A stretch of DNA of 40,666 nt. Source: a virus. A program made the position numbers and the translations under genes. Where the stretch lies: IMG/VR virus record IMGVR_UViG_3300020472_000061, positions 1-40,666 of that record; one strand, given 5' to 3'. Position 1 is the stretch's first letter; every line of letters starts with the position of its first letter. Under the pieces are notes generated by a model. It worked only from the letters and a program-made list of their open reading frames with translations. It made no database searches and had not been told where the DNA came from. Positions 1 to 40,666 of the stretch are shown piece after piece.

Positions 1-561
1 CTCTTTGTCGGACATCCCCTCACCTGTGGTCGCTCTTCCAGCCAAGCCTCTTGCCATAACGTATCTATCCAGAATAGCGCCAAGACCTAACGAAGCAGCT
101 CCGATAGCAGCCGGCTTTAGGCCAGGCTTTTTTGTAAGTAGGGTTCCGTACAGCCCAGCGCCGAGAAGGGCCATGCTGGATGGAGAGAATAGGTGCTCTT
201 GTAGGGATTTTGGCTTAGATCTAGGCTTTATCTTGATCCCCTTAAGGAGCAGTTTCTTCTCCTGCTCCGTAAGATCTCCACCCTCTCTCATCTTTGTTTT
301 TATGGTGTCCGGGTATGAGCCTCTAGCCATCCGAGTAAATAACCCAGTGGCTAAACCCGACCCAAGCCCGGCAAGAAGTATGTTCTTATTCTTGATGTTT
401 AGAAGCTCCGGTCGGATTCCGGGGATCTTACCGCTCCTGCCCAGGGCCCTGATCGCCGCTAGATTTCCGGCTGTCATGGCCCCAGAAAGCGCACCTCTCC
501 CAACAGGGTCTGACATAAACCTGCTTATCGGGTACGTTTTCTGGTCGGCTTCTTGCTTCAT
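1..561 (-). CDS. Gly/Ala-rich virion-module protein (C-terminus cut by window edge)
   Basis: An open frame starts at an ATG at 561 and runs 187 codons without a stop to the left edge, so its C-terminus is missing. The N-terminus is polar and basic (MKQEADQKTYPISRF). It is followed by stretches rich in Gly, Ala and Leu with GxxxG spacing (ALSGAMTAGNLAAI; LLAGLGSGLATGLF; ALLGAGLYGTLL; AAIGAASLGLGAIL), separated by very basic segments (KIKPRSKPKS). Such glycine-zipper segments often insert into or line membranes, and in podophages they occur in ejection proteins. That role is inference. The start lies one base beyond the stop of the upstream gene, as expected in this tightly packed minus-strand operon. 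Composition resembles the 213-, 202- and 610-aa neighbours. No family name is recognised. Confidence 0.8.
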   Translation of the reverse strand, partial: MKQEADQKTYPISRFMSDPVGRGALSGAMTAGNLAAIRALGRSGKIPGIRPELLNIKNKNILLAGLGSGLATGLFTRMARGSYPDTIKTKMREGGDLTEQEKKLLLKGIKIKPRSKPKSLQEHLFSPSSMALLGAGLYGTLLTKKPGLKPAAIGAASLGLGAILDRYVMARGLAGRATTGEGMSDKE

Positions 562-562
562 A

Positions 563-1204
563 TTAAATAGCTGCTAACTCGCCAGCCCCGCCAAGGAACG
601 CTCTGGAAAGAAGTGTGTCCTTCTTCTTCGCTCCTTCAATGTTCTTAGCCACTTCAGTAAGTGTCTTAACGTCCACAGGTTGAATGCCTTCCTCCTTGAA
701 CTGGAGAGAGCGTTTAAGGAAGGAGCCAGCGACAAGAGGATCAGAAGCCATCTTAGGATTAAACCGGTAAAGGGTACTAAAGATCCTTTTAACGTCCTTT
801 GAGCTTTCCCGCTTCAGGGCAGGGTTGTCATCCATCATGTCGTTGAAGTATTTCTTCTTCTTAAGCGGGCTGGAGATCGCCTCCGAGCCTGCATCTATCG
901 CCTTGATCCCTCCAGCAATACCTGCAGCGCCAGCGCCGAACATAAGAGCCTTTCGGCCAGGAGTCCCTTCGCCGATCATCCGCTCTTTAAAGGACTTCTT
1001 AGGCCCGAGCTTCTTCCATACCGCCGGTCCTGCTTTTTTCGCCCCTAAAGCCGCCGCCCCCAAGAGGGCCCCACGGAGAGCTTTTCCAAGCGCTTCAGGG
1101 CTTGTCATCTCCTTCATGAGCGACTTCTTAAAACCTAGATTAGGTTTCTTGGACTCACCCGCTGCCAGCTTCTCTAAAATACTCTGTTTTCTTGAATCTT
1201 CCAT
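563..1204 (-). CDS. Small basic Gly/Ala-rich virion-module protein, 213 aa
   Basis: The ORF begins with ATG immediately after the stop of the upstream 202-aa gene (no gap). The N-terminus carries ILEKLAAGES at residues 9-18, which matches the K-x-A-x-G-E-S element at the N-terminus of the helicase encoded at 4903-6684. The middle has two hydrophobic Gly/Ala segments, LGKALRGALLGAAALGAKKAG and GRKALMFGAGAAGIAGGI. Each is flanked by lysine-rich stretches, and this layout would suit a membrane-interacting or DNA-associated virion protein. The C-terminal third is helical and charged. No domain is recognised. The position at the distal end of the structural operon and the composition shared with the genes on both sides suggest an internal or ejected virion protein, but this is inference. 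Confidence 0.8.
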   Translation of the reverse strand: MEDSRKQSILEKLAAGESKKPNLGFKKSLMKEMTSPEALGKALRGALLGAAALGAKKAGPAVWKKLGPKKSFKERMIGEGTPGRKALMFGAGAAGIAGGIKAIDAGSEAISSPLKKKKYFNDMMDDNPALKRESSKDVKRIFSTLYRFNPKMASDPLVAGSFLKRSLQFKEEGIQPVDVKTLTEVAKNIEGAKKKDTLLSRAFLGGAGELAAI

Positions 1205-1813
1205 TTAGGAACCCCATACGTTTTTAGCCATAGGGTTCTCAAAGCTTGCCCCTGACCACTGTTTAGCAGTTTCTCTTGTAGGTTGTGTATTGAAACCTTC
1301 GGGCATAAAGCCCATAGCCACCTGACGATTCTCGGGTGATTTGGCCAGGTAGTACGTCATTAGCGCGCCCAGCCCGGTCATCATGGGATGCTTCATAGCA
1401 AAGCCGGTAATACCTTTTGGCCCGTACTTTCTTTTATAGAAAATGTCTTTTCCGCCCATCTTTCCGGACACGGCCTTGCCGGGAACTATGCCCCGCTTAA
1501 TCGCGTCAAACTCCACTCGGCTGATCTCTTCTAGGCCCTTACCAGCCCCACCAGCAATGGGGTGTAGCCTCTTTCCGCGCATTGGTCCGTAAGCAGCGGG
1601 ACGACCAAAAAGAATGTTTTTCCCTATGTTTCCGGCCCCGCGAACAGGCGCGCCAAATATTGACCCGAACAAGCCACCAAGGCCTTCCCGAGAAGCTCTT
1701 GAAAACCTGGAGTTGCCCCCAACAAATAGGTTCTCTTTATCACCAGTAACGAACTGATTTCTGAGCTTGTCTATAAGGTCTTCTTTTGCTGCCTTCTTCT
1801 CAAGGTAGTTCAT
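1205..1813 (-). CDS. Virion-module protein, 202 aa, Gly-rich, unknown
   Basis: The ATG at 1813 is preceded by AAGGA seven bases upstream, a good ribosome-binding site. The N-terminus (MNYLEKKAAKEDLIDKLRNQ) has the K-x-A pattern common in this module. The central part is Gly-, Arg- and Lys-rich (GGLFGSIFGAPVRGAGNIGKNILFGRPAAYG), and one short hydrophobic segment near residue 140 (MMTGLGALMTYYLAKS) could be a transmembrane helix. It lies between the 367-aa gene and the 213-aa gene in the same operon. I do not recognise a family. It belongs with the neighbouring glycine-zipper proteins by composition only. Confidence 0.78.
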   Translation of the reverse strand: MNYLEKKAAKEDLIDKLRNQFVTGDKENLFVGGNSRFSRASREGLGGLFGSIFGAPVRGAGNIGKNILFGRPAAYGPMRGKRLHPIAGGAGKGLEEISRVEFDAIKRGIVPGKAVSGKMGGKDIFYKRKYGPKGITGFAMKHPMMTGLGALMTYYLAKSPENRQVAMGFMPEGFNTQPTRETAKQWSGASFENPMAKNVWGS

Positions 1814-1823
1814 CTAAAATTCC

Positions 1824-2927
1824 TTACGCTTGAGGAGGCATTCCTGAAACAGGCTCGCCGCCAAGAGGCGGGGCTTCCGGGGCTGGGCCACCCATCATAG
1901 GAGGCGCAGCTTGAGGAGGCCCTGCTGGGACGGGCATTCCGCCCTGCCCAAATAAAGAAGCTGCACCCATAGGCGCAGGCCCCTTAATTATTGATAAAAG
2001 CTCTGTCATACCCATCTGCGCACGTTGAACAGCGCCCATGGTGGCAACGAGCTTACTAGAAGTGTTTTCTAGGTCAGTAACAAGGCCGGTAACTGGATTT
2101 CCCGGAGCGATCATTCCCCCAAAGGCAAGCTTTGTACCGCTATCGAAATCTGCCAGGTCTCCAACCTTATCCTTGATAACATCGACAAGTCCCTTAGAAG
2201 GTGTTCCTGCCATGATGGCGCTGGCGATTACAGCCGGGGGGTTGCCTGAGTTAGACGCCTCTTTGCAAAGGCTCTCAAGGCTTGCAAGCTTGACCGTGAA
2301 CTCATCCCCAAGACAAACAAGATCAGACTCCAGGCGGTCTTTTTCCCGGCGGAGATCTAAGAACTCTCGGGACTTCTCGGATATAGAGACTTCCGCCGAA
2401 GCGCTTTTCTCTAACCGACCCTTGTACATCTCCATGAACTGCTTTGTCTGCTCTGGCGTGTAGTCAGGATAAGCGGCTTTGACAGCCTCTTCCAGAGACA
2501 TTCCGCGAGCCATAAGGGTCTTTACCTTGCCCACGTTAGCCGTCTTTGTGAAGATGTCTTCAACAGAAGCCGACTCCTGACCAGGAACGTACTTGACCTT
2601 AGCCGGCTCCACGAATGAAGCAACTTTAGTTTTGTCTGGGGAGTTCTTTTGGGCCACTTGAGGGGCGGAGGCCATCTCGAAAGTGACATTTTTATCGTAG
2701 CCCAGCTTAAAAAGCTGGGAGAACGTCTCATTGTTGGCGAACTCTACAACACGCTTAATCTGCTCGTAGTTCAAGGAGGCCTCTTTAGAGAGGTCCGCAA
2801 GCGCATCGTTCAGCGGTGTTTTGTTCTCAACAAAGTTTGAAGCAGCCTTCTTTCCGATATAACGGAGCTTCTCCGCAGAAACCTCATCGGGCTCCTTGGA
2901 GGATAAAAAATCTTCGAATGCTGTCAT
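1824..2927 (-). CDS. Virion-module protein, 367 aa, K-x-A repeats and Pro/Met-rich tail
   Basis: The start is ATG at 2927 with AAGGAG five bases upstream, just after terL. The N-terminal 90 residues are helical and resemble a domain I have seen next to terminase and portal genes of other phages (LSKEASLNYEQIKRVVEF followed by an F/L-rich stretch), but I cannot name it. A probable coiled coil spans about residues 180-220 (SREFLDLRREKDRLESDL). The last 60 residues are low-complexity Pro, Gly, Met and Ala. The tetrapeptide K-x-A-[SAGN] occurs seven times by hand count (for example SKEAS, TKVAS, EKSAS, VKLAS, CKEAS), far above chance. Roles such as scaffold, internal core or head-tail protein are possible, and nothing in the sequence decides between them. 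Confidence 0.82.
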   Translation of the reverse strand: MTAFEDFLSSKEPDEVSAEKLRYIGKKAASNFVENKTPLNDALADLSKEASLNYEQIKRVVEFANNETFSQLFKLGYDKNVTFEMASAPQVAQKNSPDKTKVASFVEPAKVKYVPGQESASVEDIFTKTANVGKVKTLMARGMSLEEAVKAAYPDYTPEQTKQFMEMYKGRLEKSASAEVSISEKSREFLDLRREKDRLESDLVCLGDEFTVKLASLESLCKEASNSGNPPAVIASAIMAGTPSKGLVDVIKDKVGDLADFDSGTKLAFGGMIAPGNPVTGLVTDLENTSSKLVATMGAVQRAQMGMTELLSIIKGPAPMGAASLFGQGGMPVPAGPPQAAPPMMGGPAPEAPPLGGEPVSGMPPQA

Positions 2928-2949
2928 TTTAGCTCCTTAATAACTGTTA

Positions 2950-4584
2950 TCAACCTTTGTCATCCTTACCACCTAGTGGTGCAATGATATCAGGTCTTGG
3001 GTGTCTTATCATAGACACTAGAAAGCAATATGTCATGGCGTGGATCGTGTCATCCGTTGCTCCAGGCGTTTTAGTGACAACCGTTGTCCGCCTAGCCTCA
3101 TTGTATTCAGTAAAAACACTTAACAAATCCTCCGCAAAAGGGTGCTCAAAGTCTTCCCAAGCGGGGAGCTTAATTTCGTTTTTGCGATTTAGAGCGTTTA
3201 TCAAAGCCATAAGCGCTTCCGTCCTATTAACCATAAAACGGTGAAGCGCATTATCAAAGTATATCCTTCGAGTATTTACATACTGGTATCTAGCAAGCCG
3301 CTTGATGCCAAACGTTCTAATGAGCCTGTCATTGCGGTCAAAACCGCCGCCATAGTCAGCGCCTATTAATTTTATCTTATATTTATTTACCAGCTGCTCA
3401 ATGGCTGCGAGCGTGTTTTCTGGTTCAGCTTCCTCGCCTTCGAATCTCTTAAAGTACACGTATTGGAACTTATCCTTTACGTACCCGCCGATGGCCACAA
3501 CCGTGTAAGAGTTCTCGCCTGTCCCCCAGTCGATCCCCATGTACAAGTTATTCTTGGCTAGCCCCGCTGACCCGGCGAAGCTATTCCCTCCAGAAGATAG
3601 CTCCCTGAGAAGCTCCCTTGTTATGGGCTTCTGTCCAGAATCGTACCCAAGCCCAAGAACCTCGTTGTAAAACTGCGCTCTATTGTAGCGCTTTTTCTTG
3701 TCCCGTATTTCGTTCCAGTTAACCCACGGGGTGATCACCTGGGGGACGCGGTAACCCTCAAACGGGATAGCTATCGGAGGGTTTTTTAACCACTCCGGGG
3801 AGCGCATCGAAGCCCACTGGCATCTCGGATTTCGTGGGTCTATTGGCTTGCCGCACTTCTCACAAATAAGGCCAGTGTCCCCGATGTTTCTCTCGGAGAT
3901 AATGTTCCACTTGTTACAGGCCTCGCAAGGTATAACCCACTCGTTCTGGGTGGAGAACCTGCTCCAGTAGTAGCTGATCGTGTTGTCGAGACTCTTCGGC
4001 GTGCCGGAATATCGCAATATCTTGTATTGGGAGTGGGACAAGGCCTCCTCGATAACGGGGATGACCTCAGTTAGAATGTCCTGGATCTCATCCAGAAGAA
4101 GCATGTCTGCGGAGATACCACGAACACGATCAGCATGAAGGAATGCGTACCTAAGCGTAATATCGGACCCAGTTATAAACTTCTTATAAAGAACATTGTT
4201 CTTAGTGTTCTCTCCCCTGGTGAACGCCTGTACCTGCGGAGAGTACTCGACCGGTGTGGAGATTCTGTCCCTTGAGAATGTCTCTGTTTGCTGCTGAGTA
4301 GGGGACACAAAAAGGCTTCTGAAGTGCCTTTGGAGCAATGCGTAAGTTAGCGCGATATTACCCAGCGTCGTGCTCTTCTCAACCTGTCGACCACACTGCA
4401 GGAGAAGTCTTTTCGCCGGAGTATCGTAAATGGGGAGCAGATACTCCCTACCTGTAAAGTCGAACTTGTCTAAGTTCCCCTTGTTGGGCATCTTAAAGAA
4501 AGAGCCCACAAACTCTGAGGGGAACATATTGAACCCATCTGACGTGGCATCGAACTCTTCTACAGGCTTTTGAATCTTAAACAT
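2950..4584 (-). CDS. terL: Terminase large subunit (TerL), DNA-packaging ATPase/nuclease
   Basis: TerL pumps phage DNA into the procapsid through the portal and cuts concatemers. The 544-aa protein has the two-domain architecture. The ATPase domain has Walker A CGRQVEKSTT at residues 64-73 and Walker B MLLLDEIQDI with D165-E166. A zinc-ribbon-like insertion has C220, C223, C241 and C244. The RNase H-like nuclease domain has GIDWGTG (D352), IGADYGG (D410) and a C-terminal TDDTIHA acidic motif near residue 520. Length is normal for the family. The usual Gly before the Walker A Lys is Glu (E69), a variant seen in some phage terminases. The start overlaps the start of a plus-strand ORF, and no strong ribosome-binding site precedes it. 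A separate TerS is not evident; the 260-aa gene at 8863 is a weak candidate. Confidence 0.95.
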   Translation of the reverse strand: MFKIQKPVEEFDATSDGFNMFPSEFVGSFFKMPNKGNLDKFDFTGREYLLPIYDTPAKRLLLQCGRQVEKSTTLGNIALTYALLQRHFRSLFVSPTQQQTETFSRDRISTPVEYSPQVQAFTRGENTKNNVLYKKFITGSDITLRYAFLHADRVRGISADMLLLDEIQDILTEVIPVIEEALSHSQYKILRYSGTPKSLDNTISYYWSRFSTQNEWVIPCEACNKWNIISERNIGDTGLICEKCGKPIDPRNPRCQWASMRSPEWLKNPPIAIPFEGYRVPQVITPWVNWNEIRDKKKRYNRAQFYNEVLGLGYDSGQKPITRELLRELSSGGNSFAGSAGLAKNNLYMGIDWGTGENSYTVVAIGGYVKDKFQYVYFKRFEGEEAEPENTLAAIEQLVNKYKIKLIGADYGGGFDRNDRLIRTFGIKRLARYQYVNTRRIYFDNALHRFMVNRTEALMALINALNRKNEIKLPAWEDFEHPFAEDLLSVFTEYNEARRTTVVTKTPGATDDTIHAMTYCFLVSMIRHPRPDIIAPLGGKDDKG

Positions 4585-4795
4585 GAAAAACTACAAACGT
4601 ATTGTCGGGCAAATGTCCAGGGCCATGGGAAGTCTTCTCGTTGGATACGAGGTTATCGAATCAGCATGCATCATCTATATTAAGCCTCCGCTACACAAGG
4701 ACTCCATAGTTAGCATAAAAGCCTTAATACGTCATCACCAACCTAAAGCAAAGATACGGGTGTCTCCCAAAAAGGGTCGCATAGTTATTCGTTAG
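4583..4795 (+). CDS. Possible small antisense-strand gene, 70 aa
   Basis: This plus-strand ORF starts at an ATG overlapping the terL start codon on the opposite strand. It ends just inside the 3' end of the minus-strand Cys-rich gene, so it exactly fills the only 200-base gap in the left part of the virion operon. All three minus frames in the gap are broken by stops. The product is small and basic with alternating hydrophobic residues (SLLVGYEVIESACIIYIKPP) and a basic C-terminus (RVSPKKGRIVIR). It has no obvious ribosome-binding site and no recognised domain. The same layout, a plus-strand insert in the minus-strand operon, is seen at 19942-20282, where the genes are better supported. The gap could instead be untranslated. 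Confidence 0.4.
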   Translation: MKNYKRIVGQMSRAMGSLLVGYEVIESACIIYIKPPLHKDSIVSIKALIRHHQPKAKIRVSPKKGRIVIR

Positions 4796-5009
4796 GCTCT
4801 AGCGAAATGTAGGAATCGCATAGGAAGTCTTCTCGCACAGGGGACCTGTGCGATGTGCACTCTCCGTCACCCTTAAACCCTCTGCCAGCCGCGTAGATAA
4901 AGTTAGAGCAGCTTAGGCAGTTCTCCTGAGTTTTTGACACCCTCAGGCCTGGGGGACTCGGTTGATTTAGAAGGCCGTCCAAAATTGAAAAGTCGCGAGA
5001 AGAGTCCAA
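4785..5009 (-). CDS. Small Cys/His metal-binding-like protein, 74 aa
   Basis: The product has a compact C-x2-C motif (CLSCSNF), then C-x2-H (CTSHRS), then a final Cys before an aromatic (FLCDSYISLE). This arrangement is typical of small phage zinc- or Fe-S-binding proteins of unknown role. The start is a TTG at 5009 with GGGAG seven bases upstream. It lies inside the end of the helicase gene, giving a 107-base overlap in a different frame. A GTG near 4955 would shorten the overlap and keep all cysteines. An 8-bp perfect hairpin (4834-4852) lies within the Cys/His-coding part. The function is unknown; the conserved-looking metal-site spacing is the main reason to call it real. Confidence 0.65.
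   Translation of the reverse strand: MDSSRDFSILDGLLNQPSPPGLRVSKTQENCLSCSNFIYAAGRGFKGDGECTSHRSPVREDFLCDSYISLEPNE
4834..4852. repeat. Perfect 8-bp inverted repeat with 3-nt loop
   Basis: CGCACAGG, a GGA loop and CCTGTGCG form a perfect stem within the Cys-rich gene. There is no following T-run on either strand, so it is not a standard terminator. It may be an RNA stem near the end of the helicase-coding transcript, or chance. Confidence 0.35.
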
Positions 5010-6684
5010 CCTTTTTCTCCCTTTTAGGGTACACGTACCTGACTTCTCCTGAAGAGTCAGTGTATTTATACAGATGTTTTGGTGGCTTCTTTAGTGCAGA
5101 ATAGAACTGCTTGGTAGCCGTATGTTTTCTGCCGGCCACATTATACATCCATTGGTCGGTCGTCTGTGGGGCTTTTCGTCCGATAAGCTTCCCGAAAAAC
5201 CCAGGCTTCGCACTATCTGGCACAGTGCTTTGATAACGCCGGACATCTACTTTTCTCTCTTCTGGCGCTCGATGTTCCTGGCCACCGAGCCTTCTAGCTC
5301 GACCCTCAGCCTGCAGCACTCTCTCCGGGTTGAAGTGTCCGTCTAGAGCGTAGAACGCGGTCGAGTTCTTAAGATCGAGGCCTTCAGCACCAGCCCCACT
5401 AATTATTATGACCTTCTTCTTTCCTTCTTTGTATGCCTTAACACCGTCTTGACGAGTTATGGAGGTCACTTTGCTACCCCCAACGTCTGTCCCCTTCCCA
5501 ACAAAGACCGCGTGGTCAATACCACGATCCTTCAGCCCCTGAGACAGGACATCGATGCCGCCGGTGACAAGGTTGGAGTAAAGGACAACCTTTCTATCCG
5601 CCCCGTCCGCCAGGTGCTTTTCGGTATCGTCCAGAACCTTCCTTACCTTAGGCGTCTCTTTAGCTGAGCGAGATAGAGAGAAATCTCTTCTTCCAGTGTG
5701 CATGGAGTTGGCTAGTTGTCGAGCTTGGGATATCTGCCCGAATAGCTGCTTAGCATCTCGCACAGATACGTTTGGGTCTCCGCGAACGATTCTTTCTTTT
5801 ATTGGTCCCAGCCGGTCCAGCGCCAACTGGTACAAGGTGTACTGTTTTTTTGACATCGGTACGTAGACGTTTTGGACCTCTTTCTTAGGCATGGTCTTGC
5901 CCTTCAGGTCCTTAGTCGCCACGTAGTGAACACTAGGTCCAACTTCTTTCCGGAGCCCTTCTTCGTTTTTAACCCCAATTATCTTTTTTGGTGTTTTGCC
6001 AAAACCTTTTGCAAACCCAACCGTCTCAACAAACTTACGCTTAAACTGCTTAGGGCTGTATTCCCTCTCAGCCTCAGAAATAGTCATGAGCGTGGCCATT
6101 TCAGAAGGGCTGTTGTTAATCATGGAGGCCGTCAGGCCCATGAAATTAACAGCGTGCTTTCTAGCAGCTAGAGCAGCCTTGAAAGTAGAGGATTGCTCGT
6201 TCCGTGTTTTGTGGAATTCATCGAAGATCAAAGTGTCCGAGCCCGTCCTCTTCATCAGCCCCTCGGGGTCTCTTCGGAACTGCGCGTAACTGACCACGGT
6301 ATAGACCGCATCACCTTCAGAGCCTGGGCGGACAAACCCAGGCCTCTTAGCAACCTCTGAGGCCGACCCAACAATCTGAACGGTGCTGTCGGTGAATTTT
6401 TTTACACCGTTTTCTGCAAAGTTGTTACGTAGCCCAGAAGGTACAACCACAAGAGCCTTAGTGGCTTTACCTTTATCACGGAGCTTCTCAAATCCGTATA
6501 TGCTGGTAACGGTCTTACCGGTGCCCATTTCGTGGGCCAAAATCATCTTCCCACGGTTCTTAAAAAGCTTGTCTATTGCGGCCTTTTGGTGCGGGTACGG
6601 ACTAAACCACTCCTTCATAGCAGGTATGCGCTCTTCGGAGCTTTCGCCCTGCGCAGTCTTATATAGGAAGTGGTATAAACTCAT
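4903..6684 (-). CDS. SNF2-type superfamily 2 helicase/translocase, 593 aa
   Basis: All core SF2/SNF2 motifs are present: a Q-like element (YPHQKAAID, residues 30-38), motif I EMGTGKT (52-58), Ia VVVPSGLRNNF, II DEFH (155-158), III GLTAS, V GAGAEGLDLKNS and VI QAEGRARRLG (458-467). It should translocate on double-stranded DNA using ATP and might strip proteins or remodel DNA. The chosen ATG at 6684 is one base beyond the stop of the 610-aa gene; a longer frame upstream overlaps that gene and has no family support. It sits among virion genes rather than replication genes, and its N-terminus (SLYHFLYKTAQGES) shares K-x-A-x-G-E-S with the 213-aa protein. Packaging in the particle or a role in late transcription with the phage RNAP is inference. 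Confidence 0.9.
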   Translation of the reverse strand: MSLYHFLYKTAQGESSEERIPAMKEWFSPYPHQKAAIDKLFKNRGKMILAHEMGTGKTVTSIYGFEKLRDKGKATKALVVVPSGLRNNFAENGVKKFTDSTVQIVGSASEVAKRPGFVRPGSEGDAVYTVVSYAQFRRDPEGLMKRTGSDTLIFDEFHKTRNEQSSTFKAALAARKHAVNFMGLTASMINNSPSEMATLMTISEAEREYSPKQFKRKFVETVGFAKGFGKTPKKIIGVKNEEGLRKEVGPSVHYVATKDLKGKTMPKKEVQNVYVPMSKKQYTLYQLALDRLGPIKERIVRGDPNVSVRDAKQLFGQISQARQLANSMHTGRRDFSLSRSAKETPKVRKVLDDTEKHLADGADRKVVLYSNLVTGGIDVLSQGLKDRGIDHAVFVGKGTDVGGSKVTSITRQDGVKAYKEGKKKVIIISGAGAEGLDLKNSTAFYALDGHFNPERVLQAEGRARRLGGQEHRAPEERKVDVRRYQSTVPDSAKPGFFGKLIGRKAPQTTDQWMYNVAGRKHTATKQFYSALKKPPKHLYKYTDSSGEVRYVYPKREKKVGLFSRLFNFGRPSKSTESPRPEGVKNSGELPKLL

Positions 6685-6685
6685 T

Positions 6686-8518
6686 CTAGTTCTTAATGTT
6701 GTATAGGCTACCTGCGGCAAGCCCAGCAGCCGCAGGCATAGCCGCGACATCAGCAAATTGTGTTCTATCTGGCATAAGGGCTCTTTTCACTCCGCGCTCA
6801 ACAGCGCCGCCAGCGCGTCTACCAGACTTGGCAACACCCGCTCTAGCCAGAGCCCCTGTAAGCTTACCAAAGCCTCGTGCCTCTGGAGAGACGACAAGGT
6901 CAGTTAGGTGCTGCTTAAACCTGTTCCCAGGAGCATGCCCCCACCTAGGCATTAAGGCCTCTCTAATACCTTGGGCAGCTTCCCCCGATGCCATATTTTC
7001 AATTGCCTTAGTTCTTGCGGCCAGTCCCTTAATGCCGCTCCACGTTCCATGAGCGCCCAAAGCAGCCCCAACAGGGCCACCTAACGCCATGCCCCCGCCT
7101 ATGGCCCCCGTAAGGGTCAACCAGTCCGGTATTGCGGACCTAGAAAGCATCCTTCCTGCTGGGGCGTCACTAAATCCAGCCCTGGGTAGGCCGCTTACGG
7201 GGAGGGTGAACCCGCCAACGTTTTGGTCTACAGCCCCGCGTCCCGATAACATCATCTTCTCCCATGCCTTTTTAAAGGTGGGGAAGTGTTTGCTTTTGCC
7301 GTAAAGAGCCTTATGACCCAGCGCCATGTCGACTCCCTCTGGGATGGAGGAGAGTACCGGAATAGGCTCACCTTCCCGCGAGTACCGTAGCTCTGGAGTT
7401 TCTTTTACTTTCCGCTGTATCCACTTAAGGGCGTCCGGTCGCTTGCTCTCAGGAACCCCTCTCAACATCTTTCCTATTTTCATGCCCATTTGTCTCTGAA
7501 GGCGTAGCTCAGGGATGGACATGTTTAGTGCGATGGTGGATCTAAGGCCCTCGCTTGTGCGGCCGGCTATACCTTCCCTAATTCCGATAGCAAGTTGCCT
7601 AGCTTGCGCCTTCTGGGCGCGACGAACGACACCGCGAGTAAGAGGCATATTCGCCATTCTCCCGCCGGCCTTACCGTATCCTAGAGCGCCTTTTGTCACA
7701 GCGTGGATGCCTACCACATCGGCCAGCCCCTTTAGAAGCGTGCCGCCAACCATGCCGGCAGTTATAGGATCAGCGGCCAGCTTCTCTATCTCATAGGAGG
7801 CTTCTTTCTTCATCAGCTTCATAGCTCCATCAACCGCTCCGGCCAGAACAAGGCCACCTAAAGCACCCCCTGCGCCGCCCCCTGCGGCTGCGGCGGCTAT
7901 AGCTCTAGATCCAGCACGTCCGCCCGGCTTAAGCACTGCGGCTTCAGCGCCGCGAGAAAGAGCGCCAACAGCAGCCCCGGAAAGCGCAGGCAGCATAAGT
8001 TTCTTAATCGTAGAGGGCGATTTACCTTTGGAGGAGGACCTCCCCTTGGCAACGCTTAGCCCAAGAAACACTGCTGCAGGAACCTTATAAGAGACGCGAA
8101 CCCCACCAAGCTGTAGCCCGCTTAGAATCGACTTAGCCTTGGAATTGCTCAGGCTCCTCGCAGATGCGTACCCCTCAGAGAACCCCTTTTTCCCAGCGTA
8201 GACCCCGCCAGTTGCGGCTATAAGGGCTAGGCCCTTGTTTCTATCGGACTTGGAAGAGGATCCAGCGAGAGAAAGGCCTTTTAAGAAAATAGGCGCAGTA
8301 GCTATACCAAGGCCGGCCCCAAGCGCACGTCCAAGACCCCTTCCTTTGAAACCTGTTTTTAGCTCCTTAGTAAAGGAGGTCTTTGGTTTGAATACTTTTT
8401 CCTGAACTGCGTGTTCAATGGCTCCTTTGGGAAGGTCTCCCAAGAGGGCCTTAGCGCCGAATACCGGCGCAGCCAAAGCCACTTGTTTAATATAGGACTT
8501 ATTCTCTTTATTACTCAT
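6686..8518 (-). CDS. Large glycine-zipper virion-module protein, 610 aa
   Basis: The ATG at 8518 overlaps the TGA of the upstream gene (ATGA). The first 250 residues contain at least five Gly/Ala/Leu-rich hydrophobic segments (for example LGRALGAGLGIATAPIFLKG, MLPALSGAAVGALSRGAEAA, GGGAGGALGGLVLAGAVDGA) with dense GxxxG spacing. A marker-like KKEASYEIEKLAADP follows near residue 240. The C-terminal part is basic and Gly-rich (residues 270-600), with a further hydrophobic segment IGGGMALGGPVGAALGAHG. No signal peptide or enzyme motif is visible. The composition would suit an ejection or membrane-penetrating protein delivered with DNA. It is too short and unlike a classic coiled-coil tape measure. 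I do not recognise the family. Confidence 0.82.
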   Translation of the reverse strand: MSNKENKSYIKQVALAAPVFGAKALLGDLPKGAIEHAVQEKVFKPKTSFTKELKTGFKGRGLGRALGAGLGIATAPIFLKGLSLAGSSSKSDRNKGLALIAATGGVYAGKKGFSEGYASARSLSNSKAKSILSGLQLGGVRVSYKVPAAVFLGLSVAKGRSSSKGKSPSTIKKLMLPALSGAAVGALSRGAEAAVLKPGGRAGSRAIAAAAAGGGAGGALGGLVLAGAVDGAMKLMKKEASYEIEKLAADPITAGMVGGTLLKGLADVVGIHAVTKGALGYGKAGGRMANMPLTRGVVRRAQKAQARQLAIGIREGIAGRTSEGLRSTIALNMSIPELRLQRQMGMKIGKMLRGVPESKRPDALKWIQRKVKETPELRYSREGEPIPVLSSIPEGVDMALGHKALYGKSKHFPTFKKAWEKMMLSGRGAVDQNVGGFTLPVSGLPRAGFSDAPAGRMLSRSAIPDWLTLTGAIGGGMALGGPVGAALGAHGTWSGIKGLAARTKAIENMASGEAAQGIREALMPRWGHAPGNRFKQHLTDLVVSPEARGFGKLTGALARAGVAKSGRRAGGAVERGVKRALMPDRTQFADVAAMPAAAGLAAGSLYNIKN

Positions 8519-8859
8519 GGGCCCACGCTTATCTCTGCGGCAATCTTTCTCAGAATGCCCTCAACTAAGGTATCGTTAAGGCCGACGCTTAGGCCCTTTA
8601 TGTGAGCATACCAGCTATCCACCTCAGGTACGTACTCCTCAAATACACTGTCTTTGGGATACGACTTAAGTGCTTTTTGAATTGACCCGCCTAGGGTTTT
8701 GGGTAGGTCCGGGTTGCCGAAAAAATGGAACTTAACCCCATCGCCGGAAATATAATATTCAGTCCGTATGCCCGGAAGCTCTGTTTTAGCGGCTACAAAC
8801 TCTACGAGAGTGGGCACTGAAAGTGGTGCTCCGTTAAATAGCTCAGACCTATTACCCAT
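8515..8859 (-). CDS. Virion-module protein, 114 aa, unknown
   Basis: The ATG at 8859 has a strong GGAGG eight bases upstream, which fixes the start. The product is a mixed alpha/beta, soluble-looking protein without Cys clusters or low complexity. A beta-rich segment (IRTEYYISGDGVKFHFFGNP) is followed by helices. It is translationally coupled to the 610-aa gene through ATGA. No family is recognised. Its size and position between a possible HTH protein and a glycine-zipper protein suggest a minor structural or assembly protein, which is inference. Confidence 0.75.
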   Translation of the reverse strand: MGNRSELFNGAPLSVPTLVEFVAAKTELPGIRTEYYISGDGVKFHFFGNPDLPKTLGGSIQKALKSYPKDSVFEEYVPEVDSWYAHIKGLSVGLNDTLVEGILRKIAAEISVGP

Positions 8860-8862
8860 TGG

Positions 8863-9645
8863 TTAATCCTCCAAATCTTGAATACTAGAGATCTCCCGTC
8901 TGCCGAGTTTGATGGCCAAGTCTTTCAACTCAGTTAGAACCTGCTTAACAGCATCACCAGTTCGGTCCATCATCTCCACGGATTTAAAAACCTGCTCAGA
9001 CCAAAGCTTCGCCATCATCGCAGTGTCTTTTGAGTTCTCCTCACGAGAGGTCTCGAAATAGCGCATAGTTGATTCGTGAAGAAGTCCGCGAATAACCTCA
9101 TCTTTACTTATCTCAACACGGTAGCCGAGTTTCCACAAGGCGTAGTCCGGCCCCTGATCAAAGCAGCCCTTAAGAAAAGACCCCCTTGGGTAATCATCGA
9201 GGAAGGAGTACCACTCAGAAACAGATAGCAAGTCCCTGTTCCAAAAGTAGTGCCGATACATTCCCACGCAGCGCTTAGATACCTTAACGCCGGTTATCGC
9301 GCTTGTGTACTCAGACACTTCCTTAGTGCCCATACCGGAAATTAAAAGGGCCTCGATAACAGGCCTACAAATATTATTTCCTAATAAGTCCCGCGCTTTT
9401 GTAGCGGACGGCTCATCGGTAGCCATGGATAAAAGCCGCTGACCTCTTGCCCAGGACCTAGTGGATGACGACGCTATCCTGAACGGGGAGGGCTTAGACT
9501 CGTTTAGCTTGTCCCTAAGCGCTCTTAAGTAGTTTGCCGCCGGGGCTGGAAAACTATACAGCGATGCAACCTCTGAGATCTGTTCTAAGTTCATCCCAGA
9601 GAAAAGCAGCATATATTTTAGCCAGTACTCGTTCGGTTGTTTCAT
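8863..9645 (-). CDS. Possible helix-turn-helix DNA-binding protein, 260 aa
   Basis: The ATG at 9645 follows the upstream stop (TAGTAATG) without a clear ribosome-binding site, suggesting coupled translation. Around residues 95-135 the pattern VIEALLISGMGTKEVSEYTS, then VKVSKRCVGMYRHYFW, looks like a helix-turn-helix followed by an aromatic-rich helix. That layout occurs in some phage DNA-binding proteins and small terminases. The C-terminus (TAMMAKLWSEQVFKSVEMMD) is helical and could oligomerise. Because no other TerS is visible and TerL is five genes downstream, this is the best candidate small terminase, with low certainty. It could equally be a late-gene regulator. Confidence 0.7.
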   Translation of the reverse strand: MKQPNEYWLKYMLLFSGMNLEQISEVASLYSFPAPAANYLRALRDKLNESKPSPFRIASSSTRSWARGQRLLSMATDEPSATKARDLLGNNICRPVIEALLISGMGTKEVSEYTSAITGVKVSKRCVGMYRHYFWNRDLLSVSEWYSFLDDYPRGSFLKGCFDQGPDYALWKLGYRVEISKDEVIRGLLHESTMRYFETSREENSKDTAMMAKLWSEQVFKSVEMMDRTGDAVKQVLTELKDLAIKLGRREISSIQDLED

Positions 9646-9647
9646 TA

Positions 9648-11621
9648 CTACATTGATACATTAGATCTAATTTGCAGCTTCTTCAATCCCTGAATAGCAC
9701 GCTCAACACCAGAAAGTGAAGAAGATACCGCTGACTCCGGAACGTCGGACAAGCCAAGTCGAATACCGACAAGCAGTTCGGACAGTTTAAATGACGCCTG
9801 CTCCAAGTCGGGAATCATGTCAATATACCCCTGGACGTTTTCTGGGGTGACAAAGTTCAGGGACAGCACCGAGTCAACTGTGTCTGCCCCGGTTAGAACA
9901 GAGGCTTCCTTAACAAGGTCTACTTTAACTAGGCTAGCAACTTTAACCTCTTCAGAGCTAGGGGCATGCCCAGACGGAGCAGGCTCAATATTTCTCAAAG
10001 AAACAAAACTAACCGCTGCCCCCTTGTCAGCCTCAGCCAGCTTTTCAGTTGCTCCAGGAAAGGTGTCCCCCAGAAGACCTAACGTCATTAACGCTGCGGT
10101 CTTACTTAAGTTCTCTTTTTCATTCATGTGCCCGACTGGCGCTCCATCAAAAGAGTACCTAGACCCATCAGACCGGAGCGTAACCTTTCTGATAAGGTCG
10201 TGTCTTGCTGCTACCTTGTTCATGTGTACGGTATCGCTTTCATAGCCGTGCCCAAAAGATAACGGAACAAACACACTGTCAGCAGGAATCAAGAAATTGT
10301 TATCTTCCCACCTAACGGGCTTGGCGACATTAGCGAGTTTTACAGAGCCTCGACCAGTCAAAGGATGCTCGTATAAGTAGGATGTTTCGCCGTTGTCCGA
10401 AACAGCCGCACGGATATTAACCGGCTCGGAGGCATATCCAGCAGACTTAAATAAGAAAAGACCTTCACCGGAAGGGGAAGAGCCCTCAAGAGAGTCTAAG
10501 TTGATCTCTCCGCACCTAATCCCTGCGACCTTTTCCTGAAAGGCTGCGCCCGAGGGTCCGACGACCACACACATATCCATCTTTCTACCCGCCAGAGATC
10601 TGACATCGGAGAGCACGACAGCCCTTTGCGCACTGCCTGTTTTCGATATAACGGAGTAAACCCCCGTATCTTCGGCCGTGGTCAGGTCGGCGGCGGCAGC
10701 TACTGGCATAAGCTGCGAGTTTTTATCAGAGACCATTAGAGAGGATCCTAGATCAAAAACATCCTGGCGTACCTCTAGCGGAAGCGCAGCAGCATGGGAG
10801 TTGTCTAACTCAAAAGATCTCCCAGGGGTTCCGTTGAAAGAGGCAACCTTCAAGCTAAAGCCCCCCTCAGACTTGGTGACGACAGCCACGTCAAACTCGC
10901 CCGCAACTGAAGCCTCCTTTTTCGAACCATCGATAGCGTTAGACAAGTTAATAAGCGAGTTAGAGAAGTGCTCGTTCAAGCTTGCCGCATCAATAAGACG
11001 CTGGTCTGAGGCAACCTTGCTTAAGAAAGCATCGACAGAGTCAGAAGTTATGACCCCGGAAAGCTTTTCAATAACAGACCCGACCTTGCCCATTTCATAT
11101 CGACCCCCACCCAATCCGCCAGCAGGAACATCTGGCTGAAAGTTCGGGGACAGCGAGGCCGAAGCGGGAACATTTCCGCCCTTAGGACCAACAGAATAAG
11201 GACTAGCCTCAAACAGAGCGGAAGCGACCCTTGACTCGTTTAGAGGCATAAAGCGCCCATCGGCGTTTATAAATACATCGAAAGAATAAGCCTTCTTGTT
11301 TTCGACAATAATGGGGATCCTAATGGAGTTCTTGTCAGGCTCTTGCTGATCCGCCGGGCGGATAACCTCGTCCATTCTTTTTTGGCCCACCTCAGGAGGA
11401 ACGTTATTCGAGGGTTTAACAATAAAAACCCCATACATATAGCCAAGCCTGTGGTCCTGCCCATCAATAGAAATGCTTACATCATACTTTCCCAAGTAAG
11501 AGTGCTGCTTGTACAGATGAGCAATAAGTTCACTAGCGTACGTACTTGGGTTCTCCCCAAGCAAGAACTTACCTGCGGTTTTTTCAAAGCTTGGGCTCTT
11601 TAATTCTCTAATGAGCTTCAT
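9648..11621 (-). CDS. Virion-module protein, 657 aa, densely repeated K-x-A-[SAGN]
   Basis: The ATG at 11621 has GAGG eight bases upstream. The N-terminal domain (about residues 1-130) is mixed alpha/beta (YDVSISIDGQDHRLGYMYG; IIVENKKAYSFDVFINADG). A Gly/Pro linker follows near residue 165, and then a long region with repeated short beta-like units. Hand counting finds twelve K-x-A-[SAGN] tetrapeptides (KTAG, KVAS, KEAS, KVAG, KSAG, KLAN, KVAA and others) where about one is expected. The first is at residues 14-17 (FEKTAGKF). No enzyme motif or transmembrane segment is seen. Location between tail-hub-like genes and the HTH-like gene suggests a structural or internal virion protein. The motif could be a processing or binding site. 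Confidence 0.82.
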   Translation of the reverse strand: MKLIRELKSPSFEKTAGKFLLGENPSTYASELIAHLYKQHSYLGKYDVSISIDGQDHRLGYMYGVFIVKPSNNVPPEVGQKRMDEVIRPADQQEPDKNSIRIPIIVENKKAYSFDVFINADGRFMPLNESRVASALFEASPYSVGPKGGNVPASASLSPNFQPDVPAGGLGGGRYEMGKVGSVIEKLSGVITSDSVDAFLSKVASDQRLIDAASLNEHFSNSLINLSNAIDGSKKEASVAGEFDVAVVTKSEGGFSLKVASFNGTPGRSFELDNSHAAALPLEVRQDVFDLGSSLMVSDKNSQLMPVAAAADLTTAEDTGVYSVISKTGSAQRAVVLSDVRSLAGRKMDMCVVVGPSGAAFQEKVAGIRCGEINLDSLEGSSPSGEGLFLFKSAGYASEPVNIRAAVSDNGETSYLYEHPLTGRGSVKLANVAKPVRWEDNNFLIPADSVFVPLSFGHGYESDTVHMNKVAARHDLIRKVTLRSDGSRYSFDGAPVGHMNEKENLSKTAALMTLGLLGDTFPGATEKLAEADKGAAVSFVSLRNIEPAPSGHAPSSEEVKVASLVKVDLVKEASVLTGADTVDSVLSLNFVTPENVQGYIDMIPDLEQASFKLSELLVGIRLGLSDVPESAVSSSLSGVERAIQGLKKLQIRSNVSM

Positions 11622-11631
11622 AATAAATCCT

Positions 11632-12087
11632 CTATATCCAAGTTTGGGGTGTGGCCGGAGCCGGCAAAATCCCAGTGCCTGTTTTTATCCATATGTCGAG
11701 CGTAGCAAAAAGTGCCTTAGCGGCAGGCGTAGGGCTGTCCTGTCCGCCCAAAGCCGCTATCGCAGAAAAATCCGGCGGGGCCGGAGGGGGTGTGTAGGAG
11801 AGCGCGGGCGGGATCGGCGCTGTCGCCAAGCCCGTCTTTGCGTAATCCCACCAAGCCAGCTTGAAACTGGCCTCTGTTATAGACTTGCCCGCAGCGCCCT
11901 TAAATGCGGCCTCGCCGACGGTGTAGTCAAGCCACTTAGGGCTGGCCCCACTACTAAAAAATGCGGTCGCAACTTTAGCCCAAAGCTCACCCATGTGGGG
12001 ATCTGCTGCAGGTTCCATCGACTGTAATTGCGAATCCATCTGGCTGACCGCAGCAACTACAGAACTTTCGGCGGAAGAAAAAGGCAT
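11632..12087 (-). CDS. Tail-module protein, 151 aa, unknown
   Basis: The ATG at 12087 overlaps the stop of the hub-like gene (TAATG) and has GGTGGA just upstream. The product is Ala/Pro-rich. A helical N-terminal half (AVSQMDSQLQSMEPAADPHM; FKLAWWDYAKTGLA) is followed by a proline linker (PPALSYTPPPAPPDFSAI). A C-terminal element (AKALFATLDIWIKTGTGILP) resembles the end of small proteins that sit next to baseplate or spike genes in other phages. Direct coupling to the 502-aa hub-like protein suggests the two products act together in the tail tip. No family name can be given. Confidence 0.78.
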   Translation of the reverse strand: MPFSSAESSVVAAVSQMDSQLQSMEPAADPHMGELWAKVATAFFSSGASPKWLDYTVGEAAFKGAAGKSITEASFKLAWWDYAKTGLATAPIPPALSYTPPPAPPDFSAIAALGGQDSPTPAAKALFATLDIWIKTGTGILPAPATPQTWI

Positions 12088-13595
12088 TATTCCACCAAAA
12101 CCTTTGATGATTTAGCATCATCTATCGGGTCAATTGCCGTGCAAGGAGCGACGGCCCCTGGAGGAGTTGGCCCCCAGGCTGTCTTTAGAACGAGGTCGTT
12201 GTTTATAAAGTTCTGCAAATTATTAAGGCACTCTTTTAGTTCTTCGAATTTGACGCCATGTGAGCTTGGGTCTACCCCAAGCTCTATCCCATCAGCGGCC
12301 GTGGCATTTATCATAAATTTCTTTCCATCAAATACGAAGTCATTAATAACTTTTACAACCATCTGCTCCAAATAAACCTTGAAGTCGCCAGACTTAGTAA
12401 GCTCTAGTAGAGCTTGTTTACTAGAAGATCCGGAGAGTTGCTCACTTAGCTCGTCCCCGTATTCTATCTTAACGCCCTGAGCGACGTTTGCATAGACGGT
12501 CCTGTCAAGCTCTACATGTATATGCCCTTTTGAATGAAGGAAGTGGTCTCCGTCCTTATTAATCTGAAAAGCGTAGGTCACCTTTTCTTTGCTACCCGGC
12601 CCACCCTCAGCATCGTCATGAGGCCATATGGTAAAACTTAAAACACCACGAGAAGAACGGGTGTCCCAAACCGGGTCGTCCGCCTCTTCGTAACCATCCT
12701 TTAAACCAGGGAACTGTCTAAGCCCAACATCGCTAGACGTGGCCTCGTTAATTGTGCGGATGTTCCCGAAGATATGCTCATTATCTATCTCTGTATCAAG
12801 GGCCTCCTCTGTAAGACGCCCCATCCGAACCTCAACGGTGTAATTTCGGTGCCCAGAAGACCCGGCCGGACTAGATGCTTCTGTTTTACCCGCAACAACC
12901 TCCTGCACCATATCCTTAATACTGTACCGGACAATCACAGGTGTCTCTGTAGAGTTCGGGCCGCTAGCCGCTTCTACAACACCCCCTAAGGTGGTTTTTT
13001 CAGAAAGGTCACTCTCAGCAACAAGCTGCGCATGCCCCCACTCGATCTCCCCCACAGGGGAAAAGGCTTGGTACTTTTGGAAGTAATCCCTGACAACATT
13101 TTCTATGGGTAGGTAAAACCTTTGTGCTAGCGGCGTTGCTCCAATTTGAACCATTCCGCCTCTCCTAAGGCACACCTTGTTTCCATCTTGCGTGCCGAGG
13201 AAAACATCGCCAGGCTCTAAGAACTCACGCTCTCCCCGGAAATCTGGTCCCTTGTCAGCCGTAGTGGACTCTTGGACCTTGCCGTCAACTTTTTCGAATT
13301 GAGGGGTGTTTCTTGGGTCGGTGACGAAACCCAAAACAAATTGAGTCTTGTCAGCGCAGACACACACGTAACACATACTGCCCTCTTCGGGCATTATGGA
13401 TACACCGCCAGGATGACTTCTGTTTTGGTACGGCGTGGCGAATGGGATATCACTATAGGTCCTTTGCGTAAAAATTCCGATAGCGTCCAGTGTGAACTCT
13501 CTTGGATTTACGTAAACAACTCTAGCCAGCGCCACGCTCGCTGGGCCTGAGGCTCCTGTCGCGTCGGTAGAATTTCCTGAACTATCCTTAGCCAT
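12087..13595 (-). CDS. Tail hub/spike-like protein with gp5/gpV-type OB fold, 502 aa
   Basis: Near the N-terminus the sequence PGGVSIMPEEGSMCYVCVC, then VLGFVTD, has the beta-barrel pattern of the OB domain in T4 gp5/lambda gpV-like hub proteins. It is followed by FLEPGDVFLGTQDGNKVCLR and GGMVQIGA, typical of the segment leading into a spike. The C-terminal 130 residues are beta-rich (YAFQINKDGDHFLHSKGHIH; VHVELD-like repeats), as expected for a trimeric spike stem. No lysozyme insertion is seen. It would form or plug the tail tip and touch the host envelope. Start ATG overlaps the RNAP stop codon (TAATG) with GGGGG upstream, so RNAP and hub are made from one message. The tail type cannot be decided from this gene. 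Confidence 0.7.
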   Translation of the reverse strand: MAKDSSGNSTDATGASGPASVALARVVYVNPREFTLDAIGIFTQRTYSDIPFATPYQNRSHPGGVSIMPEEGSMCYVCVCADKTQFVLGFVTDPRNTPQFEKVDGKVQESTTADKGPDFRGEREFLEPGDVFLGTQDGNKVCLRRGGMVQIGATPLAQRFYLPIENVVRDYFQKYQAFSPVGEIEWGHAQLVAESDLSEKTTLGGVVEAASGPNSTETPVIVRYSIKDMVQEVVAGKTEASSPAGSSGHRNYTVEVRMGRLTEEALDTEIDNEHIFGNIRTINEATSSDVGLRQFPGLKDGYEEADDPVWDTRSSRGVLSFTIWPHDDAEGGPGSKEKVTYAFQINKDGDHFLHSKGHIHVELDRTVYANVAQGVKIEYGDELSEQLSGSSSKQALLELTKSGDFKVYLEQMVVKVINDFVFDGKKFMINATAADGIELGVDPSSHGVKFEELKECLNNLQNFINNDLVLKTAWGPTPPGAVAPCTAIDPIDDAKSSKVLVE

Positions 13596-16500
13596 TAATA
13601 CGTACCCCCTTCTCGGCCCTTACCAAACTCGGCGGAGTACGTAATCCCTGGGCTTGGGTGTAGCCCGTGTATGTCCGACTCCCACCCCTCATTGGCGGCG
13701 CGGATAAGTGTCTCCTTAAGCTTCCTGTATTGCATTCGCGCTAACCAGTCCGTGGTCTGGTCTAGCGGAAGCGTTTCCACGCCACGGAGCACGGGCTCAA
13801 CAAGAACCCCACTGCCTCCGGTATTGTTCCTGTTCAGGTGAGCAACGTGTGAGCTAGAGACAAGGTCATTTTTAACGAAGTCCGAATCTCCGGGGTCTAT
13901 AACCCTCGACAAGTTCGTAAGTGACTTCGTGACCACCTCAACGTTTCTACGCTTGATTCCCTCGCTCTTGTACGCACCGTGTATCTCGTCAGACAGATAC
14001 CGCTGTACAGTGTCTACATTGGTCAGCCCTAAAAGCTCCCTAGGGTTTATGGGTCCGCCCGTTAATCTTTGTCCTTTACGAACCTTAGCCCCTTTTTTCA
14101 CTTTTACTGAGCGGTCCCCAGGAACATACACCTGCTCCTCCCCAACCAAGACATCGTGCCCACCAATATCGCTTTTCTTAACAGCTTTGATAGTTCCCGT
14201 CACAGGACTCAAAACAGCGGACCCCGCAACAATTTCGGGCATTTTCAAAAGCTGTATGACTCGGTCAATTCCACCTACCAGGTTTCCCGACGCCCCTGCA
14301 ACACCTCCGGTGTGGAAGGATTTCATGGCCAGCTGGGTGCCGCGTTCTCCCAAAGAAGTACCAGCTATAAGGCCAATATTGGTCCCTTTTTCTATAAGGT
14401 TTCCTCCATTATATAGACCATAGCACTTGGAACAGAGGCCTTTTGAGGATTGGCACTTTAGTGGGGAGCGTACAAGAAGCTTAGATACTTTAGAGGACTT
14501 TAGGCTGGATAATAGGCTCGGAGTAACCTCAGTGTTTTTAGGAACAACCATGCCCCCTATAGACAATTTCTTAGCCGTGAATCGGTCTACGATATCAGCG
14601 TCGGTAGTGTCTAAAGCAATTCCGCGATCTGTTTTGCAGTCATCTTCGGTAATTAAGTAAGTTATTGCTGTGTTAGCTATTTGCTTATTCAGGGCTCCTG
14701 GCTTTTGAACAGATTGTACCTTTTCTATAAGACCTTTTCTTGCGCCCGAAGACGCTACCCAGTAACCAGACGTGTCTAGACCCTCAGAGTAAGACCGGGT
14801 TACGGGGACAGGAATAACCCTTCCTTTGGCGTTCTCCAATAACATCGGAGCGATAACCATTTGCTGTAGCTGCGACCATGAGGGCTTCACGCCCGCGTTA
14901 TTCATGGCTGCGAGCTTATTACCCCTTTTATTCAGGAGTGCCTTGGCTTCCTTGTTTATGTCTTCGGTCGCCTGCATGTATATTTTTATTATTTTTGCTT
15001 CGGCAGCTTCCGCAGAAAGCAAGTTCATCTCAACCTGCTTTTTTGTCGTTGACTCTTGCTTGCGCGCCTTAACCAAATGCTTTTCCCGTAACTTGCCGAG
15101 AGTCTTAAAGTCATCCAGGCTAAAAGAAAAGCCAATAGCGTATGAGTGGCCAAATCCAAGATCTTTAAGCTTGTCCACAGTTGTGGAGAATGCTCCAGGA
15201 GCCTTTGTTGCGACATCCCTTAAAACCCCCTGGAGCACTTTACTGCTCATGACCGCCTTAGGGTCTGTGAGAATCTTGTCGGTTCTAGCCGCCTTAGGCA
15301 GGGCCGCATGGAAAGTCGCCCTACCCAGAGTCGTCTTTTTCCCATCGATGGTCACAACGTCGGTCAAAGCAAGACTTCCGTCCTTCGCGGCAACACGAGC
15401 CTCAGAAAGGTCCTTGTAGGACTTATTTGTTTTCTTCCCCATCTGAGTGAGGAGGAACAACCCCATCTGTCCTTCAAGGGTGGGCTGGTACATAACCTTG
15501 CCGGTAGCAGGGTTAAACAAGTTCTTTGACGGCAACATTTTGTACGCCTCGTCAACCGCCTCTTGCGATACGGGGACGAATACCGCCATCGTATCTCCGT
15601 CAAAGTCCGCATTAAACCCTCCCGTCACAAGCGGGTGAATCTGGACGGAGGACTCGCCATGTAGTTTGGCCTTGAAGGCCATTATTCCGAATTTATGGAG
15701 AACAGGATCGCGCTTAAAAAGAACAGGCCGCTTAGACACAGCGATATCCAACGCCTTGTTAGCAAGGGAGGAATTTTTTTCAACCTCCTCCCGGGCAGAC
15801 AGCGGAGTATACCCCATGGCCACAAGCTCCTTAACAACGAAAGGACGAAAGATTTTCATGGCCCCTTTTCTAGGAAGCCCAAGCTCGTCCAGGTGAAGCT
15901 CCATGTTGGGGACAATGACGGAGCGCATTGCTAGGTCCTGCCTACGGTCCAGTAGCCTCTGGTGGAAAAAGCTCTGCTTCGGGGAGGTCCTTCCTGACAG
16001 GATTGCCAATATGCCTGGTGGCTTTGCTTGCCCGTCTATGGTTAAAGCCCCTTGATTTTGGCCGGGAGCTGTCCCCATTAAGGCGTCAATAGCGTCGTAC
16101 AAATCACCTCTTAGCGCTGCGACCTCTTCGTCCGGAAGAACACCGGAGGCCTCTTTGAGCTTGTTGTTCAATATGGCTATGTCTCTATATAAGAGGTTAA
16201 GCCCATCAACATTTAAGTCCCCACCCTCCATTGCGGTGATTGGCCTAAACAGCGGGGGGAGGATAGGCACGTTGCTAATCAGGTACGCCTCCTCGGCTGA
16301 CATTGAGTTTTTATCCAACATACGCAGGTATTTTATTTTCTTATTCGCCGCATCTAGCTTGGACTTTCTCGCAGTTTTTATATCCTCTTCTGCAGCGGCT
16401 AACTGCTGAGCCACATTGATCTTGGAAATCGCTTGGGCTATGGCCGCAGGGCCTTTTAACGAGGCCTCCTCGTCATAACCATTTTCGGATAAGCCTGCCT

Positions 16501-19500
16501 CACCGCTAATAATCTTGTCGTACTGGGCACCAGTGATGCCCAATAGGGATCGTACAGATTTCTCAAACACCGGATTTGGTAGCTTCTCGGGGAGAGTTAG
16601 ATGTGACCAGCTCTTGCCGCCAGGACCGCCCGTAATTTCTTCATCGAACAGGCCGTCTTTTTCAGGCTTCAAGTCTTTGCCTCTAATTACGCGACTTCCG
16701 TTTTTAATCTCACCATTGGACATAGACAGTATTTGCTTGTCGGTAAGAGGCTGAACTACAAGCCCATTCCCCTCCTTCTCTACGTTCACGCCTATTGCAG
16801 CAAGATACGCAAGAAATTTTTCATACGCAAAAGAGGGCTTTGGTGTAGGCAGCATCTGACCTGTCTGCACAGCTGTCCAAACCTCGTCTTGGGACTTATC
16901 CCCTTTGTACGTAAGGGCGTCTCGGATATTAGCTGTCGCGCCATGCGCGAGCATCGCGTAGAGGCCAAGCTCCCCAAATCTTTGTCCTCCGGACCCTCCA
17001 CCGCTCTTAGGTATCATGTTCGCGCTGTAATCGTACCCGTACCCGTGTGCCCGCGCCGATAGCTTCTTGTCCACCTGGTGCGTCATCTTGAGTATGTATT
17101 GCTGGCCAACCAAAACCTTGCCTAAGCTCTTCCCGCTAACAGGATCAAAAAGCTCTTCCGTCTCGTCAACGCCAGCATCTTTTAATGCACTCTTAACTAC
17201 TTCTTGGTAACCAAGCTCACGCTCATGCTCTTTTACAAGAATCCGTTTGGGCCCGCTTTTTGTTTTTATAGTTCGGTAATGTTCCTTAACCTTAACAACC
17301 TTCTTCTCGTCATCTGATTGAAAGTTTTCAACCGCGTACGGCTCTCCGGTTTCCGCAGCGGCTTTAGCTAAGGATGTCTCCAGAACCTGCCCGAGGTTTA
17401 TTCGCCCAGGAACGCCGGAAGGGTTGAATATAATCTCTAGGGGAACGCCTTCGCTGTTCTTAGGCATCTCTTCGTTAGGAACGACTGCGGTTATAACCCC
17501 TTTGTTCCCATGCCGACCGGTAAGCTTATCTCCGATGTCCGCGGGCTCCTCCGTCTTAACAAAGACCGTGACCTCTCTACCATTGCGCACAACGTCAGTC
17601 ACCACGCCCGAGTAAGGCTTTTCCCACGACACAGACCTGTCTTTATACGGTCTGGCCAGCGAGCGGTGGATACCTTTCAAAAGAATTTGCTCTTTGGAAG
17701 GTTCGGACTTCTGTAAAGCTGCTATTAGGACGTCGCCGGGGGAAACTTTCTGCCCCTTCTTTATTACGCCGTCCTCATCCATTTTAGCGGCGTTCTCTTC
17801 AGAGACCGCGCCAGGATAGTTTGCTCTAAACTTTTTTAGGCCTAGCGCCATGTTTTTTTCTACGTATACGCGTGGCTTGTGCAAGTGCTCGCTTGTAAGC
17901 CGCTCCGCTGCAGCCTCAGAGATCACAATCCCGTCCTCAAACACAAGCCCCTTATAGGGCACGTATCCAACACGCAAATTGGTGCCTAACGACAAAGTCC
18001 CATTTCTTGTAAAATTTGTGTCCGCAATAGTCTGACCGGCCTTTACAGCAGCCCCCTTTGTCACAATCGGAGTGCTCTGCATAAACGATTTCTTCTCATT
18101 AAGAGGGAAGCTTTCGTACAGAGCGATCTCGTGCTTTTTGCCTGCGCTGTCGGACACAACGATCTTAGACGGTCCAACGCTAGACACGATACCGCTCACA
18201 GGGCTTGTGTGTGCCGAAAGCCCGCCCATAACCTTTTCCCACGTAGAGAACCTTTTTTCCGGGTTCCCAGACACAACTTGTACGAGAGGCTCTTCCCGGT
18301 ACTTCAGAGAAATAGCCTGCTCCATGTGCCGGGTTGCCATCCCTGCGCGATTTGCTTGATCCGAGGGAAGAAAAGGGACAAGGTTCGCAGTCATAGAAAA
18401 AAGCTGCTTGGGAGACTGTAGAACGTAATCGACTTTGTTGGCGGCTATGTCTCTCGGATCTCCCCCGTCCTGATCCACAACTGTTACGCTCTTTGTCTTG
18501 GGGTGTGGTCGCCCGTCTGGGCCAAAAATATACTGGTCCGGGAACGCTACAGCCTTTCCGGACAAGTCCGCTGGGCTCCGGTTCTCGTACTTCCCTGAGG
18601 CCGTGGAAAATACGCGGATTGTTGGATTGTTCCCAATCTTAGACACACCCAGCGATAGGTGCCCACTAATACCAGACCTTTTCCCTTCAGGGGTGTGAAT
18701 AGGGTCCAAAAAACCCAAGTGACTTGAATCAATAAGCTTAGCGTCGTCAGATATAGCAAGGTCGCTACTAATTCCGCCCGTACCCAGAATAGTAGTTCTG
18801 AGGAATCCACCTACCATATCTATTGGGTTTGTTTGGTTGGGTTGTTGAGATAGTGAGGTTGAGGTGAAATAAGCTTTCACAGGGACATTAAAAATGTCCG
18901 GGGTCACAATGCTCTTTACAGAGTCTTTTCTGTCCAGATTATTCTTTATCTTAAACTCAATTCTTTTCGAGGAATTAAGAATTCTTTCTGGAAGATGGTC
19001 CTCTATAGACCATAACTCTTTGAACCTTAAAGAGTCTCGGTTGTCTGGCTCGCGATCTCCTTTATTTATAGCTAATAAACGATCAGACGCAGCAAGGAGG
19101 GTCCCCCCCTCAACCTTGCTAAAGGGTGCGCCCAGCGTAATTTCGGTCGTGTCTTTTCGCAGCTCAGTTTGTTTTAGCTTATCAAGTATAACGGGAGTAG
19201 CCTCTACGTCTGTCTTCCCCTCAAATCTGCGATCAAGCGATTTAGCAAGCTTGACCAGCTCCCCTCGCTTTTTGTCAGAGACACTTTTGGCGTAAAGACT
19301 CTCGCCCCACACCGATCTAATCTCTTCGTCAGAAACCCCCATTGCCTGGAGAACCGGGAGAAGCTGGATGTTAGTGGTTCCGTAGTTAAGCATAAAACGC
19401 TTCTTCTCTGGGGAAAAAGCCATTCTAAACCCTCGACCTTTAGAGAGGTTAAATTGCGCCTCCAGGCCGCCGTTCGCTTTAACACGGGAATACACTCCAG

Positions 19501-19855
19501 ACTTAAGTCTCCACTGATTGTCTGACTGATATTCAGTACCATCGACAATATAGCTAAATCTTCGGGTTATCTTGGGGAGCCCGATAAGCTTCAGCTTTTT
19601 GACCGAGTCCACAACTGTTCCTGTCTCTTTATCTACTAGGGAGAAATCGGCGTATATGGGAACTGACCAGGTTCTTCCGCGCAGCCTCGCCTTCTTCTGA
19701 CTGGCGATATCGTCCACGTCCACGCCTTTTCCGGCGTATACCTTAGTGGCAACAAGTTTTTTAGTTCTCCCCTCCATCGGGAAAAACTTTTCTACCTGCT
19801 CTATGGTCCTTTCTTCGAGAGCTTTCATCGCCCTCTCGGGATCAAGAATTGACAT
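13595..19855 (-). CDS. rpoBC: Single-chain fused RNA polymerase beta-beta' (2,086 aa)
   Basis: DNA-dependent RNA polymerase with both large bacterial subunits in one frame. Beta (about residues 1-1028) shows a rif-region SLSQQPNQTNP (334-344), FEDGIVISE, GRHGNKG (780-786), SGVPGRINLGQVLE and GGQRFGELGLYAML. Beta' follows almost without a linker (from about 1030): LPPLFRP clamp region, NADFDGD catalytic Asp triad (1415-1421), bridge helix SSGARKGL, zinc site 2 (C1740, C1801, C1808, C1811), and trigger loop SLGERGTQLAMKSFHTGG with H1848. The beta' N-terminal zinc domain is missing (after DGLF, 1067-1070). The beta flap is cut to a short hairpin (about 750-775). There is no SI3-type trigger-loop insertion. 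Total length is roughly 660 aa below E. coli beta plus beta'. Start ATG has GGAGG five bases upstream. No alpha, omega or sigma gene is visible in the window. Confidence 0.97.
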   Translation of the reverse strand: MSILDPERAMKALEERTIEQVEKFFPMEGRTKKLVATKVYAGKGVDVDDIASQKKARLRGRTWSVPIYADFSLVDKETGTVVDSVKKLKLIGLPKITRRFSYIVDGTEYQSDNQWRLKSGVYSRVKANGGLEAQFNLSKGRGFRMAFSPEKKRFMLNYGTTNIQLLPVLQAMGVSDEEIRSVWGESLYAKSVSDKKRGELVKLAKSLDRRFEGKTDVEATPVILDKLKQTELRKDTTEITLGAPFSKVEGGTLLAASDRLLAINKGDREPDNRDSLRFKELWSIEDHLPERILNSSKRIEFKIKNNLDRKDSVKSIVTPDIFNVPVKAYFTSTSLSQQPNQTNPIDMVGGFLRTTILGTGGISSDLAISDDAKLIDSSHLGFLDPIHTPEGKRSGISGHLSLGVSKIGNNPTIRVFSTASGKYENRSPADLSGKAVAFPDQYIFGPDGRPHPKTKSVTVVDQDGGDPRDIAANKVDYVLQSPKQLFSMTANLVPFLPSDQANRAGMATRHMEQAISLKYREEPLVQVVSGNPEKRFSTWEKVMGGLSAHTSPVSGIVSSVGPSKIVVSDSAGKKHEIALYESFPLNEKKSFMQSTPIVTKGAAVKAGQTIADTNFTRNGTLSLGTNLRVGYVPYKGLVFEDGIVISEAAAERLTSEHLHKPRVYVEKNMALGLKKFRANYPGAVSEENAAKMDEDGVIKKGQKVSPGDVLIAALQKSEPSKEQILLKGIHRSLARPYKDRSVSWEKPYSGVVTDVVRNGREVTVFVKTEEPADIGDKLTGRHGNKGVITAVVPNEEMPKNSEGVPLEIIFNPSGVPGRINLGQVLETSLAKAAAETGEPYAVENFQSDDEKKVVKVKEHYRTIKTKSGPKRILVKEHERELGYQEVVKSALKDAGVDETEELFDPVSGKSLGKVLVGQQYILKMTHQVDKKLSARAHGYGYDYSANMIPKSGGGSGGQRFGELGLYAMLAHGATANIRDALTYKGDKSQDEVWTAVQTGQMLPTPKPSFAYEKFLAYLAAIGVNVEKEGNGLVVQPLTDKQILSMSNGEIKNGSRVIRGKDLKPEKDGLFDEEITGGPGGKSWSHLTLPEKLPNPVFEKSVRSLLGITGAQYDKIISGEAGLSENGYDEEASLKGPAAIAQAISKINVAQQLAAAEEDIKTARKSKLDAANKKIKYLRMLDKNSMSAEEAYLISNVPILPPLFRPITAMEGGDLNVDGLNLLYRDIAILNNKLKEASGVLPDEEVAALRGDLYDAIDALMGTAPGQNQGALTIDGQAKPPGILAILSGRTSPKQSFFHQRLLDRRQDLAMRSVIVPNMELHLDELGLPRKGAMKIFRPFVVKELVAMGYTPLSAREEVEKNSSLANKALDIAVSKRPVLFKRDPVLHKFGIMAFKAKLHGESSVQIHPLVTGGFNADFDGDTMAVFVPVSQEAVDEAYKMLPSKNLFNPATGKVMYQPTLEGQMGLFLLTQMGKKTNKSYKDLSEARVAAKDGSLALTDVVTIDGKKTTLGRATFHAALPKAARTDKILTDPKAVMSSKVLQGVLRDVATKAPGAFSTTVDKLKDLGFGHSYAIGFSFSLDDFKTLGKLREKHLVKARKQESTTKKQVEMNLLSAEAAEAKIIKIYMQATEDINKEAKALLNKRGNKLAAMNNAGVKPSWSQLQQMVIAPMLLENAKGRVIPVPVTRSYSEGLDTSGYWVASSGARKGLIEKVQSVQKPGALNKQIANTAITYLITEDDCKTDRGIALDTTDADIVDRFTAKKLSIGGMVVPKNTEVTPSLLSSLKSSKVSKLLVRSPLKCQSSKGLCSKCYGLYNGGNLIEKGTNIGLIAGTSLGERGTQLAMKSFHTGGVAGASGNLVGGIDRVIQLLKMPEIVAGSAVLSPVTGTIKAVKKSDIGGHDVLVGEEQVYVPGDRSVKVKKGAKVRKGQRLTGGPINPRELLGLTNVDTVQRYLSDEIHGAYKSEGIKRRNVEVVTKSLTNLSRVIDPGDSDFVKNDLVSSSHVAHLNRNNTGGSGVLVEPVLRGVETLPLDQTTDWLARMQYRKLKETLIRAANEGWESDIHGLHPSPGITYSAEFGKGREGGTY

Positions 19856-19863
19856 TTCAACCT

Positions 19864-19877
19864 CCGTGCTAACACGG
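19864..19877 (-). promoter_or_regulatory. Hairpin abutting the RNAP ribosome-binding site
   Basis: On the minus strand CCGTG-TTAG-CACGG is a perfect 5-bp stem whose 3' arm shares its last bases with the GGAGG of the RNAP gene. Folding could limit ribosome access to the RNAP message. It is short, so chance is possible. Confidence 0.35.
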
Positions 19878-19885
19878 CTAATTAA

Positions 19886-19899
19886 TTGGGTATAAGAAC
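19886..19899 (+). promoter_or_regulatory. Candidate promoter/operator motif TTGGGTATAAGAAC
   Basis: This 14-base element lies in the divergent region between RNAP (minus) and the 40-aa gene (plus). It matches 12 of 14 positions of the element at 23917-23930 in the other divergent region, in the same orientation. TATAAG would serve as a -10 box with an extended GG element. No clear -35 TTGACA is seen. Predicted transcription would start near 19903, at the foot of the hairpin. Confidence 0.5.
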
Positions 19900-19932
19900 T
19901 TTGCAGAGGATCAATTAACTATCTCTGCAAAG
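19899..19932 (+). promoter_or_regulatory. 10-bp perfect inverted repeat overlapping a ribosome-binding site
   Basis: CTTTGCAGAG (19899-19908) and CTCTGCAAAG (19923-19932) are perfectly complementary around a 14-base A/T-rich loop. The 3' arm overlaps the first bases of AGGAG (19931-19935), the ribosome-binding site of the 40-aa ORF. It may be a translational switch, a 5' stabilising stem or a repressor site. Neither strand has a U-run typical of a terminator. Confidence 0.55.
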
Positions 19933-19941
19933 GAGTATATC

Positions 19942-20064
19942 ATGCGTACTATTGTTACACAGACCAAGCCGTATTTAACATCCACCATTTCCTTGTGCTG
20001 TTCAAGATCTTCCCTAGAAGAGTTTGACCAAGCTGTAGAGGATTCGTTAGACCCGAGCAAGTGA
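19942..20064 (+). CDS. Short leader-type gene, 40 aa, coupled to zinc-ribbon gene
   Basis: A 40-codon ORF starts at ATG 19942 with an AGGAG six bases upstream, the clearest ribosome-binding site in the island. It ends at TGA 20062-20064, overlapping the GTG of the next gene (GTGA), a classic coupling arrangement. The product begins MRTIVTQTKPYLTS, has an adjacent Cys pair (LCCSRS) and an acidic C-terminal helix (LEEFDQAVEDSLDPSK). No family is recognised. It might be a genuine small protein or mainly a device to couple translation. The strong site and the coupling are the evidence for expression. Confidence 0.6.
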   Translation: MRTIVTQTKPYLTSTISLCCSRSSLEEFDQAVEDSLDPSK

Positions 20065-20282
20065 TAGCAAAACCTAAAAAAATTGTTTGCCACGCCAAAG
20101 GCGGAGGATGCTCAGAGTATACAAACTGTGGGAACTGCGAGTTCTTTTTGAACAAGTACGATTCTGCTGCCTGGGTTTGCACTAACTGTATAAGAGATTC
20201 CGATAACATTGAGATGTTCTACCATAGCGGCAATTGTGACCGCTGTGGTTTTCGGTCTGCCGTGTTAGTGCCCATAGTCTAG
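20061..20282 (+). CDS. Small protein with eight cysteines (double zinc ribbon), 73 aa
   Basis: GTG start at 20061 overlaps the stop of the 40-aa gene. Cysteines at residues 10, 17, 23, 26, 40, 43, 59 and 62 include three C-x2-C knuckles (CGNC, CTNC, CDRC), enough to bind two zinc ions. The N-terminus is basic (IAKPKKIVCHAK). Phage proteins of this type often bind nucleic acid or host proteins, but the role here is unknown. The stop codon overlaps the portal stop on the opposite strand, so the two genes are convergent. Being the only well-supported plus-strand insert in the virion operon and next to the RNAP gene, it is a candidate early regulator. That is inference. Confidence 0.72.
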   Translation: MIAKPKKIVCHAKGGGCSEYTNCGNCEFFLNKYDSAAWVCTNCIRDSDNIEMFYHSGNCDRCGFRSAVLVPIV

Positions 20283-22252
20283 CCCTGCGCTATGCCTGTG
20301 CCCGCCTGTGGCGGGCCGGCCATTGGTTGCGGGGGTTGCATAGACCCAGCGAGTGTGTTGTTTACAACAGTATATAGGTCCGGGTGGCTGGTGCGTAACT
20401 GCGCCAGCGCCCGGTACCTGTCTACCTCATTCATTGCTTTTAGCTGCATGCTGATCTGCCGCGCCTGCGCGAATAGATCAACCATATTACCGCCCTGGTC
20501 CGCAGAAACCGGACTAGTTTCTATGCCCCCTGGCTGGGTCTCCTGTTGTGGCTGCTGCGCCATCTCCTGCTGATCAACGTCTCCCTCGGCGGGTTGCCCA
20601 GGAGGTTGCGGACCTTGTTCGCCTTGTGGACCTTGTTCGCCTTGCTGGCCTTGAGGTGGTCCCTGGGATGGCGGAGGAGGCTGCTGGGCTTGTTGCGGCT
20701 GAGGCATCTGTTGTTGCGCCTCCGCCTGCATCATTTGTGCCTGAACTTGGTAGCGGGTCTGGACCAGCATGGCTTCGCCCTGAGCTTCCGCTGCTTGCAG
20801 TTGTTGCTCTCTCTGAGTCTGCGCAAACTTCTTGGTCTCTTTCTCTATGAGAGAGGACTCTGTCTCAAAGCTAAAGTTCCGTGACTGTAAGAACGATCTA
20901 CGACTTATCATACCCGCATTAGCAAGGTTTAAGTCAAACGAGGCCCTTTGAATATCGTCGGCCATCTTGAAGGGTTTAAACTTAACAGGAATGCTCGGTA
21001 TATCCAAAAACGCGCATACCCGATCCCGGACAAACTCAACAAGTCTTAGCATGTCCTGACGGTTTCCCAGAAACTCGTTTTCTAGAGCACGCAAGTTAAC
21101 AGAGGCCCCAGAATACTGAGCCTCTCCGTAGAAGAACCCGGTAGGTACGCCCATCCCGGCAATTATCTGGTCGTTATATATACGAATTTCTTGGTGAAGG
21201 AGGAGCGATCTACCCTGCCCACCGATCATTTGGTAACCAACAGGGACGGGCATGACGGGAATATGGTTGTTATCTTGCCGCCATTTTTTTATCTGCGTAG
21301 TTACTTCGCCCTGCCAGTCCTTTAGGTTTATGTGCGCGTAAGGGTTGCTGCCGTCTGTTGTCACCTGCGGAAACATAACCCGCATTGGCACAATGTGCTC
21401 AAGGGCTACGGCTTCTTGCGACTTTCGTAATACCTGAAGGAAGAATATATCCTTTAATACAGGTAATATCAGGGGCGCTCCCCACCCGCTATCTGACGGG
21501 TCTCTAGAGATAGAGGCGCGTTTTGAATGAAAAATTTTATCCTCATCCAGCATGATAGATTTTTTCTTCGCCAGCGCATCTATGAACGCTTGCGGAATAG
21601 TCTCAATTACGCTCGGCTTGCCAAGAGTAATATCGTTCCTTATGTGCCTGGGCATCGAGTAGTAGTACTCAGTATTGCCGGTTATCTCGTTGTGCTTTAT
21701 TGTTATATTCTTCGGATTCCACCGAATAAGCTTTATTTTTTTGTGTGCTTTTACTGGCTCGTCGCGAACTTCAGCAGCTCCGTAATGCCCACAGCCTGTA
21801 CAATTAAGAAAGAACTTAAACCCCTTCCATTTGTACCCTGACTTACTAGCCTCATAGTCAGACTTACAGCTTTTACAGATAAGAATCTTCTTAAACGGAA
21901 AGGAGACAGACACAAAAGAATTGCCATACGTGTACCTGTCTAGATTAATTTCGATCAGAAAAGTCCTTAAAAGGAACTGTTTTTCAAACAGGTCCTTATA
22001 AAGGCTAACGACTCCGTCGTTGTCGTCCTCGTAGACGATATCAGTAATAGGGTACGTGGCTAACTTTTGCGTAACCGAGTTTATAAGTGGATTTGTTAGC
22101 TGGTAGTACAGGCACCAGTCGAAGGTGTCTTTAATTGTTTTCGGCAGGTAGTTCTGCGCTATATCAAAAAAGGGGCTCGGGTAAAAAGTCTCTGGGCGGC
22201 CAACGCTCTTGGCTCTCCTAGACTTGGCTGATGAAAGTACTGAGTTTGCCAT
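20279..22252 (-). CDS. Portal protein with zinc-ribbon insertion and Gln/Pro tail, 657 aa
   Basis: The portal forms the dodecameric channel for DNA entry and tail attachment. Support comes from size, position, and motifs typical of large-phage portals: the N-terminal YYQLTNPLINSVTQKLATYP region and the central GMGVPTGFFYGEAQYSGASV followed by LENEFLGNRQDMLRLVEFV, a clip/stem-like helix. A ribbon with C126, C129, C151 and C154 (C-x2-C-x21-C-x2-C) interrupts the wing region. The C-terminal 150 residues are Gln/Pro/Gly-rich, including a short collagen-like G-x-y run encoded by an 18-bp tandem repeat. Start ATG has AGGAA eight bases upstream. The stop overlaps that of the plus-strand zinc gene. 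Confidence 0.85.
   Translation of the reverse strand: MANSVLSSAKSRRAKSVGRPETFYPSPFFDIAQNYLPKTIKDTFDWCLYYQLTNPLINSVTQKLATYPITDIVYEDDNDGVVSLYKDLFEKQFLLRTFLIEINLDRYTYGNSFVSVSFPFKKILICKSCKSDYEASKSGYKWKGFKFFLNCTGCGHYGAAEVRDEPVKAHKKIKLIRWNPKNITIKHNEITGNTEYYYSMPRHIRNDITLGKPSVIETIPQAFIDALAKKKSIMLDEDKIFHSKRASISRDPSDSGWGAPLILPVLKDIFFLQVLRKSQEAVALEHIVPMRVMFPQVTTDGSNPYAHINLKDWQGEVTTQIKKWRQDNNHIPVMPVPVGYQMIGGQGRSLLLHQEIRIYNDQIIAGMGVPTGFFYGEAQYSGASVNLRALENEFLGNRQDMLRLVEFVRDRVCAFLDIPSIPVKFKPFKMADDIQRASFDLNLANAGMISRRSFLQSRNFSFETESSLIEKETKKFAQTQREQQLQAAEAQGEAMLVQTRYQVQAQMMQAEAQQQMPQPQQAQQPPPPSQGPPQGQQGEQGPQGEQGPQPPGQPAEGDVDQQEMAQQPQQETQPGGIETSPVSADQGGNMVDLFAQARQISMQLKAMNEVDRYRALAQLRTSHPDLYTVVNNTLAGSMQPPQPMAGPPQAGTGIAQG
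20611..20646. repeat. 18-bp tandem repeat, two copies, in portal C-terminus
   Basis: GACCTTGTTCGCCTTGTG is followed directly by a copy differing only in its last two bases. On the minus strand each unit encodes six residues of the G-E-Q-G-P-Q type. Slippage at such a repeat would change tail length in steps of six residues without a frameshift. Confidence 0.75.
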
Positions 22253-22262
22253 TGGTTTGTTC

Positions 22263-22904
22263 CTACGGGAATATTACCTTTAATTGAGATAGTAGCGCCC
22301 TAGACTGGCCTTCTACATAATCCAGGACAGACTGAGACTTCATGATCTGAACATCCGATAAGTCTCTAGTATTACCCTTTAATGCTTTTTTGATCAACTC
22401 TTGCCTGCTGGTACTAACCCGATCTGCAATATACTTGTTGCAGGGCTCTAAAGGGCCTGGGCCAAACGCCATCCCATCATCTAGTAAGGCCGCGCCGACA
22501 TACCTATAGACCTCTTTCGACACAGCTTTTTTGTCTTTGACTTGCCCCATAATATCTAAGGCAAGGGCCATGACATGCGGAGAGACTCGCTGGACCAAGT
22601 CAAACCTTGGAGATACTCCGGCCAACGCCATGCAAACCTTCTCGAACACATTCCAGCTTTCATAGGGCTGGTCTGATACGTGGCATGTCCTGACGGCCTG
22701 GAGCTTATTGCGGCTGTTCTCGGAAATTGTCGTATTCCAAGTCAGTTTAATCTCCGCCCAGCAAGTTTCCGGCTCCCAAGACAAATACTCGGGACCAAAC
22801 TCCTTGACCATCAACAGGTCCAGAAGGAGTGGGTGCGATAGCCTGTTTGTGAAGGCTTTTTTGGCCGCACGCGGCCCAGCGTAATTAGAGTCGTTGTTAA
22901 CCAT
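22263..22904 (-). CDS. Portal-adjacent virion-module protein, 213 aa
   Basis: The ATG at 22904 overlaps the stop of the upstream gene; a TTG three bases further upstream is an alternative. The product is soluble and helical with a Trp-rich segment (YLSWEPETCWAEIKLTWNTT) and conserved-looking YESWNVFEKVCMALAG and SPHVMALALDIMGQV. I believe similar proteins sit next to portals in other phages, but I cannot name the family. The location directly upstream of the portal gene suggests a head-completion, connector or scaffold-associated role (inference). Confidence 0.8.
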   Translation of the reverse strand: MVNNDSNYAGPRAAKKAFTNRLSHPLLLDLLMVKEFGPEYLSWEPETCWAEIKLTWNTTISENSRNKLQAVRTCHVSDQPYESWNVFEKVCMALAGVSPRFDLVQRVSPHVMALALDIMGQVKDKKAVSKEVYRYVGAALLDDGMAFGPGPLEPCNKYIADRVSTSRQELIKKALKGNTRDLSDVQIMKSQSVLDYVEGQSRALLSQLKVIFP

Positions 22905-23889
22905 CAATCATCCGAGCAATGGCCTTCTTGTGCGTTATAGGAAGGCTATCCAGAACACTTACAGGATCTTCCTTAAATTGTCCCACAAAATCATCACCAA
23001 AAACATCGGAAAGTGCATCACCGCGAGATTCTGCAAAATTAGTAACATCTTCATCAGAATAAGTAACGCCGTCAATTTCAAGGGATCCCGCAGTGCTAGC
23101 TGTCTTTTCTACAGAGGTTCCGAAGACAGTTGCGTAAGGGTCTAAAATATTTTTTCCGTATAAATGGGTTATCCCATGACGAATATCGAAGTCTGACAGG
23201 TCCTCAACGAGATCTTCCGGAGATGCGGAAGCCACCTTCTCCTTGATCGCATCAAGCTCCATAGTTGCCTGCGCACTAAGCGAAGCTATTTTACGCAGAT
23301 CTAATCCGGTGTTAAAATCACTCCCCACCTCTTCTCTTGCATAATCAGTGAGTTCATCAGAGAGGTGCTCAAGGAGGCCTGCCTCTTTAACCTGCATCAT
23401 AAGCCGACGCTTACCTCTAGGGGACGCCGTATCAAAAGCGTCTTTGACAACCTCCGTCGGATCGCCCTGCGAAACTCCGAAGAGGCTCTCTAATGATCTG
23501 TCCGTCTCCATACCTGGGCCGCTGAACCCAAGCTCAATAGACGCGATTTTTTCGAGACTCTCTGTCGGGGTAAACCCGAACACCTTAAGGGCAGCGTTAA
23601 TTTTCTCTGCTGCCGTCTTCTGCAGGTCGGCCGGCAAAGCGCTTGCTACCTTAGAGAGATACATGGCAGAAGCCAGAGTATTACCCGCGTCAACAACAGG
23701 GTATCGGTACTCTCGCCCTCCCAGGGTGTCGACGACAAGAGCGTAGTCGGAATCGTTTTTAGAGGCGTTCTTCGACAAGTCTGCCGCCGTCTTGATGACC
23801 TCGGGAACTTCATTACCCTCGATAGACTCACGAAGAAAGGCTCCACTATCATCGTAGTGGTCAACAACTTTAGGGAGGTTTTTGATCAT
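22897..23889 (-). CDS. Virion-module protein, 330 aa, K-x-A-[SAGN] repeats, first gene of operon
   Basis: The ATG at 23889 has GGAG about seven bases upstream. A GTG at 23901 would extend the protein by four residues but overlaps that site. The product is acidic and helical. Eight K-x-A-[SAGN] motifs occur by hand count (IKTAAD, SKNAS, SKVAS, QKTAA, EKIAS, RKIAS, EKVAS, EKTAS), spread across the protein. There are no transmembrane segments or cysteine clusters. It is the first gene of the minus-strand operon, divergent from the early arm, and is followed by the portal-adjacent gene and portal. A scaffold, core or internal protein is plausible, but no homology is recognised. Confidence 0.82.
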   Translation of the reverse strand: MIKNLPKVVDHYDDSGAFLRESIEGNEVPEVIKTAADLSKNASKNDSDYALVVDTLGGREYRYPVVDAGNTLASAMYLSKVASALPADLQKTAAEKINAALKVFGFTPTESLEKIASIELGFSGPGMETDRSLESLFGVSQGDPTEVVKDAFDTASPRGKRRLMMQVKEAGLLEHLSDELTDYAREEVGSDFNTGLDLRKIASLSAQATMELDAIKEKVASASPEDLVEDLSDFDIRHGITHLYGKNILDPYATVFGTSVEKTASTAGSLEIDGVTYSDEDVTNFAESRGDALSDVFGDDFVGQFKEDPVSVLDSLPITHKKAIARMIDG

Positions 23890-23916
23890 TAGGTTCTCCA
23901 CAAGCTAGGTGAAATT

Positions 23917-23930
23917 TTTGGTATAAGCAC
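23917..23930 (+). promoter_or_regulatory. Candidate early promoter motif TTTGGTATAAGCAC
   Basis: The element lies 37 bases upstream of the first right-arm gene and matches 12 of 14 positions of the element at 19886-19899. TATAAG fits a -10 box with an extended GG. Transcription starting near 23934 would leave a leader of roughly 33 bases carrying a strong AGGAGG. The opposite strand reads CTTATACC, so it might also serve the minus operon. Confidence 0.55.
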
Positions 23931-23966
23931 AATGAACCCCATCAAATTATCTTACAGGAGGTCTCG

Positions 23967-24206
23967 ATGAGTAATGATAAGCCCTGCGAAGTCATTATGG
24001 AAGTTCCTAGTAAAAAACAAGAGTTAAAATCCATCCTTATAGAAGCCGGGATTATGGCTTTACGGGACGGTTGCAACCATATATTAAAACGTATCTCTAC
24101 TGGTAATACTATCAACAATCCTTCGGGGTTGACAAGCCCGCTTCGGCAGGTACAAGTAGACTCCTCTACACACTCCCATGAGGGAGAGCTAGACGAAGGA
24201 GAGTAA
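23967..24206 (+). CDS. First early gene, 79 aa, unknown
   Basis: ATG at 23967 has AGGAGG five bases upstream, one of the strongest ribosome-binding sites in the window, directly behind the candidate early promoter. The N-terminal half has a helical, partly hydrophobic stretch (ELKSILIEAGIMALRDGCNH). The C-terminal half is polar and acidic (SSTHSHEGELDEGE). No domain is recognised. First-in-operon placement and predicted strong translation suggest a product made very early, perhaps a host-takeover or regulatory protein (inference). Confidence 0.7.
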   Translation: MSNDKPCEVIMEVPSKKQELKSILIEAGIMALRDGCNHILKRISTGNTINNPSGLTSPLRQVQVDSSTHSHEGELDEGE

Positions 24207-24211
24207 CCTCA

Positions 24212-24658
24212 ATGCCTCAACCCTCAAGCCTTGCAGTAAAGCTAGTAAGGCTAAGAGAATCTCGTGGGATGTCTGGACGAAAATTTGCGTCCCTCTGTGA
24301 CATCTCCAGAGAGGCAATAAGGAAATATGAGTCTGGGCATTCGATACCCTCGAACCAGACCATATACAAGATATTCTCTAAGCTCGACATTGATGTAACC
24401 GCTTCTGATGAGGCGAAAGAGATATTAGGCGCTATTTATTACGAGCGAATAAATAAGCAAGCTCCTGTGGAGAGATCTTACGGAGTCGCGGCTAATGAAG
24501 AATTAAGATCCAGAATCTCCAGTAGTACGGAAATAACCGAAGAAAAGGTTGACGCACTACTGGGAGTTATTTTTGAGCAAATCGGTGATGACCGAAGAAC
24601 GGAAAGCCTGGAACACTATATAAAAACGAAGATTAAGAAGATATTGGAGAATGGATGA
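24212..24658 (+). CDS. XRE-family helix-turn-helix regulator, 148 aa
   Basis: Residues 9-60 form a Cro/CI-type helix-turn-helix (LVRLRESRGMSGRKFASLCD, then ISREAIRKYESGHSIPS), the standard XRE DNA-binding fold. The C-terminal half is helical and charged (EEKVDALLGVIFEQIGDDRR) and may dimerise. AAGGAG lies ten bases upstream. It is the second gene of the early arm, close to the candidate promoter at 23917, which it may regulate together with the matching element at 19886. No integrase or lysogeny genes are seen, so it may be a timing regulator rather than a prophage repressor. Confidence 0.88.
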   Translation: MPQPSSLAVKLVRLRESRGMSGRKFASLCDISREAIRKYESGHSIPSNQTIYKIFSKLDIDVTASDEAKEILGAIYYERINKQAPVERSYGVAANEELRSRISSSTEITEEKVDALLGVIFEQIGDDRRTESLEHYIKTKIKKILENG

Positions 24659-26073
24659 ATAATGCTAATGAAGATCAACCAACATACGTCCCTGAGATGG
24701 ACGGGGGAGACTCCATAGTAGGTAAGGCCTTCATGGCCAATATGCTCTGGATCCCAAACGAGTTCCTACCATACAGGCAAGTTTTTCTTAGGTCCGCCAC
24801 CGTAATTTCGGAAGATCCCCACTCCGGGGAAACCAAAGAGGTTCCGCTGGCTCGACAAGAAAAGAATCACATGGTTGTGGCCAAACACCTTTGGTCAGAG
24901 AACGAACTAATCCAAAGGATTAGCGCACTAGAAAAATACGAGTACCCAAAGTTTAACTGGGAGCATGTGGACTTTGGGGACAAAATTGTTCCTAGAGACA
25001 CTGCACAAAAAGCAGCATGGGACGCGCTAGACAAACAGTCTAATGGCGTACTTAATCTTGCTTGCGGTAAAGGTAAGACGGTGATGGCCCTTAAGAAGAT
25101 AGCTTCCCGAGGCGTCCCAGCAATCGTCATTGTTAACAATTCCGGACTTATCGACCAATGGAAAGAAAGGGCTTTAGAGTTCCTGTCTTTATCTGAGGAC
25201 GACATCGGCATAGTTCAAGGCCCTAAGGCAGAGTGGGATAAGCCGCTAGTGCTTGCCATGATTCACACCTTGGCCAACAGAGTTAAGGACATTCCTATCT
25301 CCACCAGGCAAAGGTTCGGAACTGTGGTTTTTGATGAGGTTCACCACCTCAGCGCAGCCAAGTTCAGCCTTACAGCCCCAATGTTCTTTGGTAACCGGTT
25401 TGGTCTAACCGCCACACCCAATCGAGAAGACGGTCTGGAGGATGTCTACTATGCCCATATCGGTGGAGTGTTTTACTCTGACCTAAAGGGTGAGATGGCT
25501 GCGGAGGTTTACTTTAAGCGGCTAGACACCACGGTAAAAGACGAGCGGAAAATTAGAGACCGCACAGGAGAATTCTCCGCCGGGAAAATGTACAAGCATC
25601 TGGGGACCATAAAGAGCCGCAATGAAGAGATCATCAACATCGCTGCGAAAGCCCTCTCCAAGGGCAGGAAATTGTTGGTGTTGTGTCATAGCAAAGATCA
25701 CCCATCAGAATTAGAAAAGTTAAAGGTTGCAGACCCGCGTATGAATATGTATACAAGTGGGGTCGTTAGCGGAGCTACTTCCGGTAAGGACAGAACTGGA
25801 ATAATTAAAAATTCTGACGTCACATTCGCGACCTTTCAGGTGGCGAAAGAAGGATTGGATGTGTCCGGCTTAGATACTCTTATATTCACAACACCTTTCA
25901 AGGCCTGGGGAGCATTCCAGCAGGGTAAGGGTAGAATTGAGAGGATTTCCGAAGGTAAGAAGGATCCTATCGTCGTTGTTTTAGACGACGTGAACATAGG
26001 TCCTGCTCACGGAATGTGTAAGTCCCTTCGACGAAAGATGCTTGCAAACGGCGTTGGTTACAAGGATGTATAG
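24655..26073 (+). CDS. XPB/UvsW-like superfamily 2 helicase, 472 aa
   Basis: The ATG overlaps the stop of the XRE gene (ATGA). SF2 motifs are complete: motif I CGKGKT (137-142), II FDEVHH, III GLTATP, V FQVAKEGLDVSGLDT and VI QGKGRIERI. An N-terminal domain of about 110 residues precedes the core, as in UvsW, XPB and RadD-like helicases that load on branched DNA. In T4, UvsW unwinds recombination intermediates and R-loops and shifts origin use; a similar job here is inferred from context with recombination and replication genes. Unlike the SNF2-type helicase of the left arm, this one is co-transcribed with the early module. Confidence 0.9.
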   Translation: MNNANEDQPTYVPEMDGGDSIVGKAFMANMLWIPNEFLPYRQVFLRSATVISEDPHSGETKEVPLARQEKNHMVVAKHLWSENELIQRISALEKYEYPKFNWEHVDFGDKIVPRDTAQKAAWDALDKQSNGVLNLACGKGKTVMALKKIASRGVPAIVIVNNSGLIDQWKERALEFLSLSEDDIGIVQGPKAEWDKPLVLAMIHTLANRVKDIPISTRQRFGTVVFDEVHHLSAAKFSLTAPMFFGNRFGLTATPNREDGLEDVYYAHIGGVFYSDLKGEMAAEVYFKRLDTTVKDERKIRDRTGEFSAGKMYKHLGTIKSRNEEIINIAAKALSKGRKLLVLCHSKDHPSELEKLKVADPRMNMYTSGVVSGATSGKDRTGIIKNSDVTFATFQVAKEGLDVSGLDTLIFTTPFKAWGAFQQGKGRIERISEGKKDPIVVVLDDVNIGPAHGMCKSLRRKMLANGVGYKDV

Positions 26074-26707
26074 CGGAGAGGTTGGAGAACTTCTGTTTTC
26101 GTGGAGGTCCTGCGAGTCATGCGGACTGCACAAGAACAGAAAAACACCTATTCATGGTGGAGGAGATCCTTCATCAAAAGTAGTGTTTGTTTTGGACCGG
26201 ACAGGGCCAAAGAGCGCAAGCTCTGGAACCCCCTATTCAGATCTAGGTGGGCAAGTCCTCCAAATAATGCTGGAGGACCTTAACCTCTCAAGTAACGATA
26301 TCTGGTGTACGACGCCAACCCTGTGCCCCACAAAAGGGGTATTTGAAACCAACTTCGGCAGACCACTAGACACGCATCCAACGCCCAAGGCCTCCGAATT
26401 AGAGGCCTGCCGGCCGAGGCTGCACAAGGAGATTGAGCTGCTGCAGCCAAAAATAACCGTTGCCTGCGGGGCGAATGCCCTAAAAGCGCTGGCCATTAAA
26501 AACCCACCAAAATACAAAGAAAGTATTGGTCGGGTTGTAGAAATAGATATACAGGGTTCCTTAGTGAGCTATCCGATCCCTGTGATGGTTTTACCGTCTC
26601 TTGAGATGCTTGCCAGAGACGGCAGGCAGAACTCTAGAGACTTATGGAATAAGACAACAAAGCAAATAAACATGGCTATCCGCCTTAACTCAGGAGAAGA
26701 GAAATAA
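26066..26707 (+). CDS. Uracil-DNA-glycosylase-fold protein with Fe-S cysteines, 213 aa
   Basis: The layout follows family 4/5 UDG. It has C16-x2-C19 near the start, a glycosylase core (VVFVLDRTGPKSASSGTPYS, then LGGQVLQIMLEDLNL), C87 in a TLCP motif, C115 in LEACRPRL, and VACGANALKAL. The four cysteines would hold a 4Fe-4S cluster. Two catalytic motifs differ: the GEAPG-type motif 1 reads DRTGP, and the motif 3 His-Pro reads LPSLEML (L176). The protein may therefore have a different substrate, be inactive, or serve a structural replication role. Start ATG overlaps the helicase stop; a TTG at 26042 is an alternative. Confidence 0.78.
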   Translation: MYSGEVGELLFSWRSCESCGLHKNRKTPIHGGGDPSSKVVFVLDRTGPKSASSGTPYSDLGGQVLQIMLEDLNLSSNDIWCTTPTLCPTKGVFETNFGRPLDTHPTPKASELEACRPRLHKEIELLQPKITVACGANALKALAIKNPPKYKESIGRVVEIDIQGSLVSYPIPVMVLPSLEMLARDGRQNSRDLWNKTTKQINMAIRLNSGEEK

Positions 26708-26708
26708 A

Positions 26709-27143
26709 ATGAACGACATCTTAAAACACGAAGCAATGGCTGCGGTCGAAGAGTTTATCGTCGAGCGCAACAAGATGCTCAAATTTATCGAGAAGCACTC
26801 CGCGTTCTTTGACACGCTTAATGCTCTAGTAGACAACTACAACGGGGCCCACGAAGCTGCAAAGGCGTCCATTAAGGAAATCCCCAGTACTGACGGATTC
26901 CAGATGGGCCCGTTTAGAAGAACAAAGACGAGTGAGAAAACCAAGTACGACCCGGACAAGCTCCCAACCAAGGCGCTTCGCCTTAAAGGCGTTGTGAAGG
27001 TTGATGCAGAGGCGCTTAACAAGCATATTGAGCGCGGAAACATCGCCTACAAGGACGTTGCGGAAGCTCGCGGAGAGTACCGAACAACGGGCGCGGTAAA
27101 TGGGCCAAAGCTCATGGTTAAGCCGGCGTCGGCGCTTGGGTAA
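26709..27143 (+). CDS. Early-module protein, 144 aa, unknown
   Basis: ATG at 26709 follows the UDG-like gene at once. AGGAG lies about 12 bases upstream. The first 60 residues are helical (AVEEFIVERNKMLKFIEKHS) and could form a short coiled coil. A basic central segment follows (FRRTKTSEKTKYDPDKLPTK), then a helix and a Gly/Pro tail. No domain is recognised. The size and placement ahead of replication genes are common for recombination accessory proteins, but I cannot support that further. Confidence 0.8.
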   Translation: MNDILKHEAMAAVEEFIVERNKMLKFIEKHSAFFDTLNALVDNYNGAHEAAKASIKEIPSTDGFQMGPFRRTKTSEKTKYDPDKLPTKALRLKGVVKVDAEALNKHIERGNIAYKDVAEARGEYRTTGAVNGPKLMVKPASALG

Positions 27144-27147
27144 AGCC

Positions 27148-27588
27148 ATGTCGAAAAGTTCAAGAGTTGTCGGGGAGGCGTTTGCCTCCCTGACGATTTT
27201 TATTAGGACAGAATACGATGCCGGGGACAAGAACTGGCGACAACAAACAAAACGAGTGGAGGAGAAATTGCTCATATCAGAAGAGGCGCTACAAAAGATA
27301 GCTACCGGAAAAGGCGAAGAGGCTGGCGTCACCGCCAGTGTTAGTACAAAAGTTAGCGACGCGGTTTACTGGGGAGAGGGTACTTGGGACAAGATTCCTT
27401 ACACTGTTGAGATCTTCTCAAGCGTGTCTCTCAAGTGTGACCAAGACGTTGAAGCTATTATGACCGCACACAGCATGGCTTATGACATGGCGTGGCATGC
27501 GTCTAGGGCGCATATCGTAAAGGCGAGAAACGGACATGTCCTAGACATTAGGGATCGCCTGTTTCCAGAACTATTTGAGGGGGAATAA
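27148..27588 (+). CDS. Early-module protein, 146 aa, unknown
   Basis: The start is placed at ATG 27148, five bases after the previous stop. A longer in-frame ORF from 27100 overlaps the upstream gene and adds an unlikely Arg-rich leader. The ribosome-binding site is weak. The product is a mixed alpha/beta, mildly acidic protein with Trp- and Tyr-containing beta stretches (SDAVYWGEGTWDKIPYTVEI; SSVSLKC) and a helical C-terminus. It overlaps the next ATG by one base (TAATG). No family is recognised. Confidence 0.8.
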   Translation: MSKSSRVVGEAFASLTIFIRTEYDAGDKNWRQQTKRVEEKLLISEEALQKIATGKGEEAGVTASVSTKVSDAVYWGEGTWDKIPYTVEIFSSVSLKCDQDVEAIMTAHSMAYDMAWHASRAHIVKARNGHVLDIRDRLFPELFEGE

Positions 27589-27905
27589 TGGCTAAAATAT
27601 CTGAATGCCCGATAGATGAGATAAGGCTTACAAACCTGGTTATAGACCACCACGCTAATGCAAAAGTCGTGGACCAAAACAGGTACATGTTCGCAGTGGC
27701 GCAGTTTGCCTACTACATGGACGGTGACCCTGTCGGTGAATTTACAATAAACGGTCTGACGGAGGATCTCGGGGAAGAACTCAATTCCCTAATCGACGCC
27801 ATCGAAGAGACAGTTGCGAAAAGAATGGGCTTCTCTGGTCAAAGTGAAGAACCTCGGCAAGTGCCTAAGGGAATCATAGACCACGGCGGACCAGAGGAGT
27901 TTTAA
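27588..27905 (+). CDS. Early-module protein, 105 aa, unknown
   Basis: ATG overlaps the upstream stop and has GAGGGGG upstream. The product is small, soluble and acidic. A beta-like middle (YMFAVAQFAYYMDGDPVGEF) is followed by an acidic helix (LTEDLGEELNSLIDAIEETV) and a short tail. It is coupled to the replicative helicase gene (TAATG). A helicase-loading or replisome-accessory role would suit the position directly upstream of dnaB, but the sequence does not show it. Confidence 0.78.
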   Translation: MAKISECPIDEIRLTNLVIDHHANAKVVDQNRYMFAVAQFAYYMDGDPVGEFTINGLTEDLGEELNSLIDAIEETVAKRMGFSGQSEEPRQVPKGIIDHGGPEEF

Positions 27906-29314
27906 TGTCGGCTAGCTGGGAAATGCAGCTGCTGTCAGCGATAGTAAGCAACTCGGAACCTTCTGAGCTGTTCGACAAAGCTGTGCGGTCAGGAATAACT
28001 TTTAATGTGTTTAGTGGCATAGAGGCTAAAAACCTCTGGTCTACTATCGAGGCGCATTACAACCGGCCGCACAACTTTGGGCATATCCCGAGCCTCCAGT
28101 CTCTGGAGGAGTCTTTCCCACATCTTGACTTACCAACCCCCGTAGAGAACTTCGGCGATCTATGTGAAAAGGTACAAGTAAACTACCTGAAAAGGCGGGC
28201 GGAAAAGGCGGTACAAACATATCTGGAAGACGTTTCTGAAGATGCCTTATCGGCAGTGACAGACCTGTATTCCTCATTGGGACAAATCCAAGAGCAGACC
28301 TCAATAGACAAAGATGTGTCTTTTGATGAGGTGGCCTTTGATGAAGTCCTGAGAGATATGAAAACCATTGAGGAGTGCAACGGGACAACCGGTATGCCTT
28401 GGCCATGGCTTCCCTTAAATACCGCTACCGGCGGTATTCAGGAGGGAGACTTCATCATGGTATGGGCGATGCCTAAAAGCATGAAGACTTGGTTCGGCTT
28501 AATTATTGCTGCACATCTGTACAAAACTGGGAGGCGTGTAGTCGTCTACTCCAAGGAGATGCATTGGGACAGTCTTAGAAGAAGGCTTGCCTGCATTCTT
28601 GGGAAGGTGAATTACACCCGGTACAAAGAAAACAGTTTATCTAACGCAGAGATGAACGCTGTCTTGGAGGTTCTTGAGGAGCTTACAAGTGATGAGCATA
28701 CGGGTAACCTTGTGTTTACTACGGCGGATAGGACCGACGGATCTCCCGGAGGTCCTGCTGAGATTCGAAGAAAGATAGACATTTACCGTCCGCACTTTGT
28801 GTTGCTTGATTCTGCTTACATGTTGGAGCTTCCTGGAGCAGGCGCTAACGCCTACGACTGGAAGCACCTAGCTTTGGTAAATAGGCAGCTAAAGCAGACT
28901 GCGAAGACGACAGGAGTTGCTCTCCTGGCGATCTTGCAGGAGCACGAGCGTGCGGCTTATAAGTATGCTAAGAGTAGAGGTACTGCCAGCTTAGCCATGA
29001 ACACCAGCGCCGTAATGGACTGTGACGTGGGCCTAAGGCTTGTGTACCACAAGAAGAAAAGGGAAATCAGTATTCACTACGCGGCGGCCCGTGAAACGGA
29101 GAAGGATGGTTTTACTATCCATGCTATTGCTGCGGAGAACTTTGAATACGCGCACGACCACCTACACAACGTAGGTGACGACTTTAAGGAAGACGCAGAG
29201 CAAGAAACTACTGTTGAAGCTCCTTCGGAGCAAACCACTTCACTGAGGACTTCATACCGGTCAGGTAACGATGTTCCGGATGAGATCTCAGAGGATCTAC
29301 AGGAAGATGACTAG
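27905..29314 (+). CDS. dnaB: DnaB-like replicative helicase, 469 aa
   Basis: Hexameric 5'-3' helicase that would unwind the fork ahead of the phage polymerase. The N-terminal domain resembles DnaB-N (EMQLLSAIVSNSEPSELFDK). The RecA-like core has Walker A AMPKSMKT (188-195), where Met replaces the usual Gly before Lys, Walker B FVLLDSAYML, and a sensor/arginine-rich region ILQEHERAAYKYAKSRGT. GAGGAG lies close upstream, and the ATG overlaps the previous stop. The C-terminal 50 residues are acidic and Ser/Thr-rich (EDAEQETTVEAPSEQTTS), perhaps a contact for primase, whose gene overlaps this one. Confidence 0.92.
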   Translation: MSASWEMQLLSAIVSNSEPSELFDKAVRSGITFNVFSGIEAKNLWSTIEAHYNRPHNFGHIPSLQSLEESFPHLDLPTPVENFGDLCEKVQVNYLKRRAEKAVQTYLEDVSEDALSAVTDLYSSLGQIQEQTSIDKDVSFDEVAFDEVLRDMKTIEECNGTTGMPWPWLPLNTATGGIQEGDFIMVWAMPKSMKTWFGLIIAAHLYKTGRRVVVYSKEMHWDSLRRRLACILGKVNYTRYKENSLSNAEMNAVLEVLEELTSDEHTGNLVFTTADRTDGSPGGPAEIRRKIDIYRPHFVLLDSAYMLELPGAGANAYDWKHLALVNRQLKQTAKTTGVALLAILQEHERAAYKYAKSRGTASLAMNTSAVMDCDVGLRLVYHKKKREISIHYAAARETEKDGFTIHAIAAENFEYAHDHLHNVGDDFKEDAEQETTVEAPSEQTTSLRTSYRSGNDVPDEISEDLQEDD

Positions 29315-30284
29315 AGAAGAAATTGTAGAGCTATTATCCCCATTTCTGAAGTTTTCGAATAATAACTCCACCGAGAATATATCGGCACACTGCCCATTCC
29401 ATAAGGGTGGTAGGGAGAGAAAACCTTCGTTCTATGTCTACGTCGGAATGCCGACTAGAGATAAGCACGTAGGTGCGTCTTTCTGCCACACCTGTGGAGA
29501 GGGGTGGTCTCTGCCGGCGCTCCTGAGAAAACTTAAGGTCGGGAGACTTGTCATATCAGACGTTAAAAAGCGTCTGGATGAGATTTCCCCGGCACAGAAA
29601 GGGAGTCGATTGGCACGCCTTGAGCTGGACTTAACGGTCCTGCCAGAGGCGATACTTGGTGCATTCGAATATCTGCCTAAACCGCTGCTAGACGACGGGT
29701 TCTCTAAGAGCCTTTTGGTCGAGCATGAAGTGGGGTTTGATAGAACAAGCAAAAGAATAATATTTCCTATCCGAAACCATAAAGGGGACCTCGTTGGGCT
29801 GTCCGGAAGAACAGTGGTAGACGACTACCCTCGGTATAAGATATACAGATCAGAGTTGCATGGCGTTTCGCCAGGGTATGAATTTAACAAAGGAAGAGTG
29901 CTGTGGGGGCTGGACAAGTTCTACCAAACGAGGATGAACACAAAGACAGACCTGCCGGTGGTTTTATGCGAAGGATTCAAAGCCGCGCTTTGGGTTATTC
30001 AGCAGGGCTACCCGCACACAGCAGCGATACTGGGCACCCACCTGACGGATACTCAGCGGGCGCTCATCCAAAGAGTAACGAATACACTGGTCCTATTCTT
30101 AGACAATGACCAGGCGGGAAAGAAAGCAACTGAAAAGATAATCAAATCTCTTGAAGGAGTCGATGTGAGAATCGCCAACTATAGAACTACTGAAGAAGTG
30201 TCACCTGATGACCTAAATAAAATCCAAGTATTACACGCAGTAGAGACTGCTAAAACATCATTGTCCTGGAGGAATAGAAATTGA
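29307..30284 (+). CDS. dnaG: DnaG-like primase with CHC2 zinc finger and TOPRIM, 325 aa
   Basis: Makes RNA primers for lagging-strand synthesis. The N-terminal zinc site has C-P-F-H and, after a loop, C-H-T-C (SAHCPFHKGG ... FCHTCGEGWSL). The TOPRIM catalytic domain has the acidic residue in VVLCEGFKAAL and the D-x-D in LVLFLDNDQAGKKA. Length is short relative to bacterial DnaG, and there is no C-terminal helicase-binding domain, as in many phage primases. The start is placed at ATG 29307, overlapping the helicase stop (ATGACTAG). An upstream ATG at 29271 adds a 12-residue basic leader with no family support. Confidence 0.92.
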   Translation: MTREEIVELLSPFLKFSNNNSTENISAHCPFHKGGRERKPSFYVYVGMPTRDKHVGASFCHTCGEGWSLPALLRKLKVGRLVISDVKKRLDEISPAQKGSRLARLELDLTVLPEAILGAFEYLPKPLLDDGFSKSLLVEHEVGFDRTSKRIIFPIRNHKGDLVGLSGRTVVDDYPRYKIYRSELHGVSPGYEFNKGRVLWGLDKFYQTRMNTKTDLPVVLCEGFKAALWVIQQGYPHTAAILGTHLTDTQRALIQRVTNTLVLFLDNDQAGKKATEKIIKSLEGVDVRIANYRTTEEVSPDDLNKIQVLHAVETAKTSLSWRNRN

Positions 30285-31453
30285 GCACTAATGAATTCGA
30301 GAAGTTTTGGGCTGAACAGAGTCAGCGCAGAGCCAAAGTTGCAAGTATGGCTGGGGGGAGAAAGCCTAAGACTTTCAACAAGGCCCCAACAGAACAAAAT
30401 AAAAGGCGTCCGGCTTGGGCCATCCGCCGTTCAGATTACATGAAACCCGGTAGTGAGCAGGTCTTGCCTATGGACGTGCCTACCAGGGTTCGCGTTGTTC
30501 CGTTTAAGAACGAAACGTACTACCACTACATGAATTGTTGGATCCAGAAGGACGGCCGCTACGAGATGATCATCTCGAACTCTCATAACGGCCTAAAGAA
30601 GGTTCCAGATGTTCCATACTACTACGCTATCAAGGAAGAGAACGAGGCTTTCTGGGCCAGAGACACGCACGCAGTAACTGTGTTGGTCCTTGAGAACTTC
30701 TACAAGGTGATGCATACCGCTGCAAACGGTAAGCAGTATCCTAAGTTCGTTCGGTCCCTGGGCGAAGATATGCGTGGGAATAGCTTAGACCCTGAAGATA
30801 TTAGGGGTAATGAGATGGCCTTTGGGCGCAAGCTACACTGGACTGCCTCTAGGCCTCAGAAGAAGATCTTCGACGACGGCATTGCTCGAATCAAAGAGAC
30901 TTGTGCTAGTTGCAAGGAGGGCATCATAAGCACTTACGCCTATGGGTGCTCGGAGTGCGGTGGAACTATTGCCTCTCACAAAGAGGGCGGTATCCCAGAG
31001 TCTCTAGAGTCGTCTCTTAGGTCAGGGCCTATGGAGTGTCCGCACTGCGGGGAAAGCCGAAAAGCCAAAGAGATCGTAGAGTGCGTCAAGCGTGACGGTT
31101 ACGGATCTACGGCTCGATGGGCCAAGGGCTGTGACAATCCTAAGGTTGTCAACTTAGAAGAGGTTGATCTTATCGTCCGCTCTATCCCTAGCGGGAAAGG
31201 GGCGGCATTAGAGATCATCGATTTCTTGCCGGCGTTGGAAGACGAGCGAATAAAATCCTGGATGACTACCCCATTTGATATGGAGTACTTGTTTGGGGCC
31301 ATGTCGCTAGAAGACCAAGCAAGATCTATGGGTAAAGCAAACCCATTCGGGGTTGATGAGCAGAGGATCGTAGATAATATGTTTATCGCGAAGCCGGAGG
31401 AAGAGGACGAGTTCTCTATACCTGTGGACGACGACGATGACATCGGCTTTTAA
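30281..31453 (+). CDS. Zinc-containing ssDNA-binding-like protein with SSB-type acidic tail, 390 aa
   Basis: The start is TTG at 30281 with GGAGG eight bases upstream and overlapping the primase stop (TTGA), so the non-ATG start is well supported. The middle has an OB-like beta region (TRVRVVPFKNETYYHYMNCW), then a cysteine-rich section (CASC, CSEC, CPHC, plus further Cys) that could bind one or two zinc ions, recalling gp32-type SSBs with a zinc site. The C-terminus is strongly acidic and ends DDDDDIGF, close to the D-D-D-I-P-F tip with which bacterial SSB recruits partners. Position between primase and polymerase fits. A rho-independent terminator follows. Confidence 0.75.
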   Translation: MSTNEFEKFWAEQSQRRAKVASMAGGRKPKTFNKAPTEQNKRRPAWAIRRSDYMKPGSEQVLPMDVPTRVRVVPFKNETYYHYMNCWIQKDGRYEMIISNSHNGLKKVPDVPYYYAIKEENEAFWARDTHAVTVLVLENFYKVMHTAANGKQYPKFVRSLGEDMRGNSLDPEDIRGNEMAFGRKLHWTASRPQKKIFDDGIARIKETCASCKEGIISTYAYGCSECGGTIASHKEGGIPESLESSLRSGPMECPHCGESRKAKEIVECVKRDGYGSTARWAKGCDNPKVVNLEEVDLIVRSIPSGKGAALEIIDFLPALEDERIKSWMTTPFDMEYLFGAMSLEDQARSMGKANPFGVDEQRIVDNMFIAKPEEEDEFSIPVDDDDDIGF

Positions 31454-31501
31454 CTAACGGGGAACCTCGTAAAGAGCAAGAGGCTCTGATGGGGGGATCT
31501 T

Positions 31502-31557
31502 AGGAGCGGGTCAGTTCAGTTTGTGACGGACTGTTTTGGCCCGCTCCTTTTTATTTT
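31502..31557 (+). terminator. Rho-independent terminator between SSB-like gene and polA
   Basis: AGGAGCGGG (31502-31510) pairs perfectly with CCCGCTCCT (31540-31548), extends by a G-U and a C-G pair, has a smaller nested stem, and runs into TTTTATTTT. A smaller AGAGC/GCTCT stem (31473-31487) precedes it. The polA ribosome-binding site AAGGAG begins at the end of the T-run, so polA needs read-through or its own promoter. Confidence 0.85.
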
Positions 31558-31571
31558 AAGGAGAAACAACA

Positions 31572-33464
31572 ATGGGAATGTTTTCAGTTTTACCTGAGGC
31601 CGTCTCGGTGAATTGTGTGGAAGATGCTTCCCGTGTTGTGGAACATCTATCTAAACGAAAAGTGCTGGCCGTTGACACAGAAACAACAGGCCTTTCTAGG
31701 ACCAGGGACCGGGCAATCATCCTGGCGATAAGTGATGGTAAGGACCGTTATGCGGTCTACCCCAACTGCCTGCCAATGTTTAAAGACCTCCTGGAGAATC
31801 CAGAGGTAAAGCTAATTGCGCATAACGCGAACTTTGACCAGTGGATGCTCCTGAACTGTGGCATCGACTTGGACAGGTACACTCAAAGGGGTCACTATCG
31901 CGTTTACGACACGATGGTTATGCACGCCCTAATCGACGACACCCTACCCCACGACTTGAAGTCATTGTCCAAGTCCTACTTGGGCATCGACATGGTTCCC
32001 TTTAAGAGCGTGTTTGGCGCTCAGATGAGGAAAAGAACACTGACGGAGCTTTTATTAGATCCTGATAACGAGGAAGTAGTTGTTAATTACGCTGCATTAG
32101 ACGCCTTTGCTACATACCGACTGTTCCTAAAGCTTCGCGAGGAAATGCTCTCTATAAGGCTTTCTGAGGGTATGGCATACGAGACCCTTTGGCATTATTA
32201 CGCGAGCACGGAGCTTCCGTTCACAAAAGTGTTGTGGCACGTTGAACGCGCTGGAGTAATGATCGACAAGGATGAGCTTTTAAGGCAAGCGCCAGAGATT
32301 GAGAAAAAGCTCCTAAAGATACAGAAGTGGTTTGGTCGTTCTATGGGGCAGCTTTACGTGAACCTGAACAGTAACGACCAGATGGCCTCTTGGTTCTTTG
32401 GGGAGCTTGGCCGGAGTCCTGAGAGCTACACAGAGAAAGGGAAGCCGCAGTTAAACAAAGCGGCTTTGAGTAAGTGGTCGAAGGAGGGCTGCAAGTACGC
32501 GGCCAGGCTCCTTCAATACCGAGATCTAGACAAGAAGCTCTCTACGTATATCTCAAACCTTATGGGCTACATACATGTAGACGACCGAATTCACGCCTCG
32601 TTCAACCAGACCGGGGCAAGGACCGGTCGTTTAAGCTCGTCTGATCCCAACCTTCAAAACCAACCTCCATACATCCGTAGTGCCTACGTCCCAGCAAAGA
32701 ACAACAAGCTTTTTGCAGCAGACTATGCGCAGCTAGAGATGCGGATCCTCGCGCACTTCTCGAAAGACCCGACCCTGTGTTCATCAATCATTGACGGCCT
32801 GGATGTACACTCATCTACGGCTGCCAAGATGTTCAAGGTTTCTTACGAGGGGATAACCGAAGCAAGAAGAAAGGACGACGACGGGGAAGAGATAACTGGG
32901 CACGAGGAATACCTCCTTAAATGCCGTAAAGGCGCTAAGGCGATTAACTTTGGGCTCATGTACGGACAGGGGGCGGGGGCTCTAGCGGGTACGCTCAACT
33001 GCGACATTAATGAAGCAAGAGAGCTTATACGGCAGTACTTCGCGGCATTTCCGGATGTAACGAAGTACTTTAAATCCACGATTGCGCAAGCTAAGAACGA
33101 CGGATTTTGCAGTACGCTCCTTGGCCGGAGGAGGCAGGTCCCGGGAATCAATTCCTACGTAAAAGGCGACGCCGCTCAGGCGGAGCGAAAGGTTAAGAAT
33201 TCGCCTATTCAGGGTACGGCGGCAGACATCACCAAAATGGCGATGATTAAGATCTGGGAAGATCCGCTAATTGCTGCTTCTGGCGTCAAGATGGTCATCC
33301 AGGTTCACGATGAAATCGTGTTCGAGGTACCCAACGAGTTCGTAAACGATAAAGACTTTAACAACCGCATCAAAGACTTGATGATGCACCCCTTTGACTT
33401 CGACTTAGCTGTTCCTCTGGAAACGTCAAGCAAGTACGGGGACAACTGGCTGGAGTGTAAATGA
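31572..33464 (+). CDS. polA: Family A DNA polymerase with 3'-5' exonuclease, 630 aa
   Basis: Replicative polymerase of the phage. Exonuclease motifs are intact: Exo I AVDTETTGL (D35, E37), Exo II AHNANFDQWML and Exo III YAALDAFAT. Polymerase motif A is DYAQLEMR (D384). The O-helix motif is KAINFGLMYG (K456, F460), and motif C is VHDE (H579, D580). No 5'-3' nuclease domain is present, as in other phage PolA. F460 corresponds to E. coli F762, the residue that discriminates against dideoxynucleotides. A segment before the O-helix (about residues 421-455) is roughly 19 residues longer than in E. coli Pol I and acidic (RKDDDGEEITGHEE). ATG has AAGGAG eight bases upstream. Confidence 0.97.
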   Translation: MGMFSVLPEAVSVNCVEDASRVVEHLSKRKVLAVDTETTGLSRTRDRAIILAISDGKDRYAVYPNCLPMFKDLLENPEVKLIAHNANFDQWMLLNCGIDLDRYTQRGHYRVYDTMVMHALIDDTLPHDLKSLSKSYLGIDMVPFKSVFGAQMRKRTLTELLLDPDNEEVVVNYAALDAFATYRLFLKLREEMLSIRLSEGMAYETLWHYYASTELPFTKVLWHVERAGVMIDKDELLRQAPEIEKKLLKIQKWFGRSMGQLYVNLNSNDQMASWFFGELGRSPESYTEKGKPQLNKAALSKWSKEGCKYAARLLQYRDLDKKLSTYISNLMGYIHVDDRIHASFNQTGARTGRLSSSDPNLQNQPPYIRSAYVPAKNNKLFAADYAQLEMRILAHFSKDPTLCSSIIDGLDVHSSTAAKMFKVSYEGITEARRKDDDGEEITGHEEYLLKCRKGAKAINFGLMYGQGAGALAGTLNCDINEARELIRQYFAAFPDVTKYFKSTIAQAKNDGFCSTLLGRRRQVPGINSYVKGDAAQAERKVKNSPIQGTAADITKMAMIKIWEDPLIAASGVKMVIQVHDEIVFEVPNEFVNDKDFNNRIKDLMMHPFDFDLAVPLETSSKYGDNWLECK

Positions 33465-33673
33465 TGAGAGCAACAGTAACGATAACGATTGACTACGATG
33501 AGGCACAGTCCTCGTCAGATAAAGACATAAAGCGCGCGCTGAACTTCGCTGTTCAACACCTAGCAAGTAACGGGCTTCTCTCTGATGAGGAGTCGGTTGT
33601 AGATGGGTGGCGACACCAAATAGAGGTGACACCAAACCGACTGGATGAGGTGTCATCATGCCCAAGTTCATAA
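33461..33673 (+). CDS. Small early protein, 70 aa, unknown
   Basis: ATG overlaps the polA stop (ATGATGA) and has GGAG upstream; the second ATG at 33464 is an alternative start. The N-terminus is a beta strand followed by an acidic turn (TVTITIDYDEAQ), then a helix (KRALNFAVQHLASNGLL). No domain is recognised. It is the first of a series of small overlapping genes between polA and the recombination block. Confidence 0.7.
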   Translation: MMRATVTITIDYDEAQSSSDKDIKRALNFAVQHLASNGLLSDEESVVDGWRHQIEVTPNRLDEVSSCPSS

Positions 33674-33900
33674 TTCATTGTACGACGAGTAAGTCGTACT
33701 GGTTAACCGTGGAAGCGCCGAATGCCGAAGCGGTCCATTCGTACTACGAAGGCACCGAAGGAGATGAGTTTCACGCTGGAGATGAGGGTGGCTGGACATT
33801 CCACGAAGTGGAAGAGCTTCCCGAGTCAGCAACACACCCAACCACCGATGTGAAAGTCGATGACTCTGGTGAACTTGTGGAGGAAATGATTGATGGATAA
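33658..33900 (+). CDS. Small acidic early protein, 80 aa, unknown
   Basis: ATG has GAGG seven bases upstream and overlaps the previous gene by 16 bases. The protein is highly acidic. A beta-alpha start (KFIIHCTTSKSYWLTVEAPN) is followed by an aromatic/acidic middle (EFHAGDEGGWTFHEVEELPE) and an acidic tail. Acidic small proteins of phages can mimic DNA or block host enzymes, but nothing here proves such a role. Confidence 0.7.
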   Translation: MPKFIIHCTTSKSYWLTVEAPNAEAVHSYYEGTEGDEFHAGDEGGWTFHEVEELPESATHPTTDVKVDDSGELVEEMIDG

Positions 33901-34105
33901 TCAAGACAGGGCGGAATCCGCCCGCATGGCGCTCTCATACTTTTGTGAGCTAGTTCCAAACGACGACGACGTGGAAACTTTAGCGGTAGATCTTATATGC
34001 AACATAAAGCACCTACTCACTTCTGAGGGGATTGACTATCAGCACGTCCTAGACGTAGCAGATAGCCACTTTGAAGCAGAAACGGAGGAAGACAATGGGA
34101 CTTAG
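33893..34105 (+). CDS. Small acidic early protein, 70 aa, unknown
   Basis: The ATG at 33893 overlaps the previous stop and has GGAGG about nine bases upstream; a TTG at 33890 would add one residue. The product is acidic and helical (SARMALSYFCELVPNDDDVE; ICNIKHLLTSEGIDYQHVLD). No motif is recognised. It is a member of the small-gene series. Confidence 0.65.
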   Translation: MDNQDRAESARMALSYFCELVPNDDDVETLAVDLICNIKHLLTSEGIDYQHVLDVADSHFEAETEEDNGT

Positions 34106-34137
34106 AACTGCTTGCTGTCTTGCTTACGAGACGACGT

Positions 34138-34323
34138 GTGACTGACAAGGATTACACAGTGTTTAACAAGAAGCGTTTAGCTGAGCTTAAAGAAGCATAC
34201 GAAAAATGCGAGGGTGGTACGTTTATTTTCGATGAAATGGAAATGGACAAAACGTACGCAAAATATTTAATAAAACATCTTGAACACGAGTTTGGAGTAA
34301 AACCGGATGATGCAGACAAATGA
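34138..34323 (+). CDS. Small early protein, about 61 aa, start uncertain
   Basis: The frame is open from a TTG at 34120, but the more likely start is GTG at 34138, giving a protein beginning M-T-D-K-D-Y. The product is helical and charged (NKKRLAELKEAYEKCEGGTF; YAKYLIKHLEHEFGVKPDDA) with no cysteine cluster or membrane segment. It overlaps the start of the 125-aa gene. A competing 16-codon ORF with a good GGAGG lies at 34095-34145. The function is unknown. Confidence 0.55.
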   Translation: MTDKDYTVFNKKRLAELKEAYEKCEGGTFIFDEMEMDKTYAKYLIKHLEHEFGVKPDDADK

Positions 34324-34684
34324 AGAAAAAACAACCGAGGAAATTAAGCCTAAATTTGAGCTAGGCCAAGTAGTTATGACCCGGGGCATGGATAATGCTC
34401 TGGAGGGATTAGTGCCAAAAGAAGACTTCCACTCTGAAGCTATGTGGGTGTTCGAAAAGGCTGCCATTAAAGACGTATTTATTAGGGCCACCCTAAAGAA
34501 GCATTCGACAGGGGACTGGGGCGATTGCTGCATTGAGGATAAGGCGCTTAACGACGAAGCCGTAAAAATCGGCAATAGGGTGGTTTCCGTATATCATCTG
34601 CCTGACAAGCACAGAACTAAGTGCTATGTAATAACAGAGTGGGATAGGTCGGTAACAACCCTTCTACTCCCAGAGGAGTATTGA
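34307..34684 (+). CDS. Conserved mobile-element protein of the GDWG type, 125 aa
   Basis: ATG (two in tandem) has TTGGAG about nine bases upstream. The C-terminal half carries a pattern I recognise from plasmids, integrative elements and phages: HSTGDWGDCCIEDKALND, then a Ser-Tyr strand (VVSVYHLPDKHR) and VITEWDRSVTTLLLPEEY. In databases such proteins are often labelled plasmid-related or, wrongly, as restriction subunits. No biochemical function is established that I know of. The N-terminal 30 residues are a polar extension. Presence here suggests exchange with other mobile elements. Confidence 0.72.
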   Translation: MMQTNEEKTTEEIKPKFELGQVVMTRGMDNALEGLVPKEDFHSEAMWVFEKAAIKDVFIRATLKKHSTGDWGDCCIEDKALNDEAVKIGNRVVSVYHLPDKHRTKCYVITEWDRSVTTLLLPEEY

Positions 34685-34944
34685 TGGACGACGCGGGTTT
34701 CGAAGAACTTAGAGTCTCTATAAGGGACACCATAAATAACAACGCACTCAGTGTTGAAGAAGCTAATACTCTGTACGACAAAATATGGAGTACTGAGGAG
34801 CTTAAAGATGAGTTCGAGGTAGAGGGCTTTCTGGCCCCCTTCGTAGCAGTAACAAAGAAAGCCACTGGAGAAAAAGGCGCGCTGATGTTTCAGCACAGTC
34901 CGCGTTTTTACTTCAATTGGACATCTTCGGACTCAGAGGAGTAG
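34684..34944 (+). CDS. Small early protein, 86 aa, unknown
   Basis: ATG at 34684 overlaps the upstream stop (TGATG) with GAGGAG just upstream; a TTG at 34681 is less likely. The protein is acidic and helical at the N-terminus (FEELRVSIRDTINNNALSVE), with an aromatic C-terminus (FQHSPRFYFNWTSS). No domain is recognised. Confidence 0.68.
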   Translation: MDDAGFEELRVSIRDTINNNALSVEEANTLYDKIWSTEELKDEFEVEGFLAPFVAVTKKATGEKGALMFQHSPRFYFNWTSSDSEE

Positions 34945-34955
34945 TTCACTTACAA

Positions 34956-35213
34956 ATGTGGTTTTTCTATGTAGTCCGTTGCTCGGATAACTCTTTATAC
35001 GCAGGGATAACAACCAATATAAAGAGGCGTGTCCACGAGCATAATAATACGAAACGCGGAGCCAAGTACACGAGGTCTAGAAGGCCTGTGCACTTGGTTG
35101 CGCACGAACGTTTTCACAGCAAGCAAGAAGCCATGCTGAACGAAAACGCATTCAAGAAGAGAACAAAAAAAGAGAAGGAGGCGTATTGCCGTGACCAGGA
35201 TAAATACCGATGA
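34956..35213 (+). CDS. GIY-YIG nuclease, YhbQ/UvrC-like, 85 aa
   Basis: The start is placed at ATG 34956, because the domain begins at once: FFYVVRCSDNSLYAGITTNI contains the paired Y-V-V and Y-A-G motifs, followed by the catalytic Arg region (KRRVHEHNN). The downstream Glu is in KQEAMLNENAFKKRTKKEKE. It is a single-domain GIY-YIG protein the size of bacterial YhbQ, not an intron homing enzyme with a DNA-binding tail. Possible roles are cutting branched or damaged DNA, host-genome degradation, or homing-like spread. GGAG lies 14 bases upstream, which is long. The 3' end overlaps the next gene by 23 bases. Confidence 0.88.
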   Translation: MWFFYVVRCSDNSLYAGITTNIKRRVHEHNNTKRGAKYTRSRRPVHLVAHERFHSKQEAMLNENAFKKRTKKEKEAYCRDQDKYR

Positions 35214-35457
35214 GGCGCTCAGGAGAGAGGGCGACTCATCAGAAACAGACTATGTCCTAAATGACGATTACAGTTCATGCTGGGTAACAGTTAATAATAT
35301 AAGTGTCTACATCCAAAAGACCGACGAGGGTGTGGCTGTAGACATGTGGCCCAAAGGGTTAGAGGCTGCAGATCTTTCCCATGTTGGCACTTGGATGACT
35401 TTTGCTGAAGCGCAAGAGGACATAAACGAGGACACTGTGAAAGGGGTGGGGGCTTGA
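35191..35457 (+). CDS. Small early protein, 88 aa, GTG start
   Basis: GTG at 35191 has AAGGAGG nine bases upstream, inside the end of the GIY-YIG gene, so the non-ATG start is well supported. The product is acidic and beta-rich (YVLNDDYSSCWVTVNNISVY; GVAVDMWPKGLEAADL). It could form a small beta-sandwich. No family is recognised. Confidence 0.7.
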   Translation: MTRINTDEALRREGDSSETDYVLNDDYSSCWVTVNNISVYIQKTDEGVAVDMWPKGLEAADLSHVGTWMTFAEAQEDINEDTVKGVGA

Positions 35458-35458
35458 T

Positions 35459-35683
35459 ATGGACCACGCAGCTATCGCAGTAAAGAACAACAAAGGCTAT
35501 TACGATATCTCCGTACATAACGTATGCCTAGACCTACTAAAAACTCAGAGAGACGCTATATTGAGGTCTATCTCAGAGACAGAGTCCTTGGGGAAGGCTG
35601 ACGCGGGGAATGACCATGTTAATGACCTAGAAGGATTACTTAACCTCCTAGACGATATTCTGGATTCGCCCCGTGTCGAATGA
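35459..35683 (+). CDS. Small early protein, 74 aa, unknown
   Basis: ATG at 35459 follows the previous stop by one base, with GGGGG six bases upstream. A short beta-like start (AIAVKNNKGYYDISVHN) is followed by two amphipathic acidic helices (CLDLLKTQRDAILRSISETE; VNDLEGLLNLLDDILDSP). No motif is recognised. Confidence 0.68.
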   Translation: MDHAAIAVKNNKGYYDISVHNVCLDLLKTQRDAILRSISETESLGKADAGNDHVNDLEGLLNLLDDILDSPRVE

Positions 35684-35906
35684 AAACTGTTTAGAAGGAA
35701 TTTCTTGTCCTGAGTGTGGCTCGGAAGGGCCATTCCTAATAGAGGTTTCTCGTCTAGTGGTTGTCTACGATGACGGGATAGATTTTTATGACAAACGATG
35801 TTCTGGTGCTGAGTGGGACTACAACTCGCACATAAAATGCTTCGACTGTAAGCATAGTGGAGAGTTGAAACTGTTTAGTGCCGAGCAGCCTTGTCATGAC
35901 AGCTAA
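35673..35906 (+). CDS. Zinc-ribbon protein, 77 aa, GTG start
   Basis: GTG at 35673 overlaps the previous gene. Two knuckles, CPEC (ISCPECGSEGPFLIE) and CFDC (HIKCFDCKHSGEL), flank a D-D-G turn and a conserved-looking Trp (GAEWDYNSH). This arrangement is seen in small phage and plasmid zinc-ribbon proteins of unknown role. One ribbon with about 45 residues between the knuckles would bind a single zinc. A role in nucleic-acid or host-protein binding is inference. Confidence 0.78.
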   Translation: MSNENCLEGISCPECGSEGPFLIEVSRLVVVYDDGIDFYDKRCSGAEWDYNSHIKCFDCKHSGELKLFSAEQPCHDS

Positions 35907-35949
35907 ATTGTGAGAGAAATGACCTTCAGTATTTTCTCGGGGAGAGGCC

Positions 35950-36147
35950 ATGATCAAGTACGCTGTATCAGCAGAACTTATACAGGAACTTCTGGACCTG
36001 GGGCTCTGTAGAACAGAGGACGATGCCAGGGAAAAAGTAGCATCTGGCGCTGCGCCAGAGCTTATAAAGCAAGCACATCTTGAATTATTAAAAAAGGAGG
36101 GTCTGTATGCCAAACCCAATGAAAGCAGCAGTAGTAAAGGTTCTTGA
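35950..36147 (+). CDS. Small early protein, 65 aa, unknown
   Basis: ATG at 35950 has GGGGAG five bases upstream. The product is one or two amphipathic helices (VSAELIQELLDLGLCRTEDD; APELIKQAHLELLKKEG) with a Ser-rich tail. It is separated from the upstream gene by 43 bases, which contain only a weak 6-bp inverted repeat. No domain is recognised. Confidence 0.65.
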   Translation: MIKYAVSAELIQELLDLGLCRTEDDAREKVASGAAPELIKQAHLELLKKEGLYAKPNESSSSKGS

Positions 36148-36346
36148 AATATTAGCGAAAAAGGGAGAGGTGTGCCCTATCCCAGTTCGGGATTTAGCGA
36201 AAACCCTGACCACCAAAAGCTGGGGGAAAAAATTTGGGCTCGACGACAGCGAAATAGAAGAAGTTTCCAACCTAATTCCCAAACCCGAGAAGCCGAAGAA
36301 GAGGGCCCCTAAGAAGCCCACGAAAAAGGCAACTAAAAAGAAATAA
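36107..36346 (+). CDS. Small protein with histone-H1-like Lys/Pro tail, 79 aa
   Basis: ATG has AGGAGG six bases upstream and overlaps the 65-aa gene. The N-terminal 50 residues form a compact helical domain (AAVVKVLEILAKKGEVCPIP) that may be a winged-helix. The last 26 residues are nearly all Lys, Pro, Ala and Thr (KPKKRAPKKPTKKATKKK), as in linker histones and HU/AlgP-like tails. It probably binds DNA non-specifically and could condense or organise replicating phage DNA. It lies directly before the RecA-like gene. Confidence 0.75.
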   Translation: MPNPMKAAVVKVLEILAKKGEVCPIPVRDLAKTLTTKSWGKKFGLDDSEIEEVSNLIPKPEKPKKRAPKKPTKKATKKK

Positions 36347-36369
36347 CCCAATTCACAAAGGATGCTTTA

Positions 36370-37422
36370 ATGCCAGAAGATTTAAGCTCATTAATAAAGA
36401 AAGTACAAAAGGACCTAGGAGGCTCAGCTAAAATAAGCAGGCTTTCTGAAGTATCAGCGCCTTTCCATACAAGACTCCCCACCGGAATATTAAGCCTTGA
36501 TATCGCCCTAAGGGGTGGGTTTCCTGCGGGGTCGATGCATCAGCTATTCGGGCCGGACGGGTCGGGTAAGGACTATTTGACCAATCTGGTGATGGCCCAA
36601 GTTCAGAAGAAGCATGGGGACGACGCCAATATTGCTTGGATGAGTTTTGGATACAAGCCAGACATTCCTTTCATGGAGATGGCTGGGGTTTCCCCAGATG
36701 TTGGAAACCTACTATATATAGACATTGGGAACGAGGATGCTCTTGAGCATCCGTCGGAGAGTCTGTTGTCAGGTGCCCTAGAGCTTGTTAAGTCTAATAA
36801 GTTTCAACTACTTATCATTAACGAGCTTGGTAGCGGTGAGACAAAAGACAATATCGTAAAGCATCTTCATGAAGATGCTAAGATAGCGACCTGGGCGTCC
36901 CTTCTTACTTCCTTCTGTCAGAAGTTCTACAGCGCCATGCGGATTCCCGACGAAGAGGGTAACGCTAACCAGACTTGCGTTCTCATGATTAATCCTGTTC
37001 GTGCAAACTTGGATGCGAGGTCAGCCAGATTCACCCCTTTTACTCAAGGAGGCGGGTTTGCGCTAAAGCATGCTAAGGCGGTGGACATCCACTTGCGTCC
37101 TGGAGCGACGATAAAAACCAATAAAGAGGGTAAAATCGGCAAAGAGATCAAGTGGAAGATTAGCAAGGGTAAGCACGGCATCAGCGAGGGCGCTGAGGGC
37201 TCTTACAACTTCTACTTCAATAAGGGTGTTGACCTCGTAGCGGACACAGCAAACGCCGGGAAAGCTTGCGGAGTCATTGCAAACAAAGGCCCTGTTTACT
37301 ATGTCCTAGACTACGAAGACAAAATCAAGGGCGGCTTGGACGGAGTAGTTGAGATGATGCGCAAATCGCCATCATTAATAGACGAAGTTAGAGAAGCCGT
37401 TTTGGAAAAGTCTGATGGCTAA
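36370..37422 (+). CDS. RecA/UvsX-like recombinase homologue with altered ATPase residues, 350 aa
   Basis: The sequence aligns cleanly by eye with the RecA core: Walker A GPDGSGKDYL (61-70), AWMSFGYKPD (89-98), Walker B LLIINELGS (147-155), and L2 region MINPVRANLD to FTQGGGFALKHAKAVDIHLR. RecA positions T73, E96, D144 and Q194 correspond to D68, G94, N151 and P209. Only the Walker A Lys (K67) is kept. The protein could still form filaments but may hydrolyse ATP poorly or not at all, or use different residues. It heads the recombination block and overlaps the Hjc-like gene. AAAGGA lies nine bases upstream. Confidence 0.85.
   Translation: MPEDLSSLIKKVQKDLGGSAKISRLSEVSAPFHTRLPTGILSLDIALRGGFPAGSMHQLFGPDGSGKDYLTNLVMAQVQKKHGDDANIAWMSFGYKPDIPFMEMAGVSPDVGNLLYIDIGNEDALEHPSESLLSGALELVKSNKFQLLIINELGSGETKDNIVKHLHEDAKIATWASLLTSFCQKFYSAMRIPDEEGNANQTCVLMINPVRANLDARSARFTPFTQGGGFALKHAKAVDIHLRPGATIKTNKEGKIGKEIKWKISKGKHGISEGAEGSYNFYFNKGVDLVADTANAGKACGVIANKGPVYYVLDYEDKIKGGLDGVVEMMRKSPSLIDEVREAVLEKSDG
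36860..36879. repeat. Perfect 20-bp palindrome in the RecA-like gene
   Basis: AGCATCTTCATGAAGATGCT reads identically on both strands. A second near-palindrome, GGATGCTC-TT-GAGCATCC (36735-36752), lies 110 bases upstream. Both are inside coding sequence. A perfect 20-bp palindrome is unlikely by chance in 40 kb, but codon constraints could favour it. Confidence 0.6.
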
Positions 37423-38164
37423 TATCTCTATACTTACTGGGCCCAAGGCGACCCCTCGAATTGTTGAGGGGTTGCCGTTTCTCCCAGGGCTTTACATACA
37501 CCGGACCTACGGTTCTCCGGAGGATGATGACTATACAATAACCCACATAACCAGTGGGTTAGCTGTTCTTCTATCGGTGCTTGAATCGGAGATCGAGTCT
37601 ATACGTATGGTTTTTGGGAGAATGACCTGGGACAAGCCCGCCGAAGTAATATTTAGAGATGGTCGATATTTTAAGCTGCTTGAGGAGGTGCTTTCGATTA
37701 TGAAGAAGACAAAGAGCCAGCTCCAAGAAGAGCGCATTGCTGCCGATCTGGATGGCAAACGGCAACCTGCCTCAGGGTCTAGATGGGGGTATAAGAGAGA
37801 CGTAATAACTCCAGAGCTTCTGGTTGAGGCAAAAACCACTGGAAAAGGCCGGGCGTCTGTTCGGTTCGACGACTTAGAGTTTTTGACAAAACAGGCATAC
37901 ACACAGGGGTTGGTCCCCGCGTATATAGTTGATATACAGTCCGAGGAAAGCTTCGTAGTTGTTCCCGAGAACGACCTAGATCCCACCCACCTGCAGGGTT
38001 TGGAAATGCTTAGCCTCGGTGCAAGTAAAAAGTCTTTCTCTGTAACTGCCGCGCATGCGCGATCCCTTACAAGCAAGACGTTCTACTCTGTCCCAAGAGA
38101 TGAAGACCGTTATCTAGTTTTGAACTACCGGACTTTTCTCAATTTTATAAAAAGCGGATTGTAA
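37415..38164 (+). CDS. PD-(D/E)xK nuclease, Hjc-like Holliday-junction resolvase fold, 249 aa
   Basis: ATG overlaps the RecA-like stop. The C-terminal half has the Hjc/restriction-like core: SGSRWGYKRDVITPELLVEA with D129, E138 and K140 as the D...E-x-K triad, then RFDDLEFLTKQAYTQGLVPA and a hydrophobic strand (YIVDI). The N-terminal 110 residues are an extra helical/beta domain not found in archaeal Hjc. It would cut branched DNA during recombination or before packaging. The presence of RusA two genes downstream makes the division of labour unclear. Confidence 0.68.
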   Translation: MANISILTGPKATPRIVEGLPFLPGLYIHRTYGSPEDDDYTITHITSGLAVLLSVLESEIESIRMVFGRMTWDKPAEVIFRDGRYFKLLEEVLSIMKKTKSQLQEERIAADLDGKRQPASGSRWGYKRDVITPELLVEAKTTGKGRASVRFDDLEFLTKQAYTQGLVPAYIVDIQSEESFVVVPENDLDPTHLQGLEMLSLGASKKSFSVTAAHARSLTSKTFYSVPRDEDRYLVLNYRTFLNFIKSGL

Positions 38165-38166
38165 AT

Positions 38167-38880
38167 ATGAGTAAGGATATGGAAGACATGCCCGTAAGAT
38201 GCTTTAGGGAAGATTATCCCACGCACAACGACAGGTTCAACGTCGCCGACGTAATTAGCGACATACAAGAAGACATGAACAAGCAGCCCTGGACTCGAAA
38301 GGTTGGTCACTACCATCCGTCGAGCGTGAAGGGTTGCGCCAGGTCAATGTACTACGACCGTATTGGTGAAACCCCTGTTCCCTGCGTAGCGCCTAAGCTC
38401 AGAATGCTATTTGATCTTGGACACGCGGCGCATGGGATGATCGAGGACGTTCTAAAAGAGTACCCAGATTTTGAGTCCGAGGTTCCCGTAAAGTTCGAGC
38501 CTCTGAATATCTACGGACATTGTGACGGAGTATTCGGGAAAGAGGACTGGGTCCTGGAGATCAAAACCATTGGTGACGCCTCTTTTAAGACGCTTACCAA
38601 GCCGAAGGTAGAGCATCTTTGGCAGATCCATTGCTATATGTTCGCGCTGGACATCCCTAGATGTCAGCTGATCTACGTAAATAGAAACAACGGCCACACA
38701 CGCCTATTTAGAGTGTTGTTTGAAAACGACATTTGGGATCAGGTTGCAGCTAAAATAAGCTCTGTGGAGGCCTGTGTAGAGTCTGGGGAACCACCCCCTC
38801 AAGAAGTTAATTGGTTTATGTGCTCCTCTTGTAAATTCAAGAAGACATGTAATCCCGACCTAAACCGGAGCAAATACTAA
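38167..38880 (+). CDS. Cas4/RecB-like Fe-S exonuclease, 237 aa
   Basis: The order of motifs fits the Cas4-like branch of the RecB nuclease family. YHPSSVKGCARSMYYDRIG holds the first cluster Cys (C57). GHAAHGMIEDVL is motif I, GHCDGVFGKEDWVLEIKTI gives the D...E-x-K site, and HLWQIHCYMFAL is the Q-x3-Y motif. CSSCKFKKTC (C219, C222, C228) completes a 4Fe-4S site. It probably trims DNA ends for strand invasion. There is no CRISPR array in the window, so no adaptation role is implied. The ribosome-binding site is weak, and the gap from the previous gene is two bases. Confidence 0.9.
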   Translation: MSKDMEDMPVRCFREDYPTHNDRFNVADVISDIQEDMNKQPWTRKVGHYHPSSVKGCARSMYYDRIGETPVPCVAPKLRMLFDLGHAAHGMIEDVLKEYPDFESEVPVKFEPLNIYGHCDGVFGKEDWVLEIKTIGDASFKTLTKPKVEHLWQIHCYMFALDIPRCQLIYVNRNNGHTRLFRVLFENDIWDQVAAKISSVEACVESGEPPPQEVNWFMCSSCKFKKTCNPDLNRSKY

Positions 38881-38898
38881 CAACATAGGGGAATGCCT

Positions 38899-39438
38899 AT
38901 GAATGAAGACCCCTTCATCGACCTAAAAGAAGTAATAGAAAAAGATATAGCGGCTACGGGGTTTTACCCAAAAGAGAACCCTCCTGGCAGAGAACCATCT
39001 ATATCTGGAGGGCTTGAGAACAAATCCAAAGCCGAGCTAAAGAATCTTTATGATCAATTCCTTGCCTACTACGAATACGTAACCGATGACATAACAAGGC
39101 TCATCGGCTATGTCTCTGTAACCAAGGTTAGGCTAGATCACGCGTCAGCCGCTGCTGTGCGGCGAGCGCACGCAAACCCAGAGTACACAAATGCTGATCT
39201 AAGAAAGGCGGGGGCGACTACCGACCTTGTCTATGTAGAGGCTCAGAAGGATAACCTGTATTTCAAGACGCTATTGAATATGCAGGAAGAACGTAGACGA
39301 AAATTTAGTAAATGCATGGATCGCCTTGGAAGAGAACTTTGGTTCCGAACACAGGACGATTCAAAATCCTTAGACTCTAATGGGAAAAGCTCTGGTACAC
39401 AGGGCGGATTTTCTCGCGGGTATCGTAAACTTGAGTGA
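38899..39438 (+). CDS. Recombination-block protein, 179 aa, unknown
   Basis: ATG at 38899 has GGGGA six bases upstream; ATG at 38893 would add two residues but sits directly on that site. The product is mostly helical and charged, with an aromatic stretch (NLYDQFLAYYEYVTDDITRL) and a long helical region (EAQKDNLYFKTLLNMQEERR; FSKCMDRLGRELWFR). The tail is Ser/Gly-rich. It lies between the Cas4-like nuclease and RusA, so an accessory recombination or DNA-binding role is likely but not shown by sequence. Confidence 0.75.
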   Translation: MNEDPFIDLKEVIEKDIAATGFYPKENPPGREPSISGGLENKSKAELKNLYDQFLAYYEYVTDDITRLIGYVSVTKVRLDHASAAAVRRAHANPEYTNADLRKAGATTDLVYVEAQKDNLYFKTLLNMQEERRRKFSKCMDRLGRELWFRTQDDSKSLDSNGKSSGTQGGFSRGYRKLE

Positions 39439-39868
39439 CAAAGCATTTAAAGCGCGAATAGATCTTCTTCCGCCATCCGTCAACCGGATGTACGTTTATA
39501 CTACGCGAGGGCCTAGGCCTTCTGGCGAAATGAAGAAGTTCAAAGCAAAGGCGGCTTCTCAGATAGCCAAACAAGTTTTGTTTGATAAACCGCCCCTATC
39601 TCCTGAGAAACCTTACCGACTAGTGATAGACTTTTATCTGCCTGCCCTGTACAATTCGGGCTGGCCTAAAAAAGCTAAGACTAGGTTTAAGCGTAGAGAC
39701 GTGTCCAACCTGATAAAGGTTGTTGAGGACGTTGTCTCTGCCTGCCTCGGCATAGACGACTCGTGTTTCACAGAGGTTCATGTGCGCAAACTACACGGCC
39801 CTAAGTATAACTTTGAGGGTCTAGACATATCCATCTATGAGTTGAGTGATGAAACTACAAGAGCTTAG
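39431..39868 (+). CDS. rusA: RusA-family Holliday-junction resolvase, 145 aa
   Basis: The family hallmarks are clear: an N-terminal LPPSVNRMY, then the active-site helix RRDVSNLIKVVEDVVSACLG, and GIDDSCFTEVHVRK with the catalytic Asp pair. The second Asp of the D-x-D-N-L motif of E. coli RusA is Ser here (D-V-S-N-L), as I believe also occurs in other phage RusA-like proteins. It resolves junctions left by recombination-dependent replication. The start is set at TTG 39431, overlapping the previous stop (TTGAGTGA), which gives normal family length. An in-frame ATG at 39380 would add 17 residues and a 59-base overlap. Confidence 0.88.
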   Translation: MSDKAFKARIDLLPPSVNRMYVYTTRGPRPSGEMKKFKAKAASQIAKQVLFDKPPLSPEKPYRLVIDFYLPALYNSGWPKKAKTRFKRRDVSNLIKVVEDVVSACLGIDDSCFTEVHVRKLHGPKYNFEGLDISIYELSDETTRA

Positions 39869-40115
39869 GCATGTTGTGTGGAGTCAGATGGGTGTAAGAG
39901 TCTCCTCTAGCTGCTCAGAAGAGGAGCTAAGAGACTTCTTAGATTATAAGACAAGCTCCATAAAAGAGAGCGAAGTAAATAATTATAGAGATGAGTTAAT
40001 AGAGTTTATTGAGAAGAACAGGGGGAGGCTTTCACTCCCGTGCAATGGTAATTGTTATGAACACACGGACACTACGGTTCGTTTTTGTCATAACCAACTA
40101 ACGGAGGATACTTAG
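39849..40115 (+). CDS. Small protein with C-terminal Cys motif, 88 aa
   Basis: ATG at 39849 overlaps the RusA stop region; a GTG at 39846 is the alternative. The N-terminal 65 residues are helical and charged (EELRDFLDYKTSSIKESEVN). The C-terminus has C-N-G-N-C-Y-E-H-T-D then V-R-F-C-H-N. This C-x3-C-x(n)-D-x2-V-x2-C pattern is one I have seen at the ends of unrelated large-phage proteins and may bind a metal. The function is unknown. Confidence 0.68.
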   Translation: MKLQELRHVVWSQMGVRVSSSCSEEELRDFLDYKTSSIKESEVNNYRDELIEFIEKNRGRLSLPCNGNCYEHTDTTVRFCHNQLTEDT

Positions 40116-40116
40116 A

Positions 40117-40666
40117 ATGGCAGCAGCCAAGAAGCTAACAAAGAAGATGCTGGAGCGTTTAGACCGGGCAGAGTTGCGAAGGATCGCAGTGCTCGGGATG
40201 GGGATGAACCCTAGAGACGCGTACTCTCTTGATTTCAAGGGAATCGTGTCGTGGGTTCACGACCGCTCCGAGGCTTTCTCAGAGGTTAACATCCAAGAGA
40301 TTGGTGAGACCGAATTCCGGGATGGTGTAGCGTTTTACGTCATAGAGCTTCAGAACTTCATTAAGGGTGGTGATAACCCAACTTGGCCACCTGCCAATGT
40401 TGAAGTTCCGAAGAAGAAAAGAGGCCCCTCAACCAAAGAGGAGCGAGAGTCCTTAGCAAGCACTAATAAAGAGGAGAACGTCGTGCCGCTAAAGAGCAAG
40501 ACTGCTGCGCCCAAGGAGGTTGCAAAGGTCGAGAAGGAGGTTACGCCTACGGTTAAGAAGCGCACTAAAAGCGAGGCCGTGGTGCCTGGCGTTCTTGAGG
40601 CTGTTCAGGCTTCAGTTGCTACGAAGCCAGTAAAGAAGTCGAAGCTAAAGAAAGTTTCGCTAAAGC
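40117..40666 (+). CDS. Basic Lys-rich protein, C-terminus cut by window edge
   Basis: ATG at 40117 has GGAGG nine bases upstream and lies one base after the previous stop. 183 codons are open to the right edge. The first 90 residues form a helical/alpha-beta domain (KMLERLDRAELRRIAVLGMG; AFYVIELQNFI). The rest is low-complexity and rich in Lys, Pro, Val and Glu (VPKKKRGPSTKEE; VATKPVKKSKLKKVSLK), resembling a flexible DNA-binding tail. With the 79-aa protein at 36107 it is the second Lys-tailed protein of this arm. No family is recognised. Confidence 0.8.
   Translation, partial: MAAAKKLTKKMLERLDRAELRRIAVLGMGMNPRDAYSLDFKGIVSWVHDRSEAFSEVNIQEIGETEFRDGVAFYVIELQNFIKGGDNPTWPPANVEVPKKKRGPSTKEERESLASTNKEENVVPLKSKTAAPKEVAKVEKEVTPTVKKRTKSEAVVPGVLEAVQASVATKPVKKSKLKKVSLK

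Follow-up and report, generated by a model that had tools for sequence, protein, structure and literature searches.

Why should one short tetrapeptide recur in several otherwise dissimilar proteins of a phage virion module? We address this question for a 40,666-base virus record (hereafter the window, i.e., the whole stretch analysed) that encodes a fused beta-beta' RNA polymerase (RNAP; 2086 aa, 13595-19855). The original prediction held that K-x-A-[SAGN] is concentrated in three virion-module proteins of 367, 657 and 330 residues, and proposed that it marks maturation-protease cleavage sites, a docking motif or a helical repeat. If the cleavage reading is true, one short motif lists the head, core and injected proteins of a large-phage lineage that is widespread, mostly uncultured and equipped with a cellular-type RNA polymerase, and whose virion proteins lack a database family match. 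It would also add a new specificity to the capsid-maturation proteases, provide a direct test of whether phages share the herpesvirus alanine-serine cut, and suggest leader peptides that might be used to load proteins into phage heads; isolated phages among the close relatives make the prediction testable.

Window and sampling of relatives

Searching directly for homologues of the 657-aa protein and of the RNAP returned zero loci and only one locus, respectively, so relatives were gathered via the portal protein, which yields 79 related viral loci. Among annotated phages, those closest to the window are Salmonella phage Arash and Vibrio phages D69, D148 and D181, with portals ~31% identical to its own. 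A match to the 367-aa protein is found in 22 of the 22 records searched, including Arash gp220, which is annotated as structural. The RNA polymerase of Arash (gp206, gp216) and D69 (L003:19959-27010) is split into pieces of ~1525 aa and ~606 aa, with the split falling inside beta' and other genes in between, while that of the window is a single fusion; homing endonucleases are annotated at the split region in D148 and D181.

The K-x-A motif is enriched in three virion-module proteins

Exact counts of K.A[SAGN] were compared with 5000 composition-preserving shuffles per protein, for which the lowest attainable p is 0.0002. All three proteins reach this floor, with 8 motifs observed vs 1.1 expected in the 367-aa protein, 12 vs 1.2 in the 657-aa protein and 9 vs 0.6 in the 330/334-aa protein, which bears out the predicted excess. 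The hand count of about 12 for the 657-aa protein agrees with this, while those for the 367-aa protein (7) and the 330-aa protein (8) were each one short. The RNAP (5 observed vs 4.2 expected), the portal (20279-22252; 1 vs 0.7) and TerL (2950-4584; 0 vs 0.5) are at chance level, again as anticipated, and K-x-A was rejected as a processing signal of the RNAP on these grounds. Even spacing of the motif, also part of the original prediction, is not recovered, as the gaps are not significantly regular in any of the three proteins (coefficient of variation, p = 0.06, 0.71 and 0.08). No known domain scores above the Pfam or PHROGs cut-offs in any of them. Shared ancestry, or a common helical repeat, was considered and rejected, since the three proteins have neither self-similarity nor significant mutual similarity. 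The features are as follows, with the sites listed beneath the protein that carries them.

1824..2927, minus strand: 367-aa protein predicted to be internal to the head or part of its core, several K-x-A sites; Arash gp220 is a homologue
2838..2852, minus: site K26/K27, IGKKAA, GKKAAS; column carries the motif in 16/23 homologues
2775..2786, minus: site K48, LSKEAS; motif in 11/23 homologues
2616..2627, minus: site K101, KTKVAS; motif in 20/23 homologues
2535..2546, minus: site K128, FTKTAN; one border of a helical cassette
2397..2408, minus: site K174, LEKSAS; other border of the K128 helical cassette
2280..2291, minus: site K213, TVKLAS
2253..2264, minus: site K222, LCKEAS; motif in 19/23 homologues
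9648..11621, minus strand: 657-aa predicted head/internal protein, multiple K-x-A sites
11571..11582, minus: site K14, FEKTAG, leader-like, close to the N-terminus; motif in 13/14 homologues
11007..11018, minus: site K202, LSKVAS
10908..10919, minus: site K235, SKKEAS
10839..10850, minus: site K258, SLKVAS
10521..10532, minus: site K364, QEKVAG
10437..10448, minus: site K392, LFKSAG
10329..10340, minus: site K428, SVKLAN
10206..10217, minus: site K469, MNKVAA
10092..10103, minus: site K507, LSKTAA
10014..10025, minus: site K533, ADKGAA, weak (x is G)
9933..9944, minus: site K560, EVKVAS
9900..9911, minus: site K571, LVKEAS
22897..23901, minus strand: 330/334-aa predicted head/internal protein, multiple K-x-A sites; lies upstream of the portal gene; its syntenic counterpart in Arash is gp242, a protein annotated as structural
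23782..23793, minus: site K37, VIKTAA
23761..23772, minus: site K44, LSKNAS
23641..23652, minus: site K84, LSKVAS
23608..23619, minus: site K95, LQKTAA; motif in 31/50 homologues
23539..23550, minus: site K118, LEKIAS; motif in 25/50 homologues
23377..23388, minus: site K172, QVKEAG; motif in 22/54 homologues
23281..23292, minus: site K204, LRKIAS
23227..23238, minus: site K222, KEKVAS; motif in 20/56 homologues
23095..23106, minus: site K266, VEKTAS, predicted disordered loop (pLDDT <50 at model residues 261-266); motif in 37/57 homologues

The motif is constrained across divergent homologues

The three families together comprise 96 homologues with a median pairwise identity of 23-27%, and contain 571 motifs vs 72 expected: 146 vs 19.7 in the 367-aa family (23 homologues), 118 vs 12.8 in the 657-aa family (14 homologues) and 307 vs 39.7 in the 330/334-aa family (59 homologues). 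When all residue pairs in these families are scanned without bias, K.A comes out on top (939 observed vs 248 expected, z 43.8), followed by a next pair at z 17; K and A at helical spacing reach a z of only 7.2, and L.E, I.E, A.E and S.E are absent from the 25 most enriched pairs. Sites fit the consensus [LMIFQ]-[EV]-K-[TEQVL]-A-[SAG], in which P, G and D are avoided at the x position. Conservation in the window proteins is 0.54 and 0.58 for the motif K and A, compared with 0.33 and 0.31 for other K and A residues (p = 0.002 and 9e-5), while conservation of the x position is just 0.29 and that of the residue following A is likewise not above background. Of the tetrapeptide as originally defined, what stands is thus the K-x-A core, together with a hydrophobic residue at the second position ahead of K; S/A/G is preferred at the fourth position of the tetrapeptide, which is not conserved.

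Most near relatives show the same enrichment in their homologues of the 334- and 657-aa proteins; it is not seen in the Arash and D69 counterparts of the 657-aa protein, which were assigned by gene order only. Across seven complete or near-complete genomes the motif excess falls in the same few proteins.

Structure prediction for the 330-aa protein gives a well-folded model (pLDDT 88.8) with about half of the K-x-A sites in predicted helix, and the sites do not lie significantly nearer to loops than expected by chance (p = 0.27); a Foldseek search of the PDB with this model reveals no meaningful match. Because this protein is predicted to be folded and its sites have no significant loop bias, some motifs may stay uncut or serve in docking.

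Relatives encode a putative maturation protease beside the motif-rich genes

In relatives, the region past the gene at the window's low end has the order protease, scaffold-like and capsid genes (Arash gp222-gp226, D69 and relative G001), so that the prohead protease gene sought outside the window is present in relatives and adjoins these genes past the window's end. No homologue of the protease or of the capsid protein was found in the window itself, and it is from the gene order of relatives that we infer a protease gene in the window's genome, which would lie immediately beyond coordinate 1, the end of the record. The relatives' protein (491-561 aa) matches PHROG 18299 'head maturation protease' (E 5e-9 for G001, 2e-6 for Arash). 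Residues H103, H104 and S160 are invariant in 17 homologues, and the H-S spacing is 56-57, compared with 55 in T4 gp21 (between the catalytic H85 and S140).

Residues 47-219 of the protease model align with T4 gp21 in VIA-align with Z 10.4 (rmsd 2.7, 131 aligned residues; next row 6.7), and Foldseek returns a weak E-value of 0.049 at a probability of 0.96. The mean pLDDT of the model is 60.7, with ~70-90 over most of the domain. Given this mean confidence and the weak Foldseek E-value, the case for a gp21-like predicted fold is good but not absolute. Similarity between the single T4 gp21 sequence and the protease profile was not detected. Peptidase_S78 (PF04586) matches nothing in 22 genomes, in a search whose control worked; Peptidase_S77 (PF03420) gave no match, and its positive control gave none either.

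Most protease homologues carry K-x-A at about residue 30, and many carry a second site directly after the domain (LEKVAN, LQKVAS, MAKVAS). In the modelled protease, both lie in segments of pLDDT <50 that flank the domain (residues 1-34 and 217-284).

Phage G provides a more distant comparison: gp19 of Bacillus phage G is a homologue of the relatives' protease (~35% identical), with LVKTAA before the domain and LEKVAS after it, and the K-x-A excess in this phage is weaker, being modest in gp7 and gp11. This suggests that K-x-A specificity may extend to this very large phage. The phage G portal, gp14, has K-x-A near its N-terminus (MAKQAA). A homologous protease domain also forms the N-terminus of a 1286-aa hypothetical protein, gp86 of Mycobacterium phage ET08, just upstream of the capsid gene; gp86 of this Bxz1 type is probably a protease-scaffold fusion, and a K-x-A excess is not evident in the Bxz1-type protein.

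Other putative substrates and N-terminal leaders

The motif extends beyond the three proteins in which it was originally noted: in relatives it also marks the protease, scaffold-like proteins, and the N-termini of capsid and other proteins. Every one of the 13 capsid proteins found has a K-x-A at about residue 27, with flanking residues that differ between clades (KEKIAA, KEKVAE, LEKAAQ, QVKTAQ, LVKEAG), and the product of the scaffold-like gene between the protease and capsid genes contains 6 (Arash) or 10 (D69) sites. In Arash, annotated structural proteins contain 31 strict motifs vs 8.1 expected, and the remaining proteins 10 vs 9.8. Residues 1-45 of the proteins of seven genomes hold 83 strict motifs vs 22.8 expected, a 3.6-fold excess. 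A leader, MNxLEKxAAK, is common to 11 proteins with 7 dissimilar bodies, among them the 202-aa protein of the window, which is listed here with its neighbour.

1205..1813, minus strand: 202-aa protein starting MNYLEKKAAKED, removable-leader-like N-terminus shared among the 11 proteins; site at 1787-1798
563..1204, minus strand: 213-aa protein, N-terminal site K12 LEKLAA (1160-1171); Arash gp221, annotated as structural, is a homologue

The form MNALEKYAAKK is found on dissimilar small proteins near a contig end in two relatives (G002, L154, 20-8518; G001, L152, 19136-19540); these are candidate internal head proteins. K-x-A-S also occurs within the first residues of the beta subunit in Arash and D69. 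In the 367-aa protein, a short helical cassette, VGKVKTLMARGMSLEEAVKAAYPDYTP..., lies between two K-x-A sites (2397-2546; residues 121-185); an unrelated 193-aa protein of relative G003 (L163:6658-7239) also carries it N-terminally, and the D69 scaffold-like protein contains a weakly similar stretch (E 0.21).

Interpretation of the motif

We consider it highly probable that K-x-A is the recognition sequence of the capsid-maturation (prohead) protease of this lineage; the cleavage-site reading, one of those originally offered, is thus strongly favoured, with a gp21-like protease bearing its own sites beside these genes in relatives. During head assembly such a protease would cut scaffold and core proteins to short pieces, trim the major capsid protein and other virion proteins at their N-termini, and cut itself on either side of its folded domain. 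Cleavage would then take place at K-x-A and, by analogy, the cut would fall after the alanine, giving a putative site of hydrophobic(P5)-x-K(P3)-x-A(P1) followed by S/A/G at P1'. The three motif-rich proteins of the window would be core or internal head proteins, each cut several times. The best reading is that a system of known type has here a new specificity, different from that of the E-directed phage proteases checked; none of the papers searched describes a prohead protease specific for K-x-A. A broader proposal, which we regard as possible and hold only tentatively, is that an alanine-directed protease cutting K(P3)-x-A before S, perhaps including that of phage G, resembles herpesvirus assemblin more than the glutamate-directed phage enzymes, and that the lineage uses the shared removable leader MNxLEKxAAK, together with small helical cassettes bordered by K-x-A, to bring unrelated proteins into the capsid.

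The positive control bears directly on the alternatives. In T4, L/I-x-E is enriched in the known gp21 substrates gp68, gp21, gp22 and gp23, with no excess in tail proteins or terminase, and K-x-A gives a null result. Cleavage motifs therefore yield exactly the statistical pattern that might otherwise be assigned to a docking motif, one that binds a shell, scaffold or protease subunit and organises the head core while remaining uncut. Such a motif could account for many copies per protein, some in predicted helix of a well-folded protein, and for N-terminal leaders acting as targeting signals, but it leaves unexplained the sites beside the protease's own folded domain and the lone capsid-protein site that ends an N-terminal arm; we judge it improbable as the sole explanation. 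Docking and cleavage can coexist, as in the T4 capsid-targeting sequences (PMC9026906).

We give still less credence to K-x-A as a by-product of helical composition or internal repeats. The proteins are helix-rich, K and A are helix formers, and the D69 and Arash scaffold-like proteins do hold repeated short cassettes with K-x-A borders, some of them duplicated. Against this, the shuffles exclude simple composition, the i, i+2 spacing far outscores helical K...A (z 43.8 vs 7.2), T4 core proteins have no K-x-A excess, and non-structural Arash proteins are unenriched (10 vs 9.8). The helical repeat originally proposed is likewise disfavoured, with internal repeats undetected and K and A conserved but not their neighbours. 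That an enzyme other than the adjacent protease, such as one from the host or a further phage protease, cleaves K-x-A seems equally unlikely: the protease is tied to its substrates through gene order and self-sites, which leaves some room for another enzyme, but the adjacent protease has conserved self-sites flanking its domain, and the convention in tailed phages is that one prohead protease does such cutting.

Comparison with known systems

The lineage resembles the mReC Caudovirales (Weinheimer and Aylward 2020, PMC7481178), which are likewise tailed phages with a cellular-type beta/beta' RNAP, fused here in one 2086-aa protein; the likeness is in RNAP type. The words 'protease', 'prohead' and 'virion' are absent from the text of that paper.

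T4 is the closest parallel. The predicted fold of the protease domain is like that of gp21 (Z 10.4), the gene order protease, scaffold-like and capsid protein is the same, and in both systems the motif is enriched in scaffold and core proteins, protease and capsid protein. L/I-x-E and K-x-A alike place two fixed positions around one free residue, and the short N-terminal leaders ending at a site recall the capsid-targeting sequences of T4, which are likewise short leaders, cleaved off by gp21 (PMC9026906). The systems differ in that P3 is K and the putative P1 is A, rather than L/I and E, and in that the relatives' protease is ~560 aa, with a long C-terminal extension.

Prohead protease motifs reported elsewhere are L/I-x-E (T4), A-x-E (SPN3US) and S/A/G-x-E (phiKZ) (PMC9026906, PMC5694885). 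The phiKZ gp175 and SPN3US gp245 sites share the P3-x-P1 layout of K-x-A, SPN3US favours S after the cut, as is preferred here, and both phages have multiple sites per propeptide and self-cleavage, paralleled here by the self-site motifs (PMC5694885, PMC10052503). All reported phiKZ and SPN3US sites are cut after glutamate, whereas an E-directed motif does not stand out here.

Herpesvirus assemblin (UL26) is also among the structural matches to the protease model, with Z 5 to 6.7; the ranking does not set them apart from unrelated MCE-domain rows, and the fold kinship therefore rests mainly on gp21. The scissile bond of assemblin lies between A and S, which the preferred x-A-S resembles, and P3 in its sites is hydrophobic, in contrast to the K found here. 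The protease self-site immediately after the domain is, in turn, reminiscent of the herpesvirus release site (R-site) (PMC4498786).

Follow-up and report, generated by a model that had tools for sequence, protein, structure and literature searches.

A single-chain beta-beta' RNA polymerase core encoded in the structural gene cluster of a phage lineage

Introduction

The bacterial-type RNA polymerases (RNAPs) described from phages are so far mainly many-piece, sigma-less enzymes, as in phiKZ and AR9, or extremely divergent single chains. The phiKZ/AR9-type enzymes are phage-encoded bacterial-type cores without alpha or omega; each phage has two, one version of which is found in virions, and they consist of at least five (vRNAP) or four (nvRNAP) polypeptides and have no recognisable sigma factor (PMC7598289). 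The two-barrel polymerases of crAss-like phages, YonO and P23-45 are single chains, some of them present in virions. They are reported to be highly divergent from cellular enzymes (PMC7481178, PMC10770324). Another phage clade, mReC (multi-subunit-RNAP-encoding Caudovirales), lies apart from bacteria (Weinheimer & Aylward 2020, PMC7481178); a capsid gene was detected in only 8 of its 97 published contigs, and the paper describes no beta-beta' fusion, sigma factor or missing alpha. Among bacteria, the fused rpoBC genes of Helicobacter and Wolbachia encode beta and beta' in one frame. The closest relatives of the polymerase described here are found in isolates with genomes of 181-188 kb, namely Salmonella phage Arash (gp206/gp216) and Vibrio phages D69, D148 and D181; in phages of the Arash/D69 type the RNAP genes are annotated only as 'beta' or 'hypothetical'.

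Results

The window, by which we mean the whole 40,666-nucleotide stretch of viral DNA analyzed here (IMG/VR record IMGVR_UViG_3300020472_000061), carries one long frame with two recognisable parts:

13595..19855, minus strand: RNA polymerase core in one chain of 2,086 aa, with beta fused to beta' (frame, Pfam, phmmer)
16775..19855, minus strand: beta part, residues 1-1027 (Pfam Rpb2_2/3/6/7, Foldseek)
13598..16750, minus strand: beta' part, residues 1036-2086 (Pfam Rpb1_1/2/4/5, Foldseek)
16751..16777, minus strand: beta/beta' junction, residues 1027-1035, with a beta hairpin (1024-1028/1031-1035) predicted at low confidence (alignment, model)

A preliminary description of this DNA had claimed that a single 2,086-aa frame holds the complete catalytic core, and our analysis bears this out. 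The frame runs exactly from 13595 to 19855 without an internal stop, and all catalytic residues are present. In the profile search that the description had proposed, eight Pfam beta/beta' families recognised the chain, in the order Rpb2 domains 2, 3, 6 and 7 followed by Rpb1 domains 1, 2, 4 and 5 (E-values of 2.5e-60 for Rpb2_6, 2e-26 for Rpb1_2 and 2.7e-18 for Rpb1_5; the Rpb2_7 and Rpb1_4 matches are under their Pfam cut-offs). Phmmer matched bacterial beta' chains at about 1e-115. Foldseek searches with predicted models matched beta chains for residues 1-1126 (E about 1e-67) and beta' chains for residues 1028-2086 (E about 1e-68, TM at most 0.77). The junction, previously placed around residues 1025-1035 with a length of about ten residues, was found at about 1027-1035 and spans about nine. 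The beta and beta' domain order is complete, with bridge helix and trigger loop, and the frame is a complete beta plus beta' RNA polymerase core, predicted to be active in RNA synthesis.

The following sites were located by alignment:

17501..17527, minus strand: beta catalytic lysines K777 and K785 (GDKLTGRHGNKG)
15593..15613, minus strand: catalytic NADFDGD, residues 1415-1421
14642..14749, minus strand: bridge helix, residues 1703-1738
14291..14356, minus strand: trigger loop with His1848
17663..17695, minus strand: flap-tip helix, residues 721-731
16070..16201, minus strand: beta' clamp helices, residues 1219-1262
16607..16627, minus strand: site of the missing beta' N-terminal zinc-binding domain
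14423..14638, minus strand: second zinc site, C1740/C1801/C1808/C1811, retained
18782..18853, minus strand: rifampicin-pocket region, residues 335-358

K777, K785 and the aspartates of the DxDxD metal motif (D1417/D1419/D1421) are invariant across 45 phage and 29 bacterial alignment rows. In bacterial RNAP, the flap-tip helix is the docking site for sigma region 4 and the beta' clamp helices are that for region 2; both sites are kept in the phage chain. The N-terminal zinc domain of beta' is cleanly absent, with five residues and no cysteine at a place where bacteria have 37 residues with four cysteines. Within the rifampicin pocket, we take G350, T355 and N340 to be the equivalents of H526, S531 and D516 (E. 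coli numbering), and the enzyme is predicted to be rifampicin resistant.

Fused rpoBC genes exist in some bacteria, that of Helicobacter anseris (L057) being one 2,901-aa frame, and the locus could in principle be an assembly chimera or a contaminating bacterial gene of the Helicobacter or Wolbachia kind. Two of the outcomes that the preliminary description had named as fatal to its reading did not appear: there is no frameshift or assembly join, and the enzyme does not fall within any sampled bacterial clade. A separate contig (L003) carries the same RNAP as one ORF, 98% identical, and 72 of 78 further viral contigs have it as a full-length single ORF, the remaining six being cut by contig ends; the fusion is therefore not an assembly join. 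The sole broken copy (L009) differs from that of contig L010 by four substitutions, one of which creates a stop, and because all four cluster within 41 bases the stop is probably a sequencing error. Contamination is ruled out by the phage gene context (portal, terminase and phage replication genes flank the RNAP gene, in an order repeated in many contigs), by a tree position outside all sampled bacteria, the fused Helicobacter included, and by the missing zinc domain. For practical purposes this explanation is already refuted, and the chance we leave it is negligible.

Four neighboring genes are relevant to the argument:

20279..22252, minus strand: portal protein gene, 657 aa, upstream neighbor (homology to Arash gp204 portal)
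12087..13595, minus strand: 502-aa downstream gene, its start overlapping the RNAP stop (TAATG)
4903..6756, minus strand: SNF2-family helicase, homologue of Arash gp217 (profile, homology)
2950..4584, minus strand: terminase large subunit (profile)

The portal gene is homologous to those of Arash and D69 (about 31% identity over 460 aa). Among contigs with a one-chain RNAP, the window group, which we call class A, a portal lies at most 4.5 kb upstream of the RNAP gene in 42 of 58, and the 502-aa gene is kept downstream in 52 of 57. The RNAP gene had been placed between portal and tail-hub genes; the portal half of this statement stands, but the hub half found no profile support in the Pfam search and a weak PHROG match (E=0.0056), and a baseplate-, spike- or hub-like role of the 502-aa gene is only a guess. 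The stop/start overlap with this gene, also claimed earlier, is a TAATG, and together with the location in a structural-gene cluster it agrees with the proposed expression alongside structural proteins. An 84-aa ORF between portal and RNAP was rejected as a conserved partner: it has no equivalent in L010 or upstream in other class-A contigs, and is unrelated to a gene of about 95 aa at the same place in class B/C. The window is only part of a genome: the record is linear, and it is collinear with the 83.8-117.5 kb segment of a relative that measures 182.7 kb.

In trees with 17-29 bacteria, including the fused Helicobacter, and with long branches and cyanobacteria and archaea absent, support was 100/100 for the phage clade apart from bacteria, 96/96 for the one-chain group, 100/100 for two- plus three-chain enzymes and 99/97 for three-chain enzymes. 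The tree accounts for the three architectures, namely one chain in the window group, two chains in Arash and D69, and three chains, with no additional changes. The window phage is a member of a large lineage of phages with this RNAP, most of it undescribed. Separately, the phage-collection matches that are labelled as 'phages' of Enterococcus, Staphylococcus and Listeria come from unverified records and seem to be host DNA.

The breaks of the split enzymes correspond to two positions in the window chain, both found by alignment:

16451..16492, minus strand: position homologous to the first break of three-chain relatives, residues 1122-1135
15263..15373, minus strand: counterpart of the break found in both two- and three-chain relatives, residues 1495-1531

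The second does not coincide with the cyanobacterial gamma/beta' break: in the alignment, window residue 1499 pairs with residue 553 of the 624-residue gamma chain, which puts the cyanobacterial break roughly 40-70 residues further on. A break between beta and the start of beta' occurs in no relative of any architecture. Because the fusion is common to every relative and broken in none, it would date back to the ancestor that the whole lineage has in common; cuts at one or two beta' loops would have come later, with the help of homing endonucleases, in the Arash/D69 branch and the three-chain branch. Homing endonucleases lie at some beta' breaks and inteins at active sites in relatives, which points to a mechanism of splitting; in L213 an intein is inserted at the trigger-loop site, and Vibrio phage D181 has a homing endonuclease within the RNAP gene that its sister D69 lacks. 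The opposite course, in which the single chain is a late re-fusion of pieces already split in a phage ancestor, draws on the position of class A as sister to the split classes and on an unrooted change count that is blind to gain versus loss. We consider it quite unlikely, as cellular beta' is normally contiguous, the class-A active site is the least diverged (NADxDGD in 24 of 26 class-A enzymes versus none of 19 in the split classes) and some members have homing endonucleases at the breaks. We thus infer that splitting proceeded from one chain to two or three.

Neither alpha, omega nor sigma had been seen in the 40 kb. This holds for the window, but as the window is a fragment of a larger genome the absence of sigma from it is uninformative; in the collinear 182.7-kb relative the sigma genes lie outside the matching segment. 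A sigma family of the gp10 type, named after a protein detected by mass spectrometry in Arash virions, is present in 26 of 28 long relatives and in 16 of the 18 with a single-chain enzyme; no member was found at E<=0.01 in two long class-A records (G022 and G025). Detection required a lineage-specific alignment (A7), the generic Sigma70_r2 profile finding a sigma in only 4 of 18 long class-A records. The 'no sigma' reading is ruled out by this family, and the sigma-less part of the suggested 'minimal, possibly alpha-independent' polymerase therefore falls. The alpha-independent part fared better. Separate alpha and sigma genes had been named as contrary evidence; sigma was found in relatives, but profile searches gave no alpha above the curated cut-off in 29 long relatives (30 records in all) and no omega above cut-off in 13 relatives tested (14 records in all), with the proviso that HMMs can miss very divergent alpha or omega. 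The single-chain enzyme is accordingly predicted to be alpha-independent.

The same lack of alpha and omega, together with the kept sigma docking surfaces, would also fit a phage core that borrows host alpha, omega and/or host sigma to form a hybrid holoenzyme. This is very unlikely in our view, given that 26 of 28 long relatives encode a sigma family of their own, and given the precedent of phiKZ-type enzymes, which function without alpha or omega (PMC7598289).

The suggestion that the polymerase could be packaged is plausible by analogy, because the Arash homologue gp206 is the most-detected protein of purified virions, with 3,516 spectra; gp216 has 1,210, the helicase gp217 1,148 and the sigma factor gp10 467 (PMC10585845). 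Divided by protein length, these counts give 2.3 spectra per residue for gp206, 2.0 for gp216, 2.4 for gp217 and 2.0 for gp10, with 1.5 for the portal and 4.3 for the major capsid protein. Packaging of the window RNAP would be carried over to the uncultured class A from a cousin with a two-chain enzyme at about 31% identity. The virion proteins of Arash, the isolated relative, include both this enzyme and a partner sigma factor, so the window RNAP is probably delivered into the cell along with the DNA and initiates transcription of the virus.

The Arash preparation contained 116 proteins, DNA ligase and ribonucleotide reductase among them, and the authors of that study mention carry-over as another possibility (PMC10585845). 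The polymerase could be a non-virion enzyme made with the structural genes for late transcription, its presence in Arash particles reflecting carry-over of an abundant cytoplasmic protein. The gene position in the structural cluster with the TAATG overlap fits this reading, as do the obvious non-virion enzymes in the virion list and a second sigma, of the gp196 type, that is encoded close to the RNAP in genomes of class B/C but missing from that list. Against it, gp206 exceeds every other Arash protein in spectra; the per-residue values of the two RNAP chains, the helicase and one sigma are similar, whereas the other sigma was not in the list; and each genome has only one RNAP (a single PF00562 locus in 13 of 13 relatives). 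We judge late, non-virion function unlikely, but less so than the hybrid holoenzyme.

Discussion

Taken as a whole, a sigma-programmed, alpha-less, single-chain virion polymerase is the best reading, and we hold it to be reasonably probable. The core, a single-chain, bacterial-type DNA-dependent RNA polymerase, would assemble without alpha and omega and rely on phage sigma factors for promoter specificity. Made alongside head and tail proteins, it would be packaged together with a dedicated gp10-family sigma, and probably with the SNF2-type helicase too. The injected enzyme would accompany the DNA into the cell and transcribe early genes, a role that we propose for the window RNAP, and newly made copies of the same core would serve later genes with other sigma factors. 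More tentatively, and as a possibility that may well not hold, a widespread lineage of tailed phages of about 150-200 kb could use one injected, sigma-programmed, alpha-less core (a single chain in the window branch), running its programme by sigma exchange, virion sigma first and new sigmas later, with no separate virion and non-virion polymerases.

What is new is a phage lineage with a near-complete bacterial-type core in one chain, a dedicated sigma and no recognisable alpha or omega, whose natural relatives carry the same chain cut into two or three. That the fusion is common to the whole lineage, and that cultured cousins have a split version, goes beyond the preliminary description. Whether alpha is dispensable once beta and beta' are covalently joined, sigma-dependent initiation from an injected virion enzyme, and the splitting of essential polymerase genes by homing endonucleases all become testable, the main claims already now because Arash is in culture. 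A sigma-programmed polymerase of 2,086 residues, encoded by one gene, could also serve conveniently as a tool enzyme.

The Arash/D69-type RNAPs share with the window a common clade, a chain in which beta continues into the N-terminal third of beta', the missing zinc domain and the upstream portal; Arash also has the SNF2 helicase and a gp10-type sigma, and D69 a sigma. They differ in having two chains (about 1,525 and 606 aa), broken after the catalytic loop, in the motif AADYDGD instead of NADFDGD, and in sequence (about 31% identical). Class-A enzymes have the NADxDGD motif and the length of at least 800 aa used as filters for mReC (PMC7481178), and class-A members may be among its 97 contigs; the mReC capsid family PF07068 matched none of 30 records here, whereas the positive controls Carin-5, GN1 and two RHph phages were matched. 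The Helicobacter and Wolbachia rpoBC genes belong to a bacterial lineage, keep the zinc domain and are longer, and theirs is an independent fusion. In contrast to the several polypeptides, two enzymes per phage and missing sigma of the phiKZ/AR9 type, we find one chain, one RNAP locus per genome in 13 relatives (the window itself being a fragment) and a sigma in nearly all long relatives. The crAss-like, YonO and P23-45 enzymes, going by published descriptions, are set apart by their divergence from the cellular form, whereas the chain described here has the full bacterial domain set.

A single open frame joins beta to beta'

The RNA polymerase (RNAP) gene is a single open frame of 2,086 codons (window 13595-19855, minus strand) that begins at an ATG with a GGAGG ribosome-binding site ahead and ends in TAATG, its own stop sharing bases with the ATG of the downstream gene. 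Pfam places the beta domains Rpb2_2, 3, 6 and 7 before the beta' domains Rpb1_1, 2, 4 and 5, in the correct order, and phmmer matches the chain to bacterial beta' chains at ~1e-115, bearing out the single 2,086-aa beta-beta' frame of the preliminary description. That description had named a frameshift or assembly join as grounds for doubting the fusion, and we found neither. A separate contig (L003) has an RNAP gene that differs at 210 positions over 6,261 bases, its frame and neighbours arranged identically, and 72 of 78 further contigs from a profile scan hold one uninterrupted RNAP ORF of ~2,020-2,490 aa, the remaining six being truncated by contig ends. We therefore rejected an artefact and regard the fusion as genuine.

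The alignment shows that the window RNAP keeps the three metal aspartates, both beta lysines, the bridge-helix arginine and the trigger-loop histidine. The beta C-terminus 'FLAYLAAIGVNVE' passes into the beta' N-terminus 'PLTDKQILSMSNGEIK' across nine residues. AlphaFold was run on two overlapping parts, residues 1-1126 (mean pLDDT 72, pTM 0.59) and 1028-2086 (79 and 0.56), and both models, moderate overall, have matches among the beta and beta' chains of solved bacterial enzymes, at E values of 1e-67 to 1e-68; the beta/beta' junction is modelled, at low confidence, as a hairpin. All lineage members examined cleanly lack the N-terminal zinc domain of beta' (5 residues, no Cys; for 23 added rows of the one-chain group, class A, the lengths were read from an alignment in which insertions are left out), and it is present, with 37 residues and 4 Cys, in bacteria and in two phages with split RNAPs, Cobetia phage Carin-5 and Yersinia phage GN1. 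In one class-A enzyme the second beta' zinc site has apparently lost its four cysteines.

In bacterial RNAP, sigma docks on the flap tip and the clamp helices, and by alignment the window RNAP keeps both. Equivalents of the rifampicin contacts H526 and S531 (E. coli numbering) are altered in nearly all lineage members, mostly to G/S/N and T, so that these enzymes are predicted to be rifampicin resistant.

Two of the further contigs with a one-frame enzyme, L213 and L234, carry in-frame inserts of ~407 and ~355 aa within the RNAP, directly at the trigger-loop histidine (window residue 1848) and in the beta catalytic lysine region (window residue 778), respectively. In each insert the first residue is Cys and the last two are His-Asn or Gly-Asn, with Thr or Ser next in the chain; judged from ends and position, both are probably inteins.

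Split relatives and the history of the gene

Among cultured phages, the nearest relatives are D69, D181 and D148 of Vibrio and Arash of Salmonella. In two-chain relatives, beta is joined to the first third of beta' (~1,525 aa) and the remaining beta' has its own gene; in Arash these are gp206, annotated only as 'beta', and gp216 (606 aa). A third group has the RNAP in three pieces of ~1,140, 390 and 614 aa. Where these enzymes are naturally split, the breaks fall at residues ~1122-1135 and 1495-1531; none coincides with the beta/beta' border.

D181 has an HNH/NUMOD homing endonuclease gene within the beta part (L146 6501-7428), which may represent either a group I intron or a free-standing insertion; the RNAP gene is whole there in its sister D69. 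Another relative, L025, has an HNH gene that separates its middle RNAP piece from the last one. Both placements fit the proposed origin of split phage RNAP genes via mobile introns (PMC7598289). Separately, in six loci of the two- and three-chain relatives (class B/C; L005, L004, L015, L021, L025, L045) a small gene of ~87-97 aa lies between portal and RNAP and in several overlaps the RNAP start; class A has no counterpart.

The main tree (LG+C20) sampled 17 bacteria of many phyla, with no cyanobacteria or archaea. Facing these bacteria, the phage RNAPs form one clade (support 100/100), contrary to the placement within a bacterial clade that the preliminary description had allowed for. Within it, support was 96/96 for the one-chain group (window, L010, L047), 100/100 for the two- and three-chain enzymes together, 99/97 for three-chain and 86/84 for two-chain enzymes; larger quick trees gave the same grouping. 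On the simplest account, beta and beta' fused once, in the ancestor of the lineage, and the gene was cut later on two occasions. Re-fusion of split pieces into the one-chain state is compatible with the change counts on the tree, but we consider it improbable beside an ancestral fusion.

Genome context and sigma factors

The 182.7-kb contig behind L010, a class-A relative, has a stretch at 83.8-117.5 kb to which the window aligns in collinear order. Because the window is a genome fragment, genes missing from its 40 kb mean little. A replication module, collinear with the L010 genome, occupies one end.

27905-40665, plus strand: replication module with DnaB-like helicase, primase, family A DNA polymerase, UvsX-like recombinase, Holliday junction resolvases and Cas4-like nuclease

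The earlier reading of 'no alpha, omega or sigma' held in part. Among long relatives, alpha (PF01193) was found above cut-off in 0/30 records searched, window included, and omega (PF01192) in 0/14, with one sub-threshold match each. Sigma is a different matter: generic models matched most class B/C and few class-A genomes, and a family search with a three-sequence alignment seeded by Arash sigma gp10 and class-A sigmas found the gp10-type family in 26 of 28 long records (class A 16/18, class B/C 10/10). Four of the sigma matches (G002, G012, G020, G027) contain one in-frame stop each in six-frame translation, which may reflect alignment beyond the gene end, errors or recoding.

Class B/C genomes have another sigma type, gp196, in the vicinity of the RNAP; the Arash gene (L005 10522-11559) is upstream of portal-RNAP and has homologues in class B/C loci. 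All 13 relatives examined (13/13) have a single RNAP set per genome. One RNAP set together with two sigma types in class B/C suggests sigma exchange on one core.

Probable packaging and a proposed mechanism

In the Arash virion proteome gp206 tops all proteins with 3,516 spectra, alongside gp216 (1,210), sigma gp10 (467) and the helicase gp217 (1,148) (PMC10585845). Dividing these counts by length, we obtained near-equal spectra per residue for gp206 (2.3), gp216 (2.0), gp10 (2.0) and gp217 (2.4), with portal below (1.5) and major capsid above (4.3). Unlike gp10, gp196 is missing from the virion list (PMC10585845). The list also includes clear non-virion enzymes, and its authors raise carry-over (PMC10585845); we therefore grade packaging as likely in Arash and, by analogy, infer it for the window's phage. 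The suggestion of a packaged enzyme like the phiKZ virion RNAP is plausible for the window's phage by way of its cousin Arash.

Most likely, the enzyme would be a single-chain, sigma-programmed core, packaged together with a gp10-type sigma, that begins early transcription upon entry and is later reused with other sigma factors.

Comparison with known systems

RNAP matches in unannotated, unverified Staphylococcus, Enterococcus and Listeria 'phage' contigs (OR844998, OR846602 and similar) look like bacterial host DNA. In the searchable literature, we found no description for these phages of the beta-beta' fusion, the zinc-domain loss, the one/two/three-chain series or the sigma partner. A study of a hydrothermal mat described a viral RNAP gene, 'beta and beta prime', close to the clade of multi-subunit-RNAP-encoding Caudovirales (mReC) (PMC10159854); this may be an earlier sighting. 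The window lineage may overlap the mReC set: class-A enzymes fall within the mReC motif and length filters (PMC7481178), with NADxDGD in 24/26 as against 0/19 for class B/C, but the mReC capsid family was found in 0/30 records searched, by a search that did detect its positive controls. The RNAPs of Carin-5 (L006) and GN1 (L143) are of another phage lineage, in which beta' is encoded ahead of beta, the zinc domain is kept, the motif is NLDYDGD and the capsid is a T4-type gp23; in Carin-5 a sigma gene adjoins the RNAP. The phiKZ family has split chains, two enzymes and no sigma, unlike the window lineage, yet in the proposed mechanism the window RNAP would, as in phiKZ, act as a virion RNAP.

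Follow-up and report, generated by a model that had tools for sequence, protein, structure and literature searches.

RecA is the textbook case of an invariant ATPase centre within a homofilament, and the gene studied here raises the question of how a viral RecA homologue is to be understood in which residues of that centre have been replaced. The window, that is, the whole stretch of 40,666 nucleotides that was analysed, is a 40.7 kb virus record and itself a genome fragment, and carries at positions 36370–37422 (+ strand) a stop-free open reading frame of 350 amino acids, the product of which we term protein A. That protein A is a RecA homologue, as the preliminary description of this locus had held, is confirmed by its match to PF00154 (1.7e-18, 67.5 bits against a cut-off of 27, residues 5–286) and by an alignment with E. 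coli RecA that runs from end to end. It further matches phrog_97 (phage RecA/UvsX-like) at 2.7e-27, scores 86.2 bits with the RecA equivalog TIGR02012, below the cut-off of 325.3, and reaches 21.7 bits with the Rad51/RadA family PF08423, just below the cut-off of 22. An AlphaFold2 model of A is of moderate confidence (pLDDT 66), with RecA chains as its best structural matches (Z about 13).

Alignment of A with E. coli RecA, T4 UvsX and phage RecAs bears out the four substitutions first noted at this locus. In Walker A (GPDGSGKD, residues 61–68, at 36550–36573 on the + strand, as are all parts of the gene given below) the Lys is kept as K67 and is followed by D68 in place of T73; the catalytic E96 is replaced by G94 (36649–36651); the Walker B Asp, D144, has become N151; and Q194, at the start of loop L2, is P209 (36994–36996). 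These changes fall in the gap-free blocks GPDGSGKD, AWMSFGYKPD, LLIINELG and MINPVRAN, so that misalignment is not an issue. A fifth change was found in addition, S145 being E152, a new invariant Glu directly after Walker B, and N151-E152 (36820–36825) close the Walker B strand at the position of RecA D144-S145. The statement that only the Walker A Lys had been kept proved wrong, however. D98 and F101 (36661–36672) stand at the positions of RecA D100 and Y103, which we take to contact adenine. R196 and G212 of loop L2 are common to both proteins (R196 as R211 in A), K266-G-K268 (37165–37173) corresponds to the trans-acting K248 and K250, and residues 1–33 (36370–36468) align with the N-terminal arm, comprising the RecA N-terminal domain and polymerisation motif, with I22 at the position of RecA I26. 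In RecA, I26 has a role in polymerisation, and E96 and K248/K250 are partners across the filament interface, with the lysines reaching the ATP of the neighbouring subunit (PMC2672939); roles of the corresponding lysines and Glu in UvsX have been described as well (PMC3016280, PMC10144138).

Protein A therefore resembles bacterial RecA (E. coli; PF00154, TIGR02012) in its fold, arm, C-terminal domain, nucleotide-pocket positions and lysine pair, whereas Walker A Thr, catalytic Glu, Walker B Asp and Gln194 are all replaced. With T4 UvsX and the phrog_97 recombinases it has in common the role of phage recombinase, but UvsX keeps K-S, E92, the Walker B Asp and a K246/R248 bridge (PMC3016280, PMC10144138). 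Put in terms of the residues that mark a catalytic RecA, A is without GxxxxGK[T/S], Glu96, the Walker B Asp144 and Gln194 (His in UvsX), and its trans-acting lysine bridge, an invariant KGK, conforms to [K,R]x[K,R]; by its sequence it passes as a RecA-fold, arm- and lysine-bearing filament protein and does not, by the residues tested, qualify as a catalytic RecA.

Searches of viral contigs returned 14 distinct sequences of this type (class A, the window included), and a DNA pattern for Walker A recovered five more, which brings class A to 19 proteins, or 18 relatives of A, down to about 55% identity and below. D68, G94, N151, E152, P209, K266 and K268 are invariant in 14 of 14 and in the five further relatives (D73, G96, N144, E145 and P194 throughout in RecA numbering), and the look at relatives that the preliminary description had proposed for D68, G94, N151 and P209 thus found all four fixed in the 18 relatives. 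D98 is invariant in class A, F101 occurs in every sequence except one (L118, with Leu), and the position of RecA I26 is I or V in the window's own group and A in L158, L138 and L143. Synonymous codon variation is seen at every key site among the class A genes, and dN/dS for gene A, taken over pairs with unsaturated dS only, lies between 0.02 and 0.12. Together these sequence data identify gene A as a maintained design under purifying selection and not as a product of decay, in line with the earlier opinion that loss of function was unlikely. Sequencing error, frameshift and chance were considered and dropped, the reading frames being stop-free and the residues identical in 18 relatives from independent contigs, and the dN/dS range likewise removes a pseudogene from consideration. 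No window-type family turned up in bacterial genomes in a single scan of GTDB contigs made with the A profile. A protein search of cultured phages returned only RecAs with less than 60% identity to A (the best among the matches listed at 23–27%), and those that were read all have canonical sites. Downstream of the position of RecA Y103 and ahead of the Walker B strand, three class A proteins (L010:8001-9128, L042 and L043) carry an insertion of approximately 24 residues, which follows the MAGV segment.

The surroundings of gene A are those of a recombination locus. Upstream lies a family A DNA polymerase (31572–33464), and directly downstream a Holliday-junction-resolvase-like gene (phrog_2002; 37415–38164), followed by a Cas4-like PD-(D/E)XK exonuclease (38167–38880) and a RusA-like resolvase (39380–39868), all on the + strand and the latter three syntenic in relatives; the order DnaB, primase, PolA, RecA, resolvase, Cas4-like nuclease and RusA is kept among the class A relatives.

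Using the pattern GPDGxGKD together with a class C profile (see below), we placed class A in a clade of phage RecAs marked by the KGK lysine motif (support 0.998), in which the ATPase centre is dismantled stepwise and the intermediates are still living. With the residues at 73, 96, 144, 145 and 194 written as a code, the clade contains the canonical TEDSQ (eight distinct proteins, one of which has G at 145), DEDSQ (one protein, L107), DENSQ (class C; 11 proteins, for instance L174, L171 and L178) and DGNEP (class A; 19 proteins, including the window). L107, which is the same as L168 (reverse strand, 433-aa open reading frame), has Asp after the Walker A Lys with the Walker B Asp, E96 and Q194 intact, and its DEDSQ state is a plausible intermediate. 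Class C shares with A the Asp after the Walker A Lys, the Asn that replaces the Walker B Asp, the KGK motif and an upstream PolA, but keeps E96, S145 and Q194. Class C RecAs also have an insertion similar to that of L010, L042 and L043. PolA stands directly upstream of the class C RecA in those records where PolA could be seen, and this common order makes the RecA genes of classes A and C positional orthologues. The class C RecA is the sole RecA of its 150–196 kb genomes, from which it follows that the exchange of Thr for Asp and of Asp for Asn occurs in phages with one RecA of their own; taking class C and canonical sister contigs together, a single RecA was found in 13 records of 142–196 kb. 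Acids gained at 73 and 145 go together with the loss of those at 144 and 96: every N144 protein has D73, all 19 G96 proteins of class A have E145, and position 145 is small (S, T or G) wherever E96 is kept. The best tree puts the canonical phages next to class C, and a single clade of A and C is not rejected (p-AU 0.0575), so that the D73/N144 exchange arose once or twice. Searches of the open-access literature brought up neither a phage RecA in which Asp follows the Walker A Lys nor a phage system with two RecAs.

Protein A had been described as the only RecA-like gene of the window, and it is indeed the sole PF00154 match there; as an argument for its function, however, this reflects the length of the fragment. 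A PF00154 search of the relatives' records, followed by a profile search, detected a second RecA-like gene, B (about 290 aa), alongside A in six of six class A records of 148–181 kb, the search for a second RecA proposed at the outset having thus succeeded in every record of 148 kb or more. A and B lie 55–59 kb apart in five of these six genomes, and in the sixth (G013, a 180 kb record) the spacing would be about 56 kb on the assumption of circular permutation. In the shorter class A records (for example G012, G010, G016 and the window) the expected place of B is beyond the record end, and in G009 it is right at the contig end; the genome from which the window derives probably carries B too, at a place outside the fragment. 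B appears only in DGNEP genomes among the clade genomes examined, and the B profile gave nothing on the sister phages tested except the P-loop of their own RecA. The loss of E96 and Q194 thus coincides with the presence of B.

All seven B sequences have T or S at 73, E96, D144, S or T at 145, and Q194. In the same seven the lysine pair is broken (R at 248 and L or M at 250, giving R-S-L/M), one Arg (R206) thus remaining at one of the lysine positions (248), and the sequence, which starts at RecA residue ~37, has no N-terminal arm; an arm that went unnoticed is excluded because the start of B overlaps or abuts an upstream AAA+ gene. The lysine bridge motif [K,R]x[K,R] (PMC12890299) is kept by UvsX and by canonical phage RecAs save that of Gordonia phage RedWattleHog. 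The latter RecA (L088), otherwise canonical, has Gln at the K250 position (KNQ). As read from their sequences, A and B lack nearly opposite parts and are almost mirror images of each other. The trees of A and of B divide the six genomes alike; relative to each other, A and B are both long-branched, and B takes no settled place in the trees. An AlphaFold2 model of B is of low confidence (pLDDT 50) and matches RecA chains. The neighbourhood of B consists of a ParB-like gene, an AAA+ gene (PF00004), B itself and a radical-SAM activase-like gene, and recombination genes do not adjoin it. The AAA+ gene is present beside B in all six genomes with A and B and in none of the sister phages searched, and is possibly a functional partner of B. 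Where complete, it encodes about 520–530 aa and overlaps the start of B (L048:1469-3025, L049:1400-2992, L053:77-1522).

We consider the best explanation of these data, at somewhat less than an even chance, to be a two-component phage recombinase in which A makes the filament, B hydrolyses ATP and the active site is composite at the A-B interface. A would provide the filament-forming N-terminal arm, a RecA-like DNA-binding face and both trans-acting lysines, K266 and K268, while its nucleotide pocket would bind without the usual hydrolysis; B, a core that has no arm but whose cis site is intact, would supply ATP hydrolysis. A and B would then be in contact, the ATPase site would extend over both, and ATP would be turned over only at A-B interfaces, where K266 and K268 of A would reach into the site of B, and A by itself would hydrolyse no ATP. 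In F1-ATPase, the alpha subunit, of RecA fold but non-catalytic, binds nucleotide and, acting in trans, makes up the missing part of the catalytic site in the adjoining subunit. The logic proposed for A and B is the same, with the composite site a proposal and with no homology claimed beyond the shared fold; F1 alpha, moreover, keeps the Walker A Thr. For the two-component reading count the reciprocal residue states of A and B, their co-presence in six of six long genomes, the congruent trees, purifying selection on A and the conserved neighbourhood, and, among the sequences compared, B is absent from the sister phages that keep E96 and Q194. Against it counts the location of B next to ParB-like, AAA+ and radical-SAM genes, by which B may serve another process, as do R206 of B, which leaves the complementarity imperfect, and the nucleotide pocket of A together with the gained E152, which could restore hydrolysis by A itself. 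The class C RecA, with half of the substitutions of A and no B, counts in the same direction, and implies that a RecA carrying some of these substitutions can be self-sufficient. B may also have entered class A in one acquisition event, in which case six of six does not amount to six independent observations. The fuller version of the two-component reading is less likely than not: a heteromeric, F1-like RecA filament of a non-hydrolysing, arm-bearing, lysine-donating A and an arm-less catalytic B, active only together and derived through TEDSQ, DEDSQ, DENSQ and DGNEP, with the P-loop Ser/Thr and Walker B Asp passing in concert to Asp and Asn.

The acid exchanges within the clade can also be taken to mean that the active site of A has been relocated, a reading that is possible but that we regard as the less probable course. 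Protein A would then be a self-sufficient ATPase and recombinase, with D68 taking over the Mg2+ role of the Walker B Asp and E152 acting as catalytic Glu, and the job of B would be unrelated. Both exchanges conserve charge, N144 always going with D73 and G96 with E145 (19 of 19 in class A). The first is compatible with function, since class C RecAs, each the sole RecA of its genome, combine D73 and N144 with intact E96, Q194, K248 and K250, and L107, in which D73 and D144 are both still present, is a plausible step towards it. There is little or no variation at the Walker A Lys, D98, F101, K266 or K268. In most ASCE ATPases the catalytic Glu occupies Walker B +1, an arrangement to which the RecA/F1 class is the exception, but P-loop NTPases are also described as conserving strictly both the Walker B Asp and the [Ser/Thr] that follows the Lys (PMC9599734). 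Furthermore, Q194, the residue that couples ATP to DNA, is Pro in all of class A with no obvious substitute, and B is present exactly where E96 and Q194 are lost. It is this apparently uncompensated loss of Q194, the restriction of B to the type that lacks E96 and Q194, and the complementarity of the parts missing from A and B that lead us to favour the two-component recombinase over a relocated site. As to whether acidic residues replace those lost, which the preliminary description had wished to see from a predicted structure, the sequence does give acids gained at D68 and E152, but the model, at pLDDT 66, is too weak for side-chain geometry.

An unlikely third reading makes A a regulatory paralogue, which would bind nucleotide and DNA without hydrolysis and mediate or stabilise filaments of B or of host RecA, with no shared site, as do Rad51 paralogues. 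Such a role would suit a protein that has lost four catalytic positions but keeps its arm, nucleotide pocket and lysines, and the existence of a second RecA whose cis site is intact would fit it as well. However, it is A, and not B, that is the positional orthologue, downstream of PolA, of the sister phages' sole RecA, and, heading the recombination genes as well, A looks like a primary recombinase rather than an added regulator; B, for its part, is without the arm needed for making filaments alone. Rad51 paralogues, archaeal RadB and phage Sak4 do offer a conceptual parallel to the pair, as an altered-site RecA-family protein beside an intact one, but A and B are both RecA-type and not Rad51-type, with RecA leading the PDB hits. 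A decaying or non-functional RecA, for which the four lost catalytic positions might speak, is highly improbable given the dN/dS of gene A, the fixation of the odd residues amid synonymous variation in all relatives, and the conserved synteny. The absence of normal hydrolysis, a paralogue and a relocated site had all been put forward at the outset, and the finding of B and of the acid exchanges gives them concrete support; the sequence does not choose among them.

Protein A is, from its sequence and that of its relatives, a variant RecA-family recombinase, for which a two-protein mechanism is plausible. Such a clade would constitute a natural experiment on the parts played by the catalytic Glu, the Gln194 relay and the hydrolysis of ATP, and on the possibility of dividing a recombinase over two proteins. 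Catalytic re-routing in P-loop NTPases is a further matter on which the clade bears, through its Asp/Asn exchange at the Mg2+ site and its shift of Glu to Walker B +1.

Two further observations concern other parts of the window. A very large open reading frame of 2086 aa occupies 13595–19855 on the minus strand, in a half of the window in which most proteins tested are without a PHROG match, apart from terminase and helicase-like hits. In the DnaB-like helicase at 27905–29314, the profile matches end near residue 345 of 469 (PF03796 positions 7–180 of 255), and the C-terminal quarter looks divergent.
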